This document shows, piece by piece, positions 1 through 64,000 of a stretch of DNA of 64,000 nucleotides. The translations under genes were made by a program, and so were the position numbers. The DNA lies in assembly GCA_002224055.1 (NCBI GenBank), contig AZLU01000007.1, positions 186,001-250,000 on the forward strand, written 5' to 3'. Below the pieces are notes generated by a model. That model made no database searches, was not told where the DNA came from, and saw nothing but the letters and a program-made list of their open reading frames with translations. Origin of the DNA: Pezizomycotina sp. ARF18. Taxonomy: Eukaryota; Ascomycota. The first letter of the stretch is position 1. The number at the start of each line of letters is the position of its first letter.

Positions 1-738
1 GTGTGCGCGCCTTGGACAGCCTCAACTGCATCCAAGAAAGAAGCCATTCTTGGTATTTCTCCAAATTGGACCAGATACATCCCTGGCCCACAAGCTAAGG
101 TGAACAGGAGTGATTTGGTGGTCTCGTTGCTCGTTCGTGATTGGTGATGCCGGGCTTTTCCGTACACTGCCAATAATGTGAGGGAATGAAAAATTAGGGA
201 AGGCTGAAGGGTTTTAGAATAATAAAAAAGATAACTACCGATATTTAGTCATCAAATTCCTGTCCCTCTAGGAAGGAAAACAGTGGTGCTATTTATCAAA
301 ACTATGTAGGAGAATATATATATTGAGATACGAAGTCGTAGGTACAATTTGCGCTCTGTCCAGGCTAAAAAGTATTGTTACTACCATATGTTTCGGAGGG
401 AAAAGGAACTGATCGCGTATTCTTGCCCCCAAAATCAGGGAACCTATCTCAAACGCCGGATCTTTGTTCTCATTTGCGAAGGAACCGCCGCAAACAGAGG
501 TCTACTGAATTTTTGCGTGTCAGATGATTTGTGGACTACTTTTGCAGCTCGGGCGGGGTAGAGCATATATCACTGTTCAGCCTCTTGAATCAAGCATCTG
601 ATTGCGCCACATAGACGCGGCTGAAGCAGAAGCGTGGACTATACATATATATCATGAAGGATCTGTCCCCAAGGCCAAGCTCTGAATTCAATCAACAACT
701 AAACTTAATAACTGTGTCGCTCTCCGTACTTTCAATCG
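1..738. other. 5' flank without a supported gene
   Basis: Only a 70-codon ORF (349-561) occurs here, with no recognisable domain. A TA-rich stretch near 640-652 lies about 90 bases before the NLR start codon and could serve as its core promoter. Nothing else is recognised. Confidence 0.5.
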
Positions 739-3700
739 ATGGATCCACTTAGTATCACTGCGAGTATCATTGCCGTGCTCCAAGCTACCAATGCCGTTAT
801 TTCCATTTGTTACGACTACAGCGCGGCTCTAAAGCATTCCTCTTGGGAGTTGCCGAGAGTTACTGACGAAATAAAGAGTCTTCGAAATGTCCTCGAAACT
901 CTTGAACAGCTTGCGAAGGCGGAAAGTGCTCAACTCCCGACGTTGAATCTACTCTGCGAACCCAAAGGTCCACTAGTCATGTGCCTTGCGAGGTTGGAAT
1001 CTCTAGGCAAGAAATTAGCTCCGCCCAACTGGAGCGGCCACGCCGGATCGAAGAGAATAGCCCTCATACAGGCATTGGGTTGGCCGCTGAAGGAAGGGGA
1101 CACAAAGAAAGCCCTTGAAGATATTGGAAGATTTAAGACCACATTGCATCTGGCTATGACAGCCGATCAAGCGTGAGTACTATTATCCTCACGAGTCGAA
1201 GCAATGCTACTATGAGAATAATGAAATTAGCAATTTACCTGGTATCCACGTGACAACCTTTCAACAAAGTCAAGTGCTTAGGAGTCGCCTGGATTCCGCA
1301 TTCATAACATCAGGGGCATTAAACAGTTGCTTATATATTCATTTCAGGACAATGATATTGTCGATCCGGGAGATGGTCCAAGCGATACACAGTAGCACAC
1401 TAGATGTGCAAAGGACTTTACTCAATTACACGAGTCGTTTGTATCAATGAGAATGGGTATTTATTATGCCTAACTTCCGCTCGAGGACATCAGCTGATCT
1501 CTATACAGATGGTAAGCGTAGAGAAATCCACCGATGGTTATCACCACCAGATCCGTCGCTCAACCATAATGCGGCTTGCAAGAAACGACAAGCCAAAACT
1601 GGCACATGGTTCATCAGAAGCCAGCAGTTTTCTGATTGGAAGACAAAACCAAACTCGTTCCTTTGGTGCATGGAATCCCTGGATGTGGCAAAACTATTCT
1701 GACCTCCACAATCGTTGAAGAGGTTCTTCAACTTTGCCCTCTCGGTCGTAATCTAGCGGTAGCGTATTTCTATTTTGACTTCAACGATATTGAGAAGCAA
1801 CAACATGAGAAAATGGTACGTTCGCTTATTGCGCATCTCTCCATACAAAGCGCAAACACGCCTCAAGCACTGGAGTCACTCTTCTCTTCCTGCACGAATG
1901 GAGAGCGCCAACCTACTACCAACGCGCTCCTGGAAACTTTACGGCAAATAGTTCAAGCATTCGACGAGACCTTTATTATTCTCGACGCTCTGGACGAGTG
2001 CAAAGAAAGGCAGGAGCTTCTCGACGATATTGAAACCTTTGTCGGGTGGAAGACTGAAAAGTTGCACTTATTAGCCACAAGCCGGAGGGAGAAAGACATT
2101 GAAGAAGGAATTGAACCTTTTATCAACGATGAGGAAAGGATCTGTATTCAAACTGCGCTTGTCAATGATGATATCCAGGCCTACGTTCATGAACGACTCC
2201 AGACTGACCGGAAGCTGAGAAGGTGGCAGAAGATGCCGAAGGTACAGCAGGAGATCGAGAGAGCGCTGATGGATAAAGCTGATGGGATGTAAGGCCAGAG
2301 TTCGCTTCTATCCTTTTAGAAAAAGCTCTGAACAAATGTACTGATGCACTTTATCAGGTTTCGATGGGCGGCATGTCAACTCGATGAACTAGGAAAATGT
2401 CTTCGTCTCCTCGAGCTTCAGGAAGCACTAGCATCTCTGCCGACGACCCTAGACGACACATATGCTCGGATACTAGCAACATTCACAAAAGGCACAGTCG
2501 ACATGCCCTGAAGATACTGCAGTGGCTGACCTACTCTGCTCGACCGCTTCGAATCGAAGAGGTGGCTGAAGTAATTGCAGTCGATATCGAAGGCAATCCT
2601 CGATTTGACCCCGAAAAACGGCTTCCAGAGCCTCGAGACATACTTACAATATGCTCTAGTCTGATCACCGTGACAACGAAGGTAACGCACGGTATCCATG
2701 GCCAAACAATAGAAGAACAGGTTAGATTGGCACATTTCTCTGTTAAGGAATATCTTGTGTCAGAGCGGATCCAATCAGGGCCGGGCAGTGAGTACAGCAT
2801 CCGAGAGATAGCTGCCAATACATCTATAGCCGAGACCTGCCTTGTATACCTTCTACAATTTGAATACCCCGGTTCTTTGACCCCTCGAACCACCGAAGAA
2901 TATCCGCTGGCTATGTATGCAGCGAAGCACTGGACTCAACATGCTCAAGTGTCGGAGAAGAAGGATGCAAGCGCAATCCTTTGGCTGATTACGGAGTTTT
3001 TTCTCAATAAGAGAGACGCCTACGTTAACTGGATTCGAATTTTCGATCCCGACGAGTCATGGAATCTGCTAGATATACGGAAAAGCAGGGAAAAGGTCGC
3101 CTCTCCATTGTACTATGCGTCACGAGCTGGCTTAGTTGAATCAGTAACGCTATTACTCGGGAAAGGAGCCGACGTCAACGCTCAAGGAGGACTCTACGGT
3201 AACGCGCTGCAGGCGGCATCGGTCAGAGGCCACGATCAGATCGTCGAGCGGCTACTCGGGAAAGGGGCCGACGTTAACGCTCAAGGAGGACGCTACGGTA
3301 ACGCGCTACAGGCGGCATCGGTCAGAGGCCACGACCAGATCGTCGAGCGGCTACTCGGGAAAGGGGCCGACGTTAACGCTCAAGGAGGACGCTACGGCAA
3401 CGCGCTACAGGCGGCATCGGCCGAAGGCCACGACCAGATCGTCGAGCGGCTACTCGGGAAAGGGGCCGACGTTAACGCTCAAGGAGGACGCTACGGCAAC
3501 GCGCTACAGGCGGCATCGGCCGAAGGCCACGACCAGATCGTCGAGCGGCTACTCGGGAAAGGGGCCGACGTTAACGCTCAAGGAGGACGCTACGGCAACG
3601 CGCTACAGGCGGCATCGGCCGAAGGCCACGACCAGATCGTCGAGCGGCTACTCGGGAAAGGGGCCGACGTTAACGCTCAAGGAGGACGCTACGGCAACGC

Positions 3701-4673
3701 GCTACAGGCGGCATCGGCCGGAGGCCACGACCAGATCGTCGAGCGGCTACTCGGGAAAGGGGCCGACGTTAACGCTCAAGGAGGACGCTACGGCAACGCG
3801 CTACAGGCGGCATCGGCCGGAGGCCACGACCAGATCGTCGAGCGGCTACTCGGGAAAGGGGCCGACGTTAACGCTCAAGGAGGAGGACACTACGGCAACG
3901 CGCTACAGGCGGCATCGGCCGGAGGCCACGACCAGATCGTCGAGCGGCTACTCGGAAAGGGGCCGACGTTAACGCTCAAGGAGGAGGACACTACGGCAAC
4001 GCGCTACAGGCGGCATCGGCCGGAGGCCACGACCAGATCGTCGAGCGGCTACTCGGGAAAGGGGCCGACGTCAACGCTCAAGGAGGACACTACGGCAACG
4101 CGCTGCAGGCGGCATCGGCCGGAGGCCACGACCAGATCGTCGAGCGGCTACTCGGGAAAGGGGCCGACGTCAACGCTCAAGGAGGACACTATGGCAACGC
4201 GCTGCAGGCGGCATCGGCCGAAGGCCACGATCAGATCGTCCAGCGGCTACTCGAAAAAGGGGCCGACGTCAACGCTCAAGGAGGACACTACGGCAACGCG
4301 CTGCAGGCGGCATCGGCCGAAGCCACGATCAGATCGTCCAGCGGCTACTCGAAAAAGGGGCCGACGTCAACGCTCAAGGAGGAGGAGTCTACGGTAACGC
4401 GCTGCAGGCGGCATCGGCCGAAGGTTACGATCAGATCGTCCAGCGGCTACTCGAAAAAGGGGCCGACGTCAACGCTCAAGGAGGAGGAGTCTACGGTAAC
4501 GCGCTGCAGGCGGCATCGGCCGAAGGTTACGATCAGATCGTCGAGCGGCTACTCGAAAAAGGGGCCGACGTCAACGCTCAAGGAGGACACTACGGCAACG
4601 CGCTGCAGGCGGCATCGGCCGGAGGCCACGATCAGATCGTCGAGCGGTTGCTCGGGAAAGGGGCCAAACAATA
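739..4673 (+). CDS. NACHT-ankyrin NLR (STAND) protein, spliced, frame-interrupted
   Basis: Fungal NLR-type signalling ATPase, a family tied to heterokaryon incompatibility and innate recognition in the cytoplasm. Exon 1 (739-1172) starts MDPLSITASIIAVLQ, the usual helical N-terminus of fungal STAND proteins. A GTGAGT donor at 1173 and a TTTCAG acceptor at 1347 bound the first intron; at least one more lies near 1440-1510. Then come the pre-NACHT signature (HRWLSPPDPSLNHN, near 1535), the P-loop GIPGCGKT (near 1670-1700), Walker B FIILDALDEC (near 1972-2005), the sensor LLATSRRE, an intron at about 2289-2358, the winged-helix stretch ILQWLTYSARPLRIEEVAE and an ankyrin tail ending in a stop at 4671-4673. 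The frame breaks before the P-loop (GG at 1665-1666 where GGG fits), near 2478 (AA for AAA) and twice in the ankyrin array. The domain order is unambiguous. Whether the gene is broken or only misread is not settled. Confidence 0.88.
3168..4673 (+). repeat. Ankyrin-coding tandem array, 99-bp unit, about 15 copies
   Basis: Units start at 3168, 3267, 3366, 3465, 3564, 3663, 3762, 3861, 3962, 4064, 4163, 4262, 4360, 4462 and 4564, with a partial unit at 4663. Each codes a 33-residue ankyrin repeat such as GADVNAQGGRYGNALQAA followed by GHDQIVERLL. Neighbouring units differ by only a few bases. Units of 102 bp (one extra GGA) occur near 3890, 3990, 4380 and 4485. Single-base gaps near 3955 (CTCGGAAAGG for CTCGGGAAAGG) and 4322 change the frame. 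The near identity implies recent amplification or gene conversion. Variable-repeat NLRs of this kind are known in fungi. Confidence 0.93.
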
Positions 4674-6299
4674 AATAACAAATATTGACTGTTTTATTGG
4701 GTGTAATCCATCAAACGCTTCCTCCTTTCCAATCTATATTTTTCAAATATATATACATATATTCCTCCGTCCCACCCACCACCTGCGGACAAGACGTTCA
4801 TTTTATAGTCCAAGTCAGTTTCAATTGACAAAGATTATTGACATATTATTCATTCGTTTTGTTTGGGTTCGAGAATCTTTTACACGGAAATGTTCCCATT
4901 CGTTCAGATCAGTGGCGACTCAACATATTTGCCGTCCGCCGCTTCGCCACCAACATTTTCAAATTTTTTTTTTTTTCGTTACTTGCCACCTTATATTTTG
5001 TTCACCCTAGTTATTTTACTCTCGAATCGTTATCGCCTTTCAATTTTTTATCTATCATTGTATATACAGATTTTTGTTCCAACTATAAAAGCGTCTAACT
5101 TGTAGCTTTCGAGATTCATATGAAGTGCATATTTACAGGAGACCGTCACTTTTATAAACACCATGCAGGCTGAAAAGTCGAAGAATACAAAGAGTTCAAC
5201 GCACGTACCGAAATTTATTCAGTTAGTTACATCTAAGATATTATTGTATTAACTGCTTGTTCACCCTTTCTTACACAAACATTATATCTACCGTTTAAGT
5301 AACTCTCAAAGTTTCTCTAGTGTATAAAATTCTTGGTTAGTGAGCTTGCCAAATATGTAGATCTTTCCCGATTTTGCTCTGCGAAGGAACAGCTCAAAAG
5401 TGTACTAAAACGGTTCTTTCGCAACCCAACACCTACGCGGAAGCAACCAAAAAAAAAAAATAGTGCTTCATAAAATCTAGGTCATCGTTAATCCACAAGT
5501 TAATACCGGTTGCTGTTATTAGTTACAAGAATTAGATAATCTTTCTCCTTGCAAGAAAAGAACTGCGAATAAACTAAAAAGCCAGGTCCACAACTTCTAA
5601 ATAATCCATCAAGCTATCTAAAGTATTATCCTAGAATATAGAAGCGGAACCTTTAGGACGAAGAACTAGCAAACGCTTTTGGAGAAGCCTCTCTTTAATA
5701 CAGTCGAGTCGGGCGCGTACGTTATCTACCAGGGGTGCAATAAACGTGTTTCTAAAGTGCTTAGCTCCGCTAGGGTTTTGTAAGGGTGGAGGAGGATAGA
5801 TAATCCAACGTGCCGCACTCTGGACGTGGTTGCGCCCGCGTTATTATAGCACCTTATAAAAATATGGCAGCGATTGCAGACGGTAATAGTCGTTTTTATG
5901 ATCTATGTGATAAGTTGTTTATAGTTTAAACGGTCATACCCTTTAAGAAGCAATCAAGGTATAGTCTCTTTTCGGGCTTCTTACTGGCGCTCGTCTGGTT
6001 TAGGGAGTAGCGATAGAACTGCCGCAGCCGTAGATAATTAAAACAGAGTTTGAGATAGCGATTAGGGTCGGATTGTTCTTTTTGAAGTTGAACCGTAAAT
6101 ATGTCTTGTCTAACCTGCGATAGTGTTATGATAGTAATATTTAATAAACAGATTTATGAGTTGTAAATATTCGACATGATTTGAAATAAAATTTCGCTCT
6201 ATAATTTCCGATCCCGTCAACCAATTATAAGAAAGCCTGTTCCATTATTCCTTTATATTAAACAATGTGCTTCAACATGCTTTAAGATTACTTCTCAGC
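4674..6299. other. AT-rich intergenic region with a possible decayed coding remnant
   Basis: No gene is supported. On the minus strand, about 5830-5640 reads as some 60 open codons (it includes SGAKHFRNTFIAPLVDNV), which could be a relic of a gene or mobile element, but no family is recognised. Short T-rich ORFs at 4825-5105 look like chance. Confidence 0.35.
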
Positions 6300-7638
6300 T
6301 TATTCTCTTCGGAGCTTATTGCAGAATACAGAGATGAAGGCGCTAGCAATGATTGGCGAGACGTGCAGAAACTCTGAGATGATGGCCTTGTACCAGGCCT
6401 GTCTCCAGACAACGAACCAGCTAAAGAGATCTCCTTTTTGGTTGAATGATATCAATGGAATCCGTGCCAACCTTTGTTGGCATCCATGCCGATGTCGTCC
6501 CCCAGTGAACGGAGAAGGCATGAAGTGCGGCAAATGTGGATTCTTCCTCTTCAATGCACTTCTTCCACAGCTTTCCAACGTACCGTTCCAGCTGCTCCAT
6601 TTCCGTTCCTTGAGCCTCTCAGTATCCTTGTCGTGCTCAGCGCTGTCGAACTTCTCTTTGATGTCTTTCATGTCTTTATCCTTAAGAGCAACACTCTGCT
6701 TAGGAAGACTAATGTTAATGGATTCAGGCCCCAAAAACTGGTCCACTTCACAGTCCTGAAAGAGACCAAACAGAGCGTAAACGTATCTGACAGCTTCCTG
6801 GAAGGACTCATAACTGGTGATTTCTTTGCGTACAGCACCAATCTGAATTATTTTCGTATCAAGAGGTAGTCCTGAATGGCGGTGGTTTCGAAGAAGCGCA
6901 AATTTCGGAAGATATGAATTCTTAACAACCTCACTGTGCATGAAGACCAAGTATTCTGCATGCCAAAGGGCGTACATAAGGCTGTATCCAACGAGATGCA
7001 TCCTAACAGGATCTTGCCCACCATTTAATTTCAGGACCTTCGCTGGCAAGCAATTGACCACATCTTCTTGTTTACTTTGCCTTCCAAAAAATCTGCCACC
7101 TCCATATGGCAGTTTGCGCGAAAGAGTATCGCGGTTTCGTATATCCAAGAAGCCAAATCCTCGACCTCTAGCTTTGAGAGAGTGGTAACCCCATTAAAGG
7201 AGGCTAAGAGTTTGCGGTAATTCTTCAGGCTAGACTTCTTTCGCTTGGTAACGTCCTGAGTCGATTCTCTTGCGGCTTTGTGGATCGCATCTATTTCCCT
7301 ATGCTCATACGATATCTTGGGCCCCAAACGGCATCAAATCCTCGATCCCTGCACGGGATAATGTAGGTCGTTCCTTCGAGATGATCCGTCTTCAATGCGA
7401 CACGTAAAGTCTGTGCACGATACTTATGTGGTACTTCGGCATAGCTATTAGGGCCTGCCGCCCCCGTAGCGAAGACAGCGACTCCAACCATGCAGAGTAA
7501 GCCCAGAGTCCACAGGTTCTCTGCCAAGGCACCGGCGCCGGCGAGAACGTTGGGACCCATCATAAGAAGATAAAGGATATAGAGAAGGGCGGGATTAACC
7601 GATGTAGACCAGTTTGTGGGCCCTTGAGTGGCATCCAT
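6300..7638 (-). CDS. Uncharacterised protein with N-terminal membrane segments
   Basis: Reading starts at MDATQGPTNWSTSVNPALLY and soon runs into two hydrophobic stretches (ILYLLMMGPNVLAGAGAL and LWTLGLLCMVGVAVFATG), so an N-terminal membrane anchor or hairpin is likely. A Lys/Arg-rich segment and a long soluble domain follow, ending at an in-frame stop near 6300. Three overlapping frames carry the protein. They join at a G run (7322-7325 on the plus strand as CCCC) and a T run near 7085, each one base too short for continuity, which would give roughly 440 residues. In the C-terminal third another frame (MEQLERYVGKLWKKC) looks more protein-like than the nominal one, so that part is uncertain. 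I do not recognise the family. Confidence 0.5.
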
Positions 7639-8538
7639 TTTCCAGAATGGCCGCTTTTACCAGGGCCGTCGTCCAGCTGTATTTTTTGAGAGGTCTGGCT
7701 GTCGTATGCACCAAGAGAAGTTCAACAAAGTACTTTCAAAATTATTTTTCGTAAAATATTCTAGAACCCTTAGCAGGGATAAAACAAAAAGAGTTTGAAC
7801 CCGGCCCTTGGACCCTCTTTTAAAAGTGTTTATAAAAAGCGAACTAATCAAACGAACTTAAATTATCAGACTGATTTTAATAATTAAAACAAAGAGAGGT
7901 GAATAAAAAAAATAAAAGTTGAAAAAAAAAAAAAAAAAAAAAAAAAATTTAAAAATTAAAAAAATTAAAATTTAAAAAATTAAAAATTAAAAATTAAAAA
8001 AATATTAAAAACTTTTAAAGTTATCAAGATTTAAGCATAAAGTGCCAAGGAGCGCTAGCGGGCCGGTAGGTAGCGAGACCTTTTTTTCCCTTTTCTCGGA
8101 CATTGGATGACCCCCACCACAGACAAATGGAACTATACTGATGGGGAGACAGAAAAGGAAACCAAGAAAGAGTTTATAGTTTGAAAAAGGCAGCATAAAT
8201 AAATTTATAATGGGAGCGGACGATGTAGTGGAAAAACTGCAGTGTAAGAACAACTATGGATCCGGAGGAAGGTAGAATAAGAATTATCGCACGATCGATA
8301 AAATTTTCGAACCTGCGGGAAGATCGAAGACCGCAATTCATGAAGTTGTGTCAGGATACACATTATCAGTAAAGGAGTGTAATTGCAAGTATTGATACGA
8401 GCAGTGAATTACGGGAGATAATTGTTGAAAATGAAATGAAGTAATAAAGGTACGGTGAAAGGGACAGGAGACACGAAAATAATAATAATTTGAAATGTAT
8501 AGATATAGAGTGGAAACAAATTTTCTTTTCGTGAAATA
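7639..8538. other. Intergenic, with A26 tract and A/T low complexity
   Basis: A run of 26 A lies at 7922-7947, followed by a TTTAAAAATTAAA-type simple sequence to about 8010. Small minus-strand ORFs (7657-7851, 8005-8253) have no recognisable content. Confidence 0.6.
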
Positions 8539-9183
8539 TTAGTGATGCTGAGTTTCCTTCATCGCCCCGTGCGCTCCAACCAAGCCCTCGATCATGTGCA
8601 AGGCATGATGGTGCTTGTCCCCGAGGAGCTCCTTGACGACGCCGTACGCGCCAATGACCTCCTCCAACTGGTGCTTGCGGTGGTGCTTGTCGGGACTTCT
8701 GCTGCGGTGGCGCGGTGACGCTTGTGGTGACAGTGGCGGTGATCGTCAAGGTGGCACACCTTGACCTCCTCGTCGCTCTCCTCACTGAACTCCTCCACGG
8801 AGTCGGCGGTTTGGGCGACGAAGGTTGGCTGTGGGGGCACGGCACCTACGTTGACGGTCACGGCGGACGACTTGACCGGGGCAGCAAGGAGGCCCTGCGA
8901 CCGTGGTGCGAGCCGGAGTGGGATTCGGCGTGTTCGTGGTGATGATGACGCCTGGTATCGCAGTGCTTGGTCGGGCATCGTCGTCCTCGGCGAGGCCTTT
9001 AGTAAACTCGAACGCACTGGCGGCGACTGCAGCGCCAGCGACCGCCTTGGCAAGGTGTGATTTCATGTGCGGGCCTTGGGCCGCTTTGACTAACTGGTCC
9101 GCAGCCACCACCGCGCCGATCCCTGCCACACCACTTCCGACGGCGACAGGTAATGTATGAAGGTTCGATTGTGATGAAGACAT
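8539..9183 (-). CDS. His-rich protein with two Gly/Ala helical repeats (CipC-like in style)
   Basis: Begins MSSSQSNLHTLPVAVGSG. An Ala/Gly helical unit (SHLAKAVAGAAVAASAFEF, near residues 40-60) is followed by a His-rich linker (HHHHEHAESHSGSHHG), an acidic stretch (SVEEFSEESDEEVKV) and a second helical unit (KHQLEEVIGAYGVVKELLGD, then IEGLVGAHGAMKE) up to a stop at 8539. The spacing H-x-L-x-x-E/A-x-x-GA recalls fungal CipC/DUF3759 stress proteins, but the match is loose. The segments lie in three frames, so at least two single-base breaks or sequence errors exist. Overall length would be about 214 residues. A TTTATATAT motif near 9335 could be the promoter. Function unknown. Confidence 0.45.
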
Positions 9184-12100
9184 AGTAGTTGTGGATTTGA
9201 CTTTCGGTTATAGTAATGAGGTGTTGCGAATGGTGCGATTTAAATTTTGCTTGTTGCTTGTTGCTTTGGGTTTGGTTTTTATTTGAAGATGGGAAGAGAA
9301 AATGAAAGGTGAATTTGAGTCTGTCCCCCTCTTTATATATCTCGCGTTGCTTCGTGTTATTTACGCGGCGTAATGTATGAGAGGTAAGTCGTTCGAGTCC
9401 GTGGATGGTGTTACTCGAAGGGTCGTATGATAGCACTTCGCGGACGCTTTTTGAATGTGCGCTCATGTATACGTTTAGGTAGAGAGTGACAATGGTTCGA
9501 TACCGGGTAGCATGATGGGCGCGTGTGTGCCACTGCAGCGTTGGCGCAAAGGCTTTTACAAGCCATGCAAGAGGGGTCAAATGATATACGGGCGACGACG
9601 GAACATACACAGAACGTCCTGATCAAATATGTCCTTTCCATTGTCCAAATGCTGCCTCTAGCGGCGCTGCCTGATACGGGCTGTCGTTATCGTCTGTTCG
9701 GGACAAACGGCTACGATGAGGGCAGCGGCAATCATTTGACCGCTCTAAGGTACCGGCCTTTGACACGAATATTTATATTACCAGACCTGAACAACTTCGG
9801 CAAACCATCATTGGTGGCGGAAGATATCAGATCTATTTTTTACTAATCCCATCGAATATTCTTTGCTGATGGGGGTAACGAAAATGACGTGCGAGTTTCT
9901 TGTAAGAAGCGAAGACAAATCTAACCTAACTTCCGATGACGAGAATAAGGCTGCGTTGCGAGTCGTGTACCCTCAGGCTATATTATAAATACTGATTTAA
10001 CATGTGGCATGTGGGTCAATTGCACAGGATATTTCTGCAATTTATCCTTTGATTCTCTTCAGCCCGGTTCCGTAGGACGCAGAGCGAGCACCTGTTGCTG
10101 TCTCTAAGACATCGCCGATATATATATATATATCAGCCTGTTTTATAGGGTGCGCAAAACAGTAAGGTGATAAAGCCGGGTCAAAAACCCGGCTGTGATG
10201 CGTTGTAGATATTCGCGGAGAATGGGGCTTCAATGGAGCGCAGTAAAGGGTGGAAACGTCGCAGTACCTACCGAATATCTTTTGAGCCTGGATATGTGCA
10301 ATAGGTACCAAGCTGGTACAGTGGCGTTCCTGCCTTCATGCTACCCTCTATGTATATAGCTGTGGCAAATGTTCTGTGGGCCGGTCTGGCCAGTCTCTGA
10401 CCACAGGTCAGGTAAAAATAAAATAAAATAAATAAAATAAAAAATAACGAAAGAAAATCAAATAAATCAATAACATAAAGCAAAAATAAACGAAAAAAAT
10501 AAGTCATGGGGCAAGTTAATCTGCAAGTCTAATGTTTATCCACCCACATACACCCCGGTTGGCAGCAGCGGGGAATCCAGACATCAACAAATGGCCAATT
10601 GCGTACTAATTGCTCATCCAAGTCACGCAGCGGAACTCCCGCTAGCGAAGGACCCAACGCGATACAGAGAGCTCATTTAACCCACTTCAAATTCTTCCGG
10701 GGGTAGGGTTCTTTCTATTCTGCGAAAGAAATTGTGGATCGTAAATAGCCCTGGCAACCTTGAAAAATTTTCTTTCGTAGAAAATATATTTACAGGCAAA
10801 GCTCCCAAAGCGATAGCGAGGGACAGTCGGTGCTTTTAAGATGTTGCTTATTCTTTTAAGCTGTTGCTTGTCCTTTTATATCCTTTTTCAGATTTCAAAG
10901 CCTCGTTTTTCAAATAACAACATGAACTATTTTGCGCTTTTGGTTACTACTTCTTACTATCCTTTTATATACTTTTATACTTATTAAACTGATTTATTTT
11001 TTCTTTCCCTTTTACCCGGATTTCAATACGTATACTTGTTTTTTAATATTTTACTTTTCATTTTATATAATTATAAACTTTCCGTTTCATTTCATTCTAT
11101 AGTGGCCAATCAAATAAAAGCTATTTCTGCAGGTATATAACAGCGATGAGGTTATATCAGAGAATATACAGCGGGTAAATTCAGGTACAGCGCTGGTGTT
11201 TTTCCACGTATCTTCAAGATAGAAATAACACTCTGTAAGATACCAAGACAGTTTATTGATCTAAAAAATTGCACGATTTACGAAATGACAGAGGGCGACA
11301 GAGGCCCATATTTATAAGCAAATCAAGCCCTCTGAGCAGGTTGCAAAGACGGTGTTGAACCGTCCATGTCGGAGCACATCGGAGCGCGGAGTCCTGTTAT
11401 TACGGCAGTGGCGGCTGTGCATTATTGGTCCCGGATTGTTCGTCCACTTCATGGAAGACTAATACGAGCATCACGATGTTTAAATATACTAGCTCTACAA
11501 CAATCCTAATATCATATCTTCCGTTTATACTTTTTGCCTGGCTGCAGTATCTAACATTTCGGACAGTGGTAATCACAGTGTATAACTCCTAATGTCCCTT
11601 CCACGGCGAGCAATCGAAGGAAAATTGCGAGGCATCAACATTGGCTATCGTCCGCCTTTGTGGTCGCGGTGACAAATTTCCTCGGCGGTGCTTTTGTTGC
11701 AGGATGATAACTATCCAGTAAATATTTCAAGTATACTAAGTAAATAAGAACAAAATTAAGTGGTAACTTTATTATATAATTTAATAAATAATGTTAAATA
11801 AAATAGTAAGCATTTGTTATTTGATGCCCAACTAGAAATAAAGAGCGCAGCTAATAAACGACGATGCTACTTTGTCTAGTGCAGCGCCTTTAAACATTGC
11901 AGCTAGGGGGGCTTTGGCTATTAGCAGTATAAGCTATAAAGCGGGGGAGAAAAACTTGGCATTGCAAATTTTTAGAGATAATTTCATCGCAAAGATCTAG
12001 TCTCAGAACTCAGACGGTACGACGGTAACGCGGTACGCGTTTAAGCCATAGGAGGGCCTAAAAAACTTATATAAATTTTTTTTAGTAAATAATTATAAAA

Positions 12101-12736
12101 TACCTTTTTTAAATTTTTTTTAAGAATAATAATAAATTTTCGTTTTTATAAAAAGAATTTAACTATTTAGTATAGTTTAAAGATTTATTATAAAAAATAT
12201 TTATATAAATTTATTATATAAAAAAAATTTTTTTTATAATAAATTCTCAATTAATTTACATATTGAAGGTACACGTCTATAAAACGAAAAAAAAAATACT
12301 TAGCGATATAAATAATTTTTTACACCAAGGAACAGAAAAATATTCCCCCGGAAGAAAGAAAATAACAAGCGGGGAGGCTTTGGGATATATTTCATAAAAT
12401 TCAAAGCTTACAGTATGCGTTCTTTACTGTTATCGTACGTCTCGTCAGTAATCCATATTCAAGCTACGGGCAATAGCATTTTTCTATAAATATGAAGCTA
12501 TCGAGACTCAAAAGGCTTCTTTTTCGTTATTGTGGTGACTCGAGAATCCAATACGAAATCTGTATATCATTTCAGAAGATCCCGCCGCAATTCCTATATC
12601 ATCCCTTTATATCGCTAGAAGTATAGCTACTGATTTCCAAAAGCCTAGCATTCTTTACTCGCTAGAAGACTACCTTCAACTACGCCGTTTTAAATACCCG
12701 ACTCTGTTCTTCTCCCCATATCTAGTAAACATATTA
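9184..12736. other. 3.5-kb region without a supported gene
   Basis: ORFs at 9411-9846 and 10042-10507 show no domain. There is a short hairpin at 10174-10194, an AAATAA-type simple repeat at 10416-10450 and a very AT-rich block at 12050-12310. No gene or mobile element is recognised. Confidence 0.5.
10174..10194. other. Perfect 8-bp hairpin
   Basis: Arms AGCCGGGT (10174-10181) and ACCCGGCT (10187-10194) enclose a 5-base CAAAA loop. No gene lies next to it, so no role can be assigned. Confidence 0.5.
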
Positions 12737-13388
12737 ATGGCGAAGATTATGGATCTCTGCCCCGAACTCTTGATCCAGATCTTCCACAGCTCCAAATACC
12801 TCGATCTCATCAACGTCCAAAGCACGTGTCGCCTGTTCCATCTTAATGTTGATGCTCATCGCAAACTCATACCCGCCGCTAACCACTTTCGCCGTGAACA
12901 AACTACCCAATTAGAAGCCCAAACGATGGTTTTCTATTCTTCGACCGTACTATGCCGCCTTATTGCTTCCGAATTCATCCCTATATTATTTCCTTCCTCC
13001 TTAACAGCTACCGCACCGTGAACCGCCGACTATAATCGAGCAAGCAGGCTACTTCGGCCGTAAATCTAACCGTTTCACGCCACTATCCTCATCATCCGTC
13101 CGTAACGAGTACGCGCTCGAGCTCCCTCCTATCAACACAACTGAAAAGATGTTTCTATTATCTGATGTCGGAAACAATATACGCCATTTATCAGTGTCAA
13201 GTTTTATACAAGCACTGATCAGGTCGCGATGGGTATATTTATGGCTGAGCTACGAAGACGACGGAGGGGAGAAGAATATAAATTATCTGCGGAATATGAG
13301 TTTTTATAAGTGTGAAAGAGAAGGGTGGAGATATTTGTGGGTAGAGGTAGATCATGGTGGAGGTTTTGGGGGACCGCTAAGATGGTGA
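12737..13388 (+). CDS. FB1, F-box family member, three frames
   Basis: Block A reads MAKIMDLCPELLIQIF, then YLDLINVQSTCRLF, a weak but clear F-box in which C replaces the usual L before PELL. Block B (YCFRIHPYI) lies at 12961-12987 in another frame. Block D (MFLLSDVGNNIRHLSVSSF) at 13149-13205 is in a third, followed by a block E-like stretch (CEREGWRYLW). At least two single-base breaks therefore lie between 12900 and 13010. It is the first of three same-strand copies before 16.6 kb. Confidence 0.62.
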
Positions 13389-14551
13389 GAAGAGTTAGAA
13401 GGTTGGAAAGATTTTAGGAATGAAGAATATATATAATTGTAACTGTATGCAGGGACATAAAAGTGAAAGGATAGTGGAGATGTATATGAAAAGAAAAAAA
13501 TGTGTATTTAATCTTCTAAGCTGGGAGACCGACTTTTTGGAATTCTTATAACATGGGCTATCCTCATCTGATGATATTGCCCACTTATGGGTCCTCTTAT
13601 TTTAGCGTTTGATCCGCGGGAATTTATTGTATTATCTGGTTTATAGTCCATACTGCTAATATAATATTGAGACTTGTACCTAAAAGGTTATGATTTCATA
13701 GGTTTTTCAGAAGTCATTATATATTACCGCTACTCTCTCTGGATATTCCGTGATATAAAATAGAAAACGATATCATAGATCTCCAGCGGCGGTCGAATAT
13801 CTCTATAGGGCTACTTGTGTTTTTTGTAATCGGAGTATCGTGGCCCGGGTGAATCTGCGGCTGTTTATACTTCTTCGATCGCCTTCGAGGAAAAAAGTTG
13901 CAAGACAATTATGAGAACTACTTGCTTAACCTAGATCGATAAATAAAAATCACTCCAGGCCGTCTTTTAGCTTCATGATGAGCCTGTAGATGTGTGCTCA
14001 CGAAGTGAAATAACCGCTAGCAGTTGGCTCCAAGAGGAGCAATATGAACTTGTTGTTCGGAGTATACTAGTGTCCCGAAAGACTAAATATATATATATTC
14101 CTTTTGTGTTTGACTTCTCGAGATCTCTTTTTGTTTCCAAAGGAAATAGTTCTATTAAAGTCGTATTTTTATAAAAAATATCCGCGAACGAAAATCTAAT
14201 GACGTTATGAGGTTCTTTTAGAATAAAAGAAAAGAAAAAAAGCAAGATAAAAGAAAGTCTAGTACTAACTCAACGCTACGGCAAGATGCTATAGTCTTTA
14301 GTACCGTTGGTTTCTGTTGATACTATTGCTGGCATGCAGACCGCGAATCTCCCACTGGCGCGCAACAGATATAGCTAGCGTGAGCCCAAAACAGAAATAA
14401 AGGTAGCACAGTTCAGCTGAAAATTTAAAGTATATTTGAAGCCCGAGTTTCTTCTAAAATTTACACTTTACAAGAAAGTCACCTGCGTTGGAAACATTAC
14501 GAAACGGAAAATTAACACAAACTTCCGTCAGTAATTTATTTACTAGCTATA
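13389..14551. other. AT-rich spacer between FB1 and FB2
   Basis: Contains only short ORFs (13717-13908, 13973-14245) without recognisable content. Nothing else is seen. Confidence 0.5.
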
Positions 14552-15149
14552 TTTCTTCCAAATAAACTCCTCGCGGAAGCCTTTAGTCACGTAGACTACG
14601 CGACTCTTATTATAGACGTCCGCCCCGCCTGCCGCCGCTTCAAAACCCTGATTAATCCCGCCACCTGCGGTCTCCTCGCCGAGCAGCTCTTCCACCCGGT
14701 ATTTCATCCTCCCACAAACGCGGAACACGACTTCACCTTACACCTCTACATCCACAAGCTAAAAATCAAGCGCGAAACTCTAGAAAAGAACTAAAACGAG
14801 CGCCTGACCGCCGACGACTTCGGACTTATCAACCCGAAAAATGGGGGAATTTACACCGTACACGTCGACCAAAGTAAAAAACGAACAGGCGCTGGGTCTA
14901 CCCGCGCCGGTAGAGCCGAATTCGATATCCCCCGACGGGCTTCCCTTCGTGCGTACGGAAGGGTGCGAAACGTACGGTATAACCGTAAGGCAGTTACTGT
15001 CCATCTTCATCCCCAAGCTGGGGCACGGATATACTATGCCGGATGAGTTGAATAAAAGGCGTAACGACGTCGGGAATTTCTTTCGCTTAGCGGATATGTT
15101 GGATCTGATGGAACGCTCGCTGAGTTTTTATTGGAGAGTGGAGTCTTGA
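14552..15149 (+). CDS. FB2, F-box family member lacking a start codon
   Basis: Block A is open from about 14531 without an ATG: FLPNKLLAEAFSHVDYATL, then VRPACRRF. Block B (DFTLHLYIHKL, 14728-14760) has L where the family has P, and a TAA ends that frame near 14793. Block D (PFVRTEGCETYGITVRQLL) lies at about 14940-14998 in the frame that runs to 15149. The missing start, altered block B and frame change suggest decay beyond sequence error. The antisense ORFs here (14543-14728, 14780-15016) are shadows. Confidence 0.6.
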
Positions 15150-15586
15150 AGCATTACGGTCTTCAGTACCATTTTTTCGATATGAACCCGTTCTGGCTGC
15201 TACCCGAGATTACCGACTGAGAACTAATAGGCAAGAGGGGTAAAGGTTATTGTGTCTGTGAGGGGCAAGAAATCGGATGACGGAAAGGACTCCGTGGAGT
15301 TGGTTTGATAATTTACTAATTCTCTTAGCGTAGGTAAAGGATAGTTTCATTTGTCTTTATATTGCAATTTTTCGATTTTTTTTTAAAGAAGCGAACAATT
15401 AGTCTTGATAGATGGTGCAAAAGTCTCTAGAGGAGTTTTTCAGAGGCTTGAGACCATTAAACAGAAGGCCGTTTGGTAAATATATGGTAAATTCATGGTA
15501 GTCTAGAACCTTCGAAGGACTAGTAAATGCACAGCAATGAAGGGCAGCAAATATCATTCTTCTTCACGCTTCTGCTTAAGGCTTCA

Positions 15587-15621
<35 letters not shown>

Positions 15622-15807
15622 CGCACTTGTCCGCCTTTATTTCTATTGCTTATTTATTTATTTATTTATTTATCTATAAAAAGGGAGAAACCGAGTTGAG
15701 CAAACCCCAAATTTTCTACGAACCACATAACAACAAACAAGCAACCAAACACCTTCTCGAAATCACCAAGAGATAACATCTTCAGCAGTTCAGAACAAAA
15801 AACCACA
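15150..15807. repeat. Spacer with T33 tract and TTTA microsatellite
   Basis: A run of about 33 T occupies 15589-15621 and a TTTA repeat 15650-15672, just before FB3. They may lie in its promoter or 5' leader. No gene is supported. Confidence 0.7.
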
Positions 15808-16532
15808 ATGTCTCCATCTCCTTCCTTTCAAGACCTAGAGGTGTCAGGCTCTCAAGCTCCTCATCGCAAAAGGGATCTACACGAGTTCCCACGGAGATCC
15901 TCGTCGAGATCTTCAGCGGCCCCGACTACATCACCCTCAAGATCAAGCTCCGTCCTGTCTGTCGCCGCTTCAAGGACATCATCGACGCCGCCACCTCCGG
16001 GGTCCTCGCCAACAAACTTTTTCGTCCCGTACTCAATTCAACTCAACTCGACGAAGATGTGGAGACTCACTACATCTTCACCCTGCATCCCTGTATATTA
16101 AAGCTCAGGATGCACCGCAACGACATTGCAAAGGAAGAACTATGGCTCTCGGTAGAGGATCTAGTCTTAGTCGAGCCGGAAACTGAAGCATTCACACGAA
16201 TAACGGCAATAAAAATGAAAGATGAAATAGCGGTATGCCTTAGCGCACCTCTCGACTTCCTTCAAACGGATCTCGAGTCGGCACCCCAGCAACCATTCTT
16301 AATAATGAACGGCCGCGACAAACGCGGTTCCACCGTTGAAAAAATTCCTCAACGTCCTGTTGCAGAGAAAGGTCAGGTCGTTGTGGTCCAAAAATCTCGG
16401 CTACCAACCATATTCAAGATTGCCGACCCGAGGACTGAAGATTACATCTGCTTGGCTACCCTAATGTCGCGTAGCGACCTCAAGAGCTTTAGTAGGTGGG
16501 GCCGTCGATACCATTCATGTGATGATGGGTGA
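15808..16532 (+). CDS. FB3, F-box family member, nearly continuous
   Basis: One frame stays open from about 15805 to the stop at 16532 and holds everything from block A (VPTEILVEIFSGPDYITLK, then LRPVCRRFKDII) through block B (YIFTLHPCILKL, near 16068-16103) to block D (QPFLIMNGRDKRGSTVEKI, near 16305-16360). The likely ATG (15808) is one frame off and joins just before VPTE, so a single break near 15870-15885 is all that separates it from a complete gene of about 240 residues. It is among the best-preserved copies. Confidence 0.75.
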
Positions 16533-16918
16533 AGTTGCGTCCGTGGGCGGAGGCTTAGGTGGTAGAAGAGAGAAGAAGATTACAATTTAACTTTGTTTAC
16601 ACATCATTCGTAGAAAACAAAAATTCATCATGGATTAATGTCTAGAAGCCTGTGAGTTTAGTGCAAATTGGAGATGGAGATCATGGGTATATTCGTACAA
16701 AAGGAACAACATGAATCTACTAAGTCTTCATTCATGTACAATTTCTCTAAAACGCTACAAAAACTTGAATGAAAACAGACAAACGGACAAACAGACAAAC
16801 AGACAAACAAATAAGGAAGGAAACATTTCTTTACGCATTCTTAAAATAACAACGACACCTGATAAGCTAAACGAATCTAATTTTTTTTCTTTTTCTTCTT
16901 TTACTCCACTTCGTCGGT
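16533..16918. other. Convergent spacer between FB3 and the Thr/Val-rich gene
   Basis: A small ACAAACAGACAAAC-type repeat at about 16778-16812 is the only structure seen. Confidence 0.5.
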
Positions 16919-18302
16919 TTAAGGACTCGTACACCTCCCCGCCGCACAGAACTCAACGAAAATCCCACACGACAAAACGCTATTAGACGCGTAGTGAATA
17001 ACCGCATTAGCGTCATCGCGGACGTAATAGCACTGACACAGGCCCGTATTAGGGTTATAATTGTAAAAGTCCGGATACACGTTCCCGCAGACGGTAGTCC
17101 CACACGCGCTAAACGACGCAGCCTGGCCGGACGCCACGAGGTAAGTCCCGTTGTATCGATCGCAGATTCCGGAAGAGTAACGGTAACCGTTACCGTGTTT
17201 TCGGCTTTAGTCTCTAGGTAAGTGGATGTATACGTCTCCGTTGGAGTAGAGCACGGTAAGTAGGCTATATTCGTTACGGTCACGGTAGAGCCAGTAACGG
17301 TAGTAGTAACAGTACGCGGGTGGACGAGTTTAGAATAGGCTTCCGAAATCACGTCGCAGATTAACACTTCGAGACCCTTGAGGAGACCGGGAAGGTGGCA
17401 GGCTGAGGTACTAGCACTACTGCTGACCGTCGACGTTGACGGTGTGCAGGTAGCCTTGGTATATATACTAGAAGTGCGTCTATCAGCCGACGGCGTAGTC
17501 GTTAGTGTACTAGAGGTGCGTCTATTAGGCGCGGGGTCGGGTTATTAATGTACTCGTAGTACGTCTGCGCGCATCATTATTCGCAGATGTATTCGGCGAC
17601 ACGGAAGAGCTCGTTGTCGGGGTCTGTTCCTATTATTATCGGCGACAGGTGTTTCAGGGACGACATTCTTAATTATCCGAGAATCACCGCGACCGGGTTG
17701 TGCTTACTGAGCATTTCCGCAGGCGGAGTGGCCCTAGATTGACTGAAGCCCTAATTCTGATTAACGGGGTACTATTAGGGTCACCGTCGTCGCCTCTAAC
17801 GCGGTCTCTCTTCCGCCTAGGTAGCGGGCTCGTGAAGAAAGTTGACGTAGATACGCTAGTAATAGTTATAAAGTAGGTCGTAAAGTGGTAGTTATAGTCA
17901 AATAGGTCGAAGTTACGACCGCGGACTTCGTAATGATCACCTCCGGCGCTATAGAGGTAGTCGTGTCTATAACCGTGTCTATATCTACCTCGGTCGCTAG
18001 GATTGTCTCGGGCGGAATTACCGTGGTAATCGTTATAGTACTTATAGGGAGAGTTGTTGTAACAGTAGTAGTAGAGGCGTCAAGTTTAACGGTTGTTAAT
18101 CTCGTCGGCCCAAGAACAGTCACGATAACTATTACCGAGTTAGCCGGGAGCGTTAAGTAGTCTATAAAGGTCGGTCTATCGACTTTCTGCGTTATTACAG
18201 TAGTGTAGAGATATAGAGGATACGTTGAATCGCATAGCGATGTTGTAGTGACCGTTACGGTTATACCTCCGCCGTTTTTAGTAACGGTTATGGTAACATC
18301 TT
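16919..18302 (-). CDS. Thr/Val-rich surface-type protein with C-terminal 8-Cys module
   Basis: Read on the minus strand, 18302-17866 is open and made of Thr/Val/Ile blocks (DVTITVTKNGGGITVTVTTT; TTTVTTTLPISTITITTV). From 17545 to 17190 another open stretch continues in the same style (TVTTTVTGSTVTVTNIAYLP). The last 80 codons lie in a shifted frame and hold eight Cys (GICDRYNGTY, ACGTTVCG, LCQCYYVRDD, SCGIFVEFC, then RC) before a stop at 16919. TVTVT-type spacers are usual in O-glycosylated fungal wall or secreted proteins. No signal peptide is seen because the 5' end is closed by a stop just above 18302. Base use is odd: TA-rich and CA-poor with CG kept, as after repeat-induced point mutation. 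Confidence 0.5.
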
Positions 18303-20097
18303 AAACATAGTTGAAAGATGAATAAAACTGGCTTGCTCGGAGCGTAAGTAGGACGCCGTAGCAGGCGGGAACCTAATCTCTTTACGCGATTTCGCCGCGG
18401 GATGGTTAGGGTGCTGTAGCACTTCCCTGAAAATGCAGGGCTATGGCAAGAAATGATAGTGATAGCAAACGGGAATAATTAGAAATCCTCATATTTATGC
18501 TTTTCTATGCAGATTATAGACATCTTTTACTGCTGATCTACAAGGAAACGGTAGATTCTACGATATTACTAAATAAAAGGCATCTGTTTCGGTCGGAAAA
18601 CAGGCTTATAATATACTACTAAGACTACTATTATAGTAGGCGTAATTGTACAGGCGCCTTATATAGCCACGCCCGGCGGCGAAATACTAACCGATCGCCA
18701 GGGACTATCATAACGATTCGTAATTTAGGAAACGATGCGGAATTCTATGGAAATATATTTATTTACCTTTTTTACTTGAAATGGAACCAGTTACGAGTAA
18801 TCTATTCTTAACCGAAGTAACCGAAAGGGCAAATAGCCCTAACTACTCAAGATTTCTATATTTTCCGTATAAAATTCCTATATTACAAGGATCCTATCCT
18901 TGTGGAGACTTTTTCTGTGTACCTACGATGTTGCAAGGTTACCGCCGAAGCGAAGGGCGACAAAAGATTCCCACTGTCGTTCGGCCTTATATTAAGGTTT
19001 CCTTGGCCTGCAGCTGCCAGCTTGGTAATTTCGGCAAATCGGCATAGCTGGTCGGCCATATCGTACCACGAGAGAACTTGTCGCTTATGCTTGGTGCTGG
19101 ATTGGTGGGCAAGAGCGTGATTTTTTGTGGGCGGGTCGTTCGCCTAAATTAGTAGTTTCAAGCGAGGTCGTGAGCTTTGCGGGATATAATTGGAAATATA
19201 AGCCAATTTTTATCCTCGATAAATAAATACTAGGCAATATTCGGTAAAAATATCGACAAGTTGAGTCCCGATAGTTTTTTTTAGCTCAAGATCGAAAATA
19301 GCTACTTGCCAATATTTTCCCTATCATATTTTTTCTTAAATGTGACTAATCATCTACCTTGAGATAATTAGAAAGCGCCCAATAAAGGTAAAGTTTATAA
19401 ATCGCCGATATAGGATTCGAAAGAATGCCTTCCGTCCATGTTCCGAACGTTCCAATATCTGAAAATTTAGTGTTAGGGCAATTAGAGTACTACGGGGAGC
19501 GATAGAATACTGCGATGAACCGAATTCGCTTTCTTAGGCCTACTATACCGTAAAGCGTATAAAATCGAATGTTCTCTCGCAAGCCTAGTTAATAAATTTA
19601 GTCTTGGTAGCTTGATTAGCTCGGAACACCTACGATTTTCGCTAGAGTATATTAAACCCTATCTAAGAAAATATTGTGATGCCTAAAGATTATTGAGCTA
19701 CACACAGAAGAACTAAGGATTTATACAGCGGGTTGCTTTAGCGCTGAAAGATTAGATGGAGATCGTATTTCCGATCGGTGAAAGTCTATTCCCCGCTCTC
19801 CGCCTTAAATGCCAAATTCTAAAAGACCTGATACTACCTCAATAATATAATCCGTTTCGTATCTACGGGTTCTACGCGTAGGCTATCCGAAATATTAAAC
19901 TCGGTAAACCCGATCAGACTTAATTATCGGCTGCTTCATGCACTAATCCTTGCAGACGAGATTAGTGATTTATATTATTAAAAATAGTAACGCGTTAACG
20001 ATTTTTTTTTTTTTGTTTCTTCTTATTCTCCTTCTATTAGAGTTTTGGTACTGTAATTTTCTGAAAATTCTGCCTATAATTTTCCGCCTCTCTGTAA
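18303..20097. other. AT-rich region without a gene
   Basis: ORFs at 18781-19120 and 19950-20150 have no recognisable content. Parts have the same TA-rich, CA-poor look as the gene to the left. Nothing else is supported. Confidence 0.45.
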
Positions 20098-20907
20098 TGG
20101 GATACTCTGGATACATCGAGAATGGGAGAATAGCTCTGGAAAATCCCTAAGTCCCTAAGTCCTTATAGGTATGGAGGAGAGAAACCTATATAGAAGGCTT
20201 GTATACTACAAACATATACTGTTATTATTGTAGACACCTCTTCTTCCTCTTGGAGTTAGATAATTGAACACTCTCCCTTTTTTAATGTTAAATACCCAAA
20301 TCTCGTTATAGGGGAAGCTGCATATATAATCACTGCATACGTGCTGGCCCCTTTAACCGAATACCCGCATTATTCGTGAGGGTATTCTATTAAGGATAAA
20401 ATACGACTTTCTGATTTGATTCCTTGCAATGAGAAGATTTCGATCGTTTATTGCCCTGTGTCTTGATCTCTAAGATTTCGAGCCGTGATGGGAAAAACAA
20501 GACATACCTCTTTTTTTTTTATTGAAATACGCTCTAGCCGCTGCAAGATTAATTATATATTATTATTCTTCTTCGATCCGGCACTCGTGTGCCCAGAATC
20601 GTGAATATTTTTCCCCTATCGGATTCTACGGCTTTCAAGCGGAAATATGGTGGGTCCGGACTCCGCATGCCTCTTCATAAAATGAAAGAATACGCATGCT
20701 GAATATAATAATAGGGTATACCTATTAAGGGGGTCTATGGGGCAGTTTAGAAATTTCAGTAGCAGTAGTGCTATATAACTGCTATATCTTGACAGTAACC
20801 GCTGAGCAGTATCGCTATGGATTTAAAATGGCGTCGCCCGCATGTTGCAGCTAATATCTGCATATCTAACTCAAATAGGAAGAAGAAGAGGAAGAAGAAG
20901 TATCTAC

Positions 20908-20938
<31 letters not shown>

Positions 20939-21053
20939 GTAATATACGAACCATTGATATGGGCCCTCACCTTATATCTCATAATGACTTATGAGCTTAG
21001 GGATTTTCCAGATCTATCTATCCTCCTCCTTTCGATGTATCCAGAGTATCCCA
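20098..21053. mobile_element. Non-coding element with long terminal inverted repeats (MITE-like)
   Basis: The left arm (20098-20262) and the right arm (21053-20863, read on the minus strand) both start TGGGATACTCTGGATACATC and share further blocks in order: CTGGAAAATCCCTAAG, a TTGTAGA-CTTCTTCCTCTT stretch and GAGTTAGATA. The arms are about 165 and 191 bp, and the whole is 956 bp. The spacer holds no credible ORF, as expected for a miniature or fold-back DNA transposon. Outside the arms, TGTAA (left) against TGCAG (right) differ only by C-to-T and G-to-A. No clear target-site duplication was found, so the exact ends are uncertain. Confidence 0.6.
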
Positions 21054-22381
21054 CTGCACCGTAGACCGTACTTGTAGAGTGCCTGTCCGAATAATTGGTA
21101 AGTCTCCGAGGCGGGAATTTAGCCTGAATTCGTACAGATCGGGAAATATAGCGTATCAATTGGCGGTGAAGCAACGTCTGTATATAAAAATGTAGAGTGC
21201 CGAATAACAAACTATTACTACGACGGATGATAAAAAAAAATATATCTTTGAGTTAAGTTTACCTCATAAAATGACCATGCTCTTACAGTTGCTTATAAAC
21301 TGTTGTGAAGAGAGGGGCCACAGTTGCTTATATAGTAGTCTGCTATTACTGCATGATCGCTTCTCCGCTAATTAAACGGTATTATCCAAGGTGTCAACTT
21401 TCTGTCACGATATCCGCCTTTTGATTTTATTAATTCATTTTGTCGTCCGTTTGCTAGTGGATAGGAGCATGACGATGTGGTGAGGTGTCGGGGAGGTAAA
21501 GATTGGACATATTAGCTGGTGACAGCGGCTACCGTGGAACTCTCAATTTTGTACGAGCATTGTTATTTCTGGGTTTCTACCGTGTGTTGTCATTGTCGAA
21601 AATGATGAAGTTAAGAGAAGGTTTCTTGACTAGCCTATAGTAAGTTCATCACTATTAACTTTTGTTTAGAGCTTGAGATGCTCTGCTATCTGCGATCTGC
21701 CCTGGAATATCTACCTAGATTGCCAAACACCCAGATTAAGCCTCAGGTTCTCCTAAAACTCTTATCAGAGAATTCTCCAAGTCTTTGCCATTTGGAGGTT
21801 TACCGAGAAGCGACCAATGGGTTCTAGATCGCTAATTAAGCCTAAAGGGGGTTTCCCACCGTATCAAAATAGCAACGCGGATTTTCAAGCCTGCTGCTTC
21901 TGCACACTAAAATTGTCTTTCTGCCGCATGAAATCGCTCTCTTTTAAGGCAAACCCCTGCATTCTAGGGTCCAGAATTCAGATACGTGAAGAATCGCGTG
22001 TTCCCAACAAGACATTAAGTGCGGTGGCGGAGACGAAAAATTCGCTTATAACCACGTTCGGTATAAGACATGCGAGGCAAGCTAAGGATATCCTAGCTGG
22101 TTGATGGATTACTCATAAGTCGCTAGAGCATCTAGATTGTATTATCGGCGCGTTATCTGCTCGGTGGGGAAATCGGAAGAAGGGAAATTTGGTGGCGTTA
22201 ATCTTAGGTGCTTAAATGCATAATCTCCACCAGAGTAAACTCAAATAATTACAAGCGCGCAATACAATATCTCGATATAAATACCAGCTCCTTCCGTAAT
22301 GGACTCTGCCTACTATCATCAGTTCATTCTCCTATTTTACAGTGAAAAGCAGCTACGGGACCGACTACCAAGCTTTAAGCC
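21054..22381 (+). other. Spacer with a possible LRR/F-box-type fragment (about 21670-22104)
   Basis: The plus-strand frame at about 21673-21828 reads LEYLPRLPNTQIKPQ and then LLSENSPSLCHLEV, which resembles leucine-rich segments of fungal F-box/LRR proteins. An ORF of 95 codons (21817-22104) follows. No start, F-box or complete domain is seen. It is at best a fragment. Confidence 0.25.
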
Positions 22382-24312
22382 ATGGACGCGGAAAAGCAAC
22401 CGAGCTCGTCACCGGCGGAGGCGCACGATGACAAAGCTGCTCAGGGTACTCCTCGGACCAATGTAGTCGAAGTAAACGACGATGCTTATAACAACTACAT
22501 CGTTCGCCGGAATATGTATATGAAAGCATTGACCATGGTAGGACTCCTCGTCGGCGTGCTTTGGTTGCCATTGGCCACTTCCTCTACTACAGAGCCCTCG
22601 ACGGTCACGATGTTCATATCAGGAGTGGGTGCTGAAAGTCGGAACTGGTCTCGCATTCTTGTACAAAGCACTACTGGGAGCCGCGACGTCTATGGCTCTC
22701 GTACAGATGATTTGGAAGGTTGTAGCCACGGAAGCATTCTCCTTCCAAGGCCTCGATAGGCTCTTTACGGTCAACTCGAGCGTGTCAGGACTGCTGTCAT
22801 TTGAGGTTATAAGAAGGGCAAAGATTGTTACTGTCTTCGGTATCTGTCTGGTGTAAGTTCTTCTTATGTACTTCGTCTAGCGGAGTTGCTAGACAGTAAC
22901 TAATCACATCTTGATACAACTACAGGTTAATTCCGCTGTCCGGTATCACTCCGTTTCCACGCTTACCGTCGTCCGTGTCCCCGACGTCCGTAAAGCCGGT
23001 GATTACCATTGCTCTCCACCCAACCTCGATCTCCGAGCCAGAAACCCGACGTCGCCCAGGACAGCTGCGACGTCTTCGTTCTCAACTCGAATGGCGTAGA
23101 CGAATCCACCGGCTTTTTCAATTACACCGGTCGGTCAACGATCTGCGGAGGCTAAGAGTTTGGTTACGCTATCCGCATTTGCGGCACGATACTACCCATG
23201 GAATCCGCCTGCGCGAAACGGGTTTTCAAACTGCTCTTACGCTTCTTCCTTGGAAGCGCCCGTGCTAAAATGCGAGAACGTTTCTTGCTCTCGGCTGATG
23301 CGCCGTGGTATGTCGCTCCCAAGGATGTTTCGGAAAACAACACGCGGTTGTTTTTGAGAGTAGGCTGCAATATACCGCTGAACTGGACGGCGACGGCGAT
23401 ATCTGGCTCGCGTGGGCAGCGTACAAACCTGAAGATATAAAGTACTCGCCGGATGGGACGCCGTTCCGCGACGACACCGGCTTGACGTTCGGCAGCGACG
23501 ATTCGTCGCTATTCGATATTTTCGCAGCAAAGTGCACGCTGTACAACGCGACATACAATCTCAACGTTACCGTTCGGTCTCAAGTTCCTACGCTGGATAT
23601 CAAGACTAACCTGATAGAAGCTTATAATACGACCATGCGGAACTTTACCGACGAATGTATTCTCCCGCTCGACAAGTGTTACCCCGGAGGAAACGTTCCT
23701 GCCTCTGGCGTTAAACACCGCCAAGACCTCCTAGAAACATGGCGCGCGTTCGGTCTCATGGATACACTGTATTCGCAAGTCCTCCAAGGCCGTATCGACA
23801 ACCCCAGTATTTTCTCTAGCTTAGATATCGCCCGCTCGACTTCGAATATTGTATCCACGCCGCTCACGGAACCATGGCTACAGACTGACAACCAAGGCGT
23901 CAATACAACAAACTTCTACCCGATCCGAAAACTCTCCAATGCGGTCGAGGAGGTATTCCGCAATATCACAGTTAGCATGCTCACGCGACCAAACCTCGTA
24001 TTCAGACGAAGGAAGATACTTCGTGCATTCTCGTACACGATATCAACGCATGGGCGTTCGAGCAGTGTCATTCTGGTTGTCGTATGGTATCGGATTGGCG
24101 CTCGCTGCCTGCGCGGTCATAGTAGGTATTCTAGAATGTTCGAGGAAGGGAGAGCGAGGGAGTCCAGTTTCACGAGCATCGCATTGGCGACGATGGATAG
24201 GAGGATTGAGAATTACGTCGGGAATGCACCCGTTGCCGGAGCCAGTGCGCCCGCGAAGCTGGAGAACGTCAAACTGACGTTCGATGGAAGATTTAAGGTC
24301 CATGAGGATTAA
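22382..24312 (+). CDS. Multi-pass fungal membrane protein of unknown function
   Basis: Starts MDAEKQPSSSPAEAHDDKAA (disordered, cytosolic). TM1 is ALTMVGLLVGVLWLPLA, and a shifted frame brings GTGLAFLYKALLGAATSMAL, the hallmark of a large fungal membrane family. An intron with GTAAGT donor at 22853, CTAAT branch site and ACAG acceptor at 22925 (73 bp) leads to LIPLSGITP and STLTVVRVPDV. A long extracellular N-glycosylatable domain (NATYNLNVT, NTTMRN, NITVS) follows, then a last TM (FWLSYGIGLALAACAVIVGI) and the tail FTSIALATMDRRIENYVG. The pieces fall in several frames; one break near 22953 is a G run one base short. The order agrees with the family, so the gene model is sound even though the frame is not. 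Confidence 0.7.
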
Positions 24313-25138
24313 TTGATGATGCTGTAAAATGGCGAAATGCTGGATGTGTGCACTTGAACGAGATGGATAAGATATGTAAATAAACGAATCACATCTTACA
24401 AGGTTATATAACTTATGGTTATACCTTTGGTTTGTTCTGTAATTGATTACTGCGTTTGCCGCCAGCTCTTTAACCGAGTCCGGAATTTGGATGGCATTGC
24501 AAAACCCTTCGGTTAGGGATAGGAGTTTCCGGATTATTATCGTCCACGTGCAGCGCTAAACTTCGGGAGACGTGTGATACTCAGCGCTACTAGCTCATTT
24601 TGCGGAAGCGGCAAGATTTAGAGACGAGGAATAGGCACCCCCAGTATTTTGGCGCGCTGCTGCGGACGAAAGCTAATGATCCTAAGACAATACCAACTTC
24701 CAAGACATCTCGAATGATGCTGGCGATAAAGACGCCGAAACCCAAGAAAATTCTCTAAGCGGGGGTTTCCGCTAAAGGTGGCGCATGCGCGCTAACACCC
24801 CTACCTAGGATGTCTCATCCTACAACTAACATTCGCACCTTCTGAATTTTGAAAAAGCCATCTTAGGTATAGCCTGTCAAATTTTCTGGGCGACGCAGGT
24901 AACATTGCTGGATCGATCTTGGGAGCTACTATTTAAGTTTTCAAGGTCTGACTCAATTTTTATCGATACCTCTAATTAATTGCTGTACAGAGCTTTAAAT
25001 TCCAACGCTCGCGGTGTTCACAGTGCTCATTTCTAGCTTAGCCCTTTATCACGAAAATTCTCGAGGTTTAGCTTATTAAAAAAACTCCTTAGCAGTCTTA
25101 TTCCAAAGGTTTAGCTTCAAACCCTTGTGCAAAGAAGT
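24313..25138. other. Spacer, nothing recognised
   Basis: No ORF with recognisable content and no repeat was noticed. Confidence 0.5.
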
Positions 25139-25910
25139 ATGGGTATTCTGGATCTCCCCACGGAAGTCCTCACACAAATATTTGGTCATCTCGATTATAT
25201 AACCTGGAAACTAAGATCCGCTTGGTCTCCCATCACTTCAAATCATTATTGATTCCGCTACAGCCGGGCCTCTGCAGAAAAACCGTTTCTTTCCGACGGC
25301 AAATACCGCCAAGTTTCCGGCTATTGGGAGCGGGGATTATGCTTTCGCATTTCACCCTATATTCTATAAACTCATGGTCCACCCCGAGTCATTGGAGTTT
25401 AATATGGATTTGCCAATGTATGTTACACACCTCCATGGTGGCGACATTGGATTATACATCACCACCCGAAAGCAATTTCAAGAATCGGACCTATTGCCCT
25501 CGCGAATTCTCGATAAAAAGGCGTTTTCGTGCTGCATTTCTCAGAAGCAGCTTCACCTTTAAGGCATGGAGGACGGCGTCCTTACTTAATCTGCGACGAT
25601 CTAGACTCCGGATTTTACGGTCAGAGAGGTCATCGATATAATGGCCAGAGACATCGCTCGACTTACCTGGCGCTACGGGCCCGCTGGCCTCCAAAACGGT
25701 GATAAGCCCTATATTCTTAGAGCCATGAAACATCTCTATGCTATAGCCAACGCCGATGGTTTCGTACCGTTGATCGCTGTCGCGAAGATGTTCTGTCATG
25801 GTACCACCAATGTTGACATTTCGCCCGCAAAGCGAACGATTAAAACGCTGGATAAGAGCAGTGATCCTTTAAAGTCTTCGCTGAAGAAGGGATATCCGCA
25901 AGAGCTATAA
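25139..25910 (+). CDS. FB4, F-box family member, several frames
   Basis: Block A MGILDLPTEVLTQIFGHLDY is followed by TWKLRSAW; the VSHHFKSL part lies one frame over, and AA at both joins fits AAA. Block B (YAFAFHPIFYKLMV) is at 25338-25380. Block D is split over two frames, RPYLICDDLDSG and then FTVREVIDIMARDIARL (about 25570-25655). The last frame runs to 25910 with a charged tail (SDPLKSSLKKGYPQEL). All landmarks are present in order. Confidence 0.68.
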
Positions 25911-26815
25911 TTGGTACATGAGCGATCTTTTCCGTTTGATCCTAGAGTATCCTGAGCTCTGGATCCCGTTTCAGGCCCTCTTCTGAGGAAAGTCGCGTTT
26001 ACGAGCAACAAACATGATAGATACTTCCATACCGTAAGATGCTCTTCGCGGCCGCTATGCGCGGGTGCGCTGAAAGATTCGCCTTGGAGTAGGTGCTGGA
26101 TTCGCTCGGATAAATCTAGGCTATAGCTTTTTATATATACGTGTAATGAATATATAGAAAATTATCGAATAGGCAGGACTTACTATATAAGTAATCTCTA
26201 CTATGCTTGATATTACTTAGGTTTGGTATTCCACTATGTAAACAATATTAATATTACATATTGAAGAAAAATCGAAGATTACTAATATTTTGAAGTTATG
26301 AAAGTCCCTGTAGAGATGGGCGAATCGCAAAAAAGAAGAAAAAGTTGAAGCTCATATCAAGATAATAATTGCGTGGATACACAGTTTGTTTAGCTATAGG
26401 TTCTTAAGATTATTGCGTATTTATCTTCGTGGCTAGCTTCCAGCAAACGTCGTTACCTCTGTGTATCGACTCGATGGGTAAGCTAATAAAAAGTTCTTAA
26501 AAGTAGTAATAGGCTGTCTAGCCATATCGCCTTTTATAGAATCGTCAGGGGCTTTACATTGACGGTTTACCATTCCGTTTCTCTTCAACCTTTGTTCTGT
26601 TTCGTCCCATTGTCAATGTATCACACCTCACACAAGTGCTTCCAGCCACAACGCACAATACCCTTTTTCCGCTTTATACTCGTTCAATGATATATAATAA
26701 TTTCATTATACTAGATGCAACAACTTTCTATATAACCACAACCTCGCCTTTCCTCTACTTACTGTTGTACTTATAGTGCATTCCCTCCTTACTCTTTACT
26801 TTCTTGTCTACAAAG
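25911..26815. other. AT-rich spacer with pyrimidine-rich leader before FB5
   Basis: No gene. The plus strand from about 26575 to 26815 is rich in C and T, as in many fungal promoters and 5' leaders. Confidence 0.45.
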
Positions 26816-27474
26816 ATGTCATACCGCCGCCTTTGCTGCCTCCCAAATGAACTTCTCCTAGAAGTTTTCTCTCACCTGGATTACGTAGCTTTGAAGCTCC
26901 CGTGAGCTTAACTTGCCGTCACTTCGGGACTTGGTCCGACACCACCAGAACCATGCCCTTGCAGTCAACTTCTTCCGCGATAATACGGCGGACACCCCCA
27001 GTGGGAAAGGTACACGGTACTGCTTCAGGATGCACCCATGTATCCCGAAGCTTCACCTCCGAGTCCTCGACGATGAAGTCGGTCTTTACATCAAAGGGGA
27101 ATTTACGGCCTCGACTCAACGCCGCTGGCAAAGGAGAAGGCTTTCCAGCCTGGAATTGAAGAGCCGGATTTTTTCAAGGGTTTGGAATACTTCCCGGAAA
27201 CAATTACATTCATGTCATGCTACGGAAACGATAGGAGAATATGACCGTCTCTCATCTGGTGTGGCGGATGGTTGAAGAGATATTTAATGACAAAGCGGAG
27301 CATCTGTTTGATTCTAACTCGAATGTTCTTCATGTTGTCCGTGAAGGGGAGCGGACTCATGTTTATCAGGATATGCTCTGCAAAGGGAGGTGGCTACAGA
27401 TGTTTAAAAATGATACTTGCGTCTCAGGGCTTTTACGTACACAAGGATCGTCACATATTTTAAGTAATATCTGA
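26816..27474 (+). CDS. FB5, F-box family member, several frames
   Basis: Block A MSYRRLCCLPNELLLEVFSH, then LDYVALKL, after which the frame changes to VSLTCRHF and RDLVRHHQNHALAVNFF. Block B is YCFRMHPCIPKLHL (27018-27059). Block C lies in another frame (KAFQPGIEEPDFFKGLEYF). Block D is ITFMSCYGN plus MTVSHLVWRMVEEIF (27205-27285). Block E (VYQDMLCKGRWLQMF) precedes a stop at 27474. Every block is present. Confidence 0.7.
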
Positions 27475-27872
27475 AGAGATGGGATAAATTAACGGGAGTT
27501 TGACCAGTTCTCAGATTATTCAGCAAGAGAAACATATATCATATCTAGGATAATCTTGTTTGGAAAAGATTTATAGCTAATCTACGGTCGAGATGTTATC
27601 TAAAATGTGCTATAAGTAGCCGAAGAATGGTCATCAGTGAATCAACGTGAGGCATTCTTCAAACTTTCATTAGTTTGGAAAAGGGTTTTCTTAGAATTTG
27701 TGTATGGATTTAGTGTATCTCCGTTTGACCCTATAAAACTAATAAAAAATCATGCAATCCGTGAACCTGCTCGTTTACAATATAATCGTTCACTACAGAG
27801 AGGCTGAAGTGAATGATGGCTTGAGAGAAAATCAAGACCGAACTGCAGGGTATCATGAGGCACGCCGCAGTG
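27475..27872. other. Convergent spacer between FB5 and FB6
   Basis: AT-rich. An antisense ORF (27731-27934) has no recognisable content. Confidence 0.45.
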
Positions 27873-28729
27873 CTAAAATGATTTAAATATAAAATTTTCG
27901 TTTCCAATCCATTGGTAATCAGGCTCCAAACCAATGAAAAAATTGATTCCTGCAGCTTGGTCGCTCGCCTGATCCTCCGCCTGATCCTCCGCCTTGTTCA
28001 CCTTCTCGTCATCTGACCCGTCGTCCGGCTCGTCCTTTGCCTGATCCTTCAACTCAACCGGAGGTATGTCTTCCACCTTTAGGATCAACCTCGACAGCCT
28101 AGTGTGCTTTTTACCACGTCCGTCCTCACACTCGTTTTTCTCAAACAGGTCTTTCCAGATCCCTGAGCAGAGTTTGTCCTGGTACGTGTTCGTGTGCTGC
28201 CCGAAGCCGGGTCCGTCTGCGAGAGCAAGTCGATAAGACCAACCGAACTTTCGAAATTCTCAAGAGCCACCTCTAAACCTTCTATCATCTTCACCGCAAC
28301 TTTTCCAACCGTCATTCCTTCATTGCTGCTACCGAACGCGATGAGGAAGGGAGGTCGTCTTCCGGAACACCTTTGAAGAAGACCTCTTCGCTCTCCGCAG
28401 CCGAAAAAGCCTTCTCGTTGGCTACAGTTGTCTGTTCGAGGGGCTGCGTTCCGAATATAACGCTGACGAAATCGGGTGTTCGAAGGAAACTTGAGTTTGA
28501 GGATGGCAGGGTGCGTGAGGAAACAGTAGCGGACGCCATTTTCGCCGGATCCGAGCGGTTCGACTTTAGTTTTGCGAAAAAGGGTTGGAGCGAAGACAGA
28601 ATCGGTGTAGGCCTCAAGAATGTCTTTGAAGAGATGACAGACGAGAGGTAATTTGCCTTTCATGGTAGCGAAATCGCAGTAAGAGAAGATCTCAACAAAG
28701 ATCTCCACAGGATTTTGATGGGGTCCCAT
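27873..28729 (-). CDS. FB6, F-box family member with acidic C-terminal tail
   Basis: Block A is altered (NPVEIFVEIFSYCDFATMK, then LPLVCHLFKDIL). Block B YCFLTHPAILKLKF starts near 28528 and block D PPFLIAFGSSNEGMTVGKV near 28354, all in one frame of 214 codons. Between B and D, however, the family-like sequence (NEKAFSAAESEEVFFKGV) is in the neighbouring frame, so two opposite shifts bracket it. After block D a further frame carries block E (YQDKLCSGIWKDLFEKNE) and an Asp/Glu/Gln-rich tail (DEPDDGSDDEKVNKAEDQ) to the stop at 27873. Confidence 0.7.
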
Positions 28730-29450
28730 CCTGACGTTAACCTGTTAGGTAGATTCGTAACTAGGACCTCCTTTAGGTTGACATGGAGCTATTCGCGCCA
28801 GATTTAAGGAAGGTAAGCAGTCTTATATAAAGGATATGAGGTATGATTAGAGGATTAAACTACATGGGCAAACTTGCTTATACGTTTTGTTACCTGTCTT
28901 CTTGAATAACCGTACTTATAATGGGAATCGTAGTTTGTTTGTTTTATTTCGTCAGGTTTGTTGGTAGGAATTTATTCGCGGAGCAGCAGTAAATTTGTAA
29001 TTTAAAGAGGCGAAAAAAAAAAAAAAAAAACGGAAAAACGTTGAAAAGCAATAAAATGTATATATTTGCGCGCACATACTCAAGTATATTAGAGCCTCGG
29101 AAGCCGTTCCCCTAATGTGCTAAATCTTCAAGTCCTCATACTTGAATAAAAAGATCTAGAAAGCTATGCTGACGTCTATTGAAAACTCACTATGCAGTGA
29201 AGCATGTAGTTCGTCATGTATCGCATGATGTATTAATTATGACATATTACATGGAAGCGCGCTCCTTGGCAATGAACAGCTTTTGATACATCAACTAGGT
29301 GGATACTCACAAGCCGTCTAATCAAGCTGGAGTTTTAGATTATTTGCCTAAGGAATTGGGACCAATAATGGATATCAACCAAGAGTCTTGCTTCTCTTGT
29401 TCTAGACTGGATTATCTCCGCTGCTTTTATTCGAGACAGCCCTATCGGGA
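28730..29450. other. Spacer with A18 tract
   Basis: A run of 18 A lies at 29013-29030. No gene is supported; the plus ORF 29299-29511 has no clear domain. Confidence 0.5.
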
Positions 29451-30296
29451 TCACCCTCCAACGGGATTTTCGTGTCTACGGGGCTCCTTGTATCGGTCAC
29501 AAGGGCTGTAACTGTTTCTTTCAAATCTGTCGTCGCTTTCGACATTGCAGTCCCCACGGGTGCCCCACGTCCGTCGCATCCTTACTCTGCTCCAATGGTA
29601 CTGCCTTCGGCCACCGACAGGGGCTTCTCCGCCTCTAAACATTCCGCCTTTACTCCACATCTTCGACACGCCGTGGACGCTCCGCTCGAACCTCGGCTTT
29701 TTGTGTCGCAACAGTACTTTTAAAGTTGAGCGCAGGATATCATGATCGATAAATTGAGCTCGAACAAAATCCCAAGAGCATGAGGGACGCCTGGATGCGA
29801 CCAGGTGGATATGCTAGCGAGAAATCTCCGAAACTCGATGACCCTGCAACGATCGTGCGCGTCTATTCGTGAACCATCCTGCCAGTACGCCCGGATGATT
29901 GCCAATAATTGCTGGACTCAATCTGAGAAGGGATGTAGTGGATCGCGCCGCCGTATTTTCCAGACGCGCTGAGGCTGCGAACTAGGGCCGTTCTCTTCCC
30001 TATGAGTGCGCTAAGCAGCGGTCGATTAAATACTTCGCATCGGGCGCTATGAGCGAAAGCAACGTTCCGAGTTAGATCCACGCTGCCGTACAGGTACTTC
30101 GCCAGGCCCGCGTTAAACTTCGAGTTCACGCGACAAAGAGGAGCCAGAAGCCTCTTCGGATAAGTTTCCGCGAGCTAAAATTGTAATCCGGGTAGTGATA
30201 AGCTTCAAAAATCCCTTAATTAAAAAAAAAAAAAAAAAATTCCCGGGGATAAGTTACTTACGATATCGAAGATCTCGCCAAGAATCTCCGGTGGTA
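29451..30296 (-). CDS. F-box/LRR-like protein, partial, different from the FB family
   Basis: Minus-strand exon 1 includes SLPPEILGEIFDI, a clear F-box start, and ends at 30262 with a GTAAGT donor. The 87-bp intron (30261-30175) contains a T18 run and ends TTTTAG. Exon 2 continues in phase with LAETYPKRLLAPLCRVNSKF and AGLAKYLYGSVDL, a layout typical of fungal F-box proteins with leucine-rich repeats. Later parts (LLAIIRAYWQDGSRID and others) are in other frames as far as about 29451. The 5' end and start codon are not resolved. It lacks blocks B to E. Confidence 0.5.
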
Positions 30297-31393
30297 GGCT
30301 CCTAAAGCCTGCTGCTACGGTTCTTTACCTTCAACATTAGCTATCAAGGATGTGCAAAGCTATGAAAGCTCAGAATTTGGTTCTTTTTCGTTGCCCTTCC
30401 TAATAGGTATAGGTCCTAGGCAGCAAGTTGGAGCATGAAGCTCAGCTTGAAGAATTTAAAAAAAAGGAGAGAGTACTTTGACACGCTACTGGCATCCTAA
30501 CCGACCACACGCCATCTTCACCTATCGATCAAAGCCTGCGACACGAGAATGCTTGCTTGCATTATAATAATCAACGTAACAAAAGAGAGGCTTAAGCTAT
30601 GTAAACGTAGTGGCTATGTTTATACTTGCTAGGGTTAGTTGAGATTCTTTTCTAGGTGAAGTCCATGTCAGCAATGTTTCGATAGGATCAGTTATAGGTA
30701 TTCCAAGACACAGGGTCGATATCTTACCACCACGATCTAAATTGCTGCTCCTCGCTAGTTATCTACCCCGAGCTTCAAACCCCAAAGTGGCGCTTGGGAG
30801 TAACTAAAGGGAAGGAAAACACAGCTCGTAAACCTTTGACCAATAATTGCTCTGGCCAGTAGTGGCGTGAGACTCAACCTAATGATAGGAAGCAAATACG
30901 CGGATCCACATTCATTAACGTTACTCTGCAGTTTTCGCGCTTGTTTTAAATATCTGTTTAGGTTTAGTTTAGTGAAGCACACCGAACAGAATATCCTAGT
31001 TTTGAATAGCCTAATACCGCCCGTAGTAGCCGAAACGATGACAGCGAACCGTTAGAAAGCGCCCCTAGACGCCGAAGTTGCCCCCTGCGCCATAGAGTCC
31101 AGTCGAAAAAGTAAAGAGCTTACTAAGAAAGTGTTCAGTGAGTGTCTCACAATAATAATTAGATTCAAAATTTTTTCAAAGGTTTCGTAATAGCTTAAGC
31201 GAACTTAGATATTAGTGTGACGCTCTCCAAGCAGATAACCTTTTGTTAGAAAATTGGTAAGGGTTTCCGCAAGCCTTATTAAGTATCATTTTCTTATATT
31301 TATTTTGTGTGCTCCTAATAACGCTAAAAAGCTAAACCCTTGAAACATTATATTCTTGATTCTCCGTCTACGATCCCCCCATCAGTCGTGAAT
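30297..31393. other. Spacer, nothing recognised
   Basis: Short opposing ORFs at 30755-31055 show no domain. No repeat was noticed. Confidence 0.45.
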
Positions 31394-31930
31394 ATGCCAG
31401 ACATCAACTCCATTCCTCCAGAACTCCTCCTCGAAATCTTCAAAAAGCTCGATTACGACACCTTGTACCGCATAAAGGCCGTCCGCCGCAGCTTCAATGA
31501 CATTATCAACCTCGCTGCGCAGAGCACGCTCGGGGCCAATCTCTTCCAGTACACCGAAACCCGAACGCATACCACCGACGATAGGCTTTACTACTTCAAC
31601 CTTCACCCGTATATATCCAAGCTCGTCGTTTGTCCTACCGCCCACGAGAATTAATGGAGTCCAAAAATTCAAAATGTGGGTTTTTACAACGCCACGACGC
31701 GCGACTTTACGCCACTCGATAACACTCCGACACTCGACGAGCGCGCGTTGTCGCCGGCGATCTCCGAAGGCGGCTTTTTTTTAAAGCATGATATTCCGGA
31801 TTACGTCGTCTCTGCCAGAGGCGCCGCCACCGATAACACAACCGTGAAAGATGCTGTGGTGTGGTTGATGGACGCGGCTAAGCCAGGCAGCACAATGGTG
31901 CATCTGGGCTTTTGCGATAGGGGACGGTAG
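31394..31930 (+). pseudogene. FB7, F-box family member with one in-frame stop
   Basis: One frame carries the whole gene: block A MPDINSIPPELLLEIFKKLD, then YRIKAVRRSFNDII; block B YYFNLHPYISKLVV (31588-31629); block C (ERALSPAISEGGFFLKHD); block D PDYVVSARGAATDNTTVKD (31796-31850); stop at 31928-31930. It is cut only by TAA at 31652-31654, after HEN and before WSPKIQNVGFYN. A single C-to-T in CAA would give TAA, the change made by repeat-induced point mutation. An ATG at 31340 is possible, but 31394 fits the other members. Block E is short or lost. Confidence 0.75.
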
Positions 31931-32828
31931 GAAAGTTGGAGACGGATTCGAGTACCTTGTTCATCTAGTGTTCTGGGAACAGATATTTTTTGGAGGATGC
32001 CCAAGTGGGGTGGAGCGTTATTTCTTCCTTCGCCTCCCGTTCTTGTTCAGCGATGAGGCAAGGGAGGCAAGGATTTGGATCTCGGCTAGCTGCTTTTAGA
32101 ACTAGCCAGAGGTGATTAAGCGTATAGGAAAAGGGAAGTCAGTATTCGCAGCTGCTCTTTCTTTTAAGCTCAAGCATTTTTACGGTCGAATGTGAGCTTC
32201 CTGAATCTAAATTGCAGCCGCTTTTGAGTAACTATATTTTATATTTAGCATTATCGAGGAAATATTCATTCCTTGATCCTCGTTACTTAAGTAATAGGTT
32301 ATGAAAATATCCGTCGAGCAATGAGCAATTTTTGTATGAGATACGGACCGCTTGTTACAACAAAAACACGCCAAGGCGTTTCCGGCAGAATACGATCAGA
32401 TCCAAGTCCCAAGATTATATCAACGCTGGGTAAATTAAGGCTAGATGCTGTTTAGCTAAGTAACTGAGTTCGCGACGATTACAATTAGAAACCGCTGGCT
32501 TCACGGGCGGAAGTAACCTGCTATAGCTGAAGTCATTTGGAGCAGGTAATAAGAAAAAACGCCTCGAATGCTTTGAAATTCAATAATAATACTATTACTT
32601 ATTTAGTCTCGGTAATTTTTGGGGTTCTTCAGCTCATTCAACGCTAAACCAAGGCACTACCGATATTAAATACCGGTAGAAACACGCAGCCTTGCAGCCT
32701 TTTCGTTTTCCCCTCCTCCACATTCCATATCACCCCTATTTATTTACATTGAAGCATCGCGTACTCCGTGATTATCAAAGCTATAGCTCCACGAGATCAA
32801 ATATATCTCCCAAACACAAAAAAAGCGG
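31931..32828. other. Spacer between FB7 and FB8
   Basis: AT-rich. The first 100 bases could hold a shifted block E remnant of FB7 (RYFLEDAQVGW). Nothing else is seen. Confidence 0.4.
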
Positions 32829-33691
32829 ATGGCGAAGCTCCAAGACCTCCCGCCGGAGATTCTCGAGCAGGTTTTCTCGAACCTAGACTACCTCACGCTG
32901 AAAATAGGTATCCGCGGATCCTGCCGCCGCTTCAACTATATGATCGCTCACGCTCCCCGCTTCTTCGTGGAGCTCTGTACCAACACAAACTACCCACGGT
33001 ATTTCAATATGACCTCACTTATGACGAAGAATACTCCAGGTACAACAACATAGCGCACAACATCGGAGCGAAGAACCTTGGTGTTCCGTTTTACTGGACC
33101 CACCCCTCGACGGCGAGCAGTACTGCTTCGAATTACACCCTTGCATCGGTCTCCTAAAAACCACTAACGTTGGAACAAACAGCGAGGGGAATTTTGACTG
33201 GGATGAGGTCGGGTTTTATAATAGTAAAACGGGAAGTTTATTCCGTTGCTATCCACCGGACTCGCCGACGAATCCGCGCTGTCGGAGGATTACAGACTGA
33301 CCAATCCCTTCCTGGAAACCATTACCCCGCAACAGGCGCCGCTAGTCATAACGAGCGCGCCGGACACTTTACTTAAACGCCTCACGGTGCGAAGTTTTAT
33401 AGCTCAACTGGCGAAGGAGGTGGCGATGGACGGGTCAATGTCCTACGATAAGAGTACTTATAAGAGTACTTACCGGGCAATCGTATCGGGGAGGTCGCAG
33501 CGCGACACGACGTCGAGATCGGAGGTTACCGCACGTGCGCCCGGTGGGAGAACTTTCTCTGTGACATCGATGCTGACGGAGTCAAAAACACCGAGATCGT
33601 GAAGATTTTGAGCTGGGTAAAGGAGCCGAAGGATTGCACGTATAAGGCGCTATATGAATACACTCGGGGTGAAAGATCACGCGGACCATAA
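32829..33691 (+). CDS. FB8, F-box family member, about four frames
   Basis: Block A MAKLQDLPPEILEQVFSNLD, then YLTLKIGIRGSCRRF, is well kept. Block B (QYCFELHPCIGLL, about 33115-33153) and the WDEVGFYNSKTGSL stretch share a second frame. Block C/D (NPFLETITPQQAPLVITSAP, then LLKRLTVRSFIAQLAKEV) is in a third. Block E (EIGGYRTCARWENFLCDID) and the tail KILSWVKEPKDCTYKALYEY are in a fourth, stopping at 33691. Full length would be about 285 residues. An A19 run follows 84 bases after the stop. Confidence 0.7.
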
Positions 33692-34007
33692 AGGGAAGCG
33701 AAGATGCAGAAAATTGTTTCTTGTTCCATAAAATGGGCTTGGAAAAACGTATAAACTACCGTTCTCTAAACTGGAAAAAAAAAAAAAAAAAAAGCATTTA
33801 CTACCCAGTTGTTTCTCATATAAAGCTTCCCAAGAGGGTTGTATATCTGGGGTCGCGCATTAAGCTTATATGGCTTCATGTATATCGAGGTCGTTAATTA
33901 TTGACAGTTAAATTTACATTGGAAACACCTAGATCCGAATCCTAAATTCCCAAATTCCAAGTAAGAAGAAAAAGTAGGCGTACATTGCGTTGAAAAACCA
34001 AAGCTTG
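33692..34007. other. Spacer with A19 tract
   Basis: The run of 19 A is at 33775-33793, in the position of a retroposed poly(A) tail after FB8, though few other members have one. Confidence 0.45.
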
Positions 34008-34780
34008 TCAATCACGAATCCTTCCTCTTAACCGCGTAAAACGGCGAGATTGCAGTCGGCTTAACCTCCAACCCGACATATACTTCTTCGACAGAATGCA
34101 TGTGCCCAAGACGGTCTTCTCCGCTCCGCTGTGGTTCCAAGGCCAGTTCCTCCTCGGCCAGCTGATCAGCCTCTCCCTACCCCGCTCTTCACCAAATCCG
34201 AAAAGTCGTCCATAATTTAACGTCGTTCGCGACTCACTGACAAACTCCGCCACGCTCATCCTTTCTATTTTCCTTGCTGTATCCCGAAATATACGCGAAC
34301 GGCGCTTCCGGAAGTTCACCCAATCCCAAGAAATCCTTCCCGGCGCGACGGGCCTCAGCGCGTTTTTCGCCGCGATGCGTGAGTCTAGTTGAAGCGGAAC
34401 GAGTACGCTGTCCCGGCGTAGGATGCCGATGTTCTGCAGCGGTATTTTCTTCTGCTTGGGGATACTTTTAAACTGTAACTTTTTGATGTAGGGTGTAACT
34501 CGAAGCAGGACCATTGGATGACTTTACTCCCGGGTTTTCTGTAGGGGAAGAGGGTGGAGGAGCGTACGCCCGCTAATGTCCATCGCCTCCTTGTCTAGCC
34601 CATCGGTGAAGGGCGGGGGTACGGCGCGGAAGAGCTGCGCGTGCATGGAGGTGGAGCGTCGCGGATGAGCTCGTCGAAGAGGCGGCACATCGGTCGGACG
34701 CTTATGTGTAGGGTTACGTAGTCGAGTTCGGCGATGATGTCGAGCAGGAGCTCGGTGGGAAGGTCGGTGAGCTTTGCCAT
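34008..34780 (-). CDS. FB9, F-box family member
   Basis: Minus strand from ATG at 34780: block A MAKLTDLPTELLLDIIAELD, then YVTLHISVRPMCRLFDELI, is near consensus. A shifted frame carries MHAQLFRAVPPPFTDGLDKE. Block B (CFELHP, then YIKKLQFKSI) is split by a C run one base short near 34491-34493. Block C (DSRIAAKNALRPVAPGRISW) and block D (EAPFAYISGYSKEN against RMSVAEFVSES, again two frames) lie at about 34400-34230. The frame ends at 34008. Confidence 0.7.
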
Positions 34781-35224
34781 GCCTGGTGCTGGTGATATCG
34801 ACAGTCGCGAAGAGAGAATTATGAAGAGTAAGAGCAGCAGAATATCAATATATAGTGCCTAGATTCTGAGCAGATACTGATGGCGGAGCTGCAACTTCTA
34901 CTAGTAGTAATCGATGACGATGCTATGAATAAAGTGGGTTCCAGGCAGAAAACGTGGCGAAGCCAAGTCGCGTTATCCTATCCTTCGCCAAAGATAAGGG
35001 CTGTCGCTTCGGAGGTCTCGGAGGAGAGCTGCGGAGGAAGAATATAGGGAACAATTAAGTATATTTTAGTGCCGTCTAGCGCAATACCCAAAATGATTAA
35101 TATGACAGACTGAAAAAGACGCTTTGAGAAATAAAGAGAAAATAAAGATGTTTTATGAAGGGATCCTTTTGGAGGAAGGATTGTAAACGAGTGTTAGAAG
35201 TGGCAGTGTCGTGATTATAGGTGA
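34781..35224. other. Spacer between FB9 and FB10
   Basis: Nothing recognised. It should contain the FB9 promoter. Confidence 0.45.
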
Positions 35225-36261
35225 TCAACAGCTGAATCCATCAATGGAGGGCTTGGAAGTATTGAATTTTTGATTACTGCGACAGTAGTTCCTAAATATT
35301 CCGCTACCGTATGTGGTCTTTGTGACTATTTTGATTCTTCTTGCAGAAATTGAGATCGGCATATACAAACTTACACGAAGTATATAGAGGCAGGGCCGAG
35401 TGTTTTCAATTACCTCATCGGGATTTAAAGTCCAGTCCTCGTGCTCGTCCTCCATACTTCCAATACATGACCTGTGTCCTAGCGCTGTAAACCAACTTCA
35501 CCAGTACATTCCGATCCTCTCGATTCGGGAGCGTATCCAACTAAAAAACTGCCAAGTTCTTGCCGCCTGACCCCTCGGTACCCTCCGCGTCGCGATAGCC
35601 GCAAAATCGGCAACGCCATTCTTATCCCCGACAGCATCGGTATCGTCGGATATTGTTCCTGGGCACAACAGTGAGCACTGCTATGGCGAAGTCCTCAACT
35701 GACATGGTTTCCGCTTTTCCGTCCCGTTTATGACGAATGGCAGTCCGGGCGGCGAGTCCCACCCCCATTTCGCCAGAAACTCTTGCGGGGAACTCCGGGG
35801 CCCGCAACGAAGGCGTCTTCGTGTCTCAACTCGGTAGAATCCAAGGGATGAACCTGTTGATGCCCTAGCGGCTCAAAAGGCCGACTCTGCCCTCCCGAAA
35901 TAAAAATTTACCTCGTCTGAAGGTGAGCTACCCGAAGAGTACACCTCCGCGGGACTGGGTTCGCTATGACAATTAGTTTTTTGATTTAAGGATGGAGAGT
36001 AAAGCAGTAATCGATTTGATCTGGAGATCTGCGAACGAGCGGTCTCCGGTGATGGCGTTTGGAGGCTCATAGCGGACGGCCCGCTTGGAATTATGCTCGT
36101 AATTGCTGCGATGAGGGTTCTGAGTAGCGGTCCGCTGGTACCCCTGATTATAGCATTCAAGCGGCGACAAACGCGTCGAAGCTTGATGTTCACGCGACAT
36201 AATCAAGACTGAGGAAGATTTTAACCAAAAGTTTGGTAGGAAGATCGTCAAGTTTTGCCAT
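35225..36261 (-). CDS. FB10, F-box family member
   Basis: Block A MAKLDDLPTKLLVKIFLSLD, then YVA, stops at once because TGA replaces TTGA near 36192; the neighbouring frame goes on NIKLRRVCRRLNAII and GPLLRTLIAAI. Block C (EDAFVAGPGVPRKSFWRNGG) is near 35822-35770. Block D (LPFVINGTEKRK against ETMSVEDFAIAVLTVV) is at about 35735-35680. A last ORF of 76 codons (35455-35225) may be the C-terminus. Block B is not obvious. Confidence 0.62.
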
Positions 36262-37110
36262 GGTAACTTTTCCGGACAAGAAATATAAAAATTGAAATAA
36301 CAGAGCCGAGTTAGATGGGAAAGGGCGAAAGATAAGATTTTTCAGACGCCTTAATATGTGTAGCTCACAGCGTTCTTTTTGCTACAAGCAGAGATACTTG
36401 GTATACGTTCATTAAATAACAGCCTTTCGTCTCTTGCTTGATAAGGCAAGGGAATGAAAGGAGGGTAAACCGCCGAAAAAAACAAAATTGCTTAAATACC
36501 CCAGAAGAGCGCCTTGTGCTTGTATAACCAGCAAATAATCTTAGCAATGTTTAAGCCCCCTTCTTCCCCATCGCACTGTTGAGTTGATCAATGTAGATTC
36601 TTATGGAGGATTTCCTGCAAAGACCCTTTTAGAAGGCAAGAAAGCGAGAGACGGAAAACTTTAGGTGATAATTTTAAGTTAGGGGTGAAACAATAGTTTT
36701 AAGAATCTTCCTGCTTTAGTATCAACTACCTCTTGATATGCTGTCTTTTTTTTTCTATTGAAGATGATAGAGGAAGAAAGCAATATATCAAACAAACGCG
36801 GGGGAAAATCAAGGTACGCTTGAAATAAAAGCATATTAATCTAGAAGGAAGGGCGGTCTATATCATATGGACCGTCTACGGACATTAAAGTTACATATGC
36901 CCTCTCTACCTTTTGACCATTCGTGAGTTAATCATTGGTGACGAGAACCAAATTAAACGGCTCCTCTATATACTTTGAATGGTCGTCCTCGTCAGGAAGC
37001 GACTCCAGTTAGCGGCAGGTGTATCTCTCGTATTTGAAAGGATACCTAGGCGCTGAGGATTCCGTTCATACCCTCTCACGATTTCCGACAAATCTACTAT
37101 TCCTTTGTCG
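36262..37110. other. Spacer between FB10 and FB11
   Basis: Nothing recognised; one 60-codon antisense ORF (36365-36547) has no domain. Confidence 0.45.
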
Positions 37111-37712
37111 TCAAACTAGACCTCCCCTACGGAGCGCTTCTTGAAGCGGTCCGTGAGGATGGACCTGATTAGCCCTCCACGACATAGTTTCCGGCTTCGG
37201 GGTCCCCTTGATCACGAAGGGCGCCTCTGGCGGTGAGTCCGCGCGAAGAAATCGGACAACCGCAGCGGTGCTCCTTCGTCGGCGCCGGCGAAAGCGTCTT
37301 CGTTCCTCACGGGAGTCGAACACAGCGGGACGAAGTCCTTGCCTATAATGAAACCGACCCTGTTGTTCTCGAAGTAAAACTCGACCTGCTGCGGCGAAAA
37401 GCAAACTTTAGGATCGTCCGGCTTCGTGAGGAAGTTTGATCGACTTGATACATGGGTGGAGGGTTAAGTAGTATCCTTCTCTAGTACGGTCATAGCAGAC
37501 CCTGTTGCGCTCGTACAAGGTTTGACAGGTTTCTCCATCGAGTTAGGTTGATAGTAGAGAACGAAAGAGAGTTTTAAGAAGCGGACCGCTGGCGTTCTGG
37601 ATGATAATGTTGAAACGGTGACAGACGAGGCGCAACTTGAGGTTCAAGGTGATATAGTCGCAGTGGACGAACACTTCGGAGATGATTCCGTAGGGAGATT
37701 GTCAAGCTCCAT
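37111..37712 (-). CDS. FB11, F-box family member
   Basis: The start MELDNLPTE (ATG at 37712) runs into a shifted block A (IISEVFVHCDYITLNLKLRL, then VCHRFNIIIQNASGPLLKTL). Block B YYLTLHPCIKSIKLPHEAG lies at about 37472-37430. A further frame has FVPLCSTPVRNEDAFAGADE and LRLSDFFARTH (block C, 37330-37240). Block D (APFVIKGTPKPETMSWR) is at 37225-37170, with the stop at 37111. All blocks except E are present. Confidence 0.68.
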
Positions 37713-38355
37713 CTTTATGATATTTAGTAGCGCCTAGCATAAAAAGATGCTTGCACATACTTATGTCTGGTAGTTGTCGCGTTAGTCAAGTTTGAGGCGA
37801 AAGAAAACGTAAAAGCCGAAAGGAAATTGGATTCACCCGTTGATTCTATTTCGCTGTTTCTCAGAACGCTTTTGGAATATTACTAAGATATTCTACAAGG
37901 TATGTAAGAATGCATTTAATAGTAAATCAGTATGCTTGAGTCAGTATTAGAGAAATTCGGGAAGTAAGGAAGTCTATAGATCGATGGAAAAAAGGTTTGG
38001 TAGAAATCCAGCTCCGCAGTATCGTAACAGAATTTCTTACCAAACGAGGACCGCCCAAAGTTAGTACCATCCTGTCCCCGAAATCTTTTCCCTTTCCTTT
38101 TTTTTTTCATGACAAAAGAAAAGAAAAGAAAAGAAAAAGAAAAACGGGAAGCAAGCAAGAAAGAAAAATAGTGTGAGTGTCTCCAGACTAAAATAACCGG
38201 CGCAGAAAACGCGGTTAAAGCCATTAATTAACTGGTGAAGTTCGATTAACTATTTCGTAAATTGACATTCTAAAACTGGATCCACCCGTTTGAAATATCA
38301 AATGTCCCAAGTTATAAAGATAAAGCGACGTCGGTAACCCTTTGCATATCTCTGA
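37713..38355. other. Spacer between FB11 and FB12
   Basis: A GAAAA-type purine repeat at about 38105-38165 is the only structure seen. Confidence 0.45.
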
Positions 38356-39028
38356 TCATCCCACGATATAGACCTTCCCACTCTCTTCCGTGTTGTCTCT
38401 CATAAGCCTGAAGTCATTGAACAGATTAAAACCAAACGAGCCGTATCCATACTTATGTCCAACCCCCATGCGAGAAAATCTCCGAATGATATCGACCAAT
38501 GGTTTATACCCAAAATTATTCATACTCTGGCTATCCATACCCTTAAACCTCTTCCTAATCGCTAGAGCGAACTCGTTACAGTAAGCGGCATCATGTCTGC
38601 GCCTTTACAAATAATAAACGGAGCATGGCCCTTTCTACATTTTTTATCACGGTTTATAAAATCGGTTGCAGGGATAGCAGCCGCAAAAGCATTTTCGTTC
38701 CCGACGGATGTTTTACTCAGAGGTATAAACTTCTCTCTTTTGTGCTTTTGTGGAAAACCGAGGTACTGCGATTCCCAGACCAGCCACAGTCGATTACCAT
38801 GACGTAGAGGGCGGGGTGCAGGGTGAAGCAATATTCAGCATTTTTATCTGAAGTATTGATGTGCTGAAGCTTGCAACGGTAGAGATTGTGGCGTAGTTGG
38901 CCCGGTGCTGCTTCGATGATAGCTTGAAAGTCAAGGCATACTCGCTTGAGTTTAAGGAGCGTGAAGTAGTCTAAGTAGGTGAATATTTCGACGATGAGTT
39001 CGGCAGGTAGATCTAGGAGATCAGGCAT
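38356..39028 (-). CDS. FB12, F-box family member, two breaks
   Basis: ATG at 39028 was chosen because MPDLLDLPAELIVEIFTYLD aligns with the other starts; an upstream ATG at 39097 is in frame. Block A continues YFTLLKLKRVCLDFQAII. Block B YCFTLHPALYVMVI is near 38835-38794. A shifted frame has GNENAFAAAIPATDFINRD (block C) and APFIICKGADMMPLTV (block D, near 38620-38575). The last frame (FALAIRKRFKGMDSQSMNNF; block E HKYGYGSFGFNLFNDF) ends at 38356. At about 224 residues with two breaks, it is one of the cleaner copies. Confidence 0.74.
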
Positions 39029-39627
39029 TTTCGGTGATTTTACTCTTTTGGTAAATGATTTGGAATGAGTCGTATTAGAGTGGTGGTTGAAAACCAAAAG
39101 AAATTATCTTTAGTTGAATTACTGCATCGATTTCGTATGCGCAATACTTAAATGTAGAGTACCAGTATAATTAAACAACGGTAGAAATTACTTATGCGCT
39201 TCTGCTAACGCGTTGGCTTTTCCAGATGGGGATAGAATATATTTCGAGCCGTACAATAGGTTGTTCTGGAAAATAAGCGGTCCTTTAACGTGTTGCTAAT
39301 TTAGAACCTTTGATGTTGGGCTCCTCGGTAGTTCTGAATCATATTAGTCTTCTCACTGTCAAATCTAAGAGTTTCTAGAACAATATCTGATTCACCAAAG
39401 GCGATAAGTGTCGGTGTTTAATAGATAGGAAAGCATCAAGCTATGCTTAATTGTTAACCACGCGTCACGTTACGCAGAGGTTAAAAAGAAAGTCTATCTT
39501 ATTATCGAAGTGCTATAAATCACGTTTACCTGAATCTATATATGTCTATCTCCAAATACGTATAACAAAATCTGTTCCCCTTTGATATTTCCTTTGCCAC
39601 ACCTCAGTTTTTATTTTTAAGTCCTAT
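39029..39627. other. Spacer between FB12 and FB13
   Basis: AT-rich; nothing recognised. Confidence 0.45.
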
Positions 39628-40279
39628 TCATGACTTGAGAACCTCAGTCACAACTTGGACGGCCTCGTACCCTTCACCGCCGTCTGCATTACCACCGAGA
39701 TAATCAAACAAGTCAAATCCGCGAAACGCGAAATTACCCCCGACGTTCCGCCACCCTGGAAATCTCATCTCGACAAAGCTCTTTATAATTCCCCCAAGAT
39801 TCGTCGGCAACTCCGGATCCAGATTATGCATATGTATTCGCGTTTCCAACTGTGACCTTGTATAAGATGCCTTGATTATTTCCCTTATTGCCGTGATAAA
39901 CTTGTGGCCATCCAGTCGAGATGCGGTCGACCTCGTGCATATAACAAACGCCGCTGCTCGCGGAAGAATTCGATATCTCTGTCCACAAAGGAGTAGATAT
40001 GTTCGCCGCCGTCCAAAACGTTATTTGTGCAAATGGTATCGGGGATCTGAAGTTAAAGAGGGCATCCGGCGGTAATTGGAGTATTATTGGTTTCAGAGAG
40101 AAGCAGTACAAATCATCGATAATAGCTCTAAAATGTTGACGAGAATTACTCGATCTAGCTCGATCGACTTGATCAACGCCAGAAAGCATTTGCATCAGAA
40201 ATTCGATTGGCAGTTCCAGGATCGAGTGAAATTCAATTGGCAGTTCCAGGATCAAGTCTAACATCGTTTGTTCTGTCAT
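39628..40279 (-). CDS. FB13, shortened F-box family member with internal duplication
   Basis: Starts MTEQTMLDLILELPIEFHSI and then repeats LELPIEF, the result of a 30-bp tandem duplication (about 40200-40259). Block A continues LMQMLSGVDQV, then SRQHFRAII. Block B (LYCFSLKPIILQL) follows directly, without the usual linker and with K for H. Block D is recognisable only as ILYKVTVGNANT. A second frame (39849-39628) carries block E (GWRNVGGNFAFRGFDLF). The compact A-B layout is unlike the other members and looks like a deletion of about 40 residues. Confidence 0.6.
40200..40259. repeat. 30-bp tandem duplication inside FB13
   Basis: Two units ending TTGGCAGTTCCAGGATC and differing at a few bases encode the doubled LELPIEF. 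The duplicated segment is the start of the F-box. Confidence 0.8.
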
Positions 40280-41035
40280 TTTGATTAAGTAAGTACTGAT
40301 TAATATATCTTGTTTGGTTTTTCTTTATAATTATTATGCTTATATTCTTGCTCTAAATTTTCGTAGACAGACGGTCTGGCTTGTAAAAAATTTGAAATGT
40401 TGATCGAAAATGCATCACTAAAATGTCATCTCGCCGGGCTTATATAAACGACGATAGAAGGAAACAACAAGGAATCAAGCCATCGTCATAGATGCGAACT
40501 TGATGTATCTACGAGTCGCTAGTAAGAAATTTCTGATTGATGTTCAAGGTCGAGATTCATTTTCTAAACAGATCTTATAGTAATTCCGTGAAAACCCCAA
40601 AACCGCAAAACGGCGATGCAGGTAACCGTAGTATCGTGTTTGATTCGAGTCTAACGGAGAATTCTATCGTTACCATATCGTTATCACAATCTACCGTCAC
40701 ATTCATTCTACTCAAAGGTATAATTTTTTTCTATTGTTAAGGCGATGAAACAACAACAAATATTGTGACCCATTGTTCATCAAAATGTCTCGATCCATGT
40801 AAAAAATACAAAGACATTATCCAGTAATCTGAATACAACTGCTGCCTTTGCCTTCTCTCCACGTCATACCTTGGTTTTCGTACACTCTTTCTTAAGAAAG
40901 AAAAAAATATATGGATAAAACAAGAAAATATCTGTATTAAAAAAGACAAAAGAAATACACGCAACGCTTGGCTCATAACAATCAATCAGCATCAACCACC
41001 GAGTATAGTTCTCTTTCGATACCCAAGTCCCCTAC
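40280..41035. other. Spacer between FB13 and FB14
   Basis: Contains only T/A-rich ORFs (40537-40740, 40737-40985) without recognisable domains. Confidence 0.45.
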
Positions 41036-41215
41036 TCAGTCCTTGCCGCGTTGTCGCCAGTACGGCGGTAGAGGTTGTCGCGGAGCCGCGCGGGCAAGGT
41101 GTCGATAAGTAATTTGAAACGGCGACTGACGCGCTTGAGGTTGGTCAAGGTGAAGTAGTCGGGTTGGTGAGAATTTGGGTGGTGATCTTCGTGGGAGATC
41201 ATTAAGTTTCGCCAT
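41036..41215 (-). pseudogene. FB14, F-box-only fragment
   Basis: ATG at 41215 gives MAKLNDLP; the next frame gives DYFTLTNLKRVSRRFKLLID and ARLRDNLYRR, very close to FB12. Two C runs in block A (CCCACG, ACCCGAC) are each one base short for a continuous frame. After NLYRR the frame ends at 41036, and blocks B to E were not found downstream, so it is truncated at the 3' side. Confidence 0.66.
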
Positions 41216-41885
41216 GGTCCTTGAGCTCGGGTTATACCATAGATGACTGATGTATATCAAGTACATTAATGAAAATCGTGTGTTGTTTGTTCTTCGGTTA
41301 ATGCCTACTGTTATTCATTTCGGTTATTATGGTTGATTCTAGTTTTATCTTCTAGAAAACTTCTGGACTTCTCTCGCTAATTATAAATGCATCAAATTTC
41401 TCATGCTGTATTCAAAAATTACTCTAGAAAGGAAATTTGATTCCGTGAGTAGATGTTATTGGTCTGTTAATATAATACTGGTCTTACTGTAATAAGTCTA
41501 TACATCTTGTCAGTTAGACATCATACGTCATAGTAGCGTAGGCATCAAATGAAAGTCTAAATTCTTATTTCAGTGTATAATATTATAATTGCACACTTTT
41601 AAATCTCTATATGTATCTAATTGAATAGTATAGCAAAACAGCCCACTTATCACCAAGTCGCGATGTAGTCCCAATCGTTCTAAGCAATATGAGTTACAAC
41701 TGTTAACTTTTCGCCGAACGGAGCAGACAGATCGAATCCGCGATACCTAATGTAGGCCTGAGGTCAATTTCTAGGTCAGGTTCGGGTCAGGCCTAAGCTC
41801 ACACCAACCACGAAATTTCATCTCGTCAAAGTTCAATATAATATTCTCATAATGTCCGAAGATCTCATGATCATTCCTTTGCACG
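41216..41885. other. Spacer between FB14 and FB15
   Basis: AT-rich; nothing recognised. Confidence 0.45.
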
Positions 41886-42506
41886 TCATGATGTGAGCCT
41901 GGACACGATACCTTTACCTAGAAAATCGTCAAGGGTTACCCGCGATACTGTCGACGGCTTACATATCACGAACGGAAGCTGCGAGCAGAGAAATCCACGT
42001 CGCGTTCTAGGAACGAGCTGGCGAGTTCGCCGTGACCGAAAGCGTTGCGGTCACTGAGATAATGCTCTTCCTGTCGCTTCGTCAAGCTTATTGTCATTAC
42101 CGTCGTCGGGTTTATTATCGTTACGGTCGTCAGGCTTATTCTTTGCGAATTTGATCCCTCTAAGTGGCATCCGGTTCGTCGTCTCACTTTCTTTCATCCT
42201 GTCGCCGAGGTTGTCACTTTGATAGTCAAAATTCACCCACCCCTTCCTACGTTTCTTGAACTTGAACAACAGGGTTAAAGGAGTCATCTGGTCGTATTAT
42301 GCTTGTCGCAGGTGTATAGAAAACAGTAGTCGTCATTTTGATTTGGCATTCTCCTAAAATCACTGCGCGATCTGCGGTACAAAGGCGTGCGGAGACCGCT
42401 TCCGCGACGTCAACCATCGTTTGTAATCTATGACAGACGAGTCTCGAATTGATTAACGTGAAGTATCTAGACGATTGAGGATTTTTTCGATTAGCTCCGT
42501 GGGCAT
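41886..42506 (-). CDS. FB15, F-box family member with Asp/Asn-rich insert
   Basis: Block A MPTELIEKILNRLD breaks where a T run is one base short (near 42465) and continues YFTLINSRLVCHRLQTMV. Block B is poor (VFYTPATSIIRPDD). A third frame (MTPLTLLFKFKKRRKGWVNF onward) has a low-complexity insert (KPDDRNDNKPDDGNDNKLDE, about 42130-42070). Block C (DRNAFGHGELASSFLERD) and block D (LPFVICKPSTVSRVTLDDF, about 41975-41919) follow, with the stop at 41886. Block E is missing. Confidence 0.64.
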
Positions 42507-43424
42507 GTCTACAAAGTTAGTAATACATTTTGTAGTACTTTATTTTATGATCAATGAAATTGATATCAAATTTGTTTCTTTTGGAGATGGTTGGTCAGAT
42601 AGTCCATTAGCTTGTGGAAGATCCGAATATTATTTTAAAAAAGCTTACTACCATGAATGTCATCTCGACGGTCTTACATAAACACTGCTAGAGGAAGGTA
42701 CAAAATGAGAAATGGATTGTAACAAAAACATGAGTCGGTTGTATGCATAGTAGTACTATCTCGTGGCAGCATCGTGGTTATTGACGTTTGAGCTCGAGAT
42801 ACACTTTCCGAAGGAATCTTAACCACACCGTAAATTCCCAAAGTGCAAAACGGTGATACAGGCAACCACAGTATCGTGACTTGAGGCCTAGCAAAGAGAT
42901 CTATGGTACCATTGTTGTTTATCGCAATCTAATGTACACTATGAACTTAGCAGCTAACCATCTCTGAAGCTGTCGTTTCTATTCTTCAAGGCATGATAGA
43001 AGATATAATATTGCGAATATTTGCTGGAAATATCTTATTTAATGAGCAGGTAATAAATACCGCTAAGTATGCAGTTATATTCGGTACGAAGGCTGGCTTT
43101 TGCTTATACGTTCTCTGTATCTCTTAATTCTCTAGTTCTTCCTTTTCTTTTTCCTTATATAAATAAAAAATGGATATAAACAGAGTAAAAATATACTTAG
43201 CAATTAGCAAATGTAAAGAAGGAAAAAAAGGAGAAAAAACTGAAAATTCATCGCTTGGAAAAAAAAAAAAGCATGGATAAAAGTAACAGCCTGACGCAAA
43301 TAATCAAAAAGATAAATTACCGAGTATACTTCTGATCAATATCTATAGAAAAAAAAAATAGATTCAGATCACCAATCAGTTACAGAAGCCCCCCCCTTCT
43401 GCGCTCCTCCAGCCTCAAATCAAT
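42507..43424. other. Divergent spacer between FB15 and FB16
   Basis: AT-rich with A runs (for example 43259-43271). It should hold both promoters. No gene is supported. Confidence 0.45.
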
Positions 43425-44205
43425 ATGCCAACCCTCTCCAGTCTTCCAACTGAACTCCTCGTCGAAACCTTTTACGAATCTCGACTACTTCGCCCTCATA
43501 AACCTCAAGGGAGTCTGCCGCAGCTTCAAAGATATCATCGACGCCGCGCCAGGAAACCTACGAACAACCTCTACCGCCGCACCGAAGAAGCATATAGCGA
43601 ATCCGCCGTCGTTAACGCTGCGAATCAGCCAGTCGAATACAAGAAATGCTCTAATGCAGACGAAAAGAAAGACGAAGAGTTCTACTTTAGCTTACACCCC
43701 TGCGTCCGCTCCCTCGAGCTCAAGCACGAAATCGTCGACGGTAAACAGAAGCGGATACCGGGATTTCGACGTGCCAACCGCGAGAAAAAGGCGACTGCGT
43801 TTATCCCGCTGGGCCAGACACCTGCTTGTTTCGAAAATGCGCTGCCGATCGGCATAGCTTCTTCGGCACTAGGGCCCGACAAGGGGAAGTGGAAAGCGAA
43901 GGACCCTTGTTTACTTGCAAAGGTTACGACACCGGGGCGGTTACTGTTGAATTTTTCGTCGAGACGCTTTGCTACGGCCGCTTAAGATTTCTCACACTGA
44001 ATTCATCTACACTGGGTACTACCTTCCCGTGGTCAGAGTGATGGAGCAGCGCTGCAAGTCAGGGCGCTTCGCTATGAGAGGGGAAACTTTCAAGTGGGGT
44101 ATTACGAATTTCCGCTTTTTGGTAAACGCTCACATCAGGATCGCGCAAAGCTGGCAAAAGAAGACAACGACGAGAGAGAAAAGAGGGAGAGAGAAAAGGA
44201 AATGA
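43425..44205 (+). CDS. FB16, F-box family member with a frame-shifted F-box core
   Basis: The frame from 43425 (186 codons) starts MPTLSSLPTELLVET; then the F-box core (FTNLDYFALINLKGVCRSF, KDIIDAAPGNLR) lies one frame over, and the first frame resumes at NNLYRRTEEAYSE. So one shift is undone by a second (CGAACAAC for CGAAACAAC). Block B FYFSLHPCVRSLELK is at 43681-43725 and block C is PACFENALPIGI. Block D (GPLFTCKGYDTGAVTVEFF, 43907-43960) and block E (GRFAMRGETFKWGITNF) are in two further frames, ending about 44205. Confidence 0.72.
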
Positions 44206-44802
44206 ACACGAAGATGAGAGGACAAAGAGGAATCTACATACAGGGACGCTGAGATCATTTGCGAAATTGATTCTTTGAGTTTTGTGAAGTAATCTAAGGC
44301 GGGCTTTGACATCGAGTTATTATTTCTCTCGATGAAATATTAACCATAGCGTTCGGACTTGAGAAAAAAAGGAAAGAAAAAAGAAAACGAGGAAAACGAG
44401 AAGAAAGAAAATATTGCAAGAATTGGATTGAAACCGATAGGGAGCTTGTATATATTGATTTCTTTTCGATTCTCTTCGTTTGTATTCAGTCTTGTTCTGT
44501 TTCTATCCGAACTAGAATTCGACGGGGTAATCTAGTTACACGATCTCAGAAAGTTTGGTAGCGGGGTTTCTTCATAATTCGTTGGATTTATTTCCAGACA
44601 TGGAGCATCTAGCTACGCATTGAAGCAACGAGATCGATCGACGATGGAAAGGTTCCAATATCCAACTACACTTTTTCGCTTATTTTAACACCATGTCCCA
44701 ATGTTTTATGAGTTAATCATTGATAAAGGTGGATGCAAGGATAGGCAAAAGCTTTTCTAAAATAATATCATGCGTTTAGCCGGATCTTCCGTCTTATATC
44801 TT
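44206..44802. other. Convergent spacer between FB16 and FB17
   Basis: Purine-rich (GAAAA-type) stretches at about 44360-44420; nothing else is seen. Confidence 0.45.
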
Positions 44803-45931
44803 CTACTTCTCCTTATGATCAACCTCAGCCTTTTCTTCCTTATCATGCTCCGTTCTACCGCCGTGTTCTCCTTTTACCTCTTTGTCTTCTTCGTCTTCAT
44901 CGTCGTCTTCCTCCTCATCCTCTTGATCCTGAACAATAAACTCCTCATATCGACAGCCTCAACCCTTCCTCATCCTCTTCCCCTTCCCCCTCATAGTCGC
45001 TATAGAAATAATCCGAATACCCATCGTCGTAGTAGTCATCGAAATCCTCGTAACGCTCTCGTCGTCTTCAGATATGCTGCAGATAATCTTCACTGTTCTT
45101 CTCTCCTCTTCACCATCCTTTCCTCTTTCGTCTCCTCCTCTTCCACTTTTTCTCCAGCAGTTTTATTTTTATCCCCAAAAAACATCACAGCACAAAGCCC
45201 AAAACTCCACCCCGCAACATCACCAACCCAATTCCACGCCCATCAAGAACACCCTTATAGTCCCCATATTATTCCCATCCAGATTCCCATCGAAGCACCC
45301 CATCTCCGTCTCCAAACTACCCAAACTACACTTCCTCAACACCGCCATCGCGAATTCCTCCACGGTTAAATTCCTGTGGTGCGACTAGCAGAAACTACGA
45401 ACGGAAGTTTCGGGAACCAGTAGTAAAAGAAGTAGATTGACGGGCTTACTAGCCGACAGAGCGTTCTCGATAGCGCAGGGGTAGAATTGTAATGGTGTGA
45501 AGTGTTGCGTTGTAGGTGGACGAAGCCGATTTTGTCGAGGGAGAGACGGAGTCCATGCTGACGGCGCGTAGGTTGATCTTGAGGAGGTGATGCAGGGGAG
45601 GTGAAGTATTACTCCGGCGGCGAAGGTTCTAGTCTTGTCCTGTTATATCCCCTTCGGTTTCGTTGGAGGGTGTGCTTTCGTCATCGTCGCCTTCGGGTCG
45701 GACTGTCGAACTGGCGAAAGCTCCTCTGTCTTTCTTGAGTGAGCTGGTTCGCTGCAGTAGTGGTAGCGTGGAGACGTCTTCCTTCTGCCGGAATAGGATC
45801 TCGAGGAGGGACCGCTGGCGAGTCGATGATGTCGTTGAAGCGGCGGCAAACCCGCCGGACGTTGACGTTGAGGGTGAAGTAGTCGAGTTCAGGAAGATCT
45901 CGGTGATGAGCTCCGTCGGAAGGTGCTTCAT
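44803..45931 (-). CDS. FB17, F-box family member with long acidic, Tyr-rich tail
   Basis: ATG at 45931 gives MKHLPTELITEIFL; the rest of block A (ELDYFTLNVNVRRVCRRF, NDIIDSPA) is shifted. Block B is reduced to FYPCAIENALSASKP. Block D (LPFVVSASRTTG against NLTVEEFAMAVLRKC) lies at about 45420-45340. The 3' part is a long acidic tail: ERYEDFDDYYDDGYSDYFYS, then EEFIVQDQEDEEEDDDEDEE, in two frames to a stop at 44803. The plus-strand ORF of 199 codons over the same bases (44770-45369) is its hydrophobic antisense shadow. Full length would be about 375 residues. Confidence 0.64.
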
Positions 45932-46995
45932 GTTAGGGATGAAGTACTGGGATAGGCAAGTCGATGAAGAGACTTTGATAATAATTGTGTTCTTCATTTT
46001 GATTTCTGTAAGTTAAGGTAGGTGTTTGTGTGGTGGTGGTGAGGAAGGAAGGAAGAAAAAGGGAAAGAAAGAAAGAAAGAAGGGTTAAAATAAATAAATA
46101 AATATAATAAATAAATAAATTTTCCCTGTAAAACTCAATCATAATATTGTAAAGGGGAAAGGTCCCAATTGTGTCAAAGACACTGACTCGTGGTCCGGTA
46201 GAAGGATATAGAATTAATTCTCTAGCTATTAATAGAGGATAAAATAGTAAAGACTAGTACAGAATGGAAATGTAAATCGCAGTAGTAAAGATACTTAATA
46301 GACAATCCGAATAACAAAACCGATGATGTTATAACGAGACGACGTGTCGGTTGTAGTGAAGACGACAGATCACGCACGGAGGAGGAAGAGAAAATGCTTA
46401 TATATACAGGAACAGCAGAGCGTGCAACTAAAGCACCGTACAACACGCACCAAAAAGCCGGCCCCTTTTCCCCACCCAATGTAACCACGTCATGAATTTC
46501 CGCGGTTCATGTTTGGCGCTCAATTTAAGCTCAGGAAGTATAAATGAGTTGTTTGAATATTAACGGTGGATAGCAAAGACGGAGAGAGTTAAACATAAGA
46601 GAAATAGATCCTTAAAGTCTCCCTTAATCGGCTTCAATAGTATATAATCTAGACTTCTCTCGTTCTTTCCAGCCTAGGAATACACTGGCAGTAAGTAGAG
46701 CTCCATGTGAACATTGTGATTGGCTAGCAAACATTTCTCTGCTCCGAAACATATGAAGGGAACAAAAAAATGGGAACTTTTCATGAAAGGTTCTTTTTTT
46801 TTTTTTTTTTTTTCTTTTTTTTCTCCGTCTTTCTTTGTATGTAGATTTCGTGCCATTGTTATGAAGGCGTTGCACTTGCCATTCGCTACCGTCAACTCCT
46901 ATGGCCACCTCTGTTACTATCTTGGTGGAAGGAGTACTGCCGTTTGTCTATTCACCCCTCCATTATTCGCCTTCGGTCCTGGTACCTGAAAAACA
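45932..46995. other. Spacer with purine/AAAT microsatellites and T20 tract
   Basis: GGAAGGAA and AAAG repeats lie at about 46038-46082, AAATAAAT at about 46089-46120 and a T run at 46794-46813. No gene is supported. Confidence 0.55.
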
Positions 46996-47629
46996 TCAAC
47001 TTGAAGGTCGCGGAAAAAATACCGGGAAATGACATAAAGACAGGTAGCTCATTATGTGTAGCAGACTACCGAAGGAAATCCTTCTGTGGTAATAGCAGTG
47101 AATCATAGTCTCGTGCAGGTCCATTTGGGTTTTAAAGCGCTCCAGAATCTCTCCACGAACTCTTCCTGTAACTCCTCCGGTCGTGGTAAGCTCGACCATA
47201 CGAACGGTGCTCCGGCGCCGGACGGATGTGGGAGAATTCCTGCGCGGTCACAGCGGGCAAGGTGGCGTTTTCGTCCGCTAGGGGAAGCTCTCCAACAACA
47301 ACGCGGCGGGATAATCTTCCGTTGCCCGTATGCTTCTTCCCGAAGCTGACGTCCCGAAGGCTGAGTTGCCCACGTATGCAGTAGCTGTCGAGGTCGACGA
47401 AAAGGTCGTTCAACAAGGATGTAACTCGAAGCAGTACTCTCCTTTGCGGCTTGTCGTCTTCCTGGTCCTTTCAGTCTGAACAGCTTCTTGGCAACCTTCC
47501 GTGCGTAGGGACTGGATAATGTCGTTGAAAAGTGGGCAGACAGCGCGTAAATTGATGTTGAGAGTGAAGTAGTCGAGCTCGGCGAGATATCGACGAGGAG
47601 TTCTGTGGGAAGAGACTGGGGGTCGCCAT
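46996..47629 (-). CDS. FB18, F-box family member
   Basis: ATG at 47629 (MATPSL), then LPTELLVDI in the next frame and LDYFTLNINLRAVCPLFNDI in a third. Block B GEYCFELHPC ends in TGA where a T run is one base short (AA at 47412-47413 on the plus strand). The following frame (LNDLFVDLDSYCIRGQLSLR) has block C (LADENATLPAVTAQEFSHI). Block D is GAPFV, then ELTTTGG and REILERFKTQM (about 47215-47110). It ends near 46996. Block D matches less closely than in other copies. Confidence 0.62.
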
Positions 47630-48220
47630 GGCCAATTGGTGAAGGGTTGATGATAATAGGTGTGTGAATGTTGTAGGGTTAGGATTGGGTTGTCAAAAAT
47701 AAAATAAATTCCAGGAATTAAAACTTTTTATTCTCTCTGGGATGACAAAAAAAAAAAAAAAAAAAAAAAAAGGAGAAAAGCAAAAAGAAGTAAATAGAGC
47801 ATATACTTCCTTTACCATCTTCCCCTTGCTTATCATAGAGAAGCTGGTATGAGACAAATGATAGATCAAATACGTCCTTTTCATATTGGTGTTGTCTGGC
47901 ACTGGTGTACGGCAGAACTTTTTATAAAAAAAAAAAAAAAGAAGAATGTGGACGTTGTACAGTGTGTATATAAATCTATTTAACGCTCAATACGCTTTGG
48001 TTGTCTCAATCATTGCAAACGAAAAACGAACGCCATTAATATTTGAACAAATTCCAACTGTTTGGATCTTGCGCTATGCGAACTGAACCTTCCAGGCTAC
48101 CAGTTCTCCAATTAAGCTCCTACCTTAGACTATTTGAATATAACGAATATAAATCCTTTTACCATATACCTATCTTACCCACGAATACGAAGTTCTCGGC
48201 GAGTTCAGCAATATGCTGAT
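47630..48220. other. Spacer with A25 and A15 tracts
   Basis: Runs of A at 47747-47771 and about 47926-47940. Nothing else is recognised. Confidence 0.55.
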
Positions 48221-48996
48221 TCAAAGTTGCCAATTTAAATCCCCAGAGCCACTTATCCAGCTCCGGCGACTTAAACTCCTTCGCATACGGGCGCCCCGCG
48301 CCATTAACTGCTCCACCGTAATATCTTTTTTCGCGCCACCCTCTCTGTTCCAGTCACGAGAAGCTGCTGTTGTGGGAAATTGGCAAACGTGAAGAGCGTG
48401 CCAGGAGATGACTTCGGCGACGAAATCCAAACCGTGACCTTTCCAGGGTGAAAGCCTTTGCAGACGACGAACGGGTATTTGTGACGCGGCCCCGCGTGGT
48501 GGAACTCCCTTATCGGGACTCCGTAGCGCTTAGCGCATTTTCTTTTGCTACTGGGTGTCTTTGAGCATCGTCCAGGATCCCGTGTCGCGCCGTTTGAAGC
48601 CTACGCGATCGATCGATGAGTAATGGTCGCGGCTCAATTAGCGGCTTGTGCGTGTCCCTTGGAGGCTCGCCGAGGTTAGAAAATTTTGTAGATGCACGGA
48701 TGAACGTGTAGCAGTATTGCGGCCATCTTTGCGCGTTTAGCGGTGTGGTTACCGCGGAAGAGTTTGTCGAGAGGGGCCTGCGGCGTTCTCGATGATGTGG
48801 TTAAAGCGACGGCAGACGCGGCGACTTTGAGGTTGGCGTAAAATACTCTAGATGAGAAGACTTCTGTGATTAGCTCCGTAGGGAGGTCATTAAGATTCCA
48901 TGATAGTTCTGTCGTTGTTTCGAGCTTTAGCTCGGTAGAACTCTGTGGAGGTCCTTCGGCGGTTGCGATGGACAGTGTCAATTTGCTAGGAATCAA
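48221..48996 (-). CDS. FB19, F-box family member
   Basis: The frame from 48996 has NLNDLPTELITEVFSS and regains the family frame at block B (HVHPCIYKIF). In between, the F-box core (RRVCRRFNHIIENAAGPS) is in another frame, with C runs one base short on both sides. Block C is AKENALSATES (near 48530). Block D (KYPFVVCKGFHPGKVTVWIS, 48480-48421) is the clearest copy of that motif in the window. The final frame (FVAEVISWHALHVCQFPTTA) ends at 48221. The true start may be an ATG near 48903 rather than 48996. Confidence 0.7.
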
Positions 48997-49797
48997 AGGA
49001 TTCTAGAAAGGAATTCCCATAATATATGCATGTCCGTTGATCACCTACTTATGTTGCAGCTTCAAATGGCGCAAATGGAATATGAGCCGCCTGCACTAAA
49101 TTCGCGAAGTGCAGGCGACTCATATACATATAGCCAGCAAGCTATCTTGGTTAATTTTTGCGAAAGATTGTTTACCTAATTAAGTACATATAAAACGATA
49201 GTTATGTCTAATTTTATACGTATCACAATTTTGAAAGGAATCTTTGTCTCGTTAGATGTCGCAATTAAATATTTTTTTTATAAAAAAAAAAAAAAAAAAT
49301 ACACCCAACGACAGTCTTGATCTCTTAATAACGGAAAAAAAAGGCTTTGCCCCGTTTTTAACATTAAATATAGAATTATACGTTATATATTGCATGAAGT
49401 CTTGTAGATGTTAATGTCTTATTTTATGTATTTCTTTTATAAAAGTTCTGAAAAGTTAAATGGATAATCGTGGGTCTTCACAAGACATGAGTAGCTCACC
49501 TACAACTTAGTAACCGATACTTCAAAATTTGATTTGAATTCATTGAAATATATAATTGCAATTGAATGGCGATAAAATTCCACCTTTGCTCCATAGGGCT
49601 ATCATTCCAGCTCGGTGACTAAGTCTTGACTTCCCATACCTTCAGCAGCATGGCGTTTTGCTTTGGTATAACTCCACTAGCTCCTGATCGTCATCGGCGA
49701 GATCGTAGTCGTCGCCTTGATTAGTTTCATCACCCTAATTATCTCATTCATCTGCGCAACAGCGTCCTCCCAACGCTGCATCTAGTATAGGTACATG
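48997..49797. other. Spacer with hairpin and A18 tract
   Basis: Holds the inverted repeat at 49080-49125 and a run of 18 A at 49282-49299. No gene is supported. Confidence 0.5.
49080..49125. repeat. Inverted repeat, 18-bp arms, 10-base loop
   Basis: The left arm (49080-49097) contains GAGCCGCCTGCACT and the right arm (49108-49125) AGTGCAGGCGACTC, pairing with a single mismatch around AAATTCGCGA. It lies about 85 bp upstream of the FB19 frame and downstream of the second NLR. A regulatory or foldback role is possible but unproven. Confidence 0.7.
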
Positions 49798-52700
49798 CTA
49801 GGTCGCGCTTGACCTCCAATATAGGATGTTGATCCTCGCGATATACCTTTTTGTATGAAGCCAGCGTTTTACCTGGAGCTCCAGAGCTTCCTGATATTTA
49901 CCTCTGAGGTGGTAAGTATGGGCAAGCTCTTGCACGTTTGATAGCGTTGAAAAAGATATCTTCAGTTCCTCAATGGCGTGCAAAGCCCTTACCAGCACGT
50001 CTTCTGATTCTTCCAAGCGGTTTACATCTCTTAATGCAACGGCCAGGTTCGTCATGGCGACCGATGTGGCCCAATTTTCTCCGCATATACTCTTCTCCAT
50101 TTCTAGCAAGGCGGTGTTCCCCTGCATTAAATATATCTTCATCAGGCTTTGAATGAATTTTTGTTTGGTTTTCTTCGCCCAGCGTTTCTAGCGCCCGGTT
50201 TACTATGCTAGAGCGATGTCCAACGCCTCGTCTATGTGACCCTGTTGGAGAAGGACGGTCCGCGGCCTGTTAGACCTTTCAGCGATGCGATGTGATCTTC
50301 TCCGTGGCCCTTTTGTTGAAGTCCACGACACGATTACTCACTCCGAGCAATATCTCGTCGATCATGGACGTACTCGCTTCTGGCCCGCTGGGTTTGAAGC
50401 GCCTTGTGCAACCACTGTAGCCAAGCTCGCAAAGCCCCGCGGTAACGTAGTAGTAAAACCAGACGATGCATTTTCCGATCTTATGAACCGAAAAACATCT
50501 TCTCAAGGGAACGGCACTGCTCTCTACTCATGTCCATCGCTCCATGTCACCGCTCGCTCGCAGTGGACCCACCAATTACCACCGTGTATTTGAACCATAC
50601 CGGCGACGAGTTCAAGCGTTCCGATTCATCTCAGTACATAAGTGACTCTGCGGTAGCTATCATATAGCAGTAACGTCACCAACTCCCTCGCTGGAAAAAA
50701 TATTCCTCCGGTCTTCTTGAAAAGTGAAGTCCAGATGGCCAACTACAGTCTCCCATACAATACTCTTTGACAGTGGCGTGCACGGTACGAACAGTATTGT
50801 CCGGTAAAGATCTCAACCAGCGGGGAGAGACCGAAAATATGTACTCTCTAGGCTTACGAAGGAAGTTTTCCGCATCAATATCCCGCTCACCGTGCTAATT
50901 GTCAAGCTACGGTTAGCTTCTCAACGGTTAAATTGATTTGGCGGCAAGCATCCAGGTGAGGATCTTGTGCAAAAGTTGACGGTCGCGTGCGTCCATCGTA
51001 AGAAGCCGCTGGAAAATTGTTTTGTACATATCTTCGAGCCCACTGGGCGTGGATTGACTTTCTCGCGCATTTCCTTCGTCGTTCTCGACTTCTCAATCTC
51101 CTCCAAAATGAGGCGAGCCCTGCAGCCTCTTTAGCGGGTGCAAAACGCATGTAGAAGAGCCGGAAGTGAGATAAATTCCCGCGTAACTTATCATCATTAT
51201 AACGTGCCATAGGAACATCCCTCTCGCGCGTTTTAGTGAGCTCTGGACATAATCTTGTATACCTGCTTTAACGAGGTCCTGCGACTCATTAATACTCGTT
51301 CGCAGATACCTCATGATATCACTGGTAACATTTTCCGTTTCCACCGACATACTGGCACAGGACAAGCTGCGGTGGCATTCTCACCCGCGGGCATTACTTT
51401 GTCCCTGATTTCCTCCAGGGGTCTGCTGATAATGCAGATCCGAAGATTCTCCATTTTAGATACGAGATCTCCATAGCGGCTGTCAAGGTTTTGCTCTCGG
51501 CGCACTCGTCATTGCATCCACGAGGCAGAACACGGGGGTTGTACTTTCTCGAGGCATTTTCGAGCAGCTCCCATATCGCCTCGAGACGGGTCGGCCGGAG
51601 TGCCCATTCTTTCCATTTCGGTGTTCATTATATCAACCGCATCGGGCAGTATGTCGAGTATACCGAACAGGCATACACGTGCGAATGCTAAGGCGCTAGT
51701 ATGACGCTCATGCTCCCCTTACCGTTGTAGAAGAAAATGAGAGGGTCTTTTCCACATTTATCGAGCTCTTCCACTATTACCGATGCAATCATCGACTTCC
51801 GGAGCCGGGCTTGCCGTGGATCCAGAGCAGCCTCGGATCTTGAAGGTTGCCGTCAGTGGCAGCGCCAGGGCCAAGGGTGTTTACGTTGCCATCCATTATT
51901 TTACCGATGTAGTCTATGATCCAGCCGCAGGTCCCTTCGACTCTTTTTCGTCGGCTATGTTCTCTCTTACCGTAGTCACCTGGGCAGATCCACCGCCTGA
52001 CTTCCCGTTCTCGATCGCTGACTTGCTTAGCCGCAACACTTTTCGTAACAAACCCAAAATTAGTATGTTAAGCTGTACAAATTGCTTCGAATAAAAATAA
52101 TAGTAACAGGTAAATGATATAAATAACCAAGTGCGAGGCCACGTAAAGTATACCCTGCCTGAATTTCTTCTGCTCAGACCGCTCCTGCCCCGCGGCAACC
52201 CTCTCGACTTTGCCTCTTGCCGCTCAGTTTCGTTCTTTTCGAACTCGATTCTAGCGACTATTTATACGCGTCAACCGCATGTTAGCTTATCAATAGCCTA
52301 GTATTTGACAGAAATACTCGCATACGACAGGGTAATCCTACGGCGGCGAAACTGATCCTCGAGTTCCCGCCCGTGGTCGCTTTCTCCATCTCAGCCGCCA
52401 TAGACGACATACAACCGCTTCTTCCGCATGCAGTTCATGCTCTTGATAACGTCGTTGAATTCATCAGCGAAGGGCTTTCGGAGGCTACGCAGGATTCCCT
52501 TGAACTGTTCCTACTGAATATTTTACCGCCCGGGCACAAAAGTCGATCATGTCAAAATAAACCACCAATAACGGCTTGGACCTTAACTTCATTGCCATGG
52601 AGCTCTCGTAGGCGAGTTACCGCTGGCGCGTTGGTTACTAGGAACTGGAGGACGTCCGCTAGCATTCCTAGCGCGTCTGCTTCCTGTTTGAGCAGCGCGA

Positions 52701-52880
52701 GTAGTTTGTTCAACGCCCGGACGTCTTGCCGTCCGCGCTTTTCTCCCCGGCGCTAACCGCGTTGAGTTGAAAGGGAATGATTTTTCGGTCGAAAGAAGCC
52801 TTGCCGATCCTCAGGTCGTTCAGAACCTCTTGCGCATACTTTTCGCGCACTTGTTGCCATAGCGTCTTTTTATTCGACAT
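49798..52880 (-). CDS. NACHT-TPR NLR (STAND) protein, multiple frames
   Basis: ATG at 52880: MSNKKTLWQQVREKYAQEVL opens a helical N-terminal domain (ALNKLLALLKQEADALGMLA, FKGILRSLRKPFADEF in other frames). The P-loop is LLWIHGKPGSG followed one frame over by KSMIASVIVEELDKCGKDPL; TT at 51797-51798 where TTT would restore GSGKS. ALAFARVCLFGILDILPDAV, Walker B FCLVDAM/DECAESKT (near 51530-51500, C where CC fits) and the sensor LRICIISRPLEEI follow, then MFLWHVIMM. The C-terminal part has tetratricopeptide-like repeats (SVAMTNLAVALRDVNRLEES; ELAHTYHLRGKYQEALEL) to a stop at 49798. Six or more frame changes occur. It is the second NLR in the window and interrupts the F-box array. Confidence 0.78.
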
Positions 52881-53817
52881 TTGCCTTGAGTTATTTCGAT
52901 TCGTTTCTATGATTGTTGGAGCTGCGATGTTTGAAGCGGATAGGATTAGTTGATAGCAGAGGTCTCTAGATTACCTAGGCGGTTTCGTCTTCTCAACCCG
53001 CACGGCGATTTCAGATAAAAATTATTTGATATGGGCGAGGCTTTCATGCTGCGTATTCTAAAAGGACTCGCCTGAGCCGCATGGAGCGGACGAATAAGAG
53101 ACGGACTCGTCAAGTAACCGATGAGTATCAACAATTAAGCTAATTAGGCAGAGATTATTAGTGCAGAGCTTTGGGAATAAGACCTGGATATCCGCTTGCT
53201 ATAATTTATAGCCATCTCTTTATCTAGAGCACAAATATATCTTCCTTGACATCTGTCAAGGCTTAATCGGCAGCACTGTATTAGCTCACGACTTCTGTAC
53301 TTTGCTTTGCCCACCTTGCTGATCCCTCTTAACGCTTGTTATCGATTAAAAAAGATCAAATCTTAACAATGATATCCCGAGACAAAGCCCGATATACCTA
53401 AGGAGAGAAGCTATTACGACACAAATATCACCGAACCTTTTTTCCCATGATAGCGTTACTGCGTCTGCGAGTTAAAAATCCCCCAAGTCCAGAAATTCTA
53501 GTGCACATTACTGTTCGTTGCAAAAGGAGGCTTTCAGTATCAGAAATAATAATGGACCATTTTTAGTGATAATTATACTAGAAGATATATAAACCAAATG
53601 TTCGCTAATATACCCATAAAAGGAAGTCCCTAATTACCTATCCTCGCGGCGCAGTCATTTTCATTGACTGGTCCGGCTACTATATAATGACGCCATTATA
53701 GACGCCGTTTTCCGTACCCTTTTCTGAGTTCTTGCCTAAGTTCACATTCAATCGACCGTTCCTTTGCACTGTCTTCGGTCGTTTGTTACAGTACGGAAGC
53801 TACCGTTGAATCAAAAA
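52881..53817. other. Divergent spacer between the NLR and FB20
   Basis: Nothing recognised; it should contain both promoters. Confidence 0.45.
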
Positions 53818-54950
53818 ATGCTGAAGAATGGCAAACCTCCGCGAATTCCCACGGAGCTCATCACCGAAATGTTTCTTCATCTCGACTATTTCACCCCAAT
53901 AAAGCTCCGCCGAGTCTGCCGTCTTTTTAGCGAAATTACCGATGGTGCATTGCCGCAGCCAGGGCCTTTAGCGTCTTTTTTCTAGGCGTTGAGGTTCAAA
54001 ATATTTTAATTTTATTTTTTTTGTTTTGCATAGTAAAGCGCTCGTTTTTGCAAATTTTTGTGCTGTTTTTCGAGGTGTCGGGCGCCCTCTCACCTCGGTA
54101 AGTACTGGAATACTGGATAAAAGCACCCACGCTAAATACCCTGGCCGCAGCTCGGCGAAAACCTCTGCCGCCGCACAAGCGTCGCCCAAACTCCAATCGA
54201 GCAGGCATAAACCATATGTTCTCCTTGCACCCGTGTTTTAACTTTGTCAGCCCAAATCACCAAATCGATATCGATGGCGCAAGCCCGGAATGGACTCGCG
54301 GTTTTAACAACGACAAAATGAAGTTATTCACGCCACTTAACCAGTTCCCACGCCTAGCCTAAGAGCTCGCCATAGCACTAGGCGGTGGCTATCCAGCTGA
54401 CGGATTCCTCGCTGTAAAAAATTTACCATCACTAGACGTCCCGTTTATAATACTCGCAAGGGAAACTGACACAAATATCTCCTTGGGGATTTCTTCGACT
54501 GGCTAGCGGAGATTCGTCGGAAAGGATCTCGTCCGATAGTATTACCTGGTGGAAGGGCACATCGATATCGCGTAACAACGAGGACGATATCATCCCGATG
54601 GAAACCGCATTGCAGCTTTTGAAATTATATTCCAGTGAGATATATAGAACGAAATTCATAGGTTACCGGTTCAAGGGTTCCAGATCAGCTCTCCGGGGGA
54701 TATGATCGGCGAAAAACCGTTCGAGGATGTACATTTCTTCTACCTTGCGCGCAAAAGAGGACATAGATTCCCGCGGAGTTATTGAGAGCAGGGATGGCGT
54801 CTAGTCGTGTTGCATAGAGAGGCAGATAGAAATAAGCTTGTGAATAGGATGATTCGCGAATATCCATTTCACGGTCTTGGAGAGTATGATGGAAGAGAGC
54901 CTTGGGGTTCAATACGGTTCTCTCGGATTAAATTCCTTCGAATCTTTTGA
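53818..54950 (+). pseudogene. FB20, F-box family member with an in-frame stop and a long C-terminus
   Basis: Block A PRIPTELITEMFLHLDYF, then IKLRRVCRLFSEIT, is in one frame (from ATG 53818 or 53764). About 190 bases of T-rich sequence (53986-54180) separate it from block B (HMFSLHPCFNFV, near 54210). The frame then runs through a TAA at 54360-54362 (between PRLA and ELAIALGGGYPADGF) into block D (VPFIILARETDTNISLG, near 54428-54480) and, shifted, DFFDWLAEI. Further frames hold IIPMETALQLLKLYSSEIYR, KPFEDVHFFYLARKRGH and block E (YPFHGLGEYDGREPWGSIRF), ending at 54950. It is the longest member. Confidence 0.66.
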
Positions 54951-55631
54951 TGTTATAGCAAGCTCTTCGAAGGAAAACGGCTGCACAAGGGATGCTTTTA
55001 GCAAGCAGTAGACCAGCATCGTAGTCGTTCGCAAGATACCAATAGCGCTTTTGTGGCCATCTTAGATCGATCTATAACCCGAGGCTCACGCTATAGACAT
55101 TCATTATCATAGGAGGCAGATCCGGTATCTCATAAAAAAAAGATTCTGCTCAGTACTCAAGTAGCCTGGAAACCTCGCGAAAAATCTCTACAGACTATAA
55201 TGACATCCTCTCCAATTTTTCCGTAAAAAGTAGACGAAAAGGCTGCAGTAAACCGCATTTCTTGGTCTTATGTTGTTTATTTACTAAGTATTTATTATAG
55301 TACCAGGTTTGAGTCCAAGAACTCTCAGGCATTGGCACTAACAAGACAATTCCCAGTCCCGCACCCAGAACCCCGAGATAACGAACATGCCGGAGACTTT
55401 TCTTCCTTTTCTTCTTTTTCTGCGGTTTAAAGCTTAAGTAATTCGGGGGTTGGAATTTTAGCGGCTCTGCGCAAAAAGCATCAGGCAGGCGTTGAATCAT
55501 TCGATATAGTTGTGATCTTGACAGCCAATTAAAAGTATTTATACAACTCCAGCCGCGCTCAGTGAACAATCGCCACAAATTATCCTCTGTATTAGCTCTC
55601 GATTCCCCACAGTAAGGGTGTTAGACCAACC
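54951..55631 (-). other. Spacer with a doubtful 127-codon ORF
   Basis: The minus-strand ORF 55578-55195 (MWRLFTERGWSCINTFNWLS onward) has a Lys/Arg-rich stretch and one hydrophobic segment (YLGVLGAGLGIVLLVP), so it could be a small membrane protein, but nothing supports expression. It lies divergently from FB21. Confidence 0.22.
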
Positions 55632-56547
55632 ATGGCGAAATTGGCGGATCTTCCGCTGGAACTTCTAATCGAAATATTCGAACACTTCGACTACGTCACT
55701 CTCAAGATCATCCTCCGTCGCGTATGTCGCGATTTCCACAGCATTATAACAAACAATTACCGCCCACTTTTGGGGAATGTGTTCTCCATAGAGCCCACGC
55801 CATACAAGCCCCAAACGAATATCGAGAGGATAAGAGAGAAACTTCACGAGCGCGAATTCCCCCCAATATTATGAACCGTGACCACGACAGGCTGTGGAGC
55901 AGCCGTTATGGAGGCATCTTCTACTGGCCGAAAAGCTACAACAAATTTTTCCACGAGCTGGGCTACTGCTTCCGCCTGCACCCTTGCTTGCGAAACCTCC
56001 GAGCAAACTACAAAGCCTTGGAAACCAGAAAACTCGACATCAAGAAGGACTTCGGGTTCGTCAACGCCAGCGCTGGAGCCGGAAGTTGGAAACCGCTTAT
56101 CGTGACCGACTTCGCGAAGGAAAGAGCGGCCTCAGATCCCATTCCTGCTGCAGAGTTCTTCAAGCGAGGTGCTGCGGAGGAACTACCGTTCATAGCATCT
56201 TTCTGGGACGAAGTACCAGACTTAACCGAGCTGACCGTCCTCCAGCTCGTCCAGTTCGTCGCAGATACCTTCAATGACAACCATAGAGTGAGCAAAACCG
56301 ACGCAAATCGAGAGTAAATCCGCTCAGTTACGAAAATGGCCGCCACCCTCTGTTCCTGAAGTGGTGGTTGACGTACTTTTGGGAATCGCTGATATACTTC
56401 AATGAGGAGTATGCCGCCTTGCAATTGAACAGAAAGATCTCTGAGCGGGCAGGATATGCATACTTGACGCTCGTGAGCCACGTGAGTCCTAGAGACGAAC
56501 TGTGGGAGACTAAGGCGAGAGTTATTGGAAGCGGAGTACCTCAATAA
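55632..56547 (+). CDS. FB21, best full-length example of the F-box family
   Basis: Block A MAKLADLPLELLIEIFEHFD, then YVTLKIILRRVCRDFHSII (residues 1-40). The linker reaches a C6 run (55859-55864), where one more C would join EREFPP to NIMNRDHDRLWSSRYGG. Block B GYCFRLHPCLRNLRA is at 55956-56003. Block C is ERAASDPIPAAEFFKRGAAE. Block D is LPFIASFWDE, then LTELTVLQLVQFVADTF, ending near 56270. After a second shift near 56300-56330 come LFLKWWLTYFWESLIYFNEE and AGYAYLTLVSHVSPRDELWE, with the stop at 56547. That gives about 305 residues with two breaks, and it serves as the reference for the family. If the F-box works, the protein would bind Skp1 and present a substrate to an SCF ubiquitin ligase; blocks B to E would be the substrate side. 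Confidence 0.8.
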
Positions 56548-57752
56548 AGGTCTTGACGATCGTAATGTCAAGTACTACCGTACGCTTCGAAGGCTGTTTG
56601 AAAGGAAAGAGTATGGAAAACTTATTGAAGAGACTGATGCTGAGAATACGCAAAGCCTATCCTCCTTTTAGCGGGATAGAAGGCAGTAGCAATATGACAC
56701 GTGACAAAGGAGAAAGGGGAAAAGGGAGTTAAGTAAAGCTCTTGAGCAGTCACTGACACGTATAGTCCGGGTAATCTAGAGCCGACTATCAAGCCCGCAT
56801 AAAAGGCAAAGGGGGTTCGAATTGACAAAGATTATGGATCACGGCTTATAGAACTCAAAGTCAATTTCATACGCGTCCAGATAACTTCTGTTTGGGGTAA
56901 ATCTCGAGAGATAGCAATACGATGAGCGAGTTTTCGGACTTGTTCCAGCCTTGTATCTCCAGCCTTTCTCGCAAATATAAACACCGTCTAAATTTCAACT
57001 TATCTACAAACCACTAGCAACTATTAGCATCCTAGTTATAGGGTGTCATTTAGCAAATTTCATAGTTACAGATCGAAATCTTTAGCTGAGTTGAGTAGGC
57101 AAAGGATTCGCAGGGGCGATTGATTGCTCGTTTCCCGATCAATTTGAGGGCCGTGCGGATCCAACAAACTTGATTATCGATTTTTGGAGAAGGCGAAGAA
57201 ATTGATAACAAATCTAACAGAAAATTCGACGCGCCTAAGCCTTGCCGTTGGCTTTTGCAGGCCGTTACACGAATGAATGACAGCAAACGCCACCCATTTG
57301 CGTTACAAAAACCGATAAACCGCCAAACACTTGTCGCGTTGAACATTGTTTGCAAAGATAACTAAGAAGCCATATATTCTGCTTGGTTAAATTTTTCTCG
57401 CGCTCGTGTTTGTAAAATCCTGGTGAAACAGCGACTCGGTTTTCGAATTTCGAGGCAGGCGTGCTATCCATTAAGCCATTAAGTTTGAAATCTTTACAGC
57501 GCAAACTTTCGTTGCCCGCGGGAAATTCCACCTCTAACATTCGAAGATATCTACATCGGAAAAACTTCCATATCTTTATATAAGTAACAATACCATTCGA
57601 TATACACGATATATATCTAGAACAAAACCCCGCTCATAAGAGAATCCTTCGCCTTCTAACGATCATTACAGGAAATCTCGGAAATACCCTATAATTCACT
57701 TGTTACTTAAGACTTATATTTACAGACCTCAACCATTTCTCACCTAGCTATT
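56548..57752. other. Spacer, nothing recognised
   Basis: Antisense ORFs (56622-56828, 57050-57540) have no domain. A tRNA-like A-box at about 57475-57440 on the minus strand is noted under rejected items. Confidence 0.45.
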
Positions 57753-58257
57753 ATGCTTCTTAAAACAATGCTAACTCTCACAGCGGCCGTTGTCGGGACT
57801 GTCCAAGCGGCGGCGGTATCGGGGCAAACGCTCCAGCCGGTACCTACTGAGGAAAGCGGCGATCAAGAGAATGGGATGGTATGTTTACTTGATTTTTCTC
57901 TTTTATTTTTGGCTATTTGAGCGGAAGCATGTTTCACAACTCACACGATATCGATACAACCAGCCCGCTCTCTACATCTCTGCTAACGTTTTATTCTTTT
58001 TACATCCACTCCAGGACACCTCTACTACCACCTCCCAATCCGGCCCACCAAAAGTCAATCAAAGCTCCTATCCCACGGCCGTGGCTACTACCCCATGTGC
58101 CTAACCCTCGAAAACTCCCCTACGATAGCGACCCAATGTACCTTTACGTCACCTGCATAAACTGCGAGTGCGACAGCGAAGGCCGACTGGACAACTGCTG
58201 GTGGCAGCCGACGATCCAGCCGAACATGCCGCGGGTAACAACTCCGGCATGTGCATA
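57753..58257 (+). CDS. Small secreted Cys-rich protein 1
   Basis: Exon 1 (57753-57878, 42 codons) encodes a signal peptide, MLLKTMLTLTAAVVGTVQAA. A GTATGT donor at 57879, GCTAAC branch site and CCAG acceptor at 58014 mark an intron of 136 bp. Exon 2 opens DTSTTTSQSGPPKVNQSSYP. The Cys core (VTCINCECDSEGRLDNCWW) follows in a shifted frame, with more Cys (GNCFCMF, DSCYRR) after it. The core C-x2-C-x-C-D-x3-G-x3-NC recurs in the opposing gene at 59.4-59.8 kb. The protein is probably exported; its role is unknown. The 3' end is uncertain, and a second intron is possible. Confidence 0.6.
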
Positions 58258-59382
58258 ACCTGGGAAACTGCTTCTGCATGTTCATGGACGATAAAGAACC
58301 TAATCGGTATGATTCTTGCTATAGGAGGATGGCGATGCCGGTTAGTTCGCATATTACTGGAACGACTATTGGGAAGAGTAGGAATGGTTTCATGTATGAT
58401 CGGAGTTGTATTTATGGGATTGAGTATGAGATTCTTGGAAGAATCCTATAGATCATTGAATTTTGATGGATTAAGCAGGGATGTAAGTCTTGGGCTTAGC
58501 CATAAAATAAAGATCTCTTTGATTATAATTATCTATCCTTTCCCAGTTTGTTGCTTTGTATTATTCAAAATCAGATTAATTTAATGTAAAGAGTAGGATA
58601 GTATTCGTTGTTATGTTATGTCTATATTCAAAGTTTTTGCTCCTTTAACTGCTTCGAATCGGTGAAAAACATGATTTTTTACTTAGTTTTACCTGTTTCT
58701 TAAGCACACCCACGAGATGTTTTTCAAACTAGAACAGCGCCTTGGGCTTAAGCGCGAACTTCGATTCACAGACCATAAGTGAGAATTTAATAACGATATG
58801 GGAGCAATTTGTTTACGCGTTTTCTTGAACGAGCGGGCACAGCGAGCTAGTAAAGGCATTATTACAAGCTTTGTCGCCACAAGCCACAAATTTCCCCGAA
58901 CCCTGTATGAAGAAGCGGTGACCATTCGATGTAGCAATAATGGCACTACCAGGCAAATATTGACTTCTTTATAACGTCGCGGTCGTGGAGGATGATACTA
59001 TATATGCTGAAGCTTAACACCTAAGTATTTTAAGCAGATTCGGACTCTTAGTTAGTTTGGATCAATTATATGCACTTCCTGCTTTTCAAGATTTCAATGA
59101 TTATCAAGAAGTCTACAAATCTATTCCTTCTACATCATCATTCCTTAGCATGAATTGCGATTCTATTTTCTAATACTACTACTTCCGGATACAAATTCAA
59201 CATTCTTTCCTTCTAGCACCACGACAAAAATAATAGCAGTACACGCCCCACTGATATATATCTCCTAAAAGATTCGAAAGGAAACAAAAATATACGCTGG
59301 TAATTAAACCGAGAAAAGACAATCCGTGAACACCTCCCTACAACCTCCGTGGAAGCCACACCCTAGAGAGGAGATTGTGCTC
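58258..59382. other. Spacer between the two secreted-protein genes
   Basis: ORFs at 58168-58584 overlap the end of the first gene and may include its last exon. Otherwise nothing is recognised. Confidence 0.45.
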
Positions 59383-59818
59383 CTATACAAATACAGAATC
59401 CAACACCAGGCTCCCACACCACTGCTGGACCAACCGCTTATCCTCGTCGGAATCCAGCACCGTGGCCCCGCTCGCGTCATTCAGCGTGCAGTTGGAAACG
59501 TGGCCGAATCCGTCACAGGTGCAGTCCCTGCACTGGGGCATACGGGGACCGATGCAATGGAGCTCGAAGCCCACCTCGAACATGTGGCGTATCGCTTCGG
59601 ATTCGTTTGAAGGTGGAGATACCTATTTCAAATAAGGAAATATAAGCAACTACTATTTCACGTAAAAACAAGTTTTAAGAGAGTGGAAAATTCAGTATTG
59701 TATTGGACAATAGTCGTAAAGTGGGAATACTAACCCATGTTCCTACCGGAGTTGCAGATACTGTACCGCCCACGATGGTCATTGTGATGAGAGCTTCAAA
59801 TACGGTTGAGAGATACAT
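59383..59818 (-). CDS. Small secreted Cys-rich protein 2, apparently intact
   Basis: Exon 1 (59818-59735, 28 codons) is a signal peptide, MYLSTVFEALITMTIVGGTV, then SATPVGTW. The intron (59734-59623, 112 bp) has a GTTAGT donor and an ATAG acceptor and is in phase 0. Exon 2 (79 codons) starts VSPPSNESEAIRHMFEVGFE and has six Cys: LHCIGP, MPQCRDCTCDGFGHVSNC and QQWCGS, with a stop at 59383. The product is 107 residues before cleavage. It shares the Cys core of the gene at 57.75 kb, and the two genes converge. It is the only clearly unbroken spliced gene in the window. A host-interaction or wall role is possible; there is no direct evidence. Confidence 0.7.
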
Positions 59819-61913
59819 ATTTTCGTTTATGGGGGGGTTTTCCAAGATGCGACAGAGTAATGCGTGAAGTTTCGTATGCGTAGTAACTGTTATAGATAAT
59901 TTTACGTTGGCCGTTGGAGTACAATGAACTAGAGGTTTTAAGGATACAGAGCGAGGATAATTGACGAATATATAACTCTCTACGATGGATCACAGAAAGC
60001 GTATTAAAGCTGCACTGGTTATATTACCCTTTATTGCAGCAAAGTCAAATATTACAGCGATTAGATATAATTAAGAAATCCGAAACTGACCACTTATGCC
60101 GTCCAGAAGCGTATCTAGGACGTTCTAACCAACATTGCTCTTTCTTAAAGTAATGACGGTTTGTTGACTTCGGGAAACGCGACCAGGCTGTATACTATCT
60201 AATTCGCCAATCTAGCAAACTTCAAACATTGGAAAGCCCAAACAACAATTACTAGAAGCAGGCTCTTAACCGCTGCGCCCGCGAACTCTAAACTGCCTCG
60301 ACTTCTCGCTTTTTACGCCCCGAAGCCTCGTATGATTGCTAATATTCATGATATCTTCCTCTTTGATCCAGAACCATGGTTCCTCTAAGTCTACAACGGC
60401 TTTTTTTCGTAGCCTCTAGTATATACAACACTCTAAGTAGCAAATAAAGACTAATAGCACGTGTCGTAAGGTATTAGCCATTTCCAGAGCTCATTCTGGG
60501 TTTATTTCTGGTAACTAATATACAGACGAAATTCTGGTAGCTCAGCCTATATTTTTTTATTCATCTTTGGCGGTATAAGAGAAACAGTTGGTGTTTGCTA
60601 TGGTAAGTTTACAGTTTCAGTTATTAAATTTCTGTTTTTTTAACTCTTGGTGAAAAGCAGCGGGCCTTCGCGAAATTGACAAAGTTTAAGGTTTGCTGTT
60701 TTGGCCCGAATGTGAATGTCTACAGCACTGCTCCTACAGCTTAACCGGAAACAGAAGGCTCCAAAGAACGACTAGTACCTACGATTTATACATGTGCGAA
60801 TAAGTCATAAAGTATACGTAAAAAGCAAAGGGGTACGGGAATTTATGCGCATTTACATCCTACTGGAGCAGATGAAAATCTAGATTAACATGCGTTTTGT
60901 GGTTGTCGATGAGGCGGAGTGTGGCGGTCGTTGTGTGATCGGAAAATTAAGACGTTTGGAAACAAGCGAGACGTTTGTAGTTCCTCACAGTGTTACCCAG
61001 TAGTAGAAAGGTATAGCAGTGTGTAGAATGCGCAGATGCGCAAATGTCAGTGGAGCGGGTCTGATTGTGCAAGTATGGGATATCGATCATGACTATCGAT
61101 CTGAAGCTTATATCACAATGAACGCACGTTGATAAGATGAAATCCACTGGCCTTTCAGCAGATAGCAGTCTGAGTTCTTATTCATGCGCTAGCGTAGCTC
61201 CGATTTCACGGCCATGGGAGCTCCTCATCACAATTGAAATCCATCCATCTAGCTGAAGGCCTGAGAATCCGATATCTAACTCTGGAGAGATCAAGAAGGT
61301 ATACTCAGGGGATCAATAGCAAGAATGAGCTTCACTCGGATACTGTGAGGAGAAAGGAAGGCCTCAATTCTGAGAGAAAGAGTTTAAGGCATATAACCAG
61401 CTAGAGTAACACCAGCTGGTATACACCGTAGAGTAGAGGCTAGAAAGTATGTAGCTGTATTAAAACTAGTTATTCTCGAATATGCAACCTTCTTTAGGAG
61501 CTTAACGAAGTTCAGTTACTCTGTTCCTTTATATGAAGATCGAGCTTATCGTAAGTACGCAACCTCAAATAAGCAACCTTAACTCACAGCTGAGAGCGCA
61601 GTATATTCGGATATGAATAGGAGAGAGCAAACAGTGAGTCAGTTCTCTTATCAAATTTATGGCTCCTAATTCTTTCTTTTTTCGCTGTCTTTTTTTTTTT
61701 TTTTGTACTTGGCTCTTTTATCTTTTTATATTTCTATTAAATTCAGCTAAATAAAGGATTGGCCAGCTTCAAGCCACGATAAACCAACACTGCAAAATAC
61801 GACTGGCACCATTGTCTCGCAAACAGTGGATCTCTCCTAGAGTATATACATCACTTTCCTTCAAGCACTTACCATCTCAATATCTCCTCGTAAAGACCGT
61901 CTCGACATATAGC
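59819..61913. other. 2.1-kb spacer, nothing recognised
   Basis: No ORF above 70 codons with recognisable content. A T17 run at about 61689-61705 precedes FB22. Confidence 0.45.
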
Positions 61914-62726
61914 CATGCTCCTCGTCAACCTCCAGTGGAGCTTCTCCTCGAAGTCTTCGCGAACTGCGACTACCTAACCCTAGACACAAAACTAAAAACC
62001 GTCTGCCGGCGCTTCTATAACGTCATCTCCGCGACCGAAACACGATCCTCGCGTCAAACTTCTGGCGACGGAACGTCCTAATCCCACTGCCACCGCCGAT
62101 TCCAATACCAATCATCAAACCGTCCTGGCCGCCACAACAACCTCCCGCGAATTTTGGTATGCTTTCGAGTTACATCCGTGCCTCCGGAACTTGAAAGCGA
62201 AATGGAGTAGGATGGAATCCGGCGCTTGGCATCCGAACGACATCCGTTTCGTCCACACGGACTCCTTTACGCCACTACGTTGTCTTCCAGACCTGATGCG
62301 CGAATACGCCTTCTCGCCGCCTGTAGCCCGCTGGCCCGTCGGCGAAGCAGAAGCTCTCCAGCTCGACCAGACACTATACGTCATCGCCCCATGCTCAGAG
62401 ATTGAATTGAGGTTATTTTCGGAAGTTACGGTCTGGAGTTCGTCGCGTCGTACGTCAATAACATCCTGTCGGAGAAGGGCAAGCTGCTGAAGGTTCCGGT
62501 GGATATAGATGGGTACGGAAAGCTGTTGGAGTTTCATAGGGAGGAGGATGTCGTTGACAAAAAGCCGGGCTTTTCGAAAAGTGGAGGTTGGTTTAAGGTC
62601 CATGTGATCTTTAATAGGGGGCACAAGGACGGGAGAGTTATTTTGAGGAATAGGGTAAAGAGGGCGGCTAATGGGCATGTGAGGGGTAAGCACAGGGTGA
62701 AGAAAACACGACTTGAAGGGTTTTAA
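61914..62726 (+). CDS. FB22, F-box family member, C-terminus long and open
   Basis: ATG at 61914 (MLLVNL) leads by a shift into PPVELLLEVFANCDYLTLDT and LKTVCRRFYNVI (block A). Block B (WYAFELHPCLRNLKAKW, 62155-62205) opens a frame that also holds TDSFTPLRCLPD, REYAFSPPVARWPVG (block C position) and TLYVIAPCSE (block D). One more shift gives YGLEFVASYVNNILSEKGK and block E (GGWFKVHVIFNRGHKDGRV) in a frame ending at 62726 with a basic tail (KRAANGHVRGKHRVKKTRLE). That is about 270 residues with roughly three breaks. The minus ORF 62115-62693 is its antisense shadow. Confidence 0.74.
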
Positions 62727-63739
62727 GTATTTATATCTATTATCAGTGGGATTACTATCAAAGGATGGTTTTATGCGATATGTTGGGAATTTATTGTTAC
62801 CTTTCTCCCAGCGTTATGAGAGAAGAAATCTTGCAAATGTATCCTGCAGGAAGACTTATACTGCTAGCATTGGCCAAAGGTTGCGGTATTATTCATGTAC
62901 ATACCTTTCATCCATATAGAAAATTCTTTATTGAGTTTGGGTGAGATCGATCTATAAAAATAGTCCATTCATGCGATAGAAAAGTCGGTAGCTAAATGAG
63001 TATTCAGATCGCGATGTTCTAGACAGAGGACGATGAAGAAAGAAGCTATAAACGTAGCCTTAATAATCAAATTAGATGTCCCTTTAGTAATAACCGTATT
63101 TTAAGCTCCAAATCGCGTATATATAGCTTTAGCCAGCGTCTTTTTCATTGAATCCCGCTTTCGTTACAAAGTGTTGGAACACCGTGAAGAGGATTGATCC
63201 TTGGGTGATTGATGGAGATGATGGGGAAAGCTCCCCTATTTATGTACAATAGACATATACATGATGTATAGTAATGGTGTTCCTACACTCCCACCGAGCA
63301 CGGTATAAGGTAGACATACCGAATAGCGTGACTCGATAAAAGTAATGCCATATATGCCAAAACGTCGAAAAATCCATTAAAAACGACGATACTCTCTGAC
63401 GACGGAGTCAATATAAAAAAATAAAAAAATAAGCTCCACCGACCTTCGCATGCGCAGTCGGAATATATAAAATAATATAAATATAAGCTCCACCGACCTT
63501 CGCAGTCGGTAATATATAATATGTAGTCGATTATATATAAAAATATAGTGTATGCACTCGCTAAAAACCTCTCCGGAAAACCCTGTGGGACAAAACCGGT
63601 AGAGGAAAAGAGTATACATATTAATATAGGCCCGCCAACACTATAATAATGTGCCTGGCTCGTTTTCTAGCCTTTACGCTGTGAACGGGCGTCTCCCGCT
63701 AGGTTCACCGTCTTATAATGTCGATAGATAGGTACCCGG
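62727..63739. other. 3' flank of FB22 with a short direct repeat
   Basis: No gene is supported. Minus ORF 63377-63619 arises from the direct repeat at 63431-63509. Confidence 0.5.
63431..63509. repeat. Direct repeat of about 25-31 bp, two copies
   Basis: Copies at 63431-63461 and 63485-63509 share AAGCTCCACCGACCTTCGCA and CAGTCGG; the first has four or more extra bases (TGCG) inside. AT-rich spacers separate them. Confidence 0.8.
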
Positions 63740-64000
63740 AGCCGGTGCTCTATAACGGGCCTCTGCGCTGGCGGTGCCTTTGTGGCGGCGGTTCGGTGCC
63801 TATGATTCTGCGGCGGCGCCTTTCCGGCGGTCACGGCGGTGGTGCCTCTATGGCGGCGGTGCCTCTCCGGCGGCCGCGGCGGTATCTCTGCATCGACGGC
63901 CTCTGCCGGTGCCTGTCTGCCGGTGCCTGTCTGCCGGTGCCTGTCTGCCGGTGCGGTACTGCTAGCCGGGACTCTGCCGGTGCCTTCGCGCTAATGCGCG
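63740..64000. repeat. GC-rich low-complexity end with 14-bp tandem repeat
   Basis: The composition switches sharply to GGCGG/GGTGCC-rich sequence. A 14-bp unit (CTGCCGGTGCCTGT) is repeated at 63903, 63917 and 63931, with a partial copy at 63945. The ORF 63774-63965 is a by-product. The region runs off the window edge. Confidence 0.75.

Follow-up and report, generated by a model that had tools for sequence, protein, structure and literature searches.

A dense array of divergent F-box genes, probably an old tandem family, on one contig of Pezizomycotina sp. ARF18

The window analysed here (the whole 64,000-nucleotide stretch at bases 186001-250000 of contig C7, which is 511 kb long in a genome of 46.4 Mb and 408 contigs) contained 22 loci of a single F-box family. 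They were part of a larger array at C7 132-270 kb, which comprised 50 copies, partial ones counted, and was interrupted by a single 36-kb gap. F-box proteins are joined to Skp1 by their F-box and to a substrate by the remainder. The array appeared to consist of F-box proteins, a known kind, carrying a second domain without a name, and we consider it fairly probable that it is an old tandem family of real intronless genes coding substrate receptors of SCF ubiquitin ligases.

Results

Extent of the array

The F-box loci grouped together in an all-against-all comparison of the frame pieces of the window, and an iterated profile placed the F-box in 25 of these pieces. Loci were delimited with a purpose-written aligner, which compares a protein profile with DNA and tolerates frame changes against a penalty; in the F-box runs each frameshift cost 6 bits and each stop 8 bits, so that frameshifts were favoured. 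An earlier, sequence-only reading had claimed at least 22 F-box loci, and 22 were recovered by this frameshift-aware profile between positions 12755 and 62465, scoring 53-184 bits each. That the F-box matches were due to chance had been set beforehand as the finding that would overturn the family; 180 reversed tiles of the window reached at most 21.0 bits. Since the profile was made from the same 22 loci, the flanks of C7 provided an independent test. In the 100 kb of contig flanking the window to the left and to the right, 33 further copies scored at least 40 bits and nine of these at least 100 bits, while the maximum from 752 reversed tiles covering the whole 264 kb was 24.3 bits. An F-box-like start near 30.3 kb attained only 20 bits and was ruled out as a family member.

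Both strands were used, as had been read from the sequence, with 11 window loci on each. Neighbouring copies of the array were on the same strand in 35 of 49 pairs, against 24 expected. Thirteen loci were indeed present at 31.4-49 kb; their spacing, which had been put at about 1.3 kb, was somewhat larger, with a measured mean of 1416 bases. GC content was 40-50% across the 4-kb bins of the window.

Copies of the window

The leftmost five copies were on the plus strand: copy 1 (12755-13223; 125 bits, two frameshifts), copy 2 (14555-15074; 174 bits, three frameshifts), copy 3 (15885-16346; 184 bits, no frameshift), copy 4 (25154-25661; 148 bits, four frameshifts) and copy 5 (26840-27363; 179 bits, four frameshifts). 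The matched part of copy 3 was one open frame, without an in-frame ATG just upstream. Copy 6 (28271-28711; 149 bits, two frameshifts) was on the minus strand and was followed on the plus strand by copy 7 (31412-31921; 157 bits, one stop) and copy 8 (32847-33515; 157 bits, two frameshifts).

Seven successive copies then occupied the minus strand, namely copy 9 (34233-34762; 104 bits, five frameshifts), copy 10 (35652-36243; 131 bits, six frameshifts and one stop), copy 11 (37180-37697; 127 bits, three frameshifts and one stop), copy 12 (38571-39010; 168 bits, one frameshift), copy 13 (40073-40213; 53 bits), copy 14 (41035-41195; 57 bits, one frameshift) and copy 15 (41919-42506; 107 bits, five frameshifts). 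Copies 13 and 14 were partial, the former being reduced to a weak F-box and the LHPC block and the latter to the F-box. Copy 16 (43443-43969; 149 bits, three frameshifts) was on the plus strand, whereas copy 17 (45316-45922; 127 bits, seven frameshifts), copy 18 (47068-47612; 151 bits, six frameshifts and one stop) and copy 19 (48407-48885; 132 bits, eight frameshifts and one stop) were on the minus strand. The last three, again on the plus strand, were copy 20 (53845-54535; 111 bits, six frameshifts), copy 21 (55650-56296; 162 bits, one frameshift) and copy 22 (61932-62465; 128 bits, three frameshifts).

Gene layout and second domain

The downstream blocks proposed earlier were common to the loci and followed the same order: F-box, (Y/F)CFxLHPC, GFxN, FxPL, NExALSP, PF(V/I) and TVxxF. 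About 90 residues beyond the TVxxF block were not covered by the profile. The statement that no introns were evident agreed with a full copy outside the window (L038:1920-2693), which was an uninterrupted frame of 258 codons from ATG to stop. Among the 45 near-complete copies (each of at least 110 codons, within 264 kb of C7) that were used for evolutionary comparison, the first in-frame ATG was found exactly six codons ahead of the F-box in 20, e.g. MAKLxDLP; 13 displayed no in-frame ATG when read upstream for 50 codons or as far as a stop. No signal peptide was seen by eye in the F-box copies. Seven F-box loci located off C7 were compared with the family: those on C311, C69 and C11 shared the blocks behind the F-box (61-68 bits) and the other four did not.

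The region of about 120 residues behind the F-box was modelled by AlphaFold2 with 20 window pieces, giving a confident model of 124 residues (pLDDT 87.7, pTM 0.79) for the piece at 55925-56296 of copy 21. A model with the F-box included was poor (pLDDT 68.8). Pfam returned no credible match for the 20 pieces, and Foldseek found no match of the model at E<=0.001 among PDB and viral models, a result which does not prove a new fold. The second domain would be of alpha/beta type, without a Pfam name.

F-box class and SCF partners

The F-box passed a Pfam cut-off (PF00646 or PF12937) in four of seven window pieces, that of copy 12 being above both, and stayed below in the other three. It was also above the cut-off in the full 258-residue copy, where Pfam listed F-box families only; the LRR or WD40 repeats of classes FBXL and FBXW were not listed there, and no LRR or WD40 family figured among the Pfam listings for the 20 second-domain pieces. 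Pfam includes an FTH model as well as FBA models. Neither the FTH domain of nematode FBXA proteins (full copy, E up to 0.1; 20 pieces, E up to 5) nor the FBA domain of plant S-locus F-box proteins (full copy and 20 pieces) was listed. The same genome contained the partners expected of an SCF receptor, with one Skp1 locus, on C306, and cullin matches on four contigs (C13, C4, C234 and C15).

A 47-residue F-box query matched 87 places of the whole genome at E<=0.01; 43 were on C7 and smaller groups were found on C135 (seven) and C78 (six). The genome-wide scan with PF12937, in which 150 of 285 candidates were scored, displayed at least 115 places and included at least four of the 22 window loci; that with PF00646 (150 of 207 candidates scored) included at least two of the 22. 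Standard scans thus missed most copies because of their divergence and their frames, most likely broken by the assembly, and partly because of the number of candidates scored.

No homologue was found outside this genome. A 360-residue piece of ATP-citrate lyase, also encoded on C7, had fungal sequences as best matches, with 85-86% identity to Pleopsidium and Bipolaris over 95% of its length. Judging from this one gene, the host is probably a Pezizomycotina ascomycete that has no near relative among the proteins of the searched database.

Divergence and selection

Amino-acid identity among the 45 copies averaged 27% and reached 55% in the best pair, and synonymous sites were saturated (mean pS 0.74, mean pN 0.53). 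Therefore, no recent duplicate is present in the 264 kb examined, and the rapid birth and death suggested by the sequence-only reading was not supported. The diversifying pressure it had also proposed was not supported either: pN exceeded pS in only one of 989 pairs, in a pairwise test at a divergence too high for single sites and with a low pN favoured by alignment to a protein profile and by the choice of recognisable copies. Local paralogous expansion, in contrast, was upheld, as the nearest relative was the physical neighbour for 13 of the 45 copies, against 2.0 by permutation. Column identity was 0.42 in the F-box and 0.20 in the rest of the family; this freer variation after the F-box would be compatible with a role in recognition, without being proof of it. 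Most likely, to judge from these comparisons, the copies arose by old tandem duplication and were kept under purifying selection.

Broken reading frames

Frame changes affected 19 of the 22 window loci and stops were present in five. Altogether, the window loci displayed 72 frameshifts and five stops in 3368 codons (21 frameshifts per 1000 codons) and the 33 loci outside it 70 frameshifts and no stop in 4374 codons, so that all 55 copies had 18 frameshifts per 1000 codons and five stops in 7742 codons. In four HSP70 genes of the same genome, 1758 codons contained one stop and 30 frameshifts (17 per 1000), 24 of the latter in matched codons; this frameshift count was obtained with stricter costs (8 bits each), and the F-box settings gave 37 HSP70 events. 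The frameshift loads of the F-box sets did not differ significantly from those of HSP70 (Fisher p 0.34 and 0.74). Codons short of one base made up 90 of 122 matched-codon events in the F-box copies and 17 of 28 in HSP70.

The HSP70 gene on C49, read here as a mitochondrial type, consisted of seven pieces in profile order and in changing frames. Five of its six joins overlapped and the remaining one left 31 bases, and therefore there was no room for ordinary introns. Genes for the CCT chaperonin also appeared to be split over several frames; some of their pieces crossed stops, as introns would give.

HSP70 genes change frame at a similar rate, and neither set has many stops. Assembly indels, rather than decay, are therefore the most likely source of the breaks; the simplest account is an assembly of unpolished reads in which an indel occurs about every 55 codons. 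Frameshift counts were mildly uneven over the 45 copies (dispersion 1.34, p 0.065). Copies 17 and 19 were above average (p 0.035 and p 0.009, respectively, uncorrected for 45 copies), and copy 19 is the likeliest decayed copy. A few copies may thus be dead, among them these two frameshift-rich ones and the partial copies 13 and 14. Pseudogene calls in this assembly should be regarded with caution.

Discussion

Proposed function and alternatives

F-box proteins bind Skp1 via the F-box and a substrate via the rest, according to the consulted part of PMC3984280. Under the reading preferred here, each gene would be expressed, and its product would be an intracellular protein some 260 residues long, composed of a start of usually five residues, the F-box, the alpha/beta domain of about 120 residues and a less conserved tail. 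The F-box would dock on the Skp1 of the cell and the 120-residue domain would pick the substrate. The copies would then act as interchangeable receptors on one shared SCF (Skp1-cullin-F-box) ligase core, each marking different proteins for degradation.

The abundance of frameshifts and stops in the window and the excess in copies 17 and 19 could announce a graveyard, in which true pseudogenes make up most copies. This is very unlikely in view of the similar load of the HSP70 genes, the few stops over the 55 copies and the near absence of pairs with pN above pS; moreover, four of the 45 near-complete copies (C7:133762, C7:157938, C7:159344 and window 15885) had neither frameshift nor stop over their matched part. 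The genes might also encode Skp1 binders working outside ubiquitylation, or proteins which no longer bind Skp1 and act only through the second domain. The three window pieces under the Pfam F-box cut-offs are in line with this, yet conservation was higher in the F-box than elsewhere in the family, and such a role seems highly improbable.

The copies could also constitute a recognition repertoire of non-self receptors, directed against parasites or other strains, in which diversifying selection still drives renewal by birth and death. Its form as an array, the conserved F-box next to a variable remainder and the presence of two NLR-like genes among the copies agree with this view. One of these genes, with ankyrin repeats at 2.4-4.7 kb of the window, sits inside the 36-kb gap of the array; the other displayed TPR repeats at 49.8-50.2 kb. 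As neighbours they are weak evidence for a possible role in non-self recognition. A precedent exists in nematode F-box A genes, for which the consulted part of PMC12062965 indicates positive selection on the substrate domain and purifying selection on the F-box. However, the absence of any pair above 55% identity, the saturated synonymous sites and the single pair with pN above pS, all from one strain, make a repertoire under current renewal unlikely. If instead the SCF receptor reading is true, about 50 divergent receptors in 138 kb would represent a large and compact set of fungal ubiquitin-ligase adaptors, whose substrate domain is unnamed in Pfam and of which few copies are visible to standard scans.

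Comparison with known systems

The array resembles class FBXO, defined by an uncharacterised C-terminus (PF00646 or PF12937), in the N-terminal F-box of the four window pieces and the full copy. It differs in its second domain, which had no credible Pfam match and no PDB match by Foldseek at E<=0.001. No report of a comparable F-box array in a fungus was recognised in the literature searched. The nematode-trapping Orbiliomycetes M. haptotylum and A. oligospora have F-box, ankyrin, NACHT and NB-ARC among their expanded Pfam families, in genomes about 40 Mb in size with 44-45% GC (PMC3828140, in part). An expanded F-box family is shared with the present genome, and the 40-50% GC of the window bins spans the same values; an F-box gene array is not described in the consulted part of that paper.

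Expanded F-box families are also encountered in nematodes, and the FBXA genes form a large family in which the F-box is conserved and the substrate part is freer, as here (PMC12062965, consulted part). They differ by their FTH domain, which Pfam did not find here, and by the positive selection indicated for them, against the pairwise result obtained for the array.

In Petunia and pear, the F-box genes at the S-locus (SLF and SFBB) form a linked set that jointly covers several targets (PMC11871771, consulted part). They belong to a plant system of self-incompatibility with an S-RNase partner, and number 16-20 in Petunia. It is conceivable, if quite doubtful, that the domain behind the F-box, here called LHPC domain, has a substrate-binding fold not described so far and that the array of about 50 copies and its NLR-like genes form a non-self recognition locus similar to the plant S-locus, in which each receptor would remove a different foreign or incompatible protein.

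Sequence quality and additional F-box-like loci

Frame-breaking indels occurred about once per 55-60 codons in this assembly, on contig C7, which carries the window, and likewise in the HSP70 genes used as working-gene controls (loci on contigs C49, C70, C3 and C208). Every gene or pseudogene call on this assembly should therefore be taken with caution.

An F-box-like start of a second kind (LPPEILGEIF) was found on the minus strand at 29866-30324, followed downstream by a T-rich stretch and then by a frame with LCRVNSKFNAGLAKYLYGSVDL. As it scored only 20 bits to the array profile, this locus was ruled out as a member of the array family. Elsewhere in the genome, the F-box query that matched the array also gave seven hits within 52 kb of contig C135 (6793-59009), a smaller cluster than the one on C7.

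Neighboring genes

Two short frames on both strands at 57893-59622 displayed similar cysteine patterns (CxxCxCDxxGxxxNC) and are perhaps small secreted paralogues. Frames rich in TVTVT repeats, with a cysteine-containing piece nearby, were located on the minus strand at 16922-18300; they resembled a fungal cell-wall or mucin-like protein, and the two pieces scanned from this region gave no Pfam match.

Within the F-box array, the minus strand at 49801-52067 encoded TPR repeats at 49801-50187 and, in a separate piece, a stretch resembling a P-loop (51792-52067; weak NPHP3_N match, E 0.045). Together they may represent an NLR-like gene.

Fifteen ankyrin repeat units of 99 bases, 96% alike, were encountered on the plus strand at 3154-4665. 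Units this similar suggest that exchange between them was recent, whereas the F-box copies of the array are old. The open frame of this region (2388-4394) also displayed a weak match to the GPIID winged-helix, a feature seen in fungal NLR proteins.
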